64,000 bases of DNA from Terebella lapidaria. Its lineage: Eukaryota > Annelida > Polychaeta > Terebellida > Terebellidae. This document shows positions 1 to 64,000 of this stretch, piece by piece. The stretch's first letter is position 1. Each line of letters begins with the position of its first letter. Location of the stretch: NCBI GenBank assembly GCA_949152475.1, contig OX424564.1:40050165-40114164 (forward strand), given 5' to 3'. The notes beneath the pieces were generated by a model, which worked only from the letters and a program-made list of their open reading frames with translations, did no database searches and was not told the DNA's origin. Made by a program: the position numbers and the translations under genes.

Positions 1-111
1 GCCTGCGAGGCAGTGTTCGAAGTGTGGATACTTTCTGGTGCCGTTTGAAGTCGATCCACACAAGTGATGTTCATCGTGCAGGCTGTTTGTCTGTTCTGTC
101 GCACAACGATG

Positions 112-312
112 AAAAAAATTGGACTTGGATGACCTTGAGTGCTAAATGTCTGGCTTAAAATCTCGAAAGTGGCCTCATGAAGTCATATGCAGCATACCTA
201 ATGAAGACATTGAAATTCACAAGATGACCTTGACTGGTAAATCTCATAATCAGTCACCTACAATGCTCAAAACCAAAATTGTCCGGTAACCTATCTTAGC
301 CCTTGGGCTAAT
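112..312 (+). mobile_element. Family A 3' part, tandem unit 1
   Basis: Matches the 3' end of family A seen at 6855-7552. It carries the GACCTTGACTGG tract, the subterminal arm GTCCGGTAACCT at 281-292, and the terminal hairpin TTAGCCC-tt-GGGCTAA near 296-311. It joins DIRS sequence on the left and a family C 5' end directly on the right. No 5' end is present. Confidence 0.8.
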
Positions 313-1409
313 TAAGGCATTTCGGAAGAAATGCCTTTATGGTTTTAGCAGAATTGTTTTTTTCCTTTTTTTTCTTTTTTCTTTTTTTTCCGCCGTTTTG
401 GTTTCCGACCGATAACTTTAGTTTGCCTTGATGTATCTTCGCCAAATTTTCAGCATTGGTCAGACATATTATGTGGAAGAACTCTATTGTTTTTCAGCCG
501 GATTCGAGCCGTGAGGATGAAATCAATGTTGTTTTTTGGACTTTGTTTCCGCGCGATAACTCAAAAAGTATGTAGGCAATGGCTGCAGAACTTTGCAGGG
601 AGGTTCATATATCAATAGGGAAGAAACCTATTGATTTTGGGATCAATCCGTCAAACGACCTTTGACCTAGAGGTCGGAAGAGTTTTCGCCCAGTCATCCT
701 TGAGGTTTCCTGCATATCTTGGAAACGGTGCGTCGTAGAGCGAAACGGACGTTATTTTCAGACTCGTCGCCCTAGACAAACATGTGTAAGGGGTATTAAG
801 GATGACCTTCGACTTTGACCTTGAATTTTTCTGCCGAGTCGGCATTTTTCGTTATCGTCGATATCTCGGAAACGGTGCGTCGTAGAGCGAAACTGACATT
901 ATTTTCGGACTCGTGGCACTAGACAAACATATCTAAGAGGTATTATGGATGAACTTTGACCTTGACCTAAGATTTTTTCGCCGAGTCGGCATTTTTCGTT
1001 TTCGTCGATATCTCGGAATCGGTGCGTCGTAGAGCGAAACGGACGTTATGTTCGGACTCGTCGCCCTAGACAAACATGTCTAAGGGTTATTAGGGTGACC
1101 TTCGACCTTGACCTTGAATTTTTGTGCCGAGTCGGCAATTTTCATTTTCGTCGATATCTCGGAAACAGTGCGAAACAGACATTATTTTTGGACTCGTGGC
1201 ACTAGACAAACATGTCTAAGGGATATTAAGGATAAACTTTGACCTTGACCTAAAATTTTTTCACCGAGTCGGCATTTTTCATTCTCGTCGATATCTTGGA
1301 ACAGTGTGTCGTAGAGCATTGTAGAGCCCATGGTAAACATGTTATAAATATTACAAATTAGTCTTAACACCGAAATGCCTCCAAGGCATCTTTAGGCCTT
1401 GACATCTAG
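313..1409 (+). mobile_element. Family C Helentron-like element, copy 1
   Basis: The 5' end is a perfect hairpin, AAGGCATTTC-ggaa-GAAATGCCTT. A pyrimidine run and the module TTCCGCCGTTTTGG follow. The core holds about five tandem units of roughly 147 bases, each with the motif CGGTGCGTCGTAGAGCGAAAC-like. The 3' end has the inverted arm CCGAAATGCCT, then a hairpin CAAGGC/GCCTTG, then ACAT-CTAG at 1409, followed by T. Hairpin plus CTAG is a Helitron-type 3' end; the paired subterminal arms are a Helentron trait. There is no coding capacity. Confidence 0.75.
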
Positions 1410-1566
1410 TTTTTTCAAGTTGTTGGAGTTTTTCGTTTTCTATGATGGATAAGCAGCCTGCGAGGCAGTGTTCGAAGTGTGGATACTTTCTGGTGCCGTT
1501 TGAAGTCGATCCACACAAGTGATGTTCATCGTGCAGGCTGTTTGTCTGTTCTGTCGCACAACGATG

Positions 1567-1767
1567 AAAAAAATTGGACTTGGATGACCTTGAGTGCTAA
1601 ATGTCTGGCTTAAAATCTCGAAAGTGGCCTCATGAAGTCATATGCAGCATACCTAATGAAGACATTGAAATTCACAAGATGACCTTGACTGGTATATCTC
1701 ATAATCAGTCACCTACAATGCTCAAAACCAAAATTGTCCGGTAACCTATCATAGCCCTTGGGCTAAT
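1567..1767 (+). mobile_element. Family A 3' part, tandem unit 2
   Basis: Second-unit copy of the 112-312 fragment, with the same arm and 3' terminal hairpin (CATAGCCC instead of CTTAGCCC on one side). It is followed at once by the family C 5' hairpin. Confidence 0.8.
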
Positions 1768-2866
1768 TAAGGCATTTCGGAAGAAATGCCTTTATGGTTT
1801 TAGCAGAATTTTTTTTTTCCTTTTTTTTCTTTTTTCTTTTTTTTCCGCCGTTTTGGTTTCCGACCGATAACTTTAGTTTGCCTTGATGTATCTTCGCCAA
1901 ATTTTCAGCATTGGTCAGACATATTATGTGGAAGAACTCTATTGTTTTTCAGCCGGATTCGAGGTCCGTGAGGATGAAATCAATGTTGTTTTTTGGACTT
2001 TGTTTCCGCGTGATAACTCAAAAAGTATGTAGGCAATGGCTGCAGAACTTTGCAGGGAGGTTCATATATCAATAGGGAAGAAACCTATTGATTTTGGGAT
2101 CAATCCGTCAAACGACCTTTGACCTAGAGGTCGGAAGAGTTTTCGCCCAGTCATCCTTGAGGTTTCCTGCATATCTTGGAAACGGTGCGTCGTAGAGCGA
2201 AACGGACGTTATTTTCAGACTCGTCGCCCTAGACAAACATGTCTAAGGGGTATTAAGGATGACCTTCGACTTTGACCTTGAATTTTTCTGCCGAGTCGGC
2301 ATTTTTCGTTATCGTCGATATCTCGAAAACGGTGCGTCGTAGAGCGAAACTGACATTATTTTCGGACTCGTGGCACTAGACAAACATATCTAAGAGGTAT
2401 TATGGATGAACTTTGACCTTGACCTAAGATTTTTTCGCCGAGTCGGCATTTTTCGTTTTCGTCGATATCTCGGAATCGGTGCGTCGTAGAGCGAAACGGA
2501 CGTTATGTTCGGACTCGTCGCCCTAGACAAACATGTCTAAGGGTTATTAGGGTGACCTTCGACCTTGACCTTGAATTTTTGTGCCGAGTCGGCAATTTTC
2601 ATTTTCGTCGATATCTCGGAAACGGTGCGAAACAGACATTATTTTTGGACTCGTGGCACTAGACAAACATGTCTAAGGGATATTAAGGATAAACTTTGAC
2701 CTTGACCTAAAATTTTTTCACCGAGTCGGCATTTTTCATTCTCGTCGATATCTTGGAACAGTGTGTCGTAGAGCATTGTAGAGCCCATGGTAAACATGTT
2801 ATAAATATTACAAATTAGTCTTAACACCGAAATGCCTCCAAGGCATCTTTAGGCCTTGACATCTAG
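1768..2866 (+). mobile_element. Family C Helentron-like element, copy 2
   Basis: Near-identical to 313-1409: 5' hairpin, pyrimidine run, five core units of about 147 bases, the CCGAAATGCCT arm, the CAAGGC/GCCTTG hairpin and terminal CTAG at 2863-2866. It is a duplicate made with the whole 1.46 kb unit rather than a separate insertion, since both flanks are also identical. Confidence 0.75.
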
Positions 2867-5160
2867 TTTTTTCAAGTTGTTGGAGTTTTTCGTTTTCTAT
2901 GATGGATAAGCAGCCTGCGAGGCAGTGTTCGAAGTGTGGATACTTTCTGGTGCTGTTTGAAGTCGATCCACACAAGTGATGTTCATCGTGCAGGCTGTTT
3001 GTCTGTTCTGTCGCACAACGATGTCTGTTTTTTGAAGATTGGGACGACGGGAAGTTCGAGGAGATCGAGCGTCGTAAGGCGGACAGGGAGAAGAAGATGG
3101 CCTAATCGTCTGACAGGCGTTCTGTGGAAGCCAGGATGGATTCGCTTGAGCTACAAGTCGGAAATCTTTAGTCCTTGATCTCTAACCTCAACGCTCTTGT
3201 CGCTGCGCTGGTGGGTTAGAACTCGACTACTCCTTCTACGCCCACACTTCACGAGAGGCCGGATTCGCTGATTTCCAAGGACGTTTTTTTCTGGGGGGGG
3301 GGGGGGGAACGGACCTGCTTCCAGCCCTGCCAAGTCTACTTCGTCTTAGGGTCTTATGCCATTGAATCCGATTTTTCTGGAGTCGCCTTCCGGGTTTGTC
3401 TTATCGGGCCAGGGTAGCCAGTCTGTTGAGATCAGGGGCCCCGTGAGTCATGCCAAGACCGAAACGCCTGACTTTGCGACGGTTCTCCTACCTGACAGGG
3501 CTGTGGATGTCGTCATGGTTGATCGACCGTCTAACGACTCTACTCGAGAGGCCATAGATCAGCACCAGCACTGTTCGTCCGCCAGCGGTTCTGACCAGGC
3601 CGAGTTTCGGCTAGTCCGGCCAGGTCTATGGACACTGTCACCTCCAAGACTGCTTCTGAGTCAGAAGATGAGACCTTCACGCAGGTTAGGCGCTGGGTTC
3701 AGGAAACCTTCCCGGATCTCTTAGAGAAGCCTCAAGCTAAGGAGTCCCACTTCTCTCTCGGGGACAAGGTCCTCGCCTCTCGGGATGCTCTGGAGCCTGA
3801 TGTCCGTTTCCCATGGGCTGACAGCATCGCCTACGTTCGCTCCCTGGTGGAAGAGAACATTTTCTCCGCATGGCGGTACATCTCTCAAGAACTGACAAGT
3901 TCTTTCCAGGGGTTGCTCAAGCATTACCAGACTTCTGAGTCGTCGTCCACCCTGGAGGCAGTGGTGGTGAACTCATCGCCCCTGGGCTCAAGGCCTCGGG
4001 CGTGTCGGTGACACTCTCGGACTCCAACCTCTGCAGTTTGGAGTCGTATCCCCGTCGTGTTCAACTGGTAGCCACTCGTTGGACTGGTTATCCGGACTGC
4101 TCAGTCACCAGGTGGATCATCTTGATCCCGGTTCTGCCGGTTCGGATGTGGAAGCCAAGAGGCCACAGTGCGGTGCCTGTTGCAGACTTGGTACGCATGA
4201 AGAGGACTCTATCTTCATCGAATAAGTGCGTCGCCCAAATTGCCAAGGAGTCTCAAGTGGAGTGGGCCAACGTGGTTCTGCACAGGCGCCTTTCTCAAGA
4301 GAATGTCATCCGAACTCTCAGATGCTTTTCAGCTGAAGTTGCTCTCTAAGTTCTCTATCGCCAAGCTGGTAGAACGACAGGACAAGAAACCTTCACAGTC
4401 CTCCTCACAGTTAGATCCCAAGCTGAACAAGGCCTCGGACTCTAATTGCCAGTCTTCTCAGGGTTACCAGAAGGCCAAGTATGACAAGGCCAAGAAGTCT
4501 TCAGGTTCCTCTCGTGGTGGTCATGATGGGAGCGGTTCATCTTCCGGCTCCAAGGCCACGCCGCGCTCCTGATCAGTTCCAGACGCCCCCACGGTCCCAG
4601 CTTACCAGTGTATCCCCCGTGGGAGCACGTCTTCAGGCCTTCTGGCCTCATTGGGATACAGATTTTCGGGACTCCCTAGTGATCGCGATCCTCAAACACT
4701 GGTACAGTATTCCGTTTGATCAGACGCCTCCCCTGTCCCCAGTTCCTGTAACGTTCGCGTCCTATGCTCCAGGGTCAGAGAAGTTTCTGGTTTTCGTCAA
4801 GTTGATTTCTGAGATGCTCATCAAGCAGGCGACGGGGGTCGTGGCCCAGGTTTCACCAGGGTTTTACAGCTGTCTCTTCATCGTTCTGTAGCTGGAGTCC
4901 CATTATAGATCTCAGCCCTCTCAACAAGTTTATTCACATGGAGCGCTTCTCGATGGAGTGTCCTCACTCTGTCCTGTTGTCGCTATGCGAAGGGGATTGG
5001 ATGACGTCAATAGATGGTTTTCCAGTTCAGAGCACTGTGTTTCGTTCTCTCGACAGCTTTTTTCCTGTTCACCAGGGTCTTTCAGCCAGTTTCCGCGTGG
5101 GCTCACCTCAGGGAAATCCGGTTAAATATGTATCTGGACAATGGCTGATCATGGCATCCG
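2867..5160 (+). mobile_element. DIRS-type retroelement, partial copy 1 (fossil)
   Basis: The sequence runs parallel to 7553-9850 of DIRS copy 2 with only a few percent difference by eye. It begins with the same 5' leader and the start of the first frame (CSKCGHF-type, here CSKCGYF), passes the serine- and lysine-rich region around 4380-4570, and reaches the early reverse-transcriptase region with the MERFSMECPHSVLLSL motif at 4938-4985. It stops where family C sequence takes over. It is a fossil with several breaks, and because it closely matches copy 2 the two are probably related by duplication or recent activity. Confidence 0.8.
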
Positions 5161-5164
5161 AACA

Positions 5165-5431
5165 TTCTAGGGGTATTATGGATGAACTTTGACCTTGACC
5201 AGAAATTTTTTTGCCTAGTCGGCATTTTTTATTCTCGTTGATATTTCAGAAACGGTGCATCGTAGAGCGAAATAGACGTTATTTTCAGACTCGTCGCCCT
5301 AGACAAACATGTCTATTATGGATACGCTATTATGGATTATGGATCAAAATCGTCACCCGACGGGGGATGGGGAAGACAGGCAGAATTGCCTATCATCATG
5401 GACCGTCGTAAAATAAATCTGATTATCATTA
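5165..5431 (+). mobile_element. Family C fragment, left half (split by family B)
   Basis: Holds one family C core unit (GCATCGTAGAGCGAAATAG, CTAGACAAACATGTC) followed by a diverged stretch rich in ATTATGGAT. The matching right half is at 6546-6728, on the other side of a family B element, so family B inserted into an older family C copy. Confidence 0.65.
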
Positions 5432-6545
5432 TTAGCTTACCGGCCCTTTGGGCCGATAATCTATTGTCGTGGTATTTCGTCCGGCGTCCGTCGTCCGTCT
5501 GGGTCTGTAACTTTTTTTTGACATGATGAATTTCCCTATAAATATGTCAGAACATACCTTGGGCCAGTGGGCCGGTCTGCGTGTGGCGGCCATTTTGATT
5601 TTTTGACGGGTCGGCGAAAAAAAATTTTTTTTTGTCCCAAATCAAGTCACTATTCGTTTTGAGCCATTTCCAGCAAAAAATTTTTTTTGGACTTTTCACC
5701 CAATTTTCCTTCATAATGGGAGCTGTGCAGAGTAAACTCATAGAACACTTGAAGATAGAGCCTAAGTATTGGCACATTCAAATGGGAAATCATATATTGC
5801 GGTTTGAGTGATGACCTTGAATTTGACCTTCAATGACCTTGGAAGGTCAAAACGACCTTTTTTGTCGAAAAATGACCAATTTTGGATTGCTGATGGCCAT
5901 TTTCTCAAAACTGTCTGATCAGTTTTGAGATTTTTGTTTTCAAACATTTCCCTCATGTAACTCTATGATGTGTATGAGATACGTTGCCCTTGAATCGCCG
6001 GTCTGCGTGTGGCGGCCATTTTGATTTTTTCGACGGGTCGTCAAAAACAAATTTTTTTTTGTCCAAAATCAAGTCACTATTCGTTTTGAGCCATTTCCAG
6101 CAAAAAAAATTTTTTTTTGGCCATTGAAAAATTTTTTGGACTTGGAAAATTTCACCCAATTTTCCTTCATAATGGGAGCTGTACGGAGTAAACTCATAGA
6201 AGACTTCAAAATAGAGCCTAAGTATTGGCACATTCAAATGGGAAATCATATATTGCGGTTTGAGTGAAAGGTCAAAAACGATGAATTTTGTCTTTGGTGG
6301 CCATTTTGTCAAAATCTATTCAGACAGTTTTTCTCAAAATAATGTATGAGAATCTCTTATCTACCTTTGTGATGTGTAATTTGATTTCGTATTATATTCC
6401 ATGCAGAAAATGTGTTTCCAGCAACATTTATGAACATGTTTTGACAATTAGAGTTCAAGATCAGTGTAACAATTTATATGTTGGAAAATCAATACTCTGC
6501 GTTTCTCATGATTGCCGGTAAGCTACAGCACCCTTGGTGCTATGT
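5432..6545 (+). mobile_element. Family B Helentron-like element, copy 1
   Basis: The 5' end is TTAGCTTACCGGCCC-ttt-GGGCCGATAA, an imperfect hairpin, followed by a GTCCGGCGTCCGTCGTCC tract. The 3' end has GCCGGTAAGCTA at 6514-6525, the exact inverted copy of the 5' TAGCTTACCGGC. A perfect hairpin AGCACC-ctt-GGTGCT follows at 6527-6541. The interior holds two diverged repeats of a 'TGGCGGCCATTTTGA ... CATAATGGGAGCTG' block shared with family A. There is no coding capacity. Copy 2 at 56166 has the same ends. Confidence 0.75.
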
Positions 6546-6728
6546 TTATTTTTTTAAAGTTGATTATTATGATTGGCCTGAATATTTTTTGCTGAGTCAA
6601 CATTTTACATTTTCGTTGATATCTTGGAAACGGTGTGTCGTAGAGCCCATGGTAAACATGTTATAAATATTATAATTTAGTCTTAACTCCGAAATGCCTC
6701 CAAGGCATCTTTAGGCCTTAACGTCTAG
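6546..6728 (+). mobile_element. Family C fragment, right half with 3' end
   Basis: Contains the last core unit, the CCGAAATGCCT arm, the AAGGC...GCCTT hairpin and terminal CTAG at 6725-6728 (here ACGTCTAG). The terminal GTT is shared with, or abuts, the left inverted repeat of DIRS copy 2, so one of the two elements used the edge of the other. Confidence 0.7.
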
Positions 6729-6793
6729 TTACCTGGGCAGTTCACCCTCCGTGTGTGGTCACGTGATCTTCTCAGTCCATTGCCGCCTAGTTC
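6728..6793 (+). repeat. Left inverted terminal repeat of DIRS copy 2
   Basis: GTTACCTGGGCAGTTCACCC at the outer edge is the reverse complement, with few mismatches, of the sequence ending at 13855. The repeat contains GTGGTCACGTGAT, with an E-box CACGTG. Length is about 66 bases. Confidence 0.85.
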
Positions 6794-6854
6794 TTTTTTG
6801 TTTTTGGCGAGCTCGAGTCAACTACGTTCTACTCTTCACTCGGACTTGATGTTT

Positions 6855-7552
6855 TTAGGTTACCGTACCTATGGTCCGATAATCTATTGCCGTCGCGTTG
6901 CGTCCGTCGTCCGTCCGTCATCCGTCATTCGTTGTTCGTTCACATTTTTATCTTTAAAGTTTAAAGGCGGATTTACCTGAAATTTTGCACAAACTGCCTA
7001 AAAATATTTCAATAGGGTTTTTTTTATAGTTTTTTTAATTTTCGCATTTTTCTCAAAATGGCGGCCATTTTGGATTTTGGCGGCCATTTTCTCAAAAACT
7101 GTCTGATCAGTTTTGAGATTTTTGTTTCAAAAGATTCCCCTTATGTACCTTTTTGATGTGTATAAGATTTGTTACCCTTGAATCGCTGGTCTCCGTGTGG
7201 TGGCCATTTTGAATTTTTGACGAGTCGGCGAAAAAAACCTTTTTTTGCCCCAAATCTCATTACTATCTATTTTGGGTCATTTCTAGGCAAAAAAACTTTT
7301 TCACCCTTTGAAAAAAAATTTGGACTTAGAAAAGTTTCGGCACTTTTTTTCCGAAATTTTGGACTTGGATGACCTTGAGTGCTAAATGTCTGGCTTGAAA
7401 TCTCGAAAGTGGCCTCATGAAGTCATATGCAGCATACCAAATGAAGACATTGAAATTCACAAGATGACCTTGACTGGTAAATCTCATAATCAGTCACCTA
7501 CGATGCTCAAAACCAAAATTGTCCGGTAACCTATCTTAGCCCTTGGGCTAAT
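6855..7552 (+). mobile_element. Family A Helentron-like element inserted in DIRS leader
   Basis: Starts TTAGGTTACC with a 5' hairpin (GGTTACCGTACC / GGTCCGATAATC, slightly decayed), then a CCGTCGTCCGTCCGTC tract. Ends with GTCCGGTAACCT at 7521-7532 and the hairpin TTAGCCC-tt-GGGCTAA at 7536-7551. About 700 bases, with no coding capacity. The DIRS leader continues on both sides (GATGTTTTT before, TTTTCAAGTTG after), which shows insertion into a T-run. Confidence 0.75.
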
Positions 7553-7583
7553 TTTTTCAAGTTGTTGGAGTTTTTCGTTTTCT

Positions 7584-7790
7584 ATGATGGATAAGCAGCC
7601 TGCGAGGCAGTGTTCGAAGTGTGGACACTTTCTGGTGCCGTTTGAAGTCGATCCACACAAGCGATGTTCATCGAGCAGGCCGTTTGTTTGTTCTGTCGCA
7701 CAACGATGTCTGGTTTTTGAAGATTGGGACGACGGAAAGTTCGAGGAGATCGAGCGTCGTAAGGCGGACAGGGAGAAGAAGATGGCCTGA
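7584..7790 (+). CDS. DIRS copy 2: N-terminal frame of first ORF (fossil part)
   Basis: An open frame of 68 codons beginning MMDKQPARQCSKCGHF. It has a Cys-x2-Cys pair (CSKC), two more cysteines further on (CSSSRPFVC), and an acidic/basic tail FEEIERRKADREKK. Its place directly after the DIRS leader, and its match to the start at 2901, mark it as the first DIRS frame, the Gag-like position. I do not recognise a defined domain beyond the cysteine pattern. Part of a fossil element. Confidence 0.55.
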   Translation: MMDKQPARQCSKCGHFLVPFEVDPHKRCSSSRPFVCSVAQRCLVFEDWDDGKFEEIERRKADREKKMA

Positions 7791-9632
7791 TCGTCTGACA
7801 GGCGTTGTGTGGAAGCCAGGATGGATTCGCTTGAGCTACAAGTCGGAAATCTTTAGTCCTTGATCTCTAACCTCAACGCTCTTGTCGCTGCGCTGGTGGG
7901 TAAGAACTCGACTACTCCTTCTACGCCCACACTTCACGAGAGGCCGGATTCGCTGGTTTCCAAGGACGTTTTTTCGGGGGGTGGGGGGGGGGGGGGGGTA
8001 ACGGACCTGCTTCCAGCCCTGCCAAGTCTCCTTCGTCTTGGGGTCTTATGCCATTGAATCCGATTTTTCTGTAGTCGCCTTCCGGGTCTGTCTTATCGGG
8101 CCCGGGTAGCCAGTCTGTTGAGATCAGGGGCCCTGTGAGTCATGCCAAGACCGAAACGCCTGACTTTGCCACGGTTCTACTACCTGACAGGCCTGTGGAT
8201 GTCGTCATGGTTGATCGACCGTCTAACGACACTACTCGAGAGGCCATAGATCAGCACCAGCACTGTTCGTCCGCCAGCGGTTCTGACCAGGCGAGTTTCG
8301 GCTAGTCCGGCCAGGTCAATGGACACTGTCACCTCCAAGACTGCTTCTGAGTCAGAAGATGAGACCTTCACGCAGGTTAGGCGCTGGGTTCAGGAAACCT
8401 TCCCGGATCTCATAGAGAAGCCTCAAGCTAAGGAGTCCCACTTCTCTCTCGGGGACAAGGTCCTCGCCTCTCGGGATGCTCTGGAGCCTGATGTCCGTTT
8501 CCCATGGGCTGACAGCATCGCCTACGTTCGCTCCCTTGTGGAATAGAACATTTCTCCACATGGCGGTACATCTCTCAGAACTGGCAAGTTCTTTCCAGGG
8601 GTTGCTCAAGCATTACCAGACTTCTGAGTCGTCGTCCACCCTGGAGGCAGTGGTGGTGAACTCATCGCCCCTGGGCTCAAGGCCTCGGGCGCGTCGGCGA
8701 CACTCTCGGACTCCAACCTCTGCAGTTTGGAGTCGTATCCCCGTCGTGTTCAACTGGTAGCCACTCGTTGGACTGGTTATCCGGACTGCTCAGTCACCAG
8801 GTGGATCATCTTGATCCCGGTTCTGCCGGTTCGGATGTGGAAGCCAAGAGGCCACAGTGCGGTGCCTGTTGCAGACTTGGTACGCATGAAGAGGACTCTA
8901 TCTTCAGCGAATAAGTGCGTCGCCCAAATTGCCAAGGAGTCTCAAGTGGAGTGGGCCAACGTGGTTCTGCACAGGCACCTTTCTCAAGAGAATGTCATCC
9001 GAACTCTCAGATGCTTTTCAGCTGAAGTTGCTCTCTAAGTTCTCTATCGCCAAGCTGGTAGAACGACAGGACAAGAAACCGTCACAGTCCTCGTCACAGT
9101 TAGATCCCAAGCAGAACAAGGCCTCGGACTCTAATTGCCAGTCTTCTCAGGGTTACCAGAAGGCCAAGTATGACAAGGCCAAGAAGTCTTCAGGTTCCTC
9201 TCGTGGTGGTCATGATGGGAGCGGTTCATCTTCCGGCTCCAAGGCCACGCCGCGCTCCTGATCAGTTCCAGACGCCCCCACGGTCCCAGCTTACCAGTGT
9301 ATCCCCCATGGGAGCACGTCTTCAGGCCTTCTGGCCTCATTGGGATACAGATTTTCGGGACTCCCTAGTGATCGCGATCCTCAAACACTGGTACAGTATT
9401 CCATTTGATCAGACGCCTCCCCTGTCCCCAGTTCCTGTAACGTTCGCGTCCTATGCTCCAGGGTCGGAGAAGTTTCTGGTTCTCGTCAAGTTGATTTCCG
9501 AGATGCTCATCAAGCAGGCAACGGGGGTCGTGGCCCAGGTTTCACCAGGGTTTTACAGCTGTCTCTTCATCGTTCTGAAGCTGTGGCTGGAGTCCCATTA
9601 TAGATCTCAGCCCTCTCAACAAGTTTATTCAC

Positions 9633-10142
9633 ATGGAGCGCTTCTCGATGGAGTGTCCTCACTCTGTCCTGTTGTCGCTATGCAAAGGGGATTGGATGAC
9701 GTCAATAGATGGTTTTCCAGTTCAGAGCACTGTGTTTCGTTCTCTCGACAGCTTTTTTCCTGTTCACCAGGGTCTTTCAGCCAGTTTTCGCGTGGGCTCA
9801 CCACAGGGGAATCCGGTTAAACATGTATCTGGACAATGGCTGATCATGGCGTCCGACCAGCAGACTGTGGCTTCCCACACCGAGATGATAGTGCAGCTGT
9901 GTCAGAGGATGGGGCTTTTCATCAATTTCCAGAAATCAGATTTGGTTCCCGCCCATAGGGTGACTTACCTCGGACTGGACCTGGACACCAGTTCCTTCAT
10001 GGTCAGGCCAACGGTGGACCGTTTGCGTCAGCTTCAAGGCGTGCTACGGTGTTTCTCTCCTGGTGTTCCAGTCTCGGCGCTGCTCTTCATTCGTCTGATA
10101 GGGCACTTGGTCTCTCTCGAGGAGATCGTCTCCGGTAGCTGA
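9633..10142 (+). CDS. DIRS copy 2: reverse transcriptase region (fossil part)
   Basis: The frame holds motifs expected of DIRS reverse transcriptase: MERFSMECPHSVLLSL and GDWMTSID near the start, then SHTEMIVQLCQRMGLFINF, QKSDLVPAHRVTYLGL and DLDTSSFMVRPTVDRL, and a LIGHLVSLE motif near residue 155. The KSDL...YLG order is the conserved end of the palm and thumb entry in this family. In a living element the enzyme would copy element RNA into DNA. Part of a fossil element. Confidence 0.75.
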   Translation: MERFSMECPHSVLLSLCKGDWMTSIDGFPVQSTVFRSLDSFFPVHQGLSASFRVGSPQGNPVKHVSGQWLIMASDQQTVASHTEMIVQLCQRMGLFINFQKSDLVPAHRVTYLGLDLDTSSFMVRPTVDRLRQLQGVLRCFSPGVPVSALLFIRLIGHLVSLEEIVSGS

Positions 10143-10290
10143 CTGTGGATGAGGTCATTCCAGCGACATTTCAGGGAGTTCTGGATGGGGCCCGGGACAC
10201 CGCAACCTTGGTTTCAGTTCTTCCAGTGCTCTAGGATGGGACAATATTGACAACCTGCTGCGCGGTCACCCAATTCATGAACTAGATCCA

Positions 10291-10620
10291 GATTTTCTTC
10301 TCTTTACGGACGCCTCTCGGTAAGGCTGGGGAGCCCATCTGGACGAGCTTCAGGCCTCGGGGTTGTGCTCCGAGACCGATCTTCTTCACCATATCAACTG
10401 GCTAGAGTTGAAGGCGGTTTGGCTCGGTTTGCGTCATTTCCAGCAAACGGTAGCAGGCACAACAGTCCTCGCGATGTCAGACAACACCACCTTGGTTGGG
10501 TACATCAAGAACAAGGGGGGATGCGTTCAAGGGAGCTAGGCCATGTGATGTAGAACATACTGAGTTGGGCAGAGGCGCAGGAGGTGATTCTCCTCGCCCG
10601 TCACATTCCCAGAGCGATGA
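10291..10620 (+). CDS. DIRS copy 2: RNase H region (fossil part)
   Basis: Starts at the codons for DFLLFTDASR, the RNase H motif with the first catalytic Asp. Further on come HHINWLELKAVWLGLRHF with the Glu, then AMSDNTTLVGYIKNKGG with the SDN Asp, and then ILLARHIPRAMNTLTDDLSR near 10590-10640. The order and spacing match the RNase H domain that follows reverse transcriptase in DIRS elements, which removes the RNA strand. Part of a fossil element; the span is approximate. Confidence 0.75.
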
Positions 10621-10869
10621 ACACTCTCACAGACGATCTTTCAAGGAGCCCTGTGTCCATGAACTGGTCGCTCAGCCCACAGGTCTGCAACCATTTGTGG
10701 CGTCTTTGGATGTCACCCACATCTCGATCTGTTTCCGACACTCCAGAACAATCGTCTTCCACTGTACGTGTCCCCGTTTCCGGATCCTCATGCCTTGGCA
10801 GTAGACGCCCTCGCAATCGACTGGACCGGTCTGTAGGCATACGCCTTCCCCCTGTTCTCCCTTCTACCG

Positions 10870-11238
10870 GTGGTCTTAAAGAAGATTTGGTCGACACAGT
10901 GCCAATGCATCCTGGTCGCCCCGAACTGGCCACCCAAGCCATGGGTCCCTGAGCTGCTCGATCTACTGGTGGACGACCCAAGGCAGCTTCCTTGGATTCA
11001 AAGTCTGCTTCGTCAGGGGCGCCTGTTCCAAGAGCATCTGGAGGTCCTACACCTTCATGCGTGGAGGCTCTCAGGCGATCCTTCAGAGCGTCAGGTTTTT
11101 CGAGGAAGGTCTCCTGTCGTATGTCACGAACAGTCAGATTCACTTCTGAACGCCTCTACTAGTCTAAGTGGTCTGTCTTCTCATCTTGGTGTTCTGGACG
11201 GAAGATTGATCCGTGCCATCCCACTCTCCCTCAGGTAG
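10870..11238 (+). CDS. DIRS copy 2: polyprotein stretch between RNase H and recombinase (fossil part)
   Basis: The frame contains ILVAPNWPPKPWVPELLDLL, then DDPRQLPWIQSLLRQGRLF and LEVLHLHAWRLSG. A 'LVAP.WP..PW.P.LL.LL' block followed by 'H...W.LSG' is the usual end of the DIRS RT/RNase H polyprotein before the recombinase. The function of the block is not defined. Part of a fossil element. Confidence 0.65.
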   Translation: MVLKKIWSTQCQCILVAPNWPPKPWVPELLDLLVDDPRQLPWIQSLLRQGRLFQEHLEVLHLHAWRLSGDPSERQVFRGRSPVVCHEQSDSLLNASTSLSGLSSHLGVLDGRLIRAIPLSLR

Positions 11239-11947
11239 CTTAATTCTTCCTCTGGCTGCGGGACAAGCGGAAGACGGCTCTCTCGACGGTGAAAGGCTAT
11301 TTTTGGCAGCCATAGCCAACGTTCTCTTAGGGCATGGGCTGGACATCTCCTCGTTTCTGGAAGTCTCAGCTCTTTTTAAGTCATTTGCCCAGGACATTCC
11401 AGTCAATATCAAGACACCCAAGTGGGATCTCTCTCTGGTCCTCTCCAGCTTCAACGAAGCCCCGTATGAGCCGTTGGAGGAGGCAGATGTACATTCTTTA
11501 ACTCATAAGATGGTTAAGGACCTTTCTGCGGAAGCTCTTCACCCTGAGGACGGGTCATATGTCACTCTGCAGTATACCCTCGGCTTCCTTGCCAAGACTG
11601 AGGCCCCCTGTTCCCTGGAGACAGGGACCCAAACGTCCTCCGTCCCTTCCCTAGCTAATCTGGCGTCTGAACGGGCTGATCTCAACCTTTGCCCGGTTCG
11701 CGCTTTGCGACTCTACCTGAAGACTAAGTTGACTAGACCTGTGGACTCGCGTCTGTTCCTACCACTCTCCACTGCCAGAGGTCGGGTGTCAAAGAATACT
11801 ATAGCCATGTGGATCAAGGCCATTTTCTCTCCTGTGTACCTTCACGATTGCAGTGATCTCCTTCAACTTCATGGTCATACAGCTCCCGAAGTTCGGCTAT
11901 TGCTAGTCCCTGGACGTTTTCTCACAATATGTCTCTTCCAGATGTGA
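11213..11947 (+). CDS. DIRS copy 2: tyrosine recombinase (fossil part)
   Basis: An open frame of 244 codons. TPKWDLSLVLSSFNEAPYEP near residue 65 is the linker typical of DIRS recombinases. LCPVRALRLYLKTKLTRPVD near residue 155, LFLPLSTARGRVSKNTIAMW near 182 and GHTAPEVR near 224 give the family's expected order, with VSKNTIAMWIKAIF and the H-x-x-x-x-R box. The enzyme class integrates the circular DNA copy of DIRS elements, in place of an integrase. The match identifies the element as DIRS rather than LTR type. Part of a fossil element. Confidence 0.8.
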   Translation: MPSHSPSGSLILPLAAGQAEDGSLDGERLFLAAIANVLLGHGLDISSFLEVSALFKSFAQDIPVNIKTPKWDLSLVLSSFNEAPYEPLEEADVHSLTHKMVKDLSAEALHPEDGSYVTLQYTLGFLAKTEAPCSLETGTQTSSVPSLANLASERADLNLCPVRALRLYLKTKLTRPVDSRLFLPLSTARGRVSKNTIAMWIKAIFSPVYLHDCSDLLQLHGHTAPEVRLLLVPGRFLTICLFQM

Positions 11948-12249
11948 TGAAGGCAGCTACGTGGAAGAATCACTCTACCTTTTCTTCCTTCTACTTACGA
12001 GACGTCTCTCTCCTCGTGGATGATCTCTACCGCCGCGGACCGATCGTCTCAGCTCAAGCTGTTGTTCAGTCTACTGCATCGTCTCTAAACAGTCCTTAAG
12101 CGCAGCTCCATCGCCCAGTCACCTGCATGCCGCCTACTCAAGGTCTCTCACAGGTATGTGATCGAAAATCTAATCTGGATTATAATACACTTGCTTTCAT
12201 ACATTTAACCAATCAGAGCTAATATATGGTTAACGCGTATAATAATTAA

Positions 12250-13468
12250 GTGATGTAGTTATGGTTTTGTCAGAATTCTTCATTTTTTTTTCTTCCACCG
12301 TTTTCGTTTCGGCGCCATAACTCGAGAACGCCTCAACAAATCGACTTGAAATTTTCAGCACTGTTCAGATATATCATGTCGATGTGCTGTATAGTTTTTG
12401 AGCCGGATCTGAGGTCCGTGAGGATGAAATCGAGGTCATTATTTGGACTTTGTTTCCGCGCGATAACTCAAAAACTATTCAGGCAATGGCTGCAGAACTT
12501 TGCATGGAGGTTCATATACCACCAGGGAAGAATCCTATTGATTTTGGGATCAATCCGTGAAACCTTTCACCTAGAGGTCGGAAGAGTTTTTGCCCAATCA
12601 TCCTTGAAGTTTCCTGCATATCTCAGAAACGGTGCGTCGTAGAGCGAAACGGACGTTATTTTGGGACTCGTCATTCTAGACAAACATGTCTGAGGGGTAT
12701 TATGGATGAACTTTGACCTTGACCCGAAATTTTTTTGCCGAGTCGAAATTTTTCGTTTTCGCCGATACGGAAACGGTGCATCATAGAGCGAAACGGACGT
12801 TATTTTTGGACTCGTCGCCCTAGACAAACATGCCTAAGGGATATTTGGAAAGGAATGACCTTTGACCTTGACCCTAATTTTTATCGCCGAGTCAGCATTT
12901 TTCTTTTTCATAGATATCTCAGAAACGGTGCATCGTAGAGCGAAACGGACGTTATTTTCGGACTCGTGGCTCTAGACAATATGCCTAAGGGTTATTACAG
13001 ATGAACTTTGACCTTGACCTGAATTTGTTTTTTGCTGAGTCGACATTTTTCATTTTCGTCGATATCTAGTATATATTATAAATTATTCTAACATGGTGAC
13101 GTCACAGCGCTCTTAGCATTTCAGTCATTTCAAAAGGTGTTATATCAGTTGATATACGGCCCTAGGGCCCTAGGGCAACGGCCTACACAAACGTCATGAC
13201 CGCAACAAACATTTGTAGCCATGGTAATGTTTATTTCCTTACAATCATTTACCATATTAGAATAGAAATAATGTATAGATTTGGAGTAATTGTCTGCAAA
13301 ATAAACTTCTCGGGACAGGTGATATAGCCATTGACGCCGTCGGCGTCTCGGGACCATATCACCTTGCCCTCGAAGTTTATTGTGCGACAATTACTCCAAA
13401 TCTATACATTATTCCTTAAATCATCACACCGAAATGCCTCCAAGGTATCTTTAGGCCTTGATGTCTAG
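12250..13468 (+). mobile_element. Family C Helentron-like element inserted in DIRS 3' part
   Basis: Family C text starts near 12250 (ATGGTTTTGTCAG, the TTCC-CCGTTTTCG module, and then about three core units with GTGCGTCGTAGAGCGAAAC). It ends with CACACCGAAATGCCTCC, a hairpin, and CTAG at 13465-13468. The usual 5' hairpin is not seen. The stretch 13070-13420 replaces normal family C sequence and contains a long palindrome. Confidence 0.65.
13267..13413. repeat. 147-bp imperfect palindrome
   Basis: AATAATGTATAGATTTGGAG at 13267 is repeated inverted at 13394-13413. The match continues inward (TAATTGTC, ATAAACTTC, GGTGATAT) to a centre near GACGCCGTCGGCGTC, with several mismatches. It could form a stem of about 60 bp. 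It may be a foldback/MITE-like insert in the family C element. Confidence 0.8.
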
Positions 13469-13855
13469 TTATTTTAGAAAATGAGCATGTTCTTTTTCTA
13501 AGTCGGTAATTATTCTCACTGGTGGTTATGCGTGTTGATCATCTTTCTCTTTTCAGATGACGATCTTGTGCGGGCATACTTACTCTCTGAGGGAATCCAC
13601 CGCTAGGTGGCCATTACCCAAAATCGGAGGTAAGTATCGCTTAGCATAACAAATCAATTAACTTTTATTTTTACACTATGCATACTTACCTCTGACGCTG
13701 GATGGTCCCACCCACCTCCCCACTGATTATTTTCTGATTCTTTTCAGATATACTTCCCTCAGTGGACAAGTTCCGGAGCAAACAAAATTGAACTAGGTGG
13801 CAATGAACCGAGACGATCACGTGACCACACACGGAGGGTGAACTGCTCAGGTAAC
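13469..13855 (+). mobile_element. DIRS copy 2: 3' non-coding end and right inverted repeat
   Basis: Resumes DIRS sequence after the family C insert and ends with the right inverted terminal repeat at 13790-13855 (outer edge GCTCAGGTAAC). It contains short inverted blocks around AGGTAAGTATCG and GCATACTTACCTC. A further AAGTAAGTATGCATAGTATA at 13951 mirrors 13655-13695, so the element or its internal complementary region may reach about 13990. Confidence 0.65.
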
Positions 13856-14017
13856 TACCATTTACCGGCTAACTTCCTTTAGCCTTTATTCACCCATATT
13901 TCATGTGTAGTTGACGAATGAGGGTTAGCTGATTAATCTCCCCCGAAATCAGAAGTAAGTATGCATAGTATAAAAATAAAAATTAATTCTAAAGCTTTCG
14001 ATTTTTTTTTGGGGGGG

Positions 14018-14157
14018 GGGGGCAGTTGTGGCTTAACACTTCACATTTCTTTGGTAACCTTCTTCAGCGCTTGCTCTAATTGTTCACCCTTATCGGTAAT
14101 AAATTTGGGGCGACAGGGATGATGGGTCTCCGGGGGATACACCCCAGGTGCGTCTAG
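14018..14157 (+). mobile_element. Family D 3' end remnant
   Basis: From CAGTTGTGGCTTAACAC to CTAG at 14154-14157 the text follows the last ~140 bases of family D (34337-36754). It includes the decayed family A-like terminus (TTTGGTAACCTTCTTCAGCG) and CGGGGGATACACCC at 14131. The inner GGTCG/CGACC hairpin is not clear here. Confidence 0.65.
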
Positions 14158-14270
14158 TTTATTGATACACCCCCAAAGCGTCTAGTTTATTGATACACCC
14201 CCAAAGCGTCTAGTTTATTGATACACCCCCAAAGCGTCTAGTTTATTGATACACCCCCAAAGCGTCTAGT
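14158..14270 (+). repeat. 28-bp tandem array built from a Helitron-type 3' end
   Basis: Four units of TTTATTGATACACCCCCAAA plus GCGTCTAG stand directly behind the family D end at 14157. Each unit repeats the element's own terminal GATACACCC...GCGTCTAG. The last unit passes into TTTATTGGTATACATG. Confidence 0.85.
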
Positions 14271-15602
14271 TTATTGGTATACATGTTTGCTCAGCAAGTT
14301 TTTTGAAGATGAGTTCAGTGTAGTTTTGAGCGATCTTATACCCTTTACTTATGGGATAAATGAATTGGAGGGTATTTTACTGTAGTAGTTGGTTACTTTG
14401 GTTGATTATACCTGTCCACACACGCCTCGTGGGCTGGTGTTCAGTGACGATAAAAGTTATACTCCTGTAACTTCATATACTTCACACGGGAGACAAACAT
14501 CAATGTTCTACCTATGCGACTCATAATACGAAAATTGAATAAAAATTGGCAATGTATCCCCATTAAAAACATTAGCAAAACATCACGTATGAGGCGTGCG
14601 GCGGTCGCATGTGACTGTGCGTGGACAGCATGCTGGTCGTTAACAAGAACGTTACAAACAGTCACTGTGTCGTTCTAGCGACTCTGGTAGTGGCCCGAGC
14701 TTGCGCCGATGTGAATGACATTGTCCACACGAATATAATTCATCAAACTACTAGCATGTCGAGTAAACACACAGACGTTTCAAACACAGGTGAAATGAAC
14801 CTATCCATGGCTCCTTGTGTGGCGAATTCATCTCTGCAATTACCTTTCTAAATCCAAGGCGTTTTGTCTTATGCCGATCGTGACACAGCTACTCAGAATT
14901 CAACAAGGTAGGTTTGTGGAGATAGCCCATCCATGGGCATTTCTGGACGACAGGAATCATCAGGCAATGCCGCATCTCTGGGATACACCTCTGCGGTTTT
15001 CGCGACCGGAGAGCAACTAGTTTGCATTATAAAGTTGATTTATACACAAACGATAAATACAGGCCTACTGGTATTTATGGTTTACTTTAAAAAATTCAGG
15101 AAATGAAATGAAGAGGTGTCAGGAAGAGGTCTGGAAAAGAAGGAAGATCACAAAAGCAAGAAACGCGAATGAAGTCATTTGAATGTGGATATGTTATATT
15201 CAAACTTCATTAGTCTAAACAAATTTATTTGGATAACCAACAAGCAGAAATGCTTATAAGTGGTTCTATCGAAAGAGATTCCCCTTCATTCTTAAACAGT
15301 TGCCGTTAATTTGCCGAACAAGCAGTTGTGTGCTCCTCTATTGGAGTATCGCGTTGGCTGGGTGCTGAGTTTGTTTTCTCATGGCCATTAGAAGGAAGAT
15401 TCCACACAAATTAGTTCATTTTATTGCTATTTTTTGTACGAATTCCAAAACGAGTCTATATAAAAAGTGCCACCTTATCAGCACATTAAACTGTCTAGCA
15501 CTGCCATTATTCATGACAAAGTTCACAGCAGTTTTGAAATCGATTTCCCAAGTAGTAAACAGTTACTATAGTAGATATACTTCCAGTTATCAAAGTTTAT
15601 AG
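14271..15602. other. No supported gene
   Basis: Short open frames only (none over 76 codons) with no recognisable motif, tandem repeat or element end. I see nothing I can assign. Confidence 0.5.
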
Positions 15603-15882
15603 CATGGCGCAAACCCTTTATTCCCAGCACAAACCTTTCTATCAGGGCGCAAACCATTCTATCAGGGCGCAAACCATTCTATCAGGGTGCAAATCTTTCT
15701 AGTAGGGCACACACCTTTCTTTATCAAGGCACAAACAATTTTAACAGGGAACAAATCTTTTTATCCTTGCACAAACCTTTTTATCCTTGCACACACCTTT
15801 CGGACAGGGCGCAAATAATTCTAGCGGGGTACAAACCGTTTTAGCTGGGTACAAAGCTTTTCAGCCAGACACAAACCTCTAG
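15603..15882 (+). repeat. Degenerate ~20-bp tandem repeat
   Basis: About 13 diverged copies of GCGCAAACCATTCTATCAGG. The best copies are at 15645-15690; later copies vary (GGCACACACC, TTGCACAAACC). Confidence 0.8.
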
Positions 15883-15932
15883 CAGCCTCTTTCACCACTC
15901 GAAGAGATTTCGATATTCCAGTAGGCAAGAAA

Positions 15933-16243
15933 TTACGGAAGCGTTTCGCTATCAGGGATGTAAAAAATATTATCTCGTACGTACGACTTAATAACCCGTA
16001 CGTACGACGAGTTAGTAAGTCGTACTTATGAGATACTAAGTCATACGTATGAGTTATTAAGTCGTACATACGAGTTAATAAGTCGTACATACGACTTAAC
16101 AAGTCGTATGTATGAGAGTTAATAAGTCGTACGTACAAGTTGATAAGTCGTATGTACGAGTTACTAAGTCAAACATACGAGTAAGTAAGTCGTACGTACG
16201 AGATACAAATTTTTACACACTTGATAGCAATACGCTTCCGTAA
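15933..16243. mobile_element. Foldback/MITE-like element with 55-bp TIRs and CGTACG repeats
   Basis: The left end TTACGGAAGCGTTTCGCTAT is mirrored by the right end, which reads TTACGGAAGCGTATTGCTAT on the other strand. The match runs about 55 bases to ATCTCGTACGTACGAC. Inside are roughly ten diverged copies of a ~20-bp unit (TAAGTCGTACATACGAGTTA type), itself near-palindromic around CGTACG. Flanks read GAAA on both sides, a possible 4-bp target duplication. There is no coding capacity. Confidence 0.75.
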
Positions 16244-17993
16244 GAAACTAACCCAGCATTTAGATTTGCTTTAGACTTTATATTATTTCGTGACTGTAAA
16301 TAACAGTAGCACTATATATTTGACTCAGATGGCGCAAATGGCGAAAGGCGTGAATCCTACATGTACTGGACATCGTTTGGTAACTTTGACCTGAGATAAC
16401 CTTAAATTCTCAAAACAAATGTGATGTCTTAATCTTCAGAAGATATTTAAATTGATCATTGGGGAAAAACACTTCAAGATAGAGCTCTGGTTTGTATTAT
16501 GAGCATTATTTCAAGTTAGGTATGATGTATATTTTGGTCATGTTGAACTTGTCTTCGCAATAACTAGACTAGGGGCCGGTAATTATTTATCGGGTGGGGT
16601 GTTAGATGGATTTTCCGAGAAATGAGTTTTCGAAGTTTGACCCCCGCCCCCACCGATATCGAAAAAAAATGTATAACCCCCCCCCCCCCCCCCCCCCCCT
16701 AAGATCAAAAATGAAAGTGTGACCCCCCTAATCCCATGTACATATACAAGGCCATAATACACAAACAAGTTACCTACAGTGGAGGGAAATGTTCTTGTGG
16801 CCTGCGATGTTGGGATGGAAGAGTTTATGTGATTAATAACCTTAATTTATTGGATTGAATTGCTCATTATTCTCCATATAACAAAGAAAGAAAAACATAT
16901 CTATAGGTGTATATCAGAGCAGAGATATTCAATGGTTTTAATGTTGCCCAATGTTTTGGATCAAATTGACAGTTTATGCGTCTATTTTGGTGTAAAAAAA
17001 TATTTTTCATCACATTTTATCACTTTTATATCGTAAATTATAAAAGTTGGCAACCTTTCGTAATTGTTCTGCCAACATCAGAAATTTAGCTCAATATTTT
17101 TGTTGCGATACTGTATGCGTATGTATTACGGTAAATCAACAAATATCGCGAAGCTCTCACAGTATTTGCGTTTATTCACAAGATTAAAATGTAAAACCTC
17201 ATGGAAATAATCAGAAATAATATTTTTGAAAGTGTTGTGAACCTTTTGTTGAGATTACTATATTTAATAAATGATAGCAGGTCCGGGCCCGCTCATGCCT
17301 ACCCTCCGTGGGTCTGTTTTTACCCAAATTTAGAAGACCAGCGCGACGCGCTGGCCAATGGTGACGATCAGTGACCTAGATAATAACCAAGTGACCTAGA
17401 TAAAAAAGGCAATGACCACTAGTTCACTGATGACGATTATAAGGGGCCAGTATCATAATATATATGATATTCAAATGCTGTTTTAACACTTCATTCACAT
17501 TTCTATTAAACAATTGTGACGTTTGTCGCAAATTGTTTATATTACAAAGTACGTGGATATTATGAATTTGTGGTCGTCGCGTGTCCACCATGTACATTGC
17601 TTCAAGTGTGAATGTCATTACAACTGATTCAATTATTATTTGTGGGCATATTATATCGGTATGGTATTGACAGCCTCTGATTGGATGTTGAGGGCAAGAA
17701 TCAACCCCCCCCCTCCCCCCCCCCATCATGACATCTCCTGATTTTGGGTGTTCTTGGATGATCCTTTCTAGGATTAAATTTGGCCGAGCTATAGTTTCAC
17801 TGATAATGTGACAAAATGATGGATTCCACATGTTGTATACTCCAATGAACCATCAGTCCAAGTTGAATGGATTGTTTTCACCGAATTCATTATTTCAACA
17901 TACAGATTTTCCCCAATTAACTAAAATTCAAACTCCGCCCCACCCCCCCCCCCCCCCCTCCCAGTTCCATTGAAGATAAAAATTATGACCCCC
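16244..17993. other. AT-rich stretch without gene; three poly-C runs
   Basis: No frame has recognisable content. C homopolymer-like runs lie near 16677-16699, 17706-17724 and 17941-17959. The 183-base Gly-rich minus-strand frame at 16583 is only the poly-C run read backwards. Confidence 0.5.
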
Positions 17994-17997
17994 CAGG

Positions 17998-18684
17998 TGA
18001 CTTTCTTAAACACTCTAGTTTTACGGCCTATTTTTAGACTGCTTCAGTTCGGAGCGTGCGTTGCCCTGGCAACGCACTGTACTCTCCTCGCGCCCAGTAA
18101 ACTATAACAATGGTTTGACCTAGTTTCTCCTCCCGCCTCTTGTGCCCGATATATATACTCGAGCATTGACTTAATCTGAGAAATTATCCCAGAGCAGACC
18201 AAGAGGCAGGACGAGAGGCTCGCCATGAGCTTTACGTCCTCGTATCTTGGGTAAAGGCCCTCACGGGCCTTGGGGACGATTTCCATAGGGGGCCCGGGTT
18301 GGGGGAGACTGTGTTGACTCGGGGGCGCCAGCCCTCGCACCAGTTCCTTCTCCACCCGGGGTGGTGTGACACAGGCTCTGGCAGACTGTCGGGCTGGCTC
18401 AGAGTTCCATCTCTGTGACAGTGCCTTCGGCGAGGCCGGCCAGCAACATGCCCATGTGTACGGGTTCCGTGGTGCCGCTCCCATGGCATCTCGGGCTCTA
18501 CATATGGCTAAATTACCATAACTGTGTAATATGCATGTTGAAGATAAGGTGTTGGTGATGATGCATTGATGTGTTATGTTGTAGTGTATGACGGCCGGAC
18601 TCGTTCCGGGCTGACTGTACCTGGTTGTAGTGTTCCGTAGAGTAGTGCTGGACGCCCTGTAGCGGGCGCTCGCCGAACTTTACA
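17998..18684 (+). repeat. Left LTR
   Basis: Begins TGACTTTCTTAAAC and ends TTTACA, and matches 29400-30071. GATATATATAC at 18149-18159 is a likely TATA box, and the shared block starts a few bases earlier, at 17994. A minus-strand open frame inside is a shadow, as it recurs in the right LTR. Confidence 0.85.
18149..18159 (+). promoter_or_regulatory. TATA box of the LTR
   Basis: GATATATATAC lies in the left LTR; the right LTR has the related GATATATTTAC near 29546. The position, about 530 bases before the LTR end, would put the transcript start inside the LTR. Inference from motif only. Confidence 0.4.
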
Positions 18685-18685
18685 T

Positions 18686-18703
18686 TGGTGCCGTGACCAG
18701 GAT
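18686..18703 (+). other. Primer-binding site
   Basis: TGGTGCCGTGACCAGGAT starts one base after the left LTR's TTTACA. The TGG start and the position are those of a tRNA primer site in LTR elements. I cannot name the tRNA with confidence. Confidence 0.65.
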
Positions 18704-18801
18704 CAGCCGGACGGCGTTCCATCGCAGCCTAACGTCACAGTGCCTTGCTCCCTCGTCCCTGGGGACCCTCCGCTCCTCCGGGACCAGATACGCGCTGAAA
18801 C

Positions 18802-20676
18802 ATGAGCGGTAAAGACAACGGGAAGGGAAAGGGTGGTAGCGTTGCGGACCGCACCCGGTCAAGCGACGGCCGTGAGCTGCCCTCGGGCGGCTCCGGCGAT
18901 AGAGAAAGGAGCGCGGAGCCCTCTGCTGACCGAACCCCGTCCACGGACACGGTCCAACCTGCGGAGTCCCCTCCTGCGGAGTCGGCACCTTTGACTCCGT
19001 CTCCGGGCGTAGAGTCGAGCCCTGCGGGGCCGCAACAGGGGTTGCCACCGGGGCCTAGCTCCGGTGATTTAGGCGCGGTTGGTGGAGCCAGGAACGGCTT
19101 TACACCGCGCCCACCTATGTCCGGACGCGGGTCGTGGCAGGTGACACTCTTTCAGAGGGCTCCTTCGAGAGCCCCCCGTCTGGATTCCGGACGGTCCGCA
19201 CCAGGTGTAGTGGACCAACTCACCAACACACTGGGTGCGTTGGCTCTGCTAGGGCGCTATGACCATGCCCGGTCGCCCCATCAGGGACGACCCGACCGAA
19301 GGGACCGCTCGCCGTCTCCGCAGTCCAAGAGCCTCTCGGGGTCCTTGTCGGAGAGGGAGAGGTGGCTGATATCTACGTCGCTTGAGCAATTCAAGCAGAG
19401 TCAGTCCACCCTGAGCGCTGACCCGACGGTCTCTTACGCTCCGGGGATGATTGGGCCTATGGCTCCTCCTCAAGTCCTGTCGAGTCCGCAGACGCCAGTG
19501 GTCCCCGCAATGGGATCCGCGCCTGCTCCGCGACTTGGAGGCACCACGCTGGCTACTGCTTCGACAGTTCCCACGGCCGGAGTTAACGCCGCATGGCCGG
19601 CTTTTCCTGGCAGTCAGGGTGCGTCGGGCATGCAGTGGCAACTGGTGGCTTCGGCCCCTAGCTACGTTAGCTATGCCGCCCCGTCTGGAGCCTACCTAGT
19701 GGGTTCGACGGGAGTCCCGACCGCACCAAGTCAGGATAGCGTAACTGCGGGAATGTACCCGGCGGCAAGCGTGAGCTTTCCTGCCCCCATGCCAACGGCG
19801 TTGATGTCTGCCCCGGCGGACTCCGCTGTGGGAGCGGGTGGTGCACGGACCTTGCCGTCTTATACTGCTGACCCCGGGGCCAGTTCTGCCGGTCGGGTGC
19901 GCTCTCCGCGCGACAAGGGGCCCGACCAATCTTCCTGGCGGAAGCGGTTTAACGGGGATAACGCCGACCTGGAGGATTATTTACTCCAGATTTGGCGGAC
20001 GGCAGTATATGAAGGATGGACCCAGCACGAAGCTGGGCATATCCTCTCGGGGAGCTTGGAGGGTAAGGCTCTCCGTGTGATGCAGTGTCTGCCGGTGGGA
20101 CCAGTAACTTTCGGCGAGGTTGCTCGGCAACTACCCCTACTGTTCACACCAATGACCAACAGGCGGCAGTTTGAACGGGAGTTCAAAGCGCGGATCCGCC
20201 TAACGACTGAGTCCGTTACCGAGTATGCCTTCAATCTGCGCATACTCGGCCGGAGGGCTTATCCGGACATGGAAGCCAGTCGGTTTGAACCGATGCTGAT
20301 CGATAAGTTCATCGATGGCCAGCCGTACCATATATCCTATGGGCTGGCCATCCATGAAAAACGATCGATGGAGGAGGCAATCAACTCCGCCCTTGCGTTA
20401 GAGGTAGCTGTCTGTTCCAGACAGATGCCTCCGGCCCCGGCTTCGGCCTCGGCTGTTCCCGCACAAGCGGTGGCCCCGTCTCCTGCCAAGGCATCACAGG
20501 TGACCCCATGGTCGGCCCAGTCCCCCGGGCACCCACCGTGGAGTCCAACCCTCCGTGGGTTGGTTCACCAGCTTCTCCGCAAGGGATGCCTGTTCAAGCG
20601 GCACCAGCTGTCACGTCGTGCTCGTCCTCGGACGAGTATGACTATGAGGAGTATGATTTCGGCGCCGCGCAGATGA
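18802..20676 (+). CDS. Gag-like frame of the LTR element (fossil part)
   Basis: An open frame of 624 codons starting MSGKDNGKGKGG about 115 bases after the primer site. The first ~370 residues are low-complexity, rich in Ser, Pro, Gly and Ala. Residues ~375-560 form a capsid-like helical block: WRKRFNGDNADLEDYLLQIW, then GHILSGSLEGKALRVMQCL, FKARIRLTTESVTEYAFNLR and LIDKFIDGQ. That order is the retrotransposon Gag domain of Gypsy elements, which would build the particle. The start codon is the first ATG in a GC-rich leader. Confidence 0.8.
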   Translation: MSGKDNGKGKGGSVADRTRSSDGRELPSGGSGDRERSAEPSADRTPSTDTVQPAESPPAESAPLTPSPGVESSPAGPQQGLPPGPSSGDLGAVGGARNGFTPRPPMSGRGSWQVTLFQRAPSRAPRLDSGRSAPGVVDQLTNTLGALALLGRYDHARSPHQGRPDRRDRSPSPQSKSLSGSLSERERWLISTSLEQFKQSQSTLSADPTVSYAPGMIGPMAPPQVLSSPQTPVVPAMGSAPAPRLGGTTLATASTVPTAGVNAAWPAFPGSQGASGMQWQLVASAPSYVSYAAPSGAYLVGSTGVPTAPSQDSVTAGMYPAASVSFPAPMPTALMSAPADSAVGAGGARTLPSYTADPGASSAGRVRSPRDKGPDQSSWRKRFNGDNADLEDYLLQIWRTAVYEGWTQHEAGHILSGSLEGKALRVMQCLPVGPVTFGEVARQLPLLFTPMTNRRQFEREFKARIRLTTESVTEYAFNLRILGRRAYPDMEASRFEPMLIDKFIDGQPYHISYGLAIHEKRSMEEAINSALALEVAVCSRQMPPAPASASAVPAQAVAPSPAKASQVTPWSAQSPGHPPWSPTLRGLVHQLLRKGCLFKRHQLSRRARPRTSMTMRSMISAPRR

Positions 20677-20924
20677 TTGCGTACTGCGCCAGAATTGAGT
20701 CTCCGGGCTCCGCAGAGTGTTGTGCGTTCGCCTCTGGACCAGCTCAGAACCGTCCCTGCTATTTCTGCGGAAAACAGGGACACTTTTGGCTGGAATGTCC
20801 GGAACTGCTGGAGCGTCTGCGGGCACGTGGATACCAGGGGACTCTTCCCAATTTGCGCCGGAGTATGTATCCTCGGCCTGGTCCTCCGGGACAGCAAGGC
20901 CGTCCCTTTCAGAAGGGAAACTGA
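20508..20924 (+). CDS. Nucleocapsid-type CCHC zinc knuckle frame (fossil part)
   Basis: A 138-codon frame. CYFCGKQGHFWLEC at residues 84-97 is a perfect C-x2-C-x4-H-x4-C knuckle, the RNA-binding module that normally ends Gag. A tyrosine/acidic stretch (SSSDEYDYEEYDFG) precedes it. It overlaps the end of the long Gag frame, which fits the usual Gag end followed by Pol. Confidence 0.8.
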   Translation: MVGPVPRAPTVESNPPWVGSPASPQGMPVQAAPAVTSCSSSDEYDYEEYDFGAAQMIAYCARIESPGSAECCAFASGPAQNRPCYFCGKQGHFWLECPELLERLRARGYQGTLPNLRRSMYPRPGPPGQQGRPFQKGN

Positions 20925-21290
20925 AACCGGGCGTAGTGGTGACCAACACTGCGTCCGGGGACAGTTGTTCGGTGGCTGCCCCATCTGCGGACAAGCCGGA
21001 CGAGCCTCAAGTAGATATAACTTCTCCGGAAGTGGTCCTTGAGGATTCGTCTACCCCCTTCGCAGCCGAGGCAGATAACGAGGACTCCGTAGCTGAGCCC
21101 AGTGTTTTGGGTGATTCCGATCATCCGGTGAGCGCACTGGTGAGGGACCCTTGCTGGTACCTGCCCCTGTCTTTGGGAGCCGGTCCGGTTCCTCGTACAC
21201 TCTGGCTCGGAGGTTACCATCGTAGCTACTGGAACATTCAAGCGCGAGCCAGCGCTCCGTGACACGGTGTTGCGGGATCCCGGGCGGTAG

Positions 21291-22127
21291 GTGCTCCACG
21301 GAGCGGGTAACAATAGCATTCGTATCCACGGTATAATCGATCTGCCTATTACTCTTGGGGACAAGGTGTATATCACAGAGGCAATTGTCGCGGATATCGG
21401 AGCGCCTGGGATCATTGGGATGAACTTTCTCCGGATCCACCAGGTTATTGCCAACTTTTGCTCTGGCGAACTCCGGATGGGAGAGGACACTCATTTTCTC
21501 TTCCGCGCGGGTCCGAGCAAGTCGTTCCAACTTCGGGCGGCGCGCACTACGGTAGTGCCGCCTATGAGCGAGATGATCATTGAGGCGAGGCCGCGTTGTC
21601 CCCGCATGCCCCTCGATGGTTGTCCGTGTGTAGTACAGCCGGTGAGCAGTTTTGCCCAAGGAACCAGACTCGTGCTGGGTGGGGCTCTGGTCAAGTCCAA
21701 CGCCCACACGATGCCCATCCTTGTGGTGAATCCTACGGATGCTCCCATTGTACTGCGGCGCAGCTGTGTGGCGGCTACCGCAACACCCGCGTCGTCGAGT
21801 CGTGTCATCCCTGACGATCCTGTCTGCTGCGCTGCGTGCACGGCGGCGGCTGCCAGAGATGATCCGTTCACCCTGCCGGACCATCTGGAATCTAGAGTTC
21901 CGAAGGACCGGCTGGATGAAGATCAGCGTCAGGCTCTCCGCAAGCTGCTCCGGCAGTATGCGGATGTGTTCATGAGTCCGGACGGTGCGGTTGGCAAGAC
22001 AGACGTTGCCAAACACCGCATTGACCTCCTGGACGAGCGTCCTATCAAGCAGCATCTACGACGAAGAGGTCATAGACCGGGAGGTGCAGAAGATGCTCGA
22101 GCTAGACATCATCTCCGGCGCAGTTGA
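21291..22127 (+). CDS. Aspartic protease and start of Pol (fossil part)
   Basis: A 278-codon frame. GAGNNSIRIHGIIDLPITLG near residue 4 and ADIGAPGIIGMNFL near residue 35 match the second half of a retropepsin-like protease, where 'I.G.DFL' closes the fold. After residue 200, DEDQRQALRKLLRQYADVF and HRIDLLDERPIKQ match the linker that leads into reverse transcriptase in Gypsy Pol. The protease would cleave the polyproteins. Part of a fossil element. Confidence 0.65.
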   Translation: MLHGAGNNSIRIHGIIDLPITLGDKVYITEAIVADIGAPGIIGMNFLRIHQVIANFCSGELRMGEDTHFLFRAGPSKSFQLRAARTTVVPPMSEMIIEARPRCPRMPLDGCPCVVQPVSSFAQGTRLVLGGALVKSNAHTMPILVVNPTDAPIVLRRSCVAATATPASSSRVIPDDPVCCAACTAAAARDDPFTLPDHLESRVPKDRLDEDQRQALRKLLRQYADVFMSPDGAVGKTDVAKHRIDLLDERPIKQHLRRRGHRPGGAEDARARHHLRRS

Positions 22128-22263
22128 TTGCGAAGCAGAGAGCTGACAGTGCTCTGGCACCGTAATCAAAGCCCTTGAGGCCGGCCAGGAACCTTTCAAG
22201 GATGAGCGAAAAATCTACAGGGAGGAGACCCAGTCTCTGATCTCCCAGTGGGAAAGACTCTCC

Positions 22264-22614
22264 TTGAGGGGTGGCCTCTTATACCGGCGCTATGAGCCAC
22301 CGAGACCACTGCCACCCATTTGGCAGTTGGTGCTTCCGGCGGAGCTGCGGAAAGAAGTGCTCCGGGTGACCGGTCACTTGGGAATCCGGAGGACCGTCCA
22401 TAGGCTACAACAGCGCTTTCGTTGGCCTGGTAGCAGTTTGGACGTGCAACGATGGTGCGCAGCCTGCCCTCGGTGTCAAGCTCGTAAAGGAGTTCCAGCT
22501 CCTGGCCGCCACCCCTTAACCACGGTTAAGGCCGGCGCGCCGTTTGATCGGATAGCCTTGGATATACTGGGACCCATCGGGTCGACCCACGTGGTTTCCG
22601 GTACATCCTGGTGA
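22264..22614 (+). CDS. Integrase N-terminal zinc domain (fossil part)
   Basis: A 116-codon frame. VTGHLGIRRTVHRLQQRFRW is followed by WCAACPRCQARKG, giving the H-H-C-C zinc set of Gypsy integrases. APFDRIALDILGPIG at the end is the usual entry to the catalytic core, which carries on at 22611. The upstream LLYRRYEPPRPLPPIWQLVL matches the stretch that precedes this domain in Gypsy elements. Confidence 0.85.
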   Translation: MRGGLLYRRYEPPRPLPPIWQLVLPAELRKEVLRVTGHLGIRRTVHRLQQRFRWPGSSLDVQRWCAACPRCQARKGVPAPGRHPLTTVKAGAPFDRIALDILGPIGSTHVVSGTSW

Positions 22615-23129
22615 TTTCCGACTATTTCACCAAATATACCGACGCGTACCCACTGCGCCGCCAGACTGCGGACGAGGTAGCTTGGTTGCTGGTGAATAGG
22701 TGGGTGGTATACCATGGTGTACCTAAGCAGGTACATTCGGATCAGAGCACGCAATTTGAAAGCAACCTGTTCCGGAGCCTAGCACAGATGCTAGGAAGTA
22801 CCAAGGTGTGTACCACCCCTTACAGGCCCCAGTCGGATGGACAGGTTGAATGCTTTAACTGGTCTGTCCTTAACATGCTGGCGGCCTTTGTTAATGATCG
22901 TGTGAATGATTGGGATGACCACCTCCCGTATGTCTTAATGGCGTACCGGTCGTCGGTCCACTCTTCGACCGGAGTTACTCCGCATGCGATGTTGTACGGC
23001 CGGGAGCTCAATCTGCCACTGGATATTATGTATCCAACTGCGGCAGAGACCGGTGCAGTACCCCAGTGCGGTCCGAAGTACGTTGAGTGGGTTCGCCGCG
23101 CCCTGGCGAACGCCCATGATTTCGCGTGA
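22611..23129 (+). CDS. Integrase catalytic core (fossil part)
   Basis: A 172-codon frame. SDYFTKYTDAYPLR holds the first core motif, VHSDQSTQFESNLF the second Asp, and RPQSDGQVECFNWSVLNML the Glu of the D,D-35-E set. DWDDHLPYVLMAYRSSVHSS and GVTPHAMLYGRELNLPLD are standard end-of-core motifs of Gypsy integrases. The enzyme class joins the DNA copy to the host chromosome. Confidence 0.85.
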   Translation: MISDYFTKYTDAYPLRRQTADEVAWLLVNRWVVYHGVPKQVHSDQSTQFESNLFRSLAQMLGSTKVCTTPYRPQSDGQVECFNWSVLNMLAAFVNDRVNDWDDHLPYVLMAYRSSVHSSTGVTPHAMLYGRELNLPLDIMYPTAAETGAVPQCGPKYVEWVRRALANAHDFA

Positions 23130-23216
23130 GCGTGCCTGGATAAGTCTGCTATCCGACAGAAGCATGGCTATGACGCCCATGCCAAGGATAGGCCCGCTTT
23201 TGCGGAAGGAGATAAG

Positions 23217-23576
23217 GTGCGCTATTATTATCCACCGCTTAAGCAAGGGAACAAGTTTGCTAAGCCGTGGATAGGCCCATTTACTGTACTTAAACAGGTT
23301 ACGGACGTGGATTACTGGATCTGGAGGGACTCCGACCCGGATAGGGTTCTCGTGGTTCACATAGATAACCTGAAGAAGTACGAGGGCCCGCTTGTCATGG
23401 TTCCGCTCGTACAAGATGCGGAACCAGACGATGCTCCTTTATTGGATCCGTCCGGTCAGCATCCGTGGACTCTGAACGAGCGTGTACGCCGGATGGTGGG
23501 TCTCCCTCCCGTAGTTTTTAGCGCTAGAGATGTGCGGCAACCTTATTCGCATCAGTTCGCCTGTAGTCCGGCGTAG
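23217..23576 (+). CDS. GPY/F-type integrase C-terminal module (fossil part)
   Basis: A 119-codon frame. KPWIGPFTVLKQVTDVDYWI followed by RVLVVHIDNLKKY matches the GPY/F module found at the end of many Gypsy integrases, thought to aid DNA binding and multimer formation. It lies just behind the core. The acidic tail PDDAPLLDPSGQHPWTLNER is not assigned. Confidence 0.75.
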   Translation: MRYYYPPLKQGNKFAKPWIGPFTVLKQVTDVDYWIWRDSDPDRVLVVHIDNLKKYEGPLVMVPLVQDAEPDDAPLLDPSGQHPWTLNERVRRMVGLPPVVFSARDVRQPYSHQFACSPA

Positions 23577-23579
23577 TTA

Positions 23580-24353
23580 ACACAGTGGCTACGCTGGCCG
23601 GATGACTTTTGTGGATTTGCCGGACACCCTTGGTCCCATCACAGCCTCTTGTATGGCCAGACTGAGGTTGGGATTTACGTCCGCTACGGGAGAAGCGCTT
23701 TCCCACGGATTTGGGGAACTGGCTCTGGACGCGGGGCTAGTGTCCAGATGTGAGGACTGATGTCCGCGGTTCGTCCGCGTGACTCGTCCGGCACTCCGGA
23801 CGCTTTAAGATGACGCACTTCGGTGTGTTATCCCTCGTGAGCCACTACTATAAGATTGTTTATAGTAGGATAAGGTTTCCTGTGGCAGGAAACCGTTAAC
23901 CATTTTGCGGAATGGACCGACTGGTAAGTCTGCACGTGCGGACCAGCCGCGGCAGTGGGGGACGCTCATTCTCTTCCGGATTGTACCTTACACGGTCCGG
24001 CCGGAATGACCGGATCCCCGGCCTTCTCCCAAGGGGGTCGTATTTTACATTGCGTAGCATACTTTGTGGCTTTTAATCCGGATTCTTTATCATCAGATAA
24101 GGTCAATATGCCTTCATATGGTAGTCGTCCGGTCTGGACTCTGTTCGCGGGCAGCTCAGGACATCCGCCGGCTGTTGATTTCCTCATGTTTAGGATCCTC
24201 TAGATTGGCCGCCGGCATGAAGGGTTCGTCCCCCTAACCATTGTGGTTATGGCCCATGCCGGCTCCGCGTCTAATCTATTGGTTCCGCGCTCCGGTAGTC
24301 GTTTGTTTGGGCTCTGGGTTTGACCGGACACTGCTCCGCAGCCGGGCTGTACG
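23580..24353 (+). other. Non-coding interval after integrase
   Basis: GC-rich and rich in TCCGG. No frame has recognisable content. Confidence 0.5.
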
Positions 24354-24977
24354 TTGGGGTTGCTAGTGGGCGCGTCACAAACGCCCATGGGGCGCCCAAC
24401 AGTCTGTCCGGTTGCCATGGGCACGTCCAATCGCCTTGTAAGCTTACCAGCGGCTATGGGGAGTGGTTATGTTTATTTTCCATCTCATGTTATAATTCAT
24501 TGAGTGGATTATATAAGCCACAAGTATGCGTGCATGCCGTGGAAACGCTATTCTTACTCATTGGGGTTGCTAGTGGGCGCGTCACAAACGCCCATGGGGC
24601 GCCCAACAGTCTGTCCGGTTGCCATGGGCACGTCCAATCGCCTTGTAAGCTTACCAGCGGCTATGGGGAGTGGTTATGTTTATTTTCCATCTCATGTTAT
24701 AATTCATTGAGTGGATTATATAAGCCACAAGTATGCGTGCATGCCGTGGAAACGCTATTCTTACTCATTGGGGTTGCTAGTGGGCGCGTCACAAACGCCC
24801 ATGGGGCGCCCAACAGTCTGTCCGGTTGCCATGGGCACGTCCAATCGCCTTGTAAGCTTACCAGCGGCTATGGGGAGTGGTTATGTTTATTTTCCATCTC
24901 ATGTTATAATTCATTGAGTGGATTATATAAGCCACAAGTATGCGTGCATGCCGTGGAAACGCTATTCTTACTCATTT
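24354..24977 (+). repeat. Three tandem 207-bp units with repeated TATA motif
   Basis: Three near-perfect units, each beginning GGGGTTGCTAGTGGGCGCG. Each carries GGATTATATAAGCC (TTATATAAG at 24509, 24716 and 24923). Because 207 is divisible by 3, a frame stays open through all three, but its product looks like repeat translation. The position between integrase and the downstream frames, with a TATA box per unit, suggests an internal promoter block. Confidence 0.85.
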
Positions 24978-25501
24978 AATCGTACATTAAGATAAGTTTA
25001 GTGATATGTCTTTTTTCTGGTGCATTAGAGGGGTATAGGAGATTGTGTTGTGTGTATCAGAAGCTTGTTTTGCCGTGATCTATGGAAAAGCAGGCGAACA
25101 GTGGTGGATTTGTTTCCATTACTGGTTTGAACAGTGTAGATTTTATTTACATTGTTATAAGGTGGACATACTCGTTACATCCACAAGTAGATCGACTTCT
25201 GATACATTGTATGCAATCTCTATCCTGCTGTGGTGATTAACTTCACGTCATTGACCGCCAGTGGGGAAGCGAAGCTAATGACTGATGTTAATTACTGTAT
25301 TTTAATTGCGGGATCCCCCGGGATGGCTAGTACTTTTTGCCACTCGTATACATGGAGTATAGGCCCATTGTCTACACGGCTGCACTGCCGCGCGTGTAGA
25401 ATAGCTGCTAACACTTGATGCCTTTAAACTATGTAACTTGAGATTACTGGTCATTCGAGCACTCGGCACTGGTGGAGACAGATCTGCGGATCTGACTCCC
25501 A
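24978..25501 (+). other. AT-richer interval before the extra frames
   Basis: Lower G+C than the rest of the element and no recognisable frame. If the triplicated block is a promoter, this would be leader sequence. Confidence 0.4.
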
Positions 25502-26053
25502 GTGTTTAGCGCTTTAGAGCGCTCGAATTTTGCCATGACAGAGGCAAGTGACGGGGAAAGTACGGGAGGGGAGGTGCCTCCGGACAGTGATCACGAGATC
25601 CAGTCCGGAGATGAGTCTCTTGAGCGCGGTAACACGTACTCGGGACGAACTGAGCCTGAGGATGACGGCCGCCAGGCCGACTCCAAAAGCTCGTGCACGG
25701 GTTCTGAGGAATCCGACTCCGGCACTAGTGCCGAGAGTGTGGTCACGGTGGACTGCATTGTAGAGAGCAATTTGGCTGCAATAAACGCCGAGAAGCTCCT
25801 CGATCTGTCTCCGCTTTCCCGTGTGGAAGCGCTGATGGACTACAGCGAGGTGGGCTCCACTAGTGTGGATATTGAGTTGCATCTGCCCGCGGAGATGCTA
25901 GCATCTCTTGGGCCGGATGAGAGTACTCGTCCGGATGGCCACGGCCGTCTGGACACCGGTTCCGGCGAGAACTCCTCGGTGTCCGCACCTTCGAAGTCTA
26001 GTCCGCGTGATCAGGGCAAACCTGCGTTTTGGGCTGAACAGGTTTTGGGCTGA
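25502..26053 (+). CDS. Extra frame 1 after integrase, acidic, unknown (fossil part)
   Basis: A 183-codon open frame, strongly acidic and Ser-rich (TEASDGESTGGEVPPDSDHE, SSCTGSEESDSGTSAES). No domain recognised. Same strand, codon style and GC content as Gag, so it seems to belong to the element and not to an insert. It could be part of an accessory protein or of a second structural protein. Confidence 0.45.
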   Translation: MFSALERSNFAMTEASDGESTGGEVPPDSDHEIQSGDESLERGNTYSGRTEPEDDGRQADSKSSCTGSEESDSGTSAESVVTVDCIVESNLAAINAEKLLDLSPLSRVEALMDYSEVGSTSVDIELHLPAEMLASLGPDESTRPDGHGRLDTGSGENSSVSAPSKSSPRDQGKPAFWAEQVLG

Positions 26054-26230
26054 ACAGCCGGCCCGGAGGATACCGCAAGTAAGGATGACGGGTTTATATC
26101 GCCTGTCTCCAAACACACGCGCCTCCAAGCCAAGAAGATTGCCCAGAAGCAGTGGGAGGCCCAACAGAAACTAGAGGCCTCTAACCGCGGGCAATCCGAG
26201 TCCGATCCCGACCAGGGAAAGGACTCGTCC

Positions 26231-27436
26231 GTGCCTCTGCCGAAGAAGAAGAAGAGGAATCACCGGAAACACAAATCCGGTGGTCCCTCGCCTCAGTCCG
26301 GACCTAAGTCCGGAGGACCCAAGCCGCTGGCGCCTAAGCCGGACGACAAGTCAGGGTCTTCCGTCAAGTCCGGGGGTACCAAGGCGCGGAATCCTTCGGG
26401 AGGCGGTGCGGGCGGTACCTCCGCAAAGTCCGACTGGGGTACGGGAGGTCCCAGCAAGCCGGCGCCTTCCGGGGCACCAAAAGGGACCTCCTCCGGCAAA
26501 TCCTCCGGACGGTCAAAGCAGTCCAGAGCGGCGGAGAGCGGATCTAGTCCAGTGGACAGAGGGCACCCCTTGCCAAAGAAGGGAGATCTCCGGTTGGAGC
26601 TCCTTCGCCGGCAAGCAGAGAAGGACGGGGCTACGGACCTGTCCGATGCCGCACTGGATGCGGGGTGGCAGGTTTACTGCGACGAACAGCAGAAAGCTGC
26701 CGCTCAGCACGCGCAGAGTGTGCCTCGACAACCCAGGTCGAGTGGTCGTTCAGGGGCATCCAAGAAGCGACGGACGTCTTCGGAGCAGCCTTCTATCCAG
26801 AGGCTGCAGGCTGGTATGGGCCCCGAACTCCCTGGTGTGTGTCAAGGGCACATGTTTCTAGCGCGGTATGGCAGGGACGCGTACACCCAACGTTCGTCGG
26901 AGGCGGGTATGGCGGCCGAGACGCCTTTCACTAGGTCTCATCCACTCACGGACGAGGAGCGTGCCGGGCTACCACCTTTGACAGAGGGCGGGGTAACTTG
27001 CCCTTTCTGTCCGCCATCCCTGGACGGGTATAAGGACCCGCATCGTGCGCTCAACCGGGATCGTAGGTATCCTTCCTACGACCATTTGAGCCAGCACTTT
27101 GCGGGGTACCATTACCTCTGGGTGAAGTTGTTCATCTGTCGACGGTGCTACTCACGTAGCCCTGAGGAGAAATACTTCCCCAGTTTAGAGGCCCTGAACA
27201 CTCACCACGCGGGTGCACACCGCGGTGAGGGACTTCACACCACCGCTGATGAAGTGGGGCCTGTATTCAATTTTGGATACATTCCACCTCGGGTGGCGAC
27301 GTCCATGACTACGTCAGGGACGTCGAAGAACCGAACGTTCCCCTTCGGCCCATGGCGCTTTGCACAGCGTGCATGGATGATAACTGGAAGGAGTCTGGCA
27401 TCGTGTCCACAGGCTCGAGCTACACAGCTCGCCTGA
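26231..27436 (+). CDS. Extra frame 2 after integrase: basic protein with Cys2His2-like fingers (fossil part)
   Basis: A 401-codon open frame. It opens with a nuclear-localisation-like run (PKKKKRNHRKHK at residues 4-15), then ~130 residues rich in Gly, Pro, Ser and Lys. Near residue 257 come CPFCPPSLDGYKDPH and, 30 residues on, HLSQHFAGYH. Then CRRCYSRSPEEKYFPSLEAL ends in NTHHAGAH. These look like two Cys2-His2-type zinc units in tandem. A nucleic-acid-binding role is plausible. Gypsy elements do not usually carry such a protein after integrase, and I do not recognise a named family. Confidence 0.5.
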   Translation: MPLPKKKKRNHRKHKSGGPSPQSGPKSGGPKPLAPKPDDKSGSSVKSGGTKARNPSGGGAGGTSAKSDWGTGGPSKPAPSGAPKGTSSGKSSGRSKQSRAAESGSSPVDRGHPLPKKGDLRLELLRRQAEKDGATDLSDAALDAGWQVYCDEQQKAAAQHAQSVPRQPRSSGRSGASKKRRTSSEQPSIQRLQAGMGPELPGVCQGHMFLARYGRDAYTQRSSEAGMAAETPFTRSHPLTDEERAGLPPLTEGGVTCPFCPPSLDGYKDPHRALNRDRRYPSYDHLSQHFAGYHYLWVKLFICRRCYSRSPEEKYFPSLEALNTHHAGAHRGEGLHTTADEVGPVFNFGYIPPRVATSMTTSGTSKNRTFPFGPWRFAQRAWMITGRSLASCPQARATQLA

Positions 27437-27987
27437 CGGCAACCATGGGCCAGACCCCGGCGGAGTACCAGACGGCAGTAGCAGCCGCCCGGACAGCAGC
27501 AGAGGCTGTCCGTCAACCGCCGGCAACCCCAGTAGTGGAAGATCGGGACCGGGTCACCATGATCGTGTCTGAGATGCCGCAGATCGCGGCACTGACACGC
27601 GTGGCATCCCCCAATCGTCGCGCCCCACCAAAGACTCAGGGGAAGGGCTCGTTCACAGGAACTGATCCGGTCCGGACGACGCCCCTGCAGTCTCCGGGCA
27701 CTCTGACGCAGGAGGATTTCCCGGGCTTGCTGGAAGTGACAGTCCCTGCGGGTCCGTCAGAGGGACGTGTGGTGTCGGGCACCACCGCCTCCTCGAGTTC
27801 CACGTCGGTGGTCTGGTCTAAGACCCCACGTGAGACTCCTTCCATGGCAAGCGGTTCCGGACGTGCGCCACCTCTCTCGAGGTCGACGTCCGCGTCCTCC
27901 GTACCGATTGAAGGGACATCAGCGGGATGGCAAAGCATCGTCTCCTTGGACATGGATCCCCTCAATCCGGCGGAGGATGTGCTCTGA
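27352..27987 (+). CDS. Extra frame 3 after integrase, unknown (fossil part)
   Basis: A 211-codon open frame, rich in Ala, Pro, Thr and Ser, starting MALCTACMDDNWKESGI. A Cys-x2-Cys pair stands at its start. EDFPGLLEVTVPAG is the only non-repetitive stretch that stands out. No domain recognised; it overlaps the end of extra frame 2. Confidence 0.35.
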   Translation: MALCTACMDDNWKESGIVSTGSSYTARLTATMGQTPAEYQTAVAAARTAAEAVRQPPATPVVEDRDRVTMIVSEMPQIAALTRVASPNRRAPPKTQGKGSFTGTDPVRTTPLQSPGTLTQEDFPGLLEVTVPAGPSEGRVVSGTTASSSSTSVVWSKTPRETPSMASGSGRAPPLSRSTSASSVPIEGTSAGWQSIVSLDMDPLNPAEDVL

Positions 27988-28131
27988 CAGTTCGGATCTA
28001 CGGCTGCCAGCGCCCACGAGACTTTCCGCGAGTCTGTGGGCCAGGCGGTCGGCCATCGTTGCAATGGTTTAGATCGGATACCGTCGGACACAGCGTTGGC
28101 TAGCCTGCCAGTCCCTTGAGCCATTGGTGAC

Positions 28132-28872
28132 TTGGGGTCCGCGGGTGTAGCCGCATTGGTCCGCGCGAGAGAAGAGCACCTCTGGGATCACCCCCAGCGG
28201 GGCAGGCTCACTCAGACCGCGGAGTACCTCGTAGCGCAGATGGACCGCTCTCTGGAACGGCTCAGCTGGTACTGTGAGAGCTACCGGACTTTGTCGGCCG
28301 AGTGTGAGCGGAGGGCTTTCGCCCAAGGGCAAGCCGCCGCCAGAGCCGAGCAGTCTGAGAGGACCTTCGTCTCCCCCGAGGTAACCGCTAGGATGCAGCA
28401 GTTGGAGGCTGAGAATCAGCAGCTACGGCGTCGTCTCGACGAAGCCGAGGCTGCTAGGACTCGCCTGATCCAGGGCGTTGATGACCTCTCGTTGTTCGCT
28501 ATGGACCAGTCTGCTGTCCAGCGGGTGGATGCCGCTTTGGAGCTAGCCATCTACCCCATCCTCGTCCGGATGTGGGGAGAGCATATAGCCGGCGTCCAGC
28601 GCACCCGCGATACGGTAGAGATGTTCGTCGCCGTGGCCCACCTCGGCACGACAGCTCTACCAGCCTTCTTCGCGTTGGCTCCGTCAGGACCTGGTTTGCG
28701 GGGTTCCCCAGTGAAGCCCCTGCAACCGCCACCAGGCCTGTCTCGTCCGCCCGTGCAGCCGGATTATTCCATGCCGGCTCCGCTGCTTCCGCAGCGTAGG
28801 AACCCCTCTCCGCCGCTAAGCCCCAAGAAAGGCGGCACGGACGAGGAGCCGATGCAGGAGGAGGAAGGCTAG
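28132..28872 (+). CDS. Extra frame 4 after integrase: coiled-coil protein (fossil part)
   Basis: A 246-codon open frame. Residues ~85-115 (VTARMQQLEAENQQLRRRLD) form a clear heptad coiled coil, preceded by QMDRSLERLSWYCESYRTL. The middle is helical and non-repetitive (AALELAIYPILVRMWGEHIA). The tail is Pro-rich and ends acidic (DEEPMQEEEG). A self-associating structural role is a guess. It ends 57 bases before the tract without frames that leads to the polypurine tract. Confidence 0.45.
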   Translation: MGSAGVAALVRAREEHLWDHPQRGRLTQTAEYLVAQMDRSLERLSWYCESYRTLSAECERRAFAQGQAAARAEQSERTFVSPEVTARMQQLEAENQQLRRRLDEAEAARTRLIQGVDDLSLFAMDQSAVQRVDAALELAIYPILVRMWGEHIAGVQRTRDTVEMFVAVAHLGTTALPAFFALAPSGPGLRGSPVKPLQPPPGLSRPPVQPDYSMPAPLLPQRRNPSPPLSPKKGGTDEEPMQEEEG

Positions 28873-29355
28873 GTGCTAACCTCGTTGCTGCGGCAAGCAG
28901 CGGCGTGCCGGAGCCATTCCTGCGGACCTGAGGCGCCGGCCGGCGGGGCGGCTGGCAACCTTTTTTATAGGTACTATCACTTTTGATCACTCGGTGTGTC
29001 GTTTTACAAAATTTCCAAATTTAAAGGTTAACCTTAAAGATATTCTAAAGACTCGACACACCGTTCCTTTCGGCGGATGACCTTCCAAGGTCACCACACC
29101 TTTCTGGACCACCTCGGTCAAAATTTTAGCTTGTTTATTAGGGTTTGTTCAAAATTGTGAAGCGCGTTATAGTTTACTCCGTAAGTCCGGGGGTCGTTCC
29201 CCATTCTCCCAAAAGGGACCCTTAAGGTCCTAGTCTTTAGCGCAGTGACTTCCGGGTGTTGCCATCTTGCCTTCTTCTGGCCCCCGCCATGCGAAGCCTT
29301 CGTCGGGTTTCTAGCATTTTGGGCGCGGGCGGAACATGTTGGGGACCAACATTGT

Positions 29356-29368
29356 AAGAAGGGGGTAA
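29356..29368 (+). other. Polypurine tract
   Basis: AAGAAGGGGGTAA, followed by TGTGG. Purine-rich and directly ahead of the right LTR region, as expected for plus-strand priming. Confidence 0.55.
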
Positions 29369-29399
29369 TGTGGCGATTTTGCCCAAAGATCGTGGCAGG

Positions 29400-30071
29400 T
29401 GACTTTCTTAAACACTCTAGTTTTACGGCCTATTTTTAGACTGCTTCAGTTCGGAGCGTGCCCCGGCAACGCACTGTACTCTCCTCGCACCCAGTAAACT
29501 ATAACAATGGTTTGACCTAGTTTCTCCTCCCGCCTCTTGTGCCCGATATATTTACTTGAGCGTTGGCTTGATCTAAGAGATTGTCCCAGAGCAGGCCAAG
29601 AGGTAGGACGAGAGGCTCGCCATGAGCTTCAAGTCCTCGTATCTTGGGTAAAGGCCCTCACGGGCCTTGGGGACGATTTCCATAGGGGGCCCGGGTTGGG
29701 GGAGACCGTGTTGACTCGGGGGCGCCAGCCCTCGCACCGGTTCCTTCTCCACCCGGGGTGGTGTGACACAGGCTCTGGCAGACCTTCGGGCTGGCTCAGA
29801 GTTCCATCTCTGTGACAGTGCCTTCGGCGAGGCCGGCCAGTGACATGCCCACGTGTACAGGTTCCGTGGTGCCGCTCCCATGGCATCTCGGGCTCTACAT
29901 TACCATAACTGTGTAATATGCATGTTGTAGATAAGGTTTTGGTGATGATGCATTGATGTGTTATGTTGTAGTGTATGACGGCCGGACTCGTTCCGGGCTG
30001 ACTGTACCTGGTTGTAGTGTTCCGTAGAGTAGTGCCGGACGCCCTGTAGCGGGCGCCCGCCAAACTTTACA
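29400..30071 (+). repeat. Right LTR
   Basis: Matches 17998-18684 with scattered substitutions and small indels, and ends TTTACA. The true edge may start at TGTGGCG (29369), just behind the polypurine tract. Confidence 0.85.
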
Positions 30072-30399
30072 TAACGATCACACGTTTCGGGATGTTTGGC
30101 AGACATATCGTATCACAGCGAAGAGGCTCAAGAGACATGCGGTTCTCCAGTGCTTGCCAGTATCCTAACGTGATACCCCCCCCCCCCCCCTTTAATTTCA
30201 GGAAAAAAAGTCTGAAATTTCGAAGGTTGCTTCCTTTTTATCGTCGCACACGCTCGCATCCGCCCTTGTGAATGTTTTTTCTCGCATTTCCAAGCTCTGA
30301 AAAGCTCACTATTCCCGTTAGATCACCCAGAGGTCACTGGCTTCTTGAGCCCTAGGCCGGCCCATGCTGAATATTGTAATGACCTTGAACTTGACCTTG
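30072..30399. other. No supported gene; poly-C run
   Basis: A C run near 30178-30190. Nothing else stands out. Confidence 0.5.
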
Positions 30400-33132
30400 T
30401 TAGGTTACCGGACCTTTGGTCCGATAACCTATTGGCATGGCGTTGCGTCCGTCCGTCCGTCCGTCCGTCCGTCCGTCCGGCGTTAACATTTTTATCTTTA
30501 AAGTTAACGATCGAATCTTTCTGAAATTTTGCACAAAAATGCCTAAAAATATTTTGAGGAGGTACTTTTTTGTTTTTTGATTTTCGCACTTTTTTCAAAA
30601 TGGCGGCCGTTTTTGTCGAAAAACGCTCAATTTTGGACTTTGACGGCCATTTTCTCAAAAACTGTCTGATCAGTTTTGAGTTTTTGGTTTCAAAAGATTC
30701 CCCTCATATACCTCTGTGATATGTATAAGTTTGGTTGCCCTAAATTCGCCGGTTTCCGTGTGGCGGCCATTTTGAATTTTTGGCGGGTCGGCGAAAAAAA
30801 TGTTTTTCACCCCAAATCGCATTACTATCGATTTTGGGCCATTTCTAGGGCAAAAAATTTTTTTCACCCTTTGAAAAAATTTTTGGACTTTGAAAATTTT
30901 CGGCACTTTTTTCCTTCATAATGGGAGCTGTCCGGACTGTACTCATAGAACGCTTGAAGATAGAGCTTAGAAATTGGCACTTTCAAATGGGAAGTCATAT
31001 ATGGCGACTTGTGTGGTGTCCTTGAATTTGACCTTGGATGACCTTGAAAGGTCAAAACAGCCATTTTTGGGTCGAGAAATGCTCAAATTTGCACCTGGAC
31101 TGTCTTTTCTCGAAAACTGTCTGATCAGTTTTGAGATTATTGTTTCAAAATATTCCCCTTATGTACCTTTATGATGTCTATAAGTTTTGTTGCCCTTGAA
31201 TCGCCGGTCTTCGTGTGGCGGCCATTTTGAATTTTTGACGGGTCGGCGAAAAAAATTTTGTTTGCCCCAAATCGCGTTACTATTCATTTTGGGTCATTTG
31301 TAGACAAAAAAAAATTTTCACCTTTGAAAAATGTTTTGGACTTGAAAAATATTCGGCACTTTTTTCCCTCATAATGGGAGCTGCCAGGACTGTACTCATA
31401 GTACGCTTGAAGATAGAGCTTAGATATTGGCACTTTCAAATAGGAAGTCATATATAGCGATTGGGGAGGGGACCTTGAATTTGACCTTTGATGACCTTGA
31501 AAGGTCAAAACAGCCATTTTTGGGTGAAAAAATACCCAAATTTGCCTCTACAGATGAAATGCATGTAGATAGAGCTTCAGTTTGCATTATGAACTTATAG
31601 GAAGTCATATATGGAACAACTAATGATGACCTTGATTTTGACCTTGGATGACCTTGAGTGCTAAATGTCTGACTTGAAATCTTGAAAGTGGCCTCTGAAG
31701 CATAAACTTTTGCACATACAAGTTAGGATTGTGTATAAGCCTGTAAAAAAGTCGTATAAATGGCACATTTTTAGGTTACCGGACCTTTGGTCCGATAACC
31801 TACTGGCATGGCGTTGCGTCCGTCGTCCGTCCGTCCGTCCATCCGTCCGTCCGTCCGTCCGTCCGTCCGTCCGTCCGGCGTTAACATTTTTATCTTTAAA
31901 GTTAACGATCGAATCTTTCTGAAATTTTGCACAAAAATGCCTAAAAATATTTTGAGAAGGAGGTATATTTTTGTTTTTTGATTTTCGCATTTTGTTCAAA
32001 ATGGCGGCCGTTTTTGTCGAAAAACGCTCAATTTTGGACTTTGACGGCCATTTTCTCAAAAACTGTCTGATCAGTTTTGAGTTTTTGGTTTCAAAAGATT
32101 CCCCTCATATACCTCTGTGATATGTATAAGTTTGGTTGCCCTAAATCTGCCGGTTTCCGTGTGGCGGCCATTTTGAATTTTTGGCGGGTCGGCGAAAAAT
32201 TTTTTTTCGCCCCAAATAACATTACTATCCATTTTGGGCCATTTCTAGGCAAAAAAAAATTTCATCCTTTGAAAAAAAATTTGGACTTGGAAAATTTTCG
32301 GCACTTTTTTCCTTCATAATGGGAGCTGTCAGGACTGTACTCATAGAACGCTTGAAGATAGAGCTTAGAAATTGGCACTTTCAAATGGGAAGTCATATAT
32401 GGCGACTTGTGTGGTGACCTTGAATTTGACCTTGGATGACCTTGAAAGGTCAAAACAGCCATTTTGGGGTCAAAAAATGCCCAGATTTGCCTTTGTAGAT
32501 GAAATGCTTGCAGATAGAGCTCATGTTTGCATTATGAACATATAGGAAGACATATATGGCACAACTAATGATGGCCCTGAACTTGACGTCAGATGACCTT
32601 GAGTGCCAAATGTCTGACTTGGAATGTGTAAATTGACCTGAGCAGCCTAAACGATTCCACCCAACATATAGAATATCAAATGCCGCACACATACATGTAA
32701 TGGTTACATCGAAGTTCATACGGATGACCTTGATTGGTAAATCCCAAGGTCATATGTTTACACTGCGAACCTTGATTGGTAAATCTCAAGGTCTGTTACC
32801 TGCCAATGCTGCCATGACCAAACCAAAATTGTCCCGGTAACCTATCTTAGCCTTTGGGCTAATTTTTTTTTTTCACATTTTTTTAACTTGACCTTAAAGA
32901 CCTTGAAGGGCGAATTTCAAAATCTGAAATTGGCCTCTACACACGAAATACTTGTTGATAAAAACTTATATGTTTGTATTATGAACATGTATACGAAGTC
33001 ATATGCAGCATATCTGATGGTGACATTGAGATTCACAAAGATGACCTTGACTGGTAAATCTCAAAATCATATGTCACCTACAATGCTTGAAACCAAAATT
33101 GTCCGGTAACCTATCTTAGCCCTTGGGCTAAT
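30400..33132 (+). mobile_element. Family A Helentron-like element, outer copy of a nest
   Basis: The 5' end is TTAGG with hairpin GGTTACCGGACC-ttt-GGTCCGATAACC (30403-30429), then eight GTCC units. The 3' end has GTCCGGTAACCT and the hairpin TTAGCCC-tt-GGGCTAA near 33116-33131. The interior has two 'GGCGGCCATTTTGA ... CATAATGGGAGCTG' blocks. A second full family A element sits inside at 31771-32864. Confidence 0.7.
31771..32864 (+). mobile_element. Family A Helentron-like element, inner copy
   Basis: 5' hairpin GGTTACCGGACC/GGTCCGATAACC, then about twelve GTCC units. 3' end CCGGTAACCTATC and hairpin TTAGCC-ttt-GGGCTAA, finishing in a T-run. It is about 95% alike by eye to the start of the outer copy. 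Inserted in CACATTTTT / TTTTTCACATTT. Confidence 0.75.
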
Positions 33133-33512
33133 TTTTTCATAGGCAGAGCACAAAATGACAATGAACCGGTCTGATTGTGTACATATAGGAATTGATATAA
33201 GCTAAATATTCTCATGAGCTTGAATTTTACCTTTGACATTATTTTCAAGGTCAGAGCACAAATTTACTAATACATGTATCTTGTTTGTTAGCAAATTTAC
33301 GGTTTAAGAAACAAATTGTATACATTGGAAATGATATATTTGTGAATATTGTTATGACCTTGAATTTGCCCTTTGACCTCATTCTTCCTTCATAATGGTA
33401 ATTGTATGAGTATAGTCCTAGAACATTTCAAGATCAATACGACAATTTTGATGAAAAAAGTTGTTTCAAAACTAAACATTTTTCCGGTAACCTTTCTTAG
33501 CCCTTGGGCTAA
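33133..33512 (+). mobile_element. Third family A-type 3' end
   Basis: Ends CCGGTAACCTTTC with the TTAGCCC-tt-GGGCTAA hairpin at 33497-33512. No matching 5' end is seen, so the nest has two 5' ends and three 3' ends. Confidence 0.7.
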
Positions 33513-33514
33513 TT

Positions 33515-33765
33515 TTATGTTCTGAAGTAATTTTTTGGCCTTTCCAGGGAATAAATTGCACTTACAAATTCATTAATAACTATGTTCTTAAAAATTTAGA
33601 AGAGTAGCTGCACATTTGGGCCCCAAAAATCAGAACCTTTTTTTATGTTCTGAATTAATTTAGTGGCCTTCCTGGGTGTAAATTGCACTTAAAAATTCAT
33701 TGGTGATGTTCTGAAATGTTTGTAAACAAATTGTAGAAGGGAAGCTGCAAATTTGGGCCGGGGAG
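33515..33765 (+). repeat. Two-copy 128-bp direct repeat
   Basis: TTATGTTCTGAAGTAATTTT recurs as TTATGTTCTGAATTAATTTA 128 bases later, with AAATTGCACTTA and GAAGCTGC-type matches. Confidence 0.75.
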
Positions 33766-34300
33766 CTGAGGCCCACTTTACGATCTGTTGTAGCTTCCTG
33801 GTCTCTCCTGAATATACATTTCGAACGAACTCACTATGATAAATCTGTTCTCAAACATATTTCGACATCATTTTTTTTTCCAGGCATGAGGCCTGAATCC
33901 GTATCTGATTTTCCAAAAACGGGGGGACTTGACCCCAATAGCCAACACCCTACCCCCCCCCCCCAACTGCCCCTCCTCTAAATCCGCTACTGACCGAAGT
34001 CATCAAAATATATTCACTATTTTCGCGAAATACTCAACACAGGTTAAGTATTACCGATTATCCGATTTTTTTTAGAACATCATACTTTTGTGAAATTTAT
34101 GCCTAGATATTTTGTCGGGGGGGGGGGGGGGGGGGGCAGATATAAATTAATGTTATCAATTTTTTTTTGAAATTTTATGCACAGCAAAAGGCAAAACAGC
34201 TGTAACACATCTTTTTGAAGAAGAAAAATGACCTAGTCCGAAAAACAATATGAACGACGAACACTGCATGTCCGGGAGACGGACGAGAGAATGGAGGCCG
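33766..34300. other. No supported gene; poly-C and poly-G runs
   Basis: C run near 33953-33963 and G run near 34119-34136. No frame with content. Confidence 0.5.
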
Positions 34301-34301
34301 T

Positions 34302-34336
34302 GGTATGGTATACTGCTCCTTGAAGACGCCCATTTA
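34302..34336 (+). repeat. 38-bp minisatellite, single unit left of family D copy 1
   Basis: GGTATACTGCTCCTTGAAGA, then CGCCCATTTA. It matches the units at 36755-36867 and 40008-40239. Confidence 0.7.
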
Positions 34337-36754
34337 TTGTATCCCCCGAACAGAGTTCGGCGGATACTATGGATTTGGCTTCGTCGTCCGCGTCCGCGTC
34401 CGCGTCCGTGTCCGCGTCCTCGTCCGCAGAGATTTTCTTGTGAACGCGCTACAGGCCGCAATTCTCACCCGATCACCATTATTTTTTGCAGGCACATATA
34501 TAATGGTAAGATCCCGACAGCAATCGATTTTGGTTGTCGTGGCAACTGAATTGGTCGTTTGGGGACACATTTTGCATTGAAAACAGCCTGTTTGAGACAC
34601 ATGGCTTGTGAACGCGCTACAGGCCGCAATTCTCACTCGATCACCATTATTTTTTGCAGGCACATATATTATGGTAAGATCCCGACACCAATCGATTTTG
34701 GTTGCCGTGGCAACTGAATTTGTCGTTTGGGGACACATTTTGCATTGAAAACAGCCTGTTTGAGACACATGGCTTGTGAACGCTCTACAGATGGCAATTT
34801 TTGACAAATCTCGATAATATTCGGAAGTGTTGTTGGGAAGGGCTGTCACACGAAACCAATCGTTTTTTAGAATGATCATATAAATATTAATATGTTAACA
34901 GCCTAACTTATTACAGAATTTTGAAATATCCATTTTGACATGTACGATCATTCCAATAGCCTGTACAATGGAAGGTAATGACACTGGTTTCTTGTTCAGA
35001 ATGGAGAACTGAAGTTTTCAGTGAAAACAGGACCATATTACTGAATAAGTTAACATTAGTTTTAATAGTTAAGTCTATTATTGTCCACAATAAAAATAGT
35101 TAAGACGAGAAACGTTTATTATTAAGCTCAACAAGGTAAAGGTTTTGTCCAGTACAGATTTCATGGGTGTAACTGAATAAGTTAACATTATTTTTACTAG
35201 TTAAGTCTATTATTGACCACAATAAAAATAGTTAAGACAAGAAATATTTATTATTAACCTCAACAAGGTAAATGTTTTGTCCAGTACAAATTTCATTGGT
35301 GTAACCGAATAAGTTAACATTATTTTCACTAGTTAAGTCTATTATTGACCACAATAAAAATAGTTAAGTCCATTATTGACCACAATAAAAATAGTTAAGA
35401 CAAGAAATATTTATTATTGGGCTCAACAAGGTGAAAGTATATCCAGTACAGATTTTATGGCTGTGACCAAATAAGTTAACATTATTTTTTTGCTAGTTGA
35501 GTCTATTGTTTATCACAATAGCTTTTTATGAAAACATTGATCAACTTTTACTTTGAATTTCAACTTGAGACCATGTTTGGCACAAATTATGAGTTAAAAT
35601 ATAACTTATGGTGAAAAATTCGATCTGGCTCCAATTTCGTCATCTTGAAATGCAGTTTTGGTCAACTTTTACTTTGAATTTCAACTTGAAAGCATGTTTG
35701 GCACATATTATAAGTCGAAATATAACTTATGGTGAAAAGTTCGATCTGGCTCCATTTTCGTCATCTTGAAATGCAGTTTTGGTCAATTTTTAGTTTGAAT
35801 TTCAACTTGAAAGCATGTTTGGCACATATTATAAGTCGAAATATAACTTATGGTGAAAAGTTCGATCTGGCTCCATTTTCGTCATCTTGAAATGCAGTTT
35901 TGGTCAATTTTTAGTTTGAATTTCAACTTGAAACCAAGTTTGGCACATATTATGAGTTGAAATATAACTTATGATGAAAAGTTCGATCTGGCTCCAATTT
36001 CTTCATCTTGAAATGCAGTTTTGGTAAACTTTTAGCCTGAATTTCAACTTGAAACCAAGCTTGGCACATCTTATGAGTTGAAATATAACTTATGACGAAA
36101 AGTTCTATCTGGCTCCAATTTCGTTATCTTGAAATGCAGTTTTGGTCAACTTTTACATTGAATTTCAACTTAATACCAAGTTTGGCACATATCATGGGTT
36201 GAAATATAACTCATGGCGAAAAGTTTGATCTGGCTCCAATTTTGTCATATTGAAATGCAGTTTTGATTAACTTTTACTTTGAATTTCAACTTGGAACCAT
36301 GTTTGGCACATACATGTATTATGAGTCGAAATATAACTTATGGTGAGAAGTTCAATCTGGCTCCAATTTCGTCATCTTGAAATGCATTTTTGGTCAAATT
36401 TTATTTTGAATTTCAACTTGGAACCAAGTTTGTAAAATATTCTGAGTTGAAATATAAATAGGTGAAAAGATTGATCTATCTGTATTTTCATTATTTTATC
36501 AAACATGTCGAATGGAAATTCATATAAAGAGATTTCAGTGGTGATTTTGAATTCGACCTTCAATAACCTCGGAAAATCAGTGCAGCAATTTTGGTGGGGA
36601 AAAGAACACAGTTGTGACTTGAGATTTAACATTTCTCTGGTAATCTTTTTTAGCCCTTGCTCTAGTTTTTCACACTTGATATATTTGGGGAAACAAAGAT
36701 AATAGGGCGACGGGGGATACACCCAAGCGGTCGTAGGCGACCGGAAGCGTCTAG
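34337..36754 (+). mobile_element. Family D Helentron-like element, copy 1
   Basis: 5' hairpin GTATCCCCCGAAC-aga-GTTCGGCGGATAC at 34339-34367, then a TCCGCGTCCGCG tract. The 3' part has CGGGGGATAC at 36711-36720 (inverse of the 5' GTATCCCCCG), the hairpin CGGTCG-tagg-CGACCG, and terminal GCGTCTAG at 36754. The core holds three repeat blocks: ~168-bp units (34434-34800), ~112-bp units with ATAAAAATAGTTAAG (34990-35520), and ~121-bp units with ATGCAGTTTTGGTCAA (35525-36460). No coding capacity: the 170-codon minus frame at 34367 is repeat translation. Confidence 0.8.
36637..36667 (+). repeat. Decayed family A-type 3' end inside family D copy 1
   Basis: CTCTGGTAATCTTTTTTAGC followed by CCTTGCTCTAGTTTTT mirrors family A's CCGGTAACCTATCTTAGCCC end. 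It stands about 44 bases before the family D arm. The same stretch is at 39415-39445 and at 14050. Confidence 0.65.
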
Positions 36755-36867
36755 TTTAAGGGGTAATACTGCTTTTCAAAGACGCCCATTTATTTGAGGG
36801 GTAATACTGCTTCTCAAATACGCCCATTTATTTAAGGGGTATACTGCTCATCAAAGACGCACGTTTA
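36755..36867 (+). repeat. 38-bp minisatellite between the two family D copies
   Basis: Three units of TTTAAGGGGTAATACTGCTT plus CTCAAAGACGCCCAT. Both family D elements are inserted in TTTA of such a unit. Confidence 0.85.
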
Positions 36868-39540
36868 TTGTATCCCCCGAACAAAGTTCGGCGGATACTA
36901 TGGATTTGGCTTCGTCGTCCGCGTCTGCGTCTGCAGAGATTTTCTTGTGAACGCGCTACAGGCCGCAATTCTCACCGGATCACCATTATTTTTCGCAGGC
37001 ACATATATAATGGTAAGATCCCGACACCAATCGATTTTGGTTGCCGTGGCAACTGAATTGGTCGTTTGGGGACACATTTTGCATTGAAAACAGCCTGTTT
37101 GAGACACATGGCTTGTGAACACGCTACAGGCCGCAATTCTCAACCGATCACCATTATGTTTCGCAGACACATATATTATGGTAAGATCCCGACACCAATC
37201 GATTTTGGTTGCCGTGGTAACTGAATTGGTCGTTTGGGAACACATTTTGCATTGAAAACAGCCTGTTTGAGACACATGGCTTGTGAACGCTCTACAGATG
37301 GCAATTTTTGACGAATCTCGATAATATTTGGAAGTGTTGTTGGGAAGGGCTGTCACACGAAACCAATCGTTTTTTAGAATGATCATATAAATATTAATAT
37401 GTTAACAGCCTAACTTATTACAGAATTTTGAAATATCCATTTTGACATGTACGATCATTCCAATAGCCTGCACAATGGAAGGTAATGACACTGGTTTCTT
37501 GTTCAGAATGGAGAACTGAAGTTTTCAGTGAAAACAGGACAATATTACTGAATAAGTTAACATTAGTTTCACTAGTTAAGTCTATTATTGTCCACAATAA
37601 AAATAGTTAAGACGAGAAACGTTTATTATTAAGCTCAACAAGGTAAAGGTTTTGTCCAGTACAGATTTCATGGGTGTAACTGAATAAGTTAACATTATTT
37701 TTAATAGTTAAGTCTATTAATGAATACAATAAAAATAGTTAAGACAAGAAATATTTATTATTAACCTCAACAAGGTAAATGTTTTGTCCAGTACAAATTT
37801 CATTGGTGTAACCGAATAAGTTAACATTATTTTCACTAGTTAAGTCTATTATTGACCACAATAAAAATAGTTAAGTCTATTATTGACCACAATAAAAATA
37901 GTTAAGATGAGAAATATTTATTATTAAGCTCAACAAGGTGAAAGTATGTCCAGTACAGATTTCATGGGTGTACTGAATAAGTTAACATTATTTTTACTAG
38001 TTGAGTCTATTATTGACCACAATAAAAATAGTTAAGACAAGAAATATTTATTATTGGGCTCAACAAGGTAAAGATTCTGTCCAGTAGACATTTTATGTCT
38101 GTAACCAAACAAGTTGACATTTATTTTGCTAGTTAGGTCTATTATTGACCTCAATAAAAATAGTTAAGATGAGAAACAATTATTATTGAACTCAACAAGG
38201 TTAAGGTTTTGTCCGGTAGAAATTTCTGGGTGTAACCGAATAAGTTAACTTTATATTTACATGTTAAGTCTATTATTGACCACAATGAAAATAGTTAAGA
38301 CAAGAAATATTTATTATTGGGCTCAACAAGGTGAAGGCTTTGTCCAGTAGAGATTTTATGGCTGTGACCAAATAAGTTAACATTATTTTTTTGCTAGTTA
38401 AGTCTATTATTGATCACAATAGCTTTTTATGAAAACATTGATCAACTTTTACTTTGAATTTCAACTTGAGACCATGTTTGGCACAAATTATGAGTTAAAA
38501 TATAACTTATGGTGAAAAGTTCGATCTGGCTCCATTTTCGTCATCTTGAAATGCAGTTTTGGTCAATTTTTAGTTTGAATTTCAACTTGAAACCAAGTTT
38601 GGCACATATTATGAGTTAAAATATAACTTATGATGAAAAGTTCTATCTGGCTCCAATTTCTTCATCTTGAAATGCAGTTTTAGTAAACTTTTAGCTTGAA
38701 TTTCAACTTGAAACCAAGTTTGGCACATATTATGAGTTAAAATATAACTTATGATGAAAAGTTTTATCTGGCTCCAATTTCGTCATCTTGAAATGCAGTT
38801 TTGGTCAATTTTTACATTGAATTTCAACTTAATACCAAGTTTGGCACATATGATGAGTTGAAATATAACTCATGGCGAAAAGTTTGATCTGGCTCCAATT
38901 TCGTCATCTTGAAATGCAGTTTTGGTCAACTTTTAGTTTGAATTCCAACTTGAAATCAAGTTGGGCAGGTATTATGAGTTAAAATATAACTCATGACGAA
39001 AAGTTTGATCTGGCTCCAATTTTGTCATCTTGAAATGCAGTTTTTATTAACTTTTACTTTGAATTTCAACTTGAAAGCATGTTTGGCACATACATGTATT
39101 ATGAGTCGAAATATAACCTATGGTGAGAAGTTCAATCTGGCTCCAATTTCGTCATCTTGAAATGCATTTTTGGTCATATTTTACTTTGAATTTCAACTTG
39201 GAACCAAGTTTGTAAAATATTCTGAGTTGAAATATAAATAGGTGAAAAGATTGATCTATCTGTACTTTCGTTATTTTATCAAACATGTCGAAATGGAAAT
39301 TCTTATAAAGAGATTTCAGTGGTGATTTTGAATTCGACCTTCAATGACCTCGGAAAATCAGTGCAGCAATTTTGGTGGGGAAAGTAAACAGTTGTGACTT
39401 GAGATTTAACATTTCTCTGGTAATCTTTTTTAGCCCTTGCTCTAGTTTTTCACACTTGACAATGATATATTTAGGGCAACAGAGATGATAGGGCTACGGG
39501 GGATACACCCAAGCGGTCGTAGGCGACCGGAAGCGTCTAG
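36868..39540 (+). mobile_element. Family D Helentron-like element, copy 2
   Basis: Same ends as copy 1: GTATCCCCCGAAC-aaa-GTTCGGCGGATAC, CGGGGGATAC, CGGTCG-tagg-CGACCG and CTAG at 39537-39540. It carries more ~112-bp core units than copy 1, and a shorter CCGCG tract. Close similarity and identical orientation suggest either two insertions in the same minisatellite or a tandem duplication. Confidence 0.8.
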
Positions 39541-39612
39541 TTTAAGGGGTAATACTGCTTCTCAAATACACCCATTTATTCAAAGGGCAAAACTGCTTAT
39601 CAAAGACGCCCA
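39541..39612 (+). repeat. 38-bp minisatellite right of family D copy 2
   Basis: Two diverged units (TTTAAGGGGTAATACTGCTT, then AAAGGGCAAAACTGCTTATC). Confidence 0.75.
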
Positions 39613-39877
39613 CAACTTACAAATTCATAAGTTGTAGAGTGCCTCACTACCAATCATTTATTAAAAAAAAAAACACCGACATTTACTTATCGTTATTTAT
39701 TAAGGTTAACAGTCTACTGACTCTCACTCCACAACTTGTGCTGCAACCAATGTACATTCCAAAACATGTTACAAACGTTAACATCATTAGCCTATAATGT
39801 ACCTCCAATGATCAATCTGTATGTATCATATGTAAATAGTTTAATGCAGCAGCACGAATAAATTCTATCTCCCCATC
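39602..39877 (+). other. Unassigned; possible retroposon tail
   Basis: AACTTACAAATTCATAAGTT forms a small hairpin at 39605-39624. The end ACGAATAAATTCTATCT passes into an ATCT repeat, as some LINE or SINE tails do. Not firm. Confidence 0.3.
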
Positions 39878-40004
39878 TATCTATCTATCTCCCCCCCATC
39901 TATCTCCCCATCTATCTATCTATCTATCTATCTCCCCATCCATCTCCCCATCTATCCATCCATCTCCCCATCCATCCATCCATCTATCTATCCATCTATC
40001 TATT
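39878..40004 (+). repeat. (ATCT)n / (ATCC)n microsatellite
   Basis: Runs of CTATCTATCTATCTATC mixed with CCATCCATCC and CCCC. Confidence 0.95.
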
Positions 40005-40007
40005 TAT

Positions 40008-40239
40008 TTAAGGGGTAATATTGTTCATCAAAGACGCCCATTTGTTTAAGGGGGTAATACTGCTCCTTGAAGACGCCCTTTTATTTAAGGGGTAATACTG
40101 TTCCTGAAAGACGCCCATTTATTTTAGGGGTATGCTGCTCCTCAAAGACGCTCATTTGTTTAGGGGGGTAATACTGTTCATTAAAGACGCCCATTTATTT
40201 AAGGGGGTAATACTGCTACTCAAAGACGCCCATTTATTC
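40008..40239 (+). repeat. 38-bp minisatellite, six units
   Basis: Six units of TTTAAGGGGGTAATACTGCT plus CCTCAAAGACGCCCA, 37-40 bases each. Confidence 0.9.
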
Positions 40240-40331
40240 ATTCATTCATACACATTTCCAATTCTCATCGGATACATGAAAATGCAGCATAATATACCTG
40301 AGCCAGTATGACTATAATCTGACATGTTCAC

Positions 40332-40363
40332 CCAATGAAACGGTGAAAAAAATGAGTATAAAA
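40332..40363 (+). promoter_or_regulatory. CCAAT and TATA boxes, candidate promoter
   Basis: CCAAT at 40332-40336 and TATAAAA at 40357-40363. A start near 40390 is predicted. A donor-like GTGAGT follows at 40554, and another at 41180 after a second possible first exon. Either could feed the exon at 41965. Motif evidence only. Confidence 0.3.
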
Positions 40364-41964
40364 CACGGCCGTCTGGCCTACAAAAATAGACCTACAGAAA
40401 TAGGAGAACTATTTTGGATAACTTTTTTGGAACTAGTTTCTGTCCTCGCTCTTGTACACACGCCACCATTCGTGTCGCCATAAATGGTTGGAACCGGGCC
40501 AAAGTTACACCTGGAAACAGTATATTGTGCGCCCAGATTTTTATACGAAAACTGTGAGTGATATTGTGAATGACCAGTGTGTTAATAGCTGTATACCGAT
40601 AAGATATTGGAATAATATACTAGTACCTGGATTAGTAATCTATTTTCAAGTTTCAAGTTCAACACAAAAATTATGATTTTGTGAATAACTTTGTTTTGCA
40701 TCATTCGATCAGTTTTTCTTCAAAATTTCAGACTTCTATCTTGAAAACTAAAAAAAGTCATCTCCCCATTATTAACTTTGGGTCCCAAATGAGATCAAAT
40801 GAATTCTGGCAAATTTGGGAATCTCATGATTTTTACGCCGATGGTGACTGTACTATACTAGTTGTGGTGTTTGTGAATCAGAAAACTTACGGGTGTATTC
40901 TGATCAGTAGTCTAACTCAAATAGACAAAATGATATCGGCTTAAACCGCGCGCCTGCAGATAAACGATAGTCATAAAAGATCACTTTTATACGTACAATA
41001 AAAACTCGACTGTCTGCCCATCGAACGTCCCGGACTTCATGAGATTCGGGGGAAGTGCGCGCTCGAACTCCAGCCACATCTCAAGCAAGCGAGTGGTTTA
41101 TTAGTTTTGTGATTAGGATTTGGCGGCAACACTGTGTTGTATACAGTTGCTGTGCTTCGGATAATAGTTACTTCCAACCGTGAGTTTTGTGTTGTTGTTT
41201 TTTTCTTTTCTTTTCGATAATGGTTATTATCATTATATTATATATAATGGGAAATGTGCTTGCCAGTAGAAGTAAAACAGACACGTCCAGACGTGTACAT
41301 ACAAGTATTGATATTTATCATTTAGCCACATGCTGGAATGTCGGGGTCAATATAGCTCTTATGTTCTGAATCAATGTTATGTACACATGTTTACTGCGAA
41401 TAGTTAAATCGTAAAATTGCCTATATCATTCAGCCGCACACCTGTATCCGTATGGTGCAATCGTTATAACTCCAAATCTGTTCCTATTCTCAAATATGAC
41501 TTCATTTCGAAACAAGTAAAAGTACCACTGAAATGTTCATCTGCCGTGACAAAGTCTACAATATATAGCCAGAGATCAAAACTGACTGTGCAATATCATC
41601 AATTATTATTTATTACAATACTAATATCCTATTGCATGCGAAAGTCCAATACCATTAATGCTTGGTCGATGCATACAATAACATAATATGTAACAACTGG
41701 TATATATCAGTTATTGTATGACACATTTGATATGCCGGTATAAGCACAAACTTATATTACCCTGTAATACCAATACCCACATAATTGATACGATAGGTCA
41801 ACATTGTTCTGATATATTGGACTTTTATGTGCACTATTAAAACGGATTATAACCACTGGTGAGGAGAGTGTTACGTAACTAACTTGTATTATCATTTAAA
41901 ATTCATTTCTAATCATAAATATTCCATCTAAGCATACCGAGGTAGATCTAGTGACATCTTTCAG

Positions 41965-42126
41965 GCATTCTTCGTCCAGCGCCGGGATGAGCTACCGTAG
42001 TTATTACTACTCGAGCTACAGTTCCAGTCGTGACCGGCCGCGGAGTTACCAGGGCCACAGTCTCGGTCAGTATGGGAGAAGTCTGGACCCTCAGCCCGGC
42101 AGTTACCTGGCTCGATACGGTATCAG
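41965..42126 (+). CDS. Candidate first coding exon of an unrecognised host gene (ATG at 41987)
   Basis: An acceptor CATCTTTCAG ends at 41964 and a strong donor CAG/GTAAGA begins at 42127. Between them, ATG at 41987, in a good context (GCCGGGATGA), opens 46 codons plus 2 bases: MSYRSYYYSSYSSSRDRP, then RSYQGHSLGQYGRSLDPQPG and SYLARYGI. The frame is also open back to the acceptor. The head is rich in Ser, Tyr and Arg and balanced in G+C, unlike the AT-rich, repeat-filled surroundings. A Ser/Tyr/Arg-rich head recalls the N-terminal heads of intermediate filament proteins, but 46 residues cannot prove it. No second exon could be found in the window. It is too short to show up as a long open frame. 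Confidence 0.55.
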
Positions 42127-42162
42127 GTAAGATCGAAAAAAAACAATCTCATATACAAGAAT

Positions 42163-45100
42163 GGCAGACATGTCTTATAACCGAGTACTGACAGACATGT
42201 CTTATATCCGAGTACTGACAGACATGTCTTATATCCGATTACTGACAGCCATGTCTTATAACCGAGTACTGACAGACATGTCTTATATCCGAGTACTGAC
42301 AGACATGTTTTATAACCGAGTACTGACAGACATGTCTTATATCCGATTACTGACAGCCATGTCTTATAACCGAGTACTGACAGGCATGTCTTATATCCGA
42401 GTACTGACAGACATATTTTATAACCGACTACTGACAGACATGTCTTATATCCGATTACTGACAGCCATGTCTTATAACCGAGTACTGACAGACATGTCTT
42501 ATATCTGAGTACTGACAGACATGTCTTATAACCGAGTACTGACAGACATGTCTTAAATCCGAGTACTGACAAACATGTCTTATATCTGAGTACTGACAGC
42601 CATGTCTTATAACCGAGTACTGACAGCCATGTCTTATATCTGAGTACTGACAGCCATGTCTTATAACCGACTACTGACAGACATGTCTTATATCCGATTA
42701 CTGACAGCCATGTCTTATAACCGAGTACTGACAGACATGTCTTATATCTGAGTACTGACAGACATGTCTTATAACCGAGTACTGACAGACATGTCTTATA
42801 TCTGAGTACTGACAGACATGTCTTATAACCGAGTACTGACAGACATGTCTTATATCTGAGTACTGACAGCCATGTCTTATAACCGAGTACTGACAGACAT
42901 GTCTTATATCCGAGTACTGACAGCCATGTCTTATATCTGAGTACTGACAGCCATGTCTTATAACCGAGTACTGACAGCCATGTCTTATATCCGATTACTG
43001 ACAGCCATGTCTTATAACCGAGTACTGACAGACATGTCTTATATCCGAGTACTGACAGCCATGTCTTATAACCGAGTACTGACAGGCATGTCTTATATCC
43101 GAGTACTGACAGACATATTTTATAACCGAGTACTGACAGACATGTCTTATATCCGAGTACTGACAGACATATTTTATAACCGAGTACTGACAGACATGTC
43201 TTATATCCGAGTACTGACAGCCATGTCTTATATCTGAGTACTGACAGCCATGTCTTATAACCGAGTACTGACAGGCATGTCTTATATCCGAGTACTGACA
43301 GACATATTTTATAACCGAGTACTGACAGACATGTCTTATATCCGAGTACTGACAGACATATTTTATAACCGAGTACTGACAGACATGTCTTATATCCGAG
43401 TACTGACAGCCATGTCTTATATCTGAGTACTGACAGCCATGTCTTATAACCGAGTACTGACAGACATGTCTTATATCCGAGTACTGACAGCCATGTCTTA
43501 TATCTGAGTACTGACAGCCATGTCTTATAACCGAGTACTGACAGCCATGTCTTATATCTGAGTACTGACAGCCATGTCTTATATCCGAGTACTGACAGCC
43601 ATGTCTTATAACCGAGTACTGACAGCCATGTCTTATATCTGGGTACTGACAGCCATGTCTTATATCTGAGTACTGACAGACATGTCTTATAACCGAGTAC
43701 TGACAGCCATGTCTTATATCTGAGTACTGACAGACATGTCTTATAGCCGAGTACTGACAGACATGTCTTAAATCCGAGTACTGACAGCCATGTCTTATAA
43801 CCGAGTACTGACAGATATGTCTTATATCTGGGTACTGACAGACATGTCTTAAATCCGAGTACTGACAGCCATGTCTTATATCTGAGTACTGACAGCCATG
43901 TTTTATATCCGAGTACTGACAGCCATGTCTTATATCCGAGTACTGACAGACATGTCTTATAACCGAGTACTGACAGCCATGTCTTATATCTGAGTACTGA
44001 CAGATATGTCTTATATCTGAGTACTGACAGATATGTCTTATATCTGAGTACTGACAGACATGTCTTATAACCGAGTACTGACAGCCATGTCTTATATCTG
44101 AGTACTGACAGATATGTCTTATATCTGAGTACTGACAGACATGTCTTATATCTGAGTACTGACAGCCATGTTTTATATCCGAGTACTGACAGCCATGTCT
44201 TATATCCGAGTACTGACAGACATGTTTTATAACCGAGTACTGACAGACATGTCTTATATCTGAGTACTGACAGCCATGTCTTATATCTGAGTACTGACAG
44301 ATATGTCTTATATCTGAGTACTGACAGACATGTCTTATAACCGAGTACTGACAGGCATGTCTTATAACCGAGTACTGACAGACATATTTTATAACCGAGT
44401 ACTGACAGCCATGTCTTATATCTGAGTACTGACAGACATGTCTTATAACCGAGTACTGACAGCCATGTCTTATATCTGAGTACTGACAGACATGTCTTAT
44501 AACCGAGTACTGACAGACATGTCTTAAATCCGAGTACTGACAGCCATGTCTTATATCTGAGTACTGACAGCCATGTCTTATATCCGAGTACTGACAGCCA
44601 TGTCTTATAACCGAGTACTGACAGCCATGTCTTATATCTGGGTACTGACAGCCATGTCTTATATCTGAGTACTGACAGACATGTCTTATAACCGAGTACT
44701 GACAGACATGTCTTAAATCCGAGTACTGACAGCCATGTCTTATATCTGAGTACTGACAGCCATGTCTTATATCCGAGTACTGACAGCCATGTCTTATAAC
44801 CGAGTACTGACAGCCATGTCTTATATCTGGGTACTGACAGCCATGTCTTATATCTGAGTACTGACAGACATGTCTTATAACCGAGTACTGACAGACATGT
44901 CTTAAATCCGAGTACTGACAGACATGTCTTATATCTGAGTACTGACAGCCATGTCTTATATCCGAGTACTGACAGCCATGTCTTATAACCGAGTACTGAC
45001 AGCCATGTCTTATATCTGAGTACTGACAGCCATGTCTTATAACCGAGTACTGACAGCCATGTCTTATATCTGGGTACTGACAGCCATGTCTTATAACCGA

Positions 45101-45255
45101 GTACTGACAGCCATGTCTTATATCTGGGTACTGACAGCCATGTCTTATATCTGAGTACTGACAGACATGTCTTATAACCGAGTACTGACAGCCATGTCTT
45201 ATATCCGAGTACTGACAGATATGTCTTATATCCGATTACTGACAGCCATGTCTTA
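42163..45255 (+). repeat. 27-bp minisatellite, about 114 units
   Basis: The unit ATGTCTTATAACCGAGTACT plus GACAGAC has no internal indels over long stretches. Variants are ACC/TCC/TCT before GAG and ACATG/CCATG/GCATG. Types often alternate, giving a 54-bp higher-order pattern. It begins 37 bases after the donor of the candidate exon, so it would lie in the first coding intron. Because 27 is divisible by 3, open frames on both strands (MSYNRVLTD type) arise by chance. Confidence 0.97.
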
Positions 45256-45355
45256 TTGGATTGGATTGGATTTATTCAGGGGGTGAGCCCTCAGGATAAC
45301 CCACGAAATTGCACGCACTTATTTCCAGTGGGGTCCTGTATTATGTCATGTGTGT
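45253..45355 (-). mobile_element. SINE 3' part embedded in the minisatellite
   Basis: Nearly identical to 45664-45777, starting at the same junction CATGTCTTA/TTGG. On the minus strand it ends with an (AATCC)n tail. It is 411 bases left of the fuller copy, so probably one duplication copied SINE tail and minisatellite together. Confidence 0.75.
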
Positions 45356-45666
45356 ACTGCCATGTCTTATAACCGAGTACTGACAGGCATGTCTTATATC
45401 CGATTACTGACAGACATGTCTTATATCCGAGTACTGACAGACATGTTTTATAACCGAGTACTGACAGCCATGTCTTATATCCGATTACTGACAGACATGT
45501 CTTATATCCGAGTACTGACAGACATATTTTATAACCGAGTACTGACAGACATGTCTTATATCCGAGTACTGACAGACATATTTTATAACCGAGTACTGAC
45601 AGACATGTTTTATAACCGAGTACTGACAGGCATGTCTTATATCCGAGTACTGACAGCCATGTCTTA
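45356..45666 (+). repeat. 27-bp minisatellite, right block (about 11 units)
   Basis: Same unit as 42163-45255, rich in the ATATTTTATAACC variant. Confidence 0.95.
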
Positions 45667-46018
45667 TTGGATTGGATTGGATTTATTCAGGGGGTGAGCC
45701 CTCAGGATAACCCACGAAATTGCACGCACTTATTTCCAGTGGGGTCATGTATTATGTCATGTGTGTACTGCATTGTCAGAATTTCTATAGCGGCCTGAAG
45801 CAGATCAGGGTACATCTATCAGCTTCCCCGTCACCACCGCTGAGAATCCCGGTGCAGCAACCGTAATCCTCACCCAGCACCAAGTTTAATGTCCTTTCCG
45901 GGCCGAAGGACAACATATCAAGTGCTAAATTCGCCAGGGAGTGAGCCCTGGGATCGAACCCGGGACCACTCGTTTGTGAGGCGAGCGCTCTACCACTGAG
46001 CAACTGACACCCGATATA
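45664..46018 (-). mobile_element. tRNA-Val-derived SINE
   Basis: Read on the minus strand, 46010 to 45945 looks like a tRNA: A-box region TTGCTCAGTGGTAGAGCGC, anticodon loop CTCACAA (anticodon CAC, Val) and B box GGGTTCGATCCC. A ~270-base unrelated body follows, ending in CTGAATAAATCC and an AATCC repeat tail at 45664. It would be copied by RNA polymerase III and moved by a LINE. The 89-codon minus frame at 45785 is SINE sequence, not a gene. Confidence 0.85.
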
Positions 46019-46040
46019 TGAGTACTGAGTACTGACAGGC

Positions 46041-46360
46041 ATATCTAGGCCCAAAATCTAGGCTCAAAATACACAAGAAGGTTTAATATTCAGTTTTTGG
46101 CTGTTTTCTCAAAAACTATATGATAGGTTTTGAAATTTTTTGTTTCAAAACATGCTAATTGGGCTCTCTGGCATTGTGTATAGAGATGGAGTGCCTTGAA
46201 TTGCTCAAAAGGCCCAAAATCTAGGCTCAAGTGACCCAAAAAGGCCAAAAATTCAGTTTTTGGCTGTTTTCTCGAATCCTGTTTGATCAGTTTTGAAAAT
46301 TTTGTGTTGAAACATGCCAATTGAGGTCCTTAACATTGTATAGAAAGAAAGAGTGAATTG
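46041..46360 (+). repeat. Two-copy ~165-bp direct repeat
   Basis: GGCCCAAAATCTAGGCTCAA appears twice (46049 and 46210), each followed by TCAGTTTTTGGCTGTTTTCT. It resembles the family A interior (ACTGTCTGATCAGTTTTGA). Confidence 0.75.
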
Positions 46361-48740
46361 AGTCTCTGAAAAGGCCGGATATGTGGGCTCAATAGGCCCT
46401 AAAATACCCAATATGCGCAGATTGAGGTTTTTATAATAAGCATGTAGGAATCATACATGGCACATCTTTTGATGACCTTGAAGTTGGCCTCAGAGACCTT
46501 GTAGGCTAAATTTCAAAGTCACAGGGACCTGAGATGTGCGAATTTGCCTCAGTTTGCGGACGATGTTCCAATATATGAAAATACAGGCCGTCACTTCCCG
46601 ACGCCACTGCCCTGAATACAGGAACAAGGATAAGGGTGCGTCGGACTAGTAAATATTGAAATAATTTAATAAAATGGGAAACTTCTTACCCCATCGCACA
46701 TCAGTTGTAAGAAAGTTGCCTCGAACTAAGTTCCCTACTCCTCTTATTACTCAGTATATTTATCAGAGATAAAGGTGGCAGACAGATAGAATGGCATCCA
46801 CATTTAGTGGATCATGGTGTAACATAATAGTAGTATAATTGGGGTGCAAATTCCCAGAGGCCCAAAGAGCATGGTCCCAAAGTCAGTGCCGACATACCAG
46901 TATTAATATTTAGCAAGACAAACATGGTTTGTTCTCGATAGGATAAAAGGCCTAGATAGAAAACAAGATGAACGGTGCCACAGGTATGACCCACAGGCCC
47001 AACACACTCCTTTTCTGACCTCTATTTTGCCTTCTCTTTCGTATTTTAGGCTTGATTGTTGTCGTGAAAAGGCACCGACATAGCCTACATTAACGGTGAT
47101 CCATGTTCACACGACAAAAACACCCGTCTGCCTACAGATTCTCTACAAATCGCACTCAAATATCGTCAATTTACGCACAGTGTGACAAGTGACGTTCGCC
47201 GCGACCAGATCGCATGCGATTGGCGTGCAACCGAGTCGCTGCAACTCACTCACATAGTCTGAGGGCAAGCTTAAATCAAACCTGCATTGTCTCCGGTTTT
47301 GAAATTCCTCAATATTTCTGACAATTAGATGAGGAAATGCACAGATTTGTAAAAATTCAAATGTGGCTTCATGCCAGACCCTGTGTTTAATCGACAACTT
47401 GATGTTTCTCATCATGTGTAGCATAGGTCTGAAATAATAACATTGATGGAGTTGCTGACCTGTGTACAGTAATAAAATCGCATATGGGTTTTTTTACATG
47501 GATTTGTGATACTAACAGACGATTCGAGAGTTTTCAACACATATATTCTACCCCTCAAATCATTGTTATGTTGACATAGAATTGTGTTTGTGTACGAAAG
47601 CCCCATCGCATTACCATAGTCATTAAATTTGCTACAAATCGCATTACCATAGTCTGACATTCGCGTTACCCTAGCCAGGACACAATTGTCCACACTCCGT
47701 TTCCACTAATATATCACCAAATGACTCATCGCACATAATCGGGAATAACCTACATGTATGGATATTTATACACGTTATATGCATAGAAATTCACGAGCAA
47801 GTTCGAACCACAAGTGCCTGTCGCCATTTTTGACTATGGTAATGCGCGTTACCATAGTCGGTTTCGGCATGATAATTGTCAATGTCACGTCTGACACAAA
47901 TTGTGTAAATTGGCCTCAGGGGCTGAATCACTTGCACATACTGCTTGGGAATGCATTATCAACATATAGAAATGCATATATATAGTGCATGTTTCGTTGA
48001 ACTTGAGGTTTACTTCAGACAACTGTAAAATTTGTGATTTTCTCCGTATTCACAAACTTCACAAGTCTGTATTTCTGTCCAGGCCGGACTGGCCAAAGCC
48101 AGTCGGCCTGGGTTCTGTGTTTGGAGACAGACAACAACGATGTGGATAGTTTGAAGTCAAATCCAAAACTGACTTTATTGAAAGCCTTGCCGGCATATAT
48201 ATGGACAAGAGCACATTAATTGGATCCTGCCTCCTCCCCTGTACATGTACATTGAATAAACACAGACTAGCTGTGATTACATTCCCCTGGCGGGACTTGG
48301 CATCTTAATCAATATCCAGAACAGCAGGGGTTGGAGTCACTCAATGAAACACCTAGCTTCATGTGTACATGACATGCAAGAGCAGATGGCCCATCCTGAT
48401 TACATTTTCTGATAATAATTAACGAACATTTTGAACTGAATTAATTACTGCAATGTGGATCTTACACAACCTTGAAGGCGAAATTTTGTTCACACACGAC
48501 CTGATATGTGTAACTGGGCTTCTACAGACAAAATACTTGCAAATAGAGCGTATATGTGCACTATGGATATTCATATGCAGCACACATAATGGTTACATTA
48601 AAATACACAATGTCATTTATCATCCACCGTAATAATTGATTTTGGTGCGCATGTGACATGTCCATATGTACTGTGTTGTGGATGCATACATCAATATGTT
48701 CTTTCAGCACAGAAAATTTGTTAATATAATTTTTTCAGCT
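46361..48740. other. No supported gene; two perfect small hairpins
   Basis: Short frames only. GACTATGGTAA-tgcgcg-TTACCATAGTC at 47832-47859 is a perfect 11-bp stem, and the half-site ATTACCATAGTC recurs at 47615 and 47645. CAGGCCGgACTGGC-caaa-GCCAGTCGGCCTG at 48080-48110 has one bulged base. Two AATAAA motifs near 48255. Confidence 0.55.
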
Positions 48741-48902
48741 TACCGGACCTATGACCGATATTCTAAATTACTATATACCTGCGATGTTATTCGTCCGCAT
48801 AACACTGTTTGTGCGCTGTACGATAACAACGCTTAGCGGGCAAATACGAGGTTAAATATCAGGGCAAATACTGGCCGGCCCCCCCTGCCCGCTGTCAACG
48901 AT

Positions 48903-48984
48903 CGCGCATGCGCATCTAATGACATTACCATAATACATGCACGTGTCCTATTGGCTATTGCGTTGATCTTTTCACGGTATATAA
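48903..48984 (+). promoter_or_regulatory. Promoter-like cluster: NRF-1, E-box, inverted CCAAT, TATA
   Basis: CGCGCATGCGCA (48903-48914) fits the NRF-1 consensus exactly. CACGTG is at 48940, ATTGG (inverted CCAAT) at 48950 and TATATAA at 48978. The order and spacing resemble an animal promoter reading to the right. No clear exon follows; the transcript would start in an inverted repeat. Confidence 0.4.
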
Positions 48985-48995
48985 TAAACACAACA

Positions 48996-49130
48996 TCACC
49001 TGATTTTTCCAGGATGTGCCCCGATATTTGGCCTTGATCCCGGCATTTGCCCTCGGCCTCCGGCCTCGGTCTAATACTCGGGATCTCGGGCAAATATCAG
49101 GTTACATACTGGAAAAACCAGGTAATATTG
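48996..49130. repeat. Imperfect long inverted repeat
   Basis: CACCTGATTTTTCCAGGATG on the left is mirrored by ACTGGAAAAACCAGGT on the right, with CCCGATATTTG against CAAATATCAGG between. The loop is CCTCGGCCTCCGGCC. Confidence 0.6.
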
Positions 49131-49198
49131 TCTATATATTGTCTTGGTATTGTGTCCGCCGCACGTCCGTCCGTTTAGCCGTCCGTCTGTCCGCATTT

Positions 49199-50402
49199 TT
49201 AGGTTACCGAACTTTTTGTTGGTCCGATAACCTATTGGCATGGCGTTGCGTCCGTCCCTGAATTTTTTGCTTTATTTAATGATGGAAGGCACGGAAATCC
49301 GCTGAAACACATATAGCATGTGAGGCTATCGTCGTAATGATTTATTTTTATCTTGTAAATTTTTGACAAAATAAAATAAATCGTGGCAATTTTTTTCAAT
49401 TTTTGCTATAGAAGTATGAAAATGGTACACAGTTGCCGTTTGACTCCAAGGTGAAGTATGCCAAATCATAACTCGATATCATTTAGCATCGCACAAATAT
49501 CAGCAAAAAAATGTGTAAGCGAGTTTTAAAAATCAGAGTATAGTCTGCTGGATGAATTCCCTGGGGCTAAATATAAAAGAAACAAAAAACAAATGGCTAA
49601 TCATTCTCCAGGCTAATGGGCTCCCTAAAATTTGTGTACTACTTAGATATTCTCAGAGGTCAGCGCAAGTAACAGGTCAACAAATTGTTCAATGTCCGGC
49701 CGAAAATATTGGCTTAAATTCAGAATCTCTCTCGATCCTGCCGAAATTGTGGATACAGTTTTTGAAATATCCCAGGCACTATCATTCCGAACGGGTAGAG
49801 TATCTTCGATGTCTTGCTTGCTTTTCCGTGCAAGCATCAACGGATACAAGCCAACAAAGGGTCACCTCCCGTTGTCTTGTCTTTCTTCAGGATGGCCTTC
49901 ATCCGTATCAGACATGATGATATTGATGGATCAGCATACGGACTTGATAAATCATATGTGTCGAGAACAGAGCAATAGTCTCAGCATACGTACCGCACGT
50001 TTCAACCTTCAGAAAAACGGTAGTACTCGGTGTGTGCACAAAAAAACGCAAGATTTGATAATCTGACGCATGGACGCACGCTATGAAAATGGACGGTCGG
50101 CGGTGGTGGGTTTTGGCCTTTAAAGTTTATGGTTGAATCTTTCTGAAATTTTGCACAAAAAAGTCTAAAAATATTTCCCGAGGGGTGGTATTTTTTATTT
50201 TTTTTATTTTCGCATTTTTCTCAAAATGGCGGCCGTTTTCGACGAAAAATGGCCATTTTTTGACTTTATCGGCCATTTTCTCAGAAACTGTTCAGTACTC
50301 TTTTTCTATTTTATGCATTAGACTCCCCTTATGTATCTTTGCGACATGTATAAGTTTCATTGCTCTTGAATCGCCGGTCTCCGTGTTGCGGCCATTTTGA
50401 AT
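49199..50402 (+). mobile_element. Family A element carrying a foreign ~840-bp segment
   Basis: The 5' end TTAGGTTACCGAAC with GGTCCGATAACCTATTGG is present to 49258. Family A text resumes at 50100 (GGCCTTTAAAGTTTATGG, then GGCGGCCGTTTTCG and a CATTTTGA block) up to about 50402. The segment between does not match any other family A copy in the window. No 3' end. Confidence 0.6.
49643..49915 (-). pseudogene. Unidentified coding-like segment inside a family A element
   Basis: Minus strand, from an ATG at 49915 to a stop at 49643 in one frame, with at least one break. Its composition is that of a soluble globular protein, unlike the repeats: KQDIEDTLPVRNDSAWDISK, then TVSTISAGSREILNLSQYF and RPDIEQFVDLLLALTSENI at its end, with MSDTDEGHPEER at the start. 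I do not recognise the family. It could be a captured host exon, a processed gene copy or a remnant of another element. Confidence 0.35.
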
Positions 50403-50585
50403 TAAAGACCTAGTGGCATGCTGATGAAAGTGCTTTTCATTTAGTCTATTATGAATAGTTTTCAGTGAATTCAAATGAATTTTACAAATACAATTAATAG
50501 GTTTCGAGATATTGAATCAAATAGGCACTCCTTCCGTAATTTGCCGAAGATTTTGATCACGATTTTAGTGTGGGTCACGTGGTTG

Positions 50586-50927
50586 GTGACGTCAGTTGAG
50601 GCAGACTTAAAAGTACATGTAGCCAGCAAGGTAGACTGCATGTCGCATATTCATTCCCCTGGAGTATGTTAGACAATTCAAATGATCGGGTGAGATAGCG
50701 GCATTATGACATTTTTTTGTCTTGATATTTAGAATCAGTAGTATTTATTCACCCGGAACGAAGGTTTGTTGAACAGCAGGATGTCCAGTATTTGCTGGTT
50801 TTAGCGTGTTTTCATTTGAATCTCATGCGTTTTTGAGTTGTTTTCCATCTTTGAGCTGACCGCCCAAATTACGTATTTTACGTTTTTGGCCAGCCATCGA
50901 AACACTTTCTGCCTCAACTGACGTCAC
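50586..50927. repeat. 20-bp perfect inverted repeats 300 bp apart
   Basis: GTGACGTCAGTTGAGGCAGA at 50586-50605 recurs inverted at 50908-50927. Each arm contains the CRE-type palindrome TGACGTCA. It may mark a small TIR element or a foldback; I see no target duplication and no frame in between. Confidence 0.7.
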
Positions 50928-51022
50928 GATTACGGAAACTGCCGAAGCTATTTTTTTCATTGGCATGAGAAGGCGATTTCAAAACTGGCTCAATATAATC
51001 GATTACATGTCGCTATTATTAA

Positions 51023-51074
51023 TTAGGCATCCCGATTGAAAATCGGGAGGCCTCATGTTTTTGTCTGTTTTTTT

Positions 51075-51106
<32 letters not shown>

Positions 51107-52401
51107 TTTTTCTTCCGCCGTTTGGTTTCCGGATCATAACTCTTGAACGCCTCGATCTATCTTTCCGAAATTTTCACAGCTCATCCGAAATACTTTGCTT
51201 CTAACCCCTATTGTTTTTCGTCGAGATCCGAAATCCAAGATGGCCGCCAGCGGCCATTTTGGAAAAAAAAATCGGGCGATTCCTGTCAATGTCATAATTT
51301 GATTCAGGCAATTTCCAGAGGAAAAAAAATTTTGTAGGTGCATTTTTTTTTTTTTTTGGACTTAGAATTTTTCCCTCGCCTGCGCCCATGCAGATGTAAT
51401 ACTGTAACTGAGCCATGCTACTGTATTCACTGACTGCATCCTGCATGTCCAGCATGAGGCTAGGCTCTGCCCTCTCAGCCAGTGCAGGAGATCAGCCAGT
51501 CTGTCCAGCACAGCAATGGGCTCTGCCCCTCTCAGCCAGCCCTGCTCAGTCATGCCTTACAAGATCAGCCAGTCTGTCCAGCTCAGAAATAGGCTCCGCC
51601 CCTCTCAGCCAGCCCTGCTCAGTCATGCCTGACAAGATCAGCCAGTCTGTCCAGCACAGAAATAGGCTCCACCCCTCTCAGCCAGCCCTGCTCAGTCATG
51701 CCTGACAAGTGATACAGCTAGCATGTCCAACATGACCCTAGGCTCATATCCATGCATTATCCCTCACTCCCCCCTCCAAAGCCTGGTTTACTAGTGTGTG
51801 TACATAGTAAAAGAATGAAGTTCCATCCCACAGAATACAATAGTTGGTTAATAAGCCAACACACATGACACAACATGCTTGGGGAATGATTTGCCCTGTC
51901 TGCATTTATATTGTACAAACATGTATTGTTTGAATGTTTTGTTATTCAACTCTATTTCACATGCAATGACCGAATCATCATTGTTTTAGTTAGCTGGCAA
52001 ATGTTTGGCTTTGGTTATAATATGAATGCGAAAATTCCGCCGTATTGTACAAGTTTTGAAATCACAAAATTGGCCAAGATGACACAGCATTCTTTTAGTC
52101 ACGTATCATTTTATATTTGACAGGAGCACCTGAAAAATATCACGAACATTCTGATTAAATATACTAGTACGCTGAATAATATTGACTGGGTAATTGTCCA
52201 TTCATTTGGGGTGGCAAATGTCTGGTGGGCCAAGTTGTCAAGATGATAAAAAGCAGTTCTGGTAAGAAACTGTCTGATGAGCTCTCACTCTTACCCACAT
52301 ACAATGGCCTATGTATCCTTTTTTCTCAGTCCAGTATGACCATTTGAAATGATAAGAACAAAATGGGGGATGCCACAAAGCCTATAGGCTTTTATGTCTA
52401 G
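51023..52401 (+). mobile_element. Family E Helentron-like element
   Basis: 5' hairpin CCCGATT-gaa-AATCGGG (51031-51047) within TTAGGCATCCCG...GGGAGGCCTC. A long T-run and the TTCCGCCGTTTGG module shared with family C follow. 3' end: GGGATGCC at 52367-52374 (inverse of 5' GGCATCCC), hairpin AAAGCC-tata-GGCTTT (52377-52392), then TATGT-CTAG at 52401. Includes a ~73-bp tandem block at 51463-51712. Single copy in the window. Confidence 0.75.
51463..51712 (+). repeat. ~73-bp tandem repeat in family E
   Basis: Three to four units with CAGCCCTGCTCAGTCATGCC and GATCAGCCAGTCTGTCCAGC. Confidence 0.9.
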
Positions 52402-52500
52402 TTACCAATTAACGTGAACATCTATTTTATCACCAAATGTTCACAATAGCTTCATCTGGAAATGAATAAAATCATATAACGGTACCTTGCTACTATGACT

Positions 52501-53059
52501 TTAAGGCATTTCAGCAGAAATGCCTTTATGGTTCTGTCAAAAACCACTTTTTTCTTCTTTTTTTTCACTTTTTGGTTTCCGCCCGATAACTTCGATAACG
52601 GACGTTATTTCCGGACACATCGCCCTAGACAAACATGTCTTAAAGGTATTAGGTATGAGCTTTGACCTTGACCTTAAATTTTCTCACCGAGTCGTCATTT
52701 TTCGTTTTTGTCGATATCTCGGAAACAGTGCGTCGTAGAGCTAAACGGACGTTATTTTCGGACTCGTGGCACTAGACAAAAATATCTAAGGGGTGAACTT
52801 TGTCTTTGACCCGAAATTTTTTTGCCAAGTCGGCATTTTTCATCTTCGTCGTTATCACGGAAACTGTGTGACCTAGAGCAAAACAGACATTAGACAGATA
52901 GTCTTTGGAATATCAAGTTTGTCCTTCACATACAAGTAATTGCATAAATGTCTTATAGATCTCATTGGGAGCTTCGTCATGTTTTTCCTGAGTCAGCATT
53001 TTGTTTTTTTCATGTTTAACCCTGAAATGCCTCCAAGGCCTTTAGGCCTTGACGTCAAG
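52501..53059 (+). mobile_element. Family C Helentron-like element, short copy
   Basis: 5' hairpin AAGGCATTTC-agca-GAAATGCCTT, about two core units, then CTGAAATGCCTCC, GGCCTTTAGGCC and GACGTCAAG where CTAG is expected. The end is mutated. Confidence 0.7.
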
Positions 53060-54123
53060 TTTTTGACAGATCGGCGAAAAATTTTTTTTTTTTGCCCCAA
53101 ATCGCGTTACTATACATTTCAGGCCATTTCTAGGCAAAACAACCCCCTGAAGAAAAAAATTGGACTTGAAGAATTTTTGGCATGTTGTCCCTGCATAATG
53201 GGAGCTGCCAGGACTGTACTCATAGAATGCTTGAAGATAGAGCTTATATTTTGACACTTTCAAATAGGAAGTCATATATGGCAATTTGTGAGGTGAATTT
53301 GACCTTCGATGACATTGAAAGGTCAAAACGGCTTTTTTTTTAACAACGCTCGATTTTGGACGGCCATTTGCTCTAGAAACGGTTCAGATGGATTTCAGGT
53401 TTTTGTTTCAAATGATCTCTCTTACCTTCGCGACATATATAAGTTGCTTTGCTTGCGAATCGCTCGGAAGTGGGCCATTTTGGCCCAAACTTGGCCCAAA
53501 TGGGACTTTCCCGTGTTAAATCTTCCTATGCTTTATAATGGGACACATTACTGCTAATATCTCACTTAATATTGAGATTAGAGATTAGGAATTAATTGTG
53601 ATCATATAGGAAAAATATATGCTGAATATTCTCACGACCTTGAACTTGACCTTTGATCGCATTTTGAAGGTCACATCACAAAATGGCTAATATCCCGCTT
53701 ATTATCAACTTTACAGCTTAGGAATCAATTGTCGACATATAGAAAATGATATATTTCGATGACTTTGAATTTGACCTTGACCTTATTTCTAAGGTCAGAG
53801 CACAAAATGGCTGGTTTCTCACTTATTATCGTCTTTAAAGCTTAGGAATCAACCGCGAACATAGAGGAAATGATATATGCTGAATATTCTCATGATCTTG
53901 AACTTGATTTTCGACCTATTTTTTAAGGTCAGATCACAAATGGCTGATATCTCGCTTATTATCAACTTCACAGCTTAGGAATCAATTGTGGTCAAACTCC
54001 AAATGATATATGCTGAATATTCTCGTGACTTCGAATTGAGCAATGACCTCATTTTCAAGGTCATGGGACAAAAGACTAATATCTAAAATATAATTGTCCG
54101 GTAATCTTTCTTAGCCCTTGGAC
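53060..54123 (+). mobile_element. Family A interior and 3' end
   Basis: Starts at the TTTTTGACAGATCGGCG block, runs through several units of 'ACATATAGGAAATGATATAT ... GACCTTGAA' type, and ends GTCCGGTAATCT and TTAGCCC-tt-GGACTAA near 54120. Confidence 0.65.
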
Positions 54124-54375
54124 TAATTTTTATCTTTAAAATTGATAGAACCTCAAAAGAAGGGCATTTTTTTGTGTTTTATGTTACTCAAAATGGCAGT
54201 CGTGTTCGTAAAAAAATGCCGATTTTGGAAGTTTGGCGGCCATTTTATCAAAATCAGTCCAATAACCTTTATTCTAATTCATGCATAGGACTCTTAATAG
54301 GTCTATACATGTACCCTTCGTGGCGTATATAAATTTCGTTATCCTTGTATCCCCGGTCTGCGCATGAAGCTCTTT
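54124..54375 (+). mobile_element. Older family A interior fragment
   Basis: TATCTTTAAAATTGATAG, CAAAATGGCAG and GGCGGCCATTTTATC match the region after the 5' hairpin of family A. The next 5' end is inserted at its right edge. Confidence 0.5.
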
Positions 54376-56163
54376 TTAGGTTACCGGACCTATGGTCCGA
54401 TAACCTATTGGCATGGCGTTGCGTCCGTCGTCCGTCCGTCGTCCGTCGTCCGTCGTCCGTCCGTTCACATTTTTATCTTTAAAGTATATGGTCAAATCTT
54501 TCTGAAATTTTGCACAAAAATACCTAAAAATATTTCCAGGAAAGGTTTTTTTTAGTTTTCTGATTTCCGCATTTTTTTCAAAATGGCGGCCATTTTTGAC
54601 GAAAAATGCCTGATTTTGGACTTTGGCGGCCATTCTCTCAAAATCTGTTCGATAACTTTTTTTCTTACTGATGCATAACACTCTTCATATGTACTTCTAC
54701 GATGTGTATAAGTTTCGTTGTCCTTGAATCGCTCGAAGTGGGCCATTTTGGGCCCAAACTCGGCCCGAATGGGACTTTCCCATGTTAAATTCTCCTATGC
54801 TTTATAATGGGACACATTAAGCCTAATATCTCACTTAATATTGAGATTAGAGACTAGGAATCAATTGTGGACATATAGGAAATGATATATGCTGAATATT
54901 CTTGTGACCTTGAATTTGACCTCTGACCTCGGTTTCAAGGTCAGAGCGGCCATTTTAGTCGAAAAATGGCCAATTTTGGAGTTTGACGGTCGTTTACTCA
55001 AAATCTGTTCAATAACTTTTTTTCTTATTGATGCACAACACTCCTCATATGTACCCCTGTGACATGTATAAATTTCGTCCCCCTCGAATCGCTCTAAGCG
55101 GGCCATTTTGGCCCAAACTCGGCCCAAATAGGACTTTCCCATGTTAAATTCTCCTATGCTTTATAATGGGACACATTATGCCTAATATCTCACTTAATAT
55201 TGAGATTAGAGACTAGGAATCAATTGTGGACATATAGGAAATGATATATGCTGAATATTCTCGTGACCTTGAATTTGATCTCTGACCTCAGTTTCAAGGT
55301 CAGAGCACAAAATGGCTTATATCTCGCTTACTATCGACTCTACAGCTTAGGAATCAATTGTGGACATATAGGAAATGATATATGCTGAATATTCTGATGA
55401 CCTTGAATTTGACCTTTGACCCCATTTTCAAGGTCATAGGACAAAATGGCTTATATCTCGCTTATTATCGACTCTGCAGCTTAGGAATCAATTGTGGACA
55501 TATAGGAAATGATATATGCTGAATATTCTGATGACCCTAAATTTGACCTTTGACCCCATTTTCAAGGTCATAGGACAAAATAGCTAATATCTCGCTTGTC
55601 ATCGACTTTACGGCTTACGAATCAGTTCTGAACATATAGGAAATGATATATGCAAATTATTGTCGTGACCTTGATTTTGACCTTTGACCTCATTTTCAAG
55701 GTCACAGGACAAAGTGGCTAATATCTCACTTATTATCGATTTTACAGCTTAGGAATCAATTGTGGACATATAGGAAATGATATATGCTGAATATTCTTGT
55801 GGCCTTGAATTTGACCTCTGACCTCATTTTCAAGGTCCAAGTACAAACTGGCTCATACATGTATCTTGCTCCTCTATTGACTGTATGGCTTGGGAATCAA
55901 TTGTTGACATATAAAAAGTGATATACACTGAATATTTTGATTACCTTGAATTTGACCCTTGCCTTCATTTTCAAGGCCACAGCACAAAATTGCTAATATC
56001 TCTCTGTTTTGAATTTACAGCTTAGCAATCAACTGTGGACATGATATATGCTCAATATTATATATGCTGAATATTCTCTTGACCTTGAATTTAACCAGTG
56101 ACCTGGCTAACATCTAAAATATTAAACATTTTCCGGTAACCTATCTTTGGCCCTTGGCCTAAT
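54376..56163 (+). mobile_element. Family A Helentron-like element, long-core copy
   Basis: 5' hairpin GGTTACCGGACC-tat-GGTCCGATAACC, CCGTCGTCC tract. The core has about nine ~115-120-bp units of 'AGGAATCAATTGTGGACATA ... GACCTTGAATTTGACC'. 3' CCGGTAACCTATC and TTTGGCCC-tt-GGCCTAA. Confidence 0.75.
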
Positions 56164-56165
56164 TT

Positions 56166-57545
56166 TTAGCTTAAAAGAGCCTTTGGGCCGATAAGCTATC
56201 GTCGTGGTATTTCGTCCGTCGTCCAGCGTCCGTTGTCCGTCCGTCGTCCGTCCGGGTCTGTAACTTTTTTTTGACATGATGAATTTCCCCATAAATTTGT
56301 CAGAACATACCTTGGGTCAGTGTCTAAAGATTTTTTTGATTGAATCGTTTTTGCCTATTTGGCGGCCATTTTTGACGAAAAATTGCCAATTTTGGATTTT
56401 GGAGGACATTTTCTCAAAAACTGTCTGATCAGTTTCGAGATTTTTGTTTCAAAACATTCCTCTCATGTACCTTTATGACGTGTATAAGTTTCGTTGCTCT
56501 TGAATCGCCGGTCTGCGTGTGGCGGCCATTTTGATTTTTTGACGGGTCGGCGAAAAAAAATTTTTTGTCCCAGATCAAGTCACTATTCGTTTTGAGCCAT
56601 TTCCAGCAAAAAAAAAAAAACATTTTTTTGGCCATTGAAAAGTTTTTTGGACTCAGAAAATTTCACCCGATTTTTCCTTCATAATGGGAGCTGTGCGGAG
56701 TAAACTCATAGAACACTTCAAGATAGAGCCTAAGTATTGGCACTTTCAAATGGGAAATCATATATTGCGGTTTGAGTGATGACCTTGAATTTGACCTTCA
56801 ATGACCTTGGAAGGTCAAAACTACCTTTTTTGTCGAAAAATGGCCAATTTTGGATTTTTGATGGCCATTTTCTCAAAAACTGTCTGATAAGTTTTGAGAT
56901 TTTTGTTTTAAAACATTCCCCTCATGTACCTCTACGATGTGTATGAGTTTCGTTGCCCTTGAATCGCCGGTCTGCGTGTGGCGGCCATTTCGATTTTTCG
57001 ACGGATCGGCAAAAAAAATGTTTTTTGTCCAAAATCAAGTCACTATTCGTTTTGAGCCATTTCCAGCAAAAAAAAAAAACAAATTTTTTTTTTTGGCCAT
57101 TGAAAAATTTTTTGGACTTCACCCAATTTTTCCTTCATAATGGGAGCTGTGCGGAGTAAACTCATAGAAGACTTCAAAATAGAGCCTAAGTATTGGCACA
57201 TTCAAATGGGAAATCATATATTACGGTTTGAGTGATGACCTTGAATTTGACCTTCAATGACCTTGAAAGGTCAAAAACGATGAATTTTGTCTTTAGTGGC
57301 CATTTTGTCAAAATCTATTCAGACAGTTTTTCTCAAAATAATGTATAAGATTCTCTTTATCTACATTTGTGATGCGTAATTTGATTTCGTATTATAGTCC
57401 ATGCAGAAAATGTGTTTCCAGTAACATTTACGAATATGTTTTGACAATTAGAGTTCAAGATCAGTGTAACAATTTATGTGTTGGAAAATCAATACTCTGC
57501 GTTTGTCTTGTATGCCGGTAAGCCACAGCACCCTTGGTGCTATAT
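56166..57545 (+). mobile_element. Family B Helentron-like element, copy 2
   Basis: 5' end TTAGCTTAAAAGAGCC-ttt-GGGCCGATAAGCTA, 3' GCCGGTAAGCCA at 57514 and hairpin AGCACC-ctt-GGTGCT at 57527-57541. It starts two bases after the 3' hairpin of the family A copy, head to tail. Confidence 0.75.
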
Positions 57546-57840
57546 TTGTGGTCCGAAATCAAGTCACTTTTTGTTTTTAGCTGTTTCCAGCCAAAAAAAA
57601 TTTGAAAAAAATTCGGTTATTCTCAGACTTTCAAGCAATCATAAGTGTGACATAGTGTATTCAAAAGCAGAACTTTGGGATTAAATATTCTCATTAATCA
57701 TGTTAATGTGGAATTGTAGGTCATTTGGACTCCAATACCTGCAAAATCAGTCATTTTGGGTATTTTCTCCAAATAATTTTTCGATAAAAACGACGAGAGG
57801 TATCCATATAATCATATAATATATTATCCATATATTATTC

Positions 57841-57842
<2 letters not shown>

Positions 57843-57889
<47 letters not shown>

Positions 57890-57977
57890 CATCTTAGTAA
57901 CTCCACAAATGTATCTCGATTCATTTCTATGGGCCTTTTGGGATGGCGTGAAGCTGAAATGGAATACTGGCTTTTCC

Positions 57978-58039
<62 letters not shown>

Positions 58040-58254
58040 ATATCGATGGGGAGACATATGTCATGCCATCTTAGTAACACCACAAATGTTTTGGATTCAT
58101 TTCTATGGGCCTGGGTGTCCTAGTAGAACTAGTGGTTGGGGTTTGGGACGGCGTGAAGCTGAAATGGAAGCTGAAATGAAGCTGAAATGGAATACAACTG
58201 AATACTGGCTTTTCCTTATTAAACTTATTATTATTATTATTATTATTATTTTTA

Positions 58255-58286
<32 letters not shown>

Positions 58287-58363
58287 GAAATGGAATACAA
58301 CTGAATACTGGCTTTTCCTTATTAAACTTATTATTATTATTATTATTATTATTATAATAAGGA
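57843..58363 (+). repeat. ATT/AAT microsatellites with a repeated spacer
   Basis: Runs at 57843-57890, 57979-58040, 58226-58290 and 58327-58362. Between them recur CCACAAATGT, TTCATTTCTATGGGCC, GGCGTGAAGCTGAAATGGAA and TACTGGCTTTTCCTTATTA, so a retroposon with an (ATT)n tail may have been duplicated. The Asn/Ile homopolymer frames here are artefacts. Confidence 0.85.
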
Positions 58364-59150
58364 TCGTAAAAGGCAACCTCTCCTAAAAATTGTTATAACT
58401 CCCTCAGATTGTAAAATTTGTCAACAAATATGACATATATTATTGTTCTTGCATAGTTTTAGATGGCTACTGGTTCAAACTTGTTTTCATTTTTGGAGTT
58501 TCTGAGATAACTCTCAAAAAGTCTTACGAAACGGGGCATGTCTTGCATTGTGATGAAATACCTTTGAGATGTGCGGATTTCAAATATATTTCAGCATAGA
58601 AGCATTATTTGGGTGTCAATAATTTTCATTAACAGCATTTCTCATTATCTACAGCAAGAAAAAAGTTGAAATTTCCGAATTTGAGAACATGCGGTTCCGG
58701 GGTAGTATTTGAATCACCATCGAAAGCTTCCGTTGACACGCAAATGTTGTTTAGAACAAAGACATCTATTTACCCTTGACCGATTCACTTTTCATGCACA
58801 TGAGTGAGTATATACATATGTTCCATACCCAGAGAAGCGGTAATGATGATCATAGGCACTTGGGTGCATTAACATCATTAAAATCTGCATGTTTGGAAAA
58901 TGGGTACAGGATTCCAGCCGCAGGCGGGGTATGTAAACCTGCCTCGGAAGGGGTATGTAAGCCCGCCTGAGGAGGGATATTGGCATGTATGACATGGAAC
59001 AAGGTGGGAAGATCGACATTTCGTGCACTTAAATTAATATATACATACAACACATGCCAAGACAAGCAGATTTAATGACCCTAGACCCTTGCATTTAATA
59101 TCATGCCCCTTAGGCAGGGGTATGTAAGCCAGCCCAAGGAAGTGTATAGC
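58364..59150. other. No supported gene; GTATGTAAG-type short repeats
   Basis: GGGGTATGTAAACCTGCCTC and GGGGTATGTAAGCCCGCCTG near 58927-58970. Nothing else. Confidence 0.5.
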
Positions 59151-59169
59151 TGCTAAGGAGGGTAGTTGA

Positions 59170-59475
59170 CCCATGCCAGGAGGCCTAAGTATTGGAGTTG
59201 ACCCATGCCTAAGGAGGCCTAAGGTGGGGAGGTGACCCATGCCTAAGGAGGCCTAAGGCGTGGAGGTGTCCAATGCTTAAGGAGGCCTAAGGTGGGGAGG
59301 TGACCCATGCCTAAGGAGGCCTAGGGTGGGGAGGTGACCCATGCCTAAGGAGGCCTAAGGTTGGGACGTGACCCATGCCTAAGCAGGCCTAAGGTGGGAA
59401 CGTGACCCATGCCTAAGGAGGCTTAAGGTGGATAGGTGACCCATGCTTCAGGAGGCCTAAGGACAGGAGGTGACC
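59170..59475 (+). repeat. 34-bp minisatellite, about nine units
   Basis: Unit AGGAGGCCTAAGGTGGGGAG plus GTGACCCATGCCTA, period 34 (for example 59281 and 59315). Confidence 0.9.
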
Positions 59476-59740
59476 CATGCGTATAAGGATGCGAAAGGAG
59501 GTGACCAATATGTAAGCCGGCATAAGGATTGGCATTGGTATGTATGACCTGAAAGGTGGGAAGATCGGCACTTCAAGCACGTAAATGGATATAGACATAC
59601 GTTAATACATGCCTAGACAAGCAGATTTAATGATCCTAGACTCTTGGGTGCATCTGATGTTATGAAAAATAGTGGACTAGTAGGCCTAAGTTGGGATGAC
59701 GGGGTATCTAAGCCAGCCTAAGGAGGTGTATTGGCATATA

Positions 59741-59880
59741 TAATAATAATAATAATACTTTATTTTTATATAGCGCATACAAATTAAAATTCTCGATGCG
59801 CTTAACAATAAAACCACAAGTTAAACAACACAAAAGTGTACAAAACATTATTAAATAACACAAAAGTGAGTAAAATAGAT
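59741..59880 (-). mobile_element. LINE/SINE 3' tail remnant
   Basis: On the minus strand, AAGCGCATCGAGAATTTTAA, GCGCTATATAAAAATAAAGT and an (ATT)n tail. This tail type is common to animal non-LTR elements and their SINE partners. No reverse transcriptase is present. Confidence 0.6.
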
Positions 59881-59985
59881 TAAAATATGCTAGTGGATTA
59901 TATGACCTGGAGGTGGTAAGATCAACTTTTCAGGCGCGTTAATGAATATATACATACCTTAGACTACATGCCTAGGCAACCAGAT

Positions 59986-60088
59986 TTAAAGCTGACGGAG
60001 CCGTATATAAGGGGGGCCCTCCCCCCGCCCACTGCAGAGCATGGGCTGGGGGGACGCCTCCCCTTATATACGGCTACGGCAGCTTTAA
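59986..60088. repeat. 103-bp palindromic element flanked by TTAA
   Basis: TTAAAGCTGACGGAGCCGTA...TATAAGGGG is mirrored with two mismatches in 29 by the right arm, which ends GCAGCTTTAA. Each arm contains TATATAAG. TTAA at both ends resembles a piggyBac-type target, but the arms do not start CCC. Confidence 0.7.
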
Positions 60089-60175
60089 TGTCCCTAGGGA
60101 TGATGGGATATGTAAGTCCCAAGTAGGCTGCTGTGTCAGGGCATCAATGGAAAGAAGCATATTATCTCCTTGTAG

Positions 60176-60645
60176 GGGAGAGACGTGTAATATGGACCAC
60201 CCCAGATAGAAGCAGCAGGACTGCATATATATCCATGGTGATTGACGTAATTATGACACTCATCAATTGTGTCTTTTTGTCATCGAGGAGAACAACATCA
60301 CAGAAGGCATGGTGTATTTAATGAAATTTGAGTGAAAATCGCTAAAAAATGATGTTATTTTTTAATCGTAAGTATTATCATCTGGTCAACTATTGTTTAT
60401 CCCAAGGGCTACGTTGTGATTCCTTATTACATGTCATTAAATATAGTATGTCGAAGGTTAGTTGTAATTATGCCTTCAATTCGTTAGAAACCAAATTACA
60501 CGAGACGTGGTCCATTATCACTACATGGTGGTCCAGACGAGAGACGTGTAATATGGACCGGTGTGTAATATGGACACCCCTGGTAGAAGCAGCAGGACGG
60601 TATATATATTCATGGCGATTGACGTAGTTATGACACTCATCAATT
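60176..60645 (+). repeat. Dispersed ~100-bp direct repeat (60176-60275 and 60538-60645)
   Basis: GGAGAGACGTGTAATATGGAC and its match GAGAGACGTGTAATATGGAC, then GAAGCAGCAGGAC and TTATGACACTCATCAATT, recur 363 bases apart. Confidence 0.8.
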
Positions 60646-60799
60646 TTAGGGACATGACACAAATTAGTGTCTTTCCAGTATGCCTAACCAGTACATACAA
60701 CTAGTAATGTGGTTAGAGTTGGTTTGTATGTTAATCGTAGCCTGCAATTCGAGCTCAGTTGGTTTGCTTTGATCTTCCCCAATAAGTATATCAGTCCCT

Positions 60800-61130
60800 T
60801 TTGTTGGGTAAGTAGTACCCTCAGTAGGGGTATGTAGCACCCTCCGATGGGTATGTCAGGCTTTCAAAGGGGGTATGTATCTCCTTGTATGGGGTATCTC
60901 CAACTTTCGAAGGGGTATGTCGGGCCCTGAAATGGGCATGTCATGCCTTCAATGGGGGTATGTCTGTCTTGAGAAGGGTATGTCTGACCCTCCGATGGGG
61001 TATATCCTGCCTTGCCAGGGGTATATATGACTTTCGTGTGGGGCATGCCCGACCTTCATGTACCCTCATGGGTGGGGTATGTGCGGCCCTTACTTGGAGA
61101 CCATGGGGGTAGTTCAAGATAATCTGTCGT
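60800..61130 (+). repeat. Degenerate ~30-bp repeat of GGGGTATGT type
   Basis: About ten diverged units (GGGTATGTCAGGC, GGGGTATGTCGGGCCC, GGGGGTATGTCTGTC). The repeat reads similarly to the text at 58927. Confidence 0.7.
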
Positions 61131-61147
61131 ACATACCCCCACAATTA

Positions 61148-61148
<1 letters not shown>

Positions 61149-61199
<51 letters not shown>
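61149..61199 (+). repeat. (ATT)n microsatellite
   Basis: Seventeen consecutive ATT units. Confidence 0.97.
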
Positions 61200-61325
61200 C
61201 GAAAGGAAAATTCGATCTGAAATGTACGTTTTCGAATATACACAATGTCATGAAACAAACATACACAATGTTTATTTCCTTTACGTTTAACATTACATGA
61301 ATGGCAAAGTCTTCTAAACACTACG

Positions 61326-61362
61326 CATTTCTCCAGTAACCTTTTCTAGCTCTTGGGTGAAT
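61326..61362 (+). mobile_element. Decayed family A-type 3' end
   Basis: TTCTCCAGTAACCTTTTCTA and GCTCTTGGGTGAATTTTT match the family A end with several changes. Confidence 0.5.
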
Positions 61363-64000
61363 TTTTGTTTTCACACTAAAGGAGATCTCTATCAAAACCC
61401 AGTTTATGTATGCAAACTCGTATGAACGTGCAAAGTAGTTCTTGTTTAAAAAAACGTTTTACAACAATCTCCGTCAAAAACCTTAGACCTATTGATTCTA
61501 TCAACACTTATATCAAGTGTTATGATGGATGGTGATATAATGAACGATAAACAAGCAGCTAGTTCTTGTAGCGCTTTGGGTAAAATGTTTCATGTGATGA
61601 CATAGTGAGTAGTTAAAACTGTTATCGCACCACATGGAACCAATTTGTCATCCGGGGGATAATCCAGATATCAAACAATTACACACTGACACACGTAAGG
61701 TTTTATCGCAGTCGTGCACTGAACTGGACTTGTCATAAATCACGATTAGACCTGCAGTGAAGCTTGTGTTCATGACCACCTGGCACAAGAGACCGACCTG
61801 GGATGTATGACCTCTCGTTGACCCCAAAGGGCTATTAAAATGCAATCCGAGGTCGAATTCTCTCAAGCCCTTTATTCTCTTTTTGGTTACACTAAACATG
61901 AAACTTTGAGAAATTGATGAAGAAGCAACATTTTGATGGGTGATGAAAAAAAACCAATGCGTGATAAAATGATATCACCCGATTACATAGAACAATAACG
62001 ACACGGAATTGAGACATGGCAAGCTGTCATATTGTGAAAAGTAAGAAAATTATATTGTCAAGGCGTGCTACCATGTCTTTCCATGAAAATTATCTTGAGA
62101 AGACGTTTTAACGTGTTATATATAATGGTAAGTCACCTCAAATATCGTTATATTTTTCATGTTAAGATGTCTTGTCGTCATATTTTTTCATAGTTAGACG
62201 TGCTATCGTCATAGTTTTTAGGAAGAGCAGGGATCTTCCTCTATGATGTTGTTTTTTTTTTGGATTTTTGAAATTTTTCTTTTGTTTACATTCTTGAAAG
62301 TGCCACTTGGAACCACAACAGGCCATTCAACTGTGGCCAATTGGGAGAGCTTTTAGAAAGTTTTTAGCGATAATGATCCCAGGAGACGTGTGTTCCGACC
62401 GTTGGTTTTTTTTTTATGTCACCGTTTCATACCCATCACCACTCCCGTTTTGATCTTCACTGAAACAGTGCTTTCTTGCAATCATATGCACTCAAAGTTT
62501 TGCATATACATTCCGCACAATATATAGATACAGTATGCTATTGCAAAAATGAAAAACAAGTTGATACGACAACATAATAATTATCGTTTTAGTGGTGGTA
62601 TTCCACATTCCAGTAGGCAAATTCAATCAGCCTGTGGTCCCTGAGCCAGTCAGCCAGCCAGCCAGCTAGTCACTGAATTGTCCAATCAGGAAGCTGTCTT
62701 GGCGGACACACCCACATGTTTATGATTTACACGTGGATATAATTATATGTAAATTATCACGTGAGCATGTCCCGCCAATTAGCGATAAATACTCGCGCAC
62801 TGGGGTCAAGGTCAAAATGCTCCCACGAGATCGTGGAATCTACTGAGTGCGGTATTTGTGGAAGTACTTATTACGATCCAAATAAATGGTCTTTAATTTC
62901 TATGACTCTTTCCTACTTCACTGGGAATACTTCGTAAAAATATCATAATACAGAGCTTGTTTATGGGGAAATTTAATCAGAAATGCCTACTGAAGTGAAG
63001 CGAGATTTTACGAGATTTGACTAGATCTAGGAACAGACTCAACAGAGAAACAACAAAACTTGGCAGATTTGCCGAACTTTTACAGTAGATCTACACTTTG
63101 TCGGGGGAAAAACTTAGCTTCCTCCTGAAATAAGCAGAAACAAATGGATACTAGCTCATTCATCATGTTTATGATAGTTTGATATTGCCGACGAAAATTG
63201 TCAGTCCTGATTTTGATAGCAGTCACGCTAGCGGCAATTTTGGTTGTTTGACAGGTGACGGTCTTTGCTGACAGTGACACTCATTCACTCACATATACGA
63301 TGATATTCAAACCAGCATTTGGGCAAAGAAAAACATGATCGTAAATTTTTAGCAGTGATGAAAAAAGCTTTCATGCATGTCATAAATCATTGGAGATGCA
63401 GAGGAGTTGTTGAAATGTCTCTGCAGTATAAATCAAAACACTGAAAAAAAACATGAAAAAGATTCTGATCTAAAAAAAACAAAACATTGTGCCTCCTAAA
63501 TAAGAGAAAAATATTCAGAACCTTGAAAATCTTACACATTGGTCCAAATAATAGATCTACTCGGGTGATTTTTATACGGGCTCAATAAGGTACGAGCTGT
63601 CAGTCCTAACTTGACCAATTTTTTGGTCATATCCTTCAATAAATCGAAACATATAACGAGTGATGAAACAGGCTTTCTCCCTGTTAAAATTAGGTTCCTT
63701 CTACATGTTTTCCACCATGTGCCTGTGTTTGTCATTGCCTATGGATTCTGAGAGGAGTGTCTTAAATCTCGATGTAACATTGGCCGACAGTAGAGCACAA
63801 AGTCCCTAATTTGGCCATGCATTTTCTCGTTCAGTTGAAGTCATAATTTAGCTGTATGTTATATCAAATGACAAAACTAATATTTTGTGCCATGACACAA
63901 AGCAATTTGCACATCTTTCAGTCACCTACTAAAGATATTTCGACAGATAGAAATACGAATGTTGGGATGAGCACAGTTTCAGGGAAGGAAAGGATACTGG
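61363..64000. other. No supported gene
   Basis: Only short frames (up to 83 codons on the minus strand at 61648), none recognisable. The promoter-like cluster at 62682 is listed separately. Confidence 0.5.
62682..62814 (+). promoter_or_regulatory. Promoter-like cluster: CCAAT, two E-boxes, TATA-like, receptor site
   Basis: CCAATCAG at 62682, CACGTG at 62730 and 62758, ATAAATA at 62785, and TCAAGGTCA at 62806-62814. Reads to the right. No coding exon is recognised after it in the window. Confidence 0.3.

Follow-up and report, generated by a model that had tools for sequence, protein, structure and literature searches.

Families of elements with Helentron-type ends in the annelid Terebella lapidaria

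A stretch of 64,000 nucleotides from Terebella lapidaria (assembly GCA_949152475.1, contig OX424564.1, positions 40,050,165 to 40,114,164), here called the window, contains five families of elements, A to E, that each carry a hairpin at the 5' end and an inverted copy of its left arm near the 3' end. These ends raise the question of which class of transposon the families represent and whether their combination of traits is new. It is very probable (roughly 93%) that they are non-autonomous rolling-circle transposons of the Helentron/Helitron2 type (HINEs), presumably mobilised in trans by the Rep-helicases that autonomous elements of this genome encode. They are an ordinary, well-confirmed example of a published design, and this includes the mixture of traits that had seemed odd.

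Ends of the five families in the window

The initial annotation had proposed five families with one terminal plan, and all five end pairs were found at the window positions it gave. The copies and single ends were as follows.

30401..33131, + strand: family A region, from sequence and end pairing; 5' hairpin at 30401-30431 (TAGGTTACCGGACC...), second A 5' hairpin at 31772-31802, additional A 3' end at 32832-32862, and 3' subterminal copy, hairpin and CTAA at 33101-33131
54377..56162, + strand: family A copy; 5' hairpin at 54377-54407, 3' end at 56131-56162 with the variant hairpin TTGGCCC..GGCCTAA
6856..7551, + strand: family A copy; 5' hairpin at 6856-6886, 3' end at 7521-7551 (CTAA), directly followed by TTTTTTCAAG, the empty site of C insertions
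281..311, + strand: family A 3' end, CTAA at 308-311; its T-run hosts C copy 1, and this A-end/C junction recurs at 1736-1766
5433..6541, + strand: family B copy; 5' hairpin at 5433-5463, 3' copy and hairpin at 6514-6541, 3' boundary approximate
56167..57541, + strand: family B copy that begins within the T-run following an A 3' end; 5' hairpin degraded, 3' copy and hairpin at 57514-57541
314..1409, + strand: family C copy 1; 5' hairpin at 314-337, 3' copy, hairpin and CTAG at 1372-1409; full-length copies elsewhere in the genome are 92% identical
1769..2866, + strand: family C copy 2, located in a second, tandemly duplicated version of the unit containing C copy 1; 5' hairpin at 1769-1792, CTAG end at 2829-2866
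52503..53059, + strand: short family C copy; hairpin AAGGCATTTC-AGCA-GAAATGCCTT, 3' terminus CAAG
34339..36754, + strand: family D copy 1; 5' hairpin at 34339-34367, 3' copy, hairpin and CTAG at 36711-36754
36870..39540, + strand: family D copy 2; 5' hairpin at 36870-36898, 3' end at 39497-39540
51025..52401, + strand: family E copy; 5' hairpin at 51025-51053, 3' copy, hairpin and CTAG at 52367-52401
6691..6728, + strand: family C 3' end terminating in CTAG; a pattern scan gave no C 5' hairpin in the adjacent upstream sequence
13431..13468, + strand: family C 3' end terminating in CTAG; a pattern scan gave no C 5' hairpin in the adjacent upstream sequence

In all five families the inverted repeats were subterminal, with one copy at the 5' tip and the other inside the 3' end, and the two arms paired perfectly over 8 to 13 bp. 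The 3' copy was offset by 20 to 34 nt from the 3' end, which makes the repeats asymmetric, and a second hairpin, a palindrome of different sequence, lay beyond it. A 5' hairpin, in which the 5' repeat folds back on a downstream inverted repeat, was present in every family, as had been proposed, but was degraded in the second B copy; in B the inner six pairs alone fold. One or two inner mismatches were present between the 5' hairpin arms in A, B, D and E, and the mismatched bases varied by family. The end sequences, which had been described as unrelated, were not all so: A (TAGGTTACCGGA) and B (TAGCTTACCGGC) are distinguished by only 2 of 12 bases, each change being mirrored in the 3' copies, and AGGCAT is common to the ends of C and E. 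The 3' CTG of the short C copy matches its 5' loop bases CAG, and in one C copy outside the window (locus L037) the 3' copy no longer matches the 5' loop, which counts against the HINE reading. CGTCC-type microsatellites occur in A and B and in D copy 1.

The 5' junctions read TT followed by AGG, AGC, AAGG, GTAT or AGGC, with no 5' TC start. Family A had been thought to end in a T-run; however, 16 of 18 A ends read CTAA (one of 19 rows, a palindrome read backwards, was excluded), and the Ts, which continue as TT in 17 of the 18, are flanking target. The CTAG ends proposed for C, D and E were recovered in all three (24/28 C ends and 9/9 D ends after exclusion of palindrome and chance rows), though not in the short C copy. 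A 3' CTRR terminus, a trait of canonical Helitrons, was thus found in A, C, D and E. When 18 terminal tetramers were tallied, CTAA had 6 hits, CTAG 4, GTAA 2 and the remainder none; these are hits rather than independent elements, D escapes the filter, and one CTAG and both GTAA derive from sequence past an A end.

A structural scan of the window for a hairpin, a downstream inverted copy and a second hairpin gave 12 hits on the + strand, 8 of them in A to D, compared with at most 1 in any of 10 dinucleotide shuffles. The − strand and the reversed window, however, each yielded 11 hits, since hairpins also arise within the core tandem repeats, and the window alone is therefore weak evidence. Open reading frames of at least 150 amino acids were absent from the window copies of A, B, C and E; the D copies contain two on the − strand (175 and 167 amino acids). 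A Pfam scan of 10 of the 29 window frames of at least 150 amino acids detected integrase domains in two; the remaining eight had no match.

Genome-wide abundance and target sites

Searches of the 762-Mb assembly covered the patterns of A, D and E, the multiplicity of C being known from many individual copies. Exact 5' hairpins numbered 10,796 for A, 1,999 for D and 992 for E, and E 3' ends were found at 1,214 places; the reversed control pattern gave 0 in each case. The pairing of 5' hairpin with 3' end that the initial annotation had envisaged was borne out for E on contig C1, where, among the matches listed, 77 of 92 5' ends were followed on the same strand by an E 3' end (median, 1,130 bp), compared with 7 that had one upstream and 1 with one on the other strand. 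The counts with their zero controls, together with the pairing of E ends, settle the reality of families A, D and E.

Insertion was at TT, with no target duplication other than Ts seen. TT followed 26 of 28 C 3' ends and preceded 17 of 18 C 5' ends. Among 18 C junctions (6 of 24 rows, palindromes read backwards, were excluded), the target was TNATT in 11 of the 17 flanked by TT, and it was TNATT in 9 of 10 D junctions, against a background of 8.5%. Insertions of A sit in T-runs. For C copy 1 (314-1409) the window also contains the empty site (comparison with 7521-7575); at this single site, the net gain was the element plus two Ts.

The 3' end of A followed by its target (CTAA|TT) reads TAATT, which is the C/D target, and might be an insertion hot spot for other families. 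Exact junctions of D in an A end numbered 38 genome-wide (reversed control, 0), where chance would give perhaps 2 to 16 by a rough TNATT count with guessed numbers of A ends and D copies; with such inputs the hot spot is a remark only.

The flanking TT, together with high copy number, short elements and inverted repeats at both ends, would also be expected of MITEs, that is, deletion derivatives of DDE cut-and-paste transposons with a TT target duplication and terminal inverted repeats that became subterminal by chance. There is precedent for such a reading in the bivalve "Pearl" elements, which were originally called MITEs and are now classed as non-autonomous Helentrons (PMC7492417). However, the inverted repeats in A to E are asymmetric, a different hairpin lies beyond them at the 3' terminus, the terminal tally selects CTRR, and Rep-domain genes are abundant in the genome. 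Thus, it seems very unlikely that the families are MITEs.

Rep-helicase genes and the proposed mechanism

Among 234 candidates for Helitron_like_N, 150 were scored, and 104 of these have open frames of at least 2,000 amino acids. One Rep-domain gene carries STPR, DUF6570 and OTU domains. Of two Rep lineages examined, the second (L055) has an endonuclease C-terminus (PF03372) above the Pfam cut-off; in the first, such a domain fell short of the cut-off (E = 0.014). The least probable reading, that A to E are canonical Helitrons (Helitron1) that gained inverted repeats by chance or capture, accommodates the 3' CTRR termini, the 3' hairpin and the A that precedes TT in most C and D targets, but not the absence of 5' TC, the 5' hairpin with a subterminal copy in all five families, or the endonuclease and OTU domains of the Rep genes.

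The autonomous partner that the initial annotation had envisaged was looked for and not identified: Helentron-like genes are present, but no A to E end was found in the stretches covered around the two lineages (∼4.8 and ∼1.9 kb after their frames). A pyrimidine run upstream of one Rep frame was considered as an element end; by eye, a splice acceptor is more likely. Nine Rep hits on contig C1 below 61.8 Mb were, among the matches listed, at least 153 kb from any listed E 5' end. At 7.3 kb, the longest E copy was rejected as an autonomous element: it contains a nested D, and visual inspection of 1.6 kb of its sequence revealed no Rep. Rep motifs, searched by regular expression, had no match in the window and 48 loci, and when the two end pieces of a Helentron were compared by tblastn with the window and loci L001-L048, all matches were weak (best E = 0.36).

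The proposal that these are Helentron-type, HINE-like elements bounded by hairpins is supported by the ends, the target sites and the empty site. By analogy with the family, transposition of such HINEs would begin at the 5' end, where a short inverted repeat folds into a hairpin with the bases immediately downstream and where the Rep nuclease would nick. The helicase would then peel off one strand as far as the 3' end, with its subterminal copy able to pair with the 5' arm, its second hairpin and CTRR (CTAA in A; CTAG in C, D and E). The 3' hairpin and the pairing of the 5' and 3' arms would be the stop signal, and the peeled strand would be integrated at TT with no duplication of the target. 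In that case the two additional Ts at the empty site would belong to the element; a 2-bp target duplication would look identical.

Relation to published elements and the hairpin mismatch

The shared end plan is that published for Helitron2, Helentrons and HINEs (PMC3627910, PMC4067079, PMC7492417). The 5' hairpin, which had been considered unusual, defines the Helitron2 group (PMC3627910) and equals the inverted repeat complementary to the subterminal inverted repeat (subTIR) of DINE-1 and oyster HINEs. Helitron2 resembles A to E in its ATIRs, one at the 5' tip and the other preceding the 3' hairpin, an ATIR-built 5' hairpin, a 5'-terminal T and compensatory changes among related families. It differs in that the Chlamydomonas types insert after TTTT, and the available portion of that paper mentions no fixed mismatch in the hairpin. 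DINE-1/HINE elements and Helentrons share subTIRs, the 5' inverted repeat, the 3' stem-loop, a microsatellite, central repeats and at least two Ts at each end (PMC4067079).

A close likeness extends to the Cg_HINE elements of the Pacific oyster, with a 5' subTIR and complementary inverted repeat (the 5' hairpin), a 3' subTIR and palindrome, a GTCC-type microsatellite, central satellite-like tandem repeats, an oligo-T target and many families with differing ends per genome, no partner being identified (PMC7492417). Their target is plain oligo-T, whereas it is mostly TNATT in C and D, and CTAG, found here in C, D and E, has 0 occurrences in that text.

CTAG ends together with subterminal repeats had been regarded as an unusual Helitron/Helentron mixture, but this was already published for oyster elements with CTAG ends at A|T targets, subTIRs and a 5' inverted repeat, termed possible Helitron/Helentron intermediates (PMC7992393). 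Insertion there was between A and T in 86%, and subTIRs were present in 257 of 751, 33% of which had an inverted repeat at the 5' end. Those elements have 5' TC instead of TT and a hairpin, and a microsatellite is described in only one. Proto-Helentron-Pi also combines 5'TT, 3'CTAG and A|T insertion, in a structure described as Helitron-like (PMC4067079). FoHeli1/2 of Fusarium oxysporum have ATIRs and hairpins at both ends, and their insertion after TNAT resembles the TNATT of C and D; they differ in a 3' ATTTT instead of CTAG or CTAA, and elements with transposase genes are described (PMC5148889).

The TNATT target and the fixed 5' hairpin mismatch of A and D are modest additions to published knowledge. 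The mismatch is fixed genome-wide (10,796:18 in A; 1,999:1 in D), while the left arm matches the 3' repeat perfectly. In A, B, D and E the left arm has its perfect complement in the 3' copy and not in the right arm of the hairpin, so that an emerging 3' end could displace the latter. It is conceivable, although doubtful, that the hairpin is a built-in weak lock, in which the replicated 3' copy displaces the mismatched right arm and signals the stop; that the mismatch, present in thousands of copies of A and of D, is a functional part of rolling-circle termination seems similarly questionable. Its fixation is no proof of selection, because copies inherit the mismatch from few source elements.

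The mismatched hairpin with perfect pairing of the left arm and 3' repeat bears on a published idea of termination, and families A to E suit tests of arm displacement. The oyster mixture of Helitron and Helentron traits is now shown in a second data set. Sharply bounded families with ∼1,000 to more than 10,000 exact ends, beside many large Rep-domain frames, provide material for matching HINEs with their helpers.

Terminal plan of the five families

Coordinates of the termini were checked in the window, and all five families of short non-autonomous elements (A to E) had a 5' hairpin whose left arm recurs in inverted form near the 3' end, together with a second, 3' hairpin of another sequence. 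A scan for this plan in the window yielded 12 matches on the plus strand and 11 on the minus strand, compared with 11 in the reversed window and no more than 1 in any of 10 shuffles. This window-only test is weak because the core repeats fold into hairpins of their own. The genome-wide tests of the A, D, and E ends are strong: the exact 5' hairpins were present 10,796, 1,999, and 992 times, respectively, and the reversed control patterns 0 times. For A, D, and E, these counts, together with the confirmed window coordinates, bear out the plan proposed in the initial annotation. The E 3' end (≤3 mismatches allowed) had 1,214 matches genome-wide (control, 0), and 100 of the 100 matches listed had 0 mismatches, exact ones possibly being listed first.

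The pairing of 5' hairpins with 3' ends, which the initial annotation had called for, was evaluated for E on contig C1, to which all 100 listed 5' ends belong; 92 of these precede the last listed 3' end. For 77 of the 92, the downstream 20 kb of the same strand contained a listed 3' end (median, 1,130 bp), compared with 7 of 92 for same-strand 3' ends upstream and 1 of 92 for opposite-strand 3' ends. Truncation may account for the 15 unpaired 5' ends, or their 3' ends may be among those unlisted. The copies examined gave lengths of 1.3 to 2.7 kb for A (8 end pairs) and 0.7 to 5.1 kb for D (6 end pairs); C ranged from 0.6 to 3.2 kb (19 end pairs, two of which were tandem-duplicate window copies). 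A DNA search of the genome with C gave 89 matches from the 40 scored of 8,037 first-look candidates.

The window (C11:40050165-40114164 of the 761.6-Mb, 438-contig assembly) is repeat-rich, with HINE-like elements, a probable LTR retrotransposon, satellite arrays, and a sequence judged by eye to be DIRS-like, from which the ORFs submitted had no Pfam match. Its other repeats included the following:

~18000-30075: probable LTR retrotransposon; its two ends look alike by eye and flank integrase zinc-binding and core domains
24354-24976: 207-bp tandem repeat in three perfect copies, inside the putative LTR retrotransposon
42165-45667: 27-bp satellite of ~130 units, with a minus-strand open frame of 1,050 aa
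45937-46009, minus strand: tRNA-Val(cac)-like sequence (Rfam score, 33.4), ~270 bp off the end of the 27-bp satellite, which could be a tRNA-derived SINE instead of a gene

Boundaries and target sites

At 7521-7575, a site without C, the end of an A copy (GGGCTAA) is followed by TTTTTT and then CAAGTTGTTGG, whereas the occurrences of this site that carry C, at 281 and 1736, read GGGCTAA, TT, the element (AAGGC...CTAG), TTTTTT, and CAAGTTGTTGG. Comparison of the empty and filled sites therefore indicates that C spans hairpin to CTAG, plus two Ts that either belong to the element or arose by duplication.

Junctions were collected from the window, loci L004 to L008, 20 chosen C copies from the C search list, and 200 kb at round-number coordinates, and were made distinct by 12-nt flank. 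Palindromes read backwards or chance matches were dropped from the 5' junctions (6 of 24 for C; 4 of 19 for A) and the 3' junctions (3 of 31 for C; 1 of 10 for D; 1 of 19 for A), and the scan overlooked at least two window A 5' copies (31772 and 6856). The left flank was TT in 17/18 C, 10/10 D, and 15/15 A junctions. TNATT was found in 11 of the 17 TT-flanked C junctions (p ~1e-8; background, 8.5%) and in 9/10 for D (p ~2e-9), and it also precedes one B copy (5433) and the window's E copy; at least four Ts preceded 12/15 A copies. TT was also on the right flank of 26/28 C, 8/9 D, and 17/18 A ends. The terminal letters were CTAG in 24/28 C and 9/9 D ends and CTAA in 16/18 A ends. A tally of 18 terminal tetramers in which CTRR was not presupposed gave CTAA 6, CTAG 4, and GTAA 2, with both GTAA and one CTAG stemming from sequence past an A end, some matches having an end in common, and D lost to the low-complexity filter.

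Arrays and nested insertions of these ends were also observed. At 14131-14276, a D-like 3' end (CGGGGGATACACCCCAGGTGCGTCTAG) passes into five near-perfect 28-bp units, each GATACACCCCCAAAGCGTCTAGTTTATT; this head-to-tail array of the D-like 3' terminus and its TT target may record termination, or insertion, that recurred at one end. Across window positions 1-2920 and C11:40049008-40053041, a unit of A 3' end, family C, and host sequence is arranged head-to-tail with a period of ~1,456 bp, and its three C copies, one just beyond the window's left edge, are 99 to 100% alike. D lay exactly at an intact A 3' terminus (CTAA joined to TT, giving TAATT, a D target) in 38 places in the genome (reversed control, 0), a raw count that need not exceed chance.

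Relations between the ends

The A and B 5' ends (TAGGTTACCGGA and TAGCTTACCGGC) differ at 2 of 12 bases, and the 3' copy matches both changes. A C subfamily has the 5' end AGGGCATTTC in locus L021 and AGGGTATTTC in L035, and the 3' end GAAATGCCCC in L035 and L037; both ends were present only in L035, where they fail to match at one of nine bases. A short C copy at 52503 has CAG in the 5' loop and a matching CTG at the 3' end; the match between 5' loop and 3' end is broken in one L037 copy. Compensatory end changes of this kind are described for Helitron2 (PMC3627910). Upstream of the 3' copy, both D elements (~36633-36675 and ~39413-39455) have a stretch (TCTGGTAATCTTTTTTAGCCCTTGCTCTAGTTTTT) that resembles an A-like 3' end in decay, and the D right end could accordingly be an A end with a new terminus.

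The 5' hairpin has one inner mismatch in A, D, and E and two in B; that of C is perfect. Hairpin folds (DNA parameters) were -10.2, -7.1, -9.9, -9.7, and -12.6 kcal/mol for A to E, versus -16.5, -16.3, -15.5, -15.4, and -12.2 kcal/mol for pairing of the left arm with its 3' copy, intra- and intermolecular energies that are not strictly comparable; the difference was absent in E. Mismatched forms outnumbered perfect ones by 10,796 to 18 in A and 1,999 to 1 in D, a predominance that inheritance from a few source elements explains as well as selection. It has been suggested that ATIR-ATIR pairing opens the 5' hairpin when rolling-circle replication ends (PMC3627910). The mismatch fits this idea and is in itself no test of it.

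Candidate helpers and known relatives

A genome search for autonomous elements by Helitron_like_N gave 234 candidates; 150 were scored, all past the cut-off, and 104 of these had an open frame of at least 2,000 aa.

C14:4393521: one of these Rep elements, with STPR repeats, DUF6570, and an OTU protease ahead of the Rep domain

The C terminus of this element is endonuclease-like (PF03372 under its cut-off; E, 0.014). Identity to a second copy was 99.7% across 1.6 kb of upstream sequence and 99.25% across 2.0 kb of downstream sequence, pointing to recent activity. A second Rep lineage had an endonuclease C terminus above the cut-off. Downstream of an open Rep gene in locus L050 (~3004-3909; C14 ~4401403-4402308) is a 328-bp tandem repeat of ~2.8 copies. 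The A to E end patterns had no match in the stretches examined around both lineages, which reach ~4.8 kb and ~1.9 kb past the two Rep frames, short of the element ends. On C1 below 61.8 Mb, none of the 9 Rep hits listed came closer than 153 kb to any listed E 5' end. The genome contains the helper type, and its Rep elements are candidate helpers of A to E, a pairing that is putative here as it was for the oyster elements (PMC7492417).

The initial annotation had considered the 5' hairpin, and CTAG ends together with subterminal repeats, to be unusual. Neither view held against the literature: the hairpin is a defining trait of Helitron2 (PMC3627910), and CTAG, subTIRs, insertion between A and T, and a 5' IR have been reported together in oyster and termed a possible intermediate (PMC7992393). 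HINEs have the entire plan of A to E, including the 5' IR, GTCC microsatellite, and tandem core (PMC4067079, PMC7492417); FoHeli1/2 are reported to have a target of the TNAT type (PMC5148889), and canonical Helitrons are described as mostly CTAG-ended (PMC6591975). Given these precedents for plan, hairpin, mixture, and target, it is therefore well supported that A to E belong to an already known kind of element.
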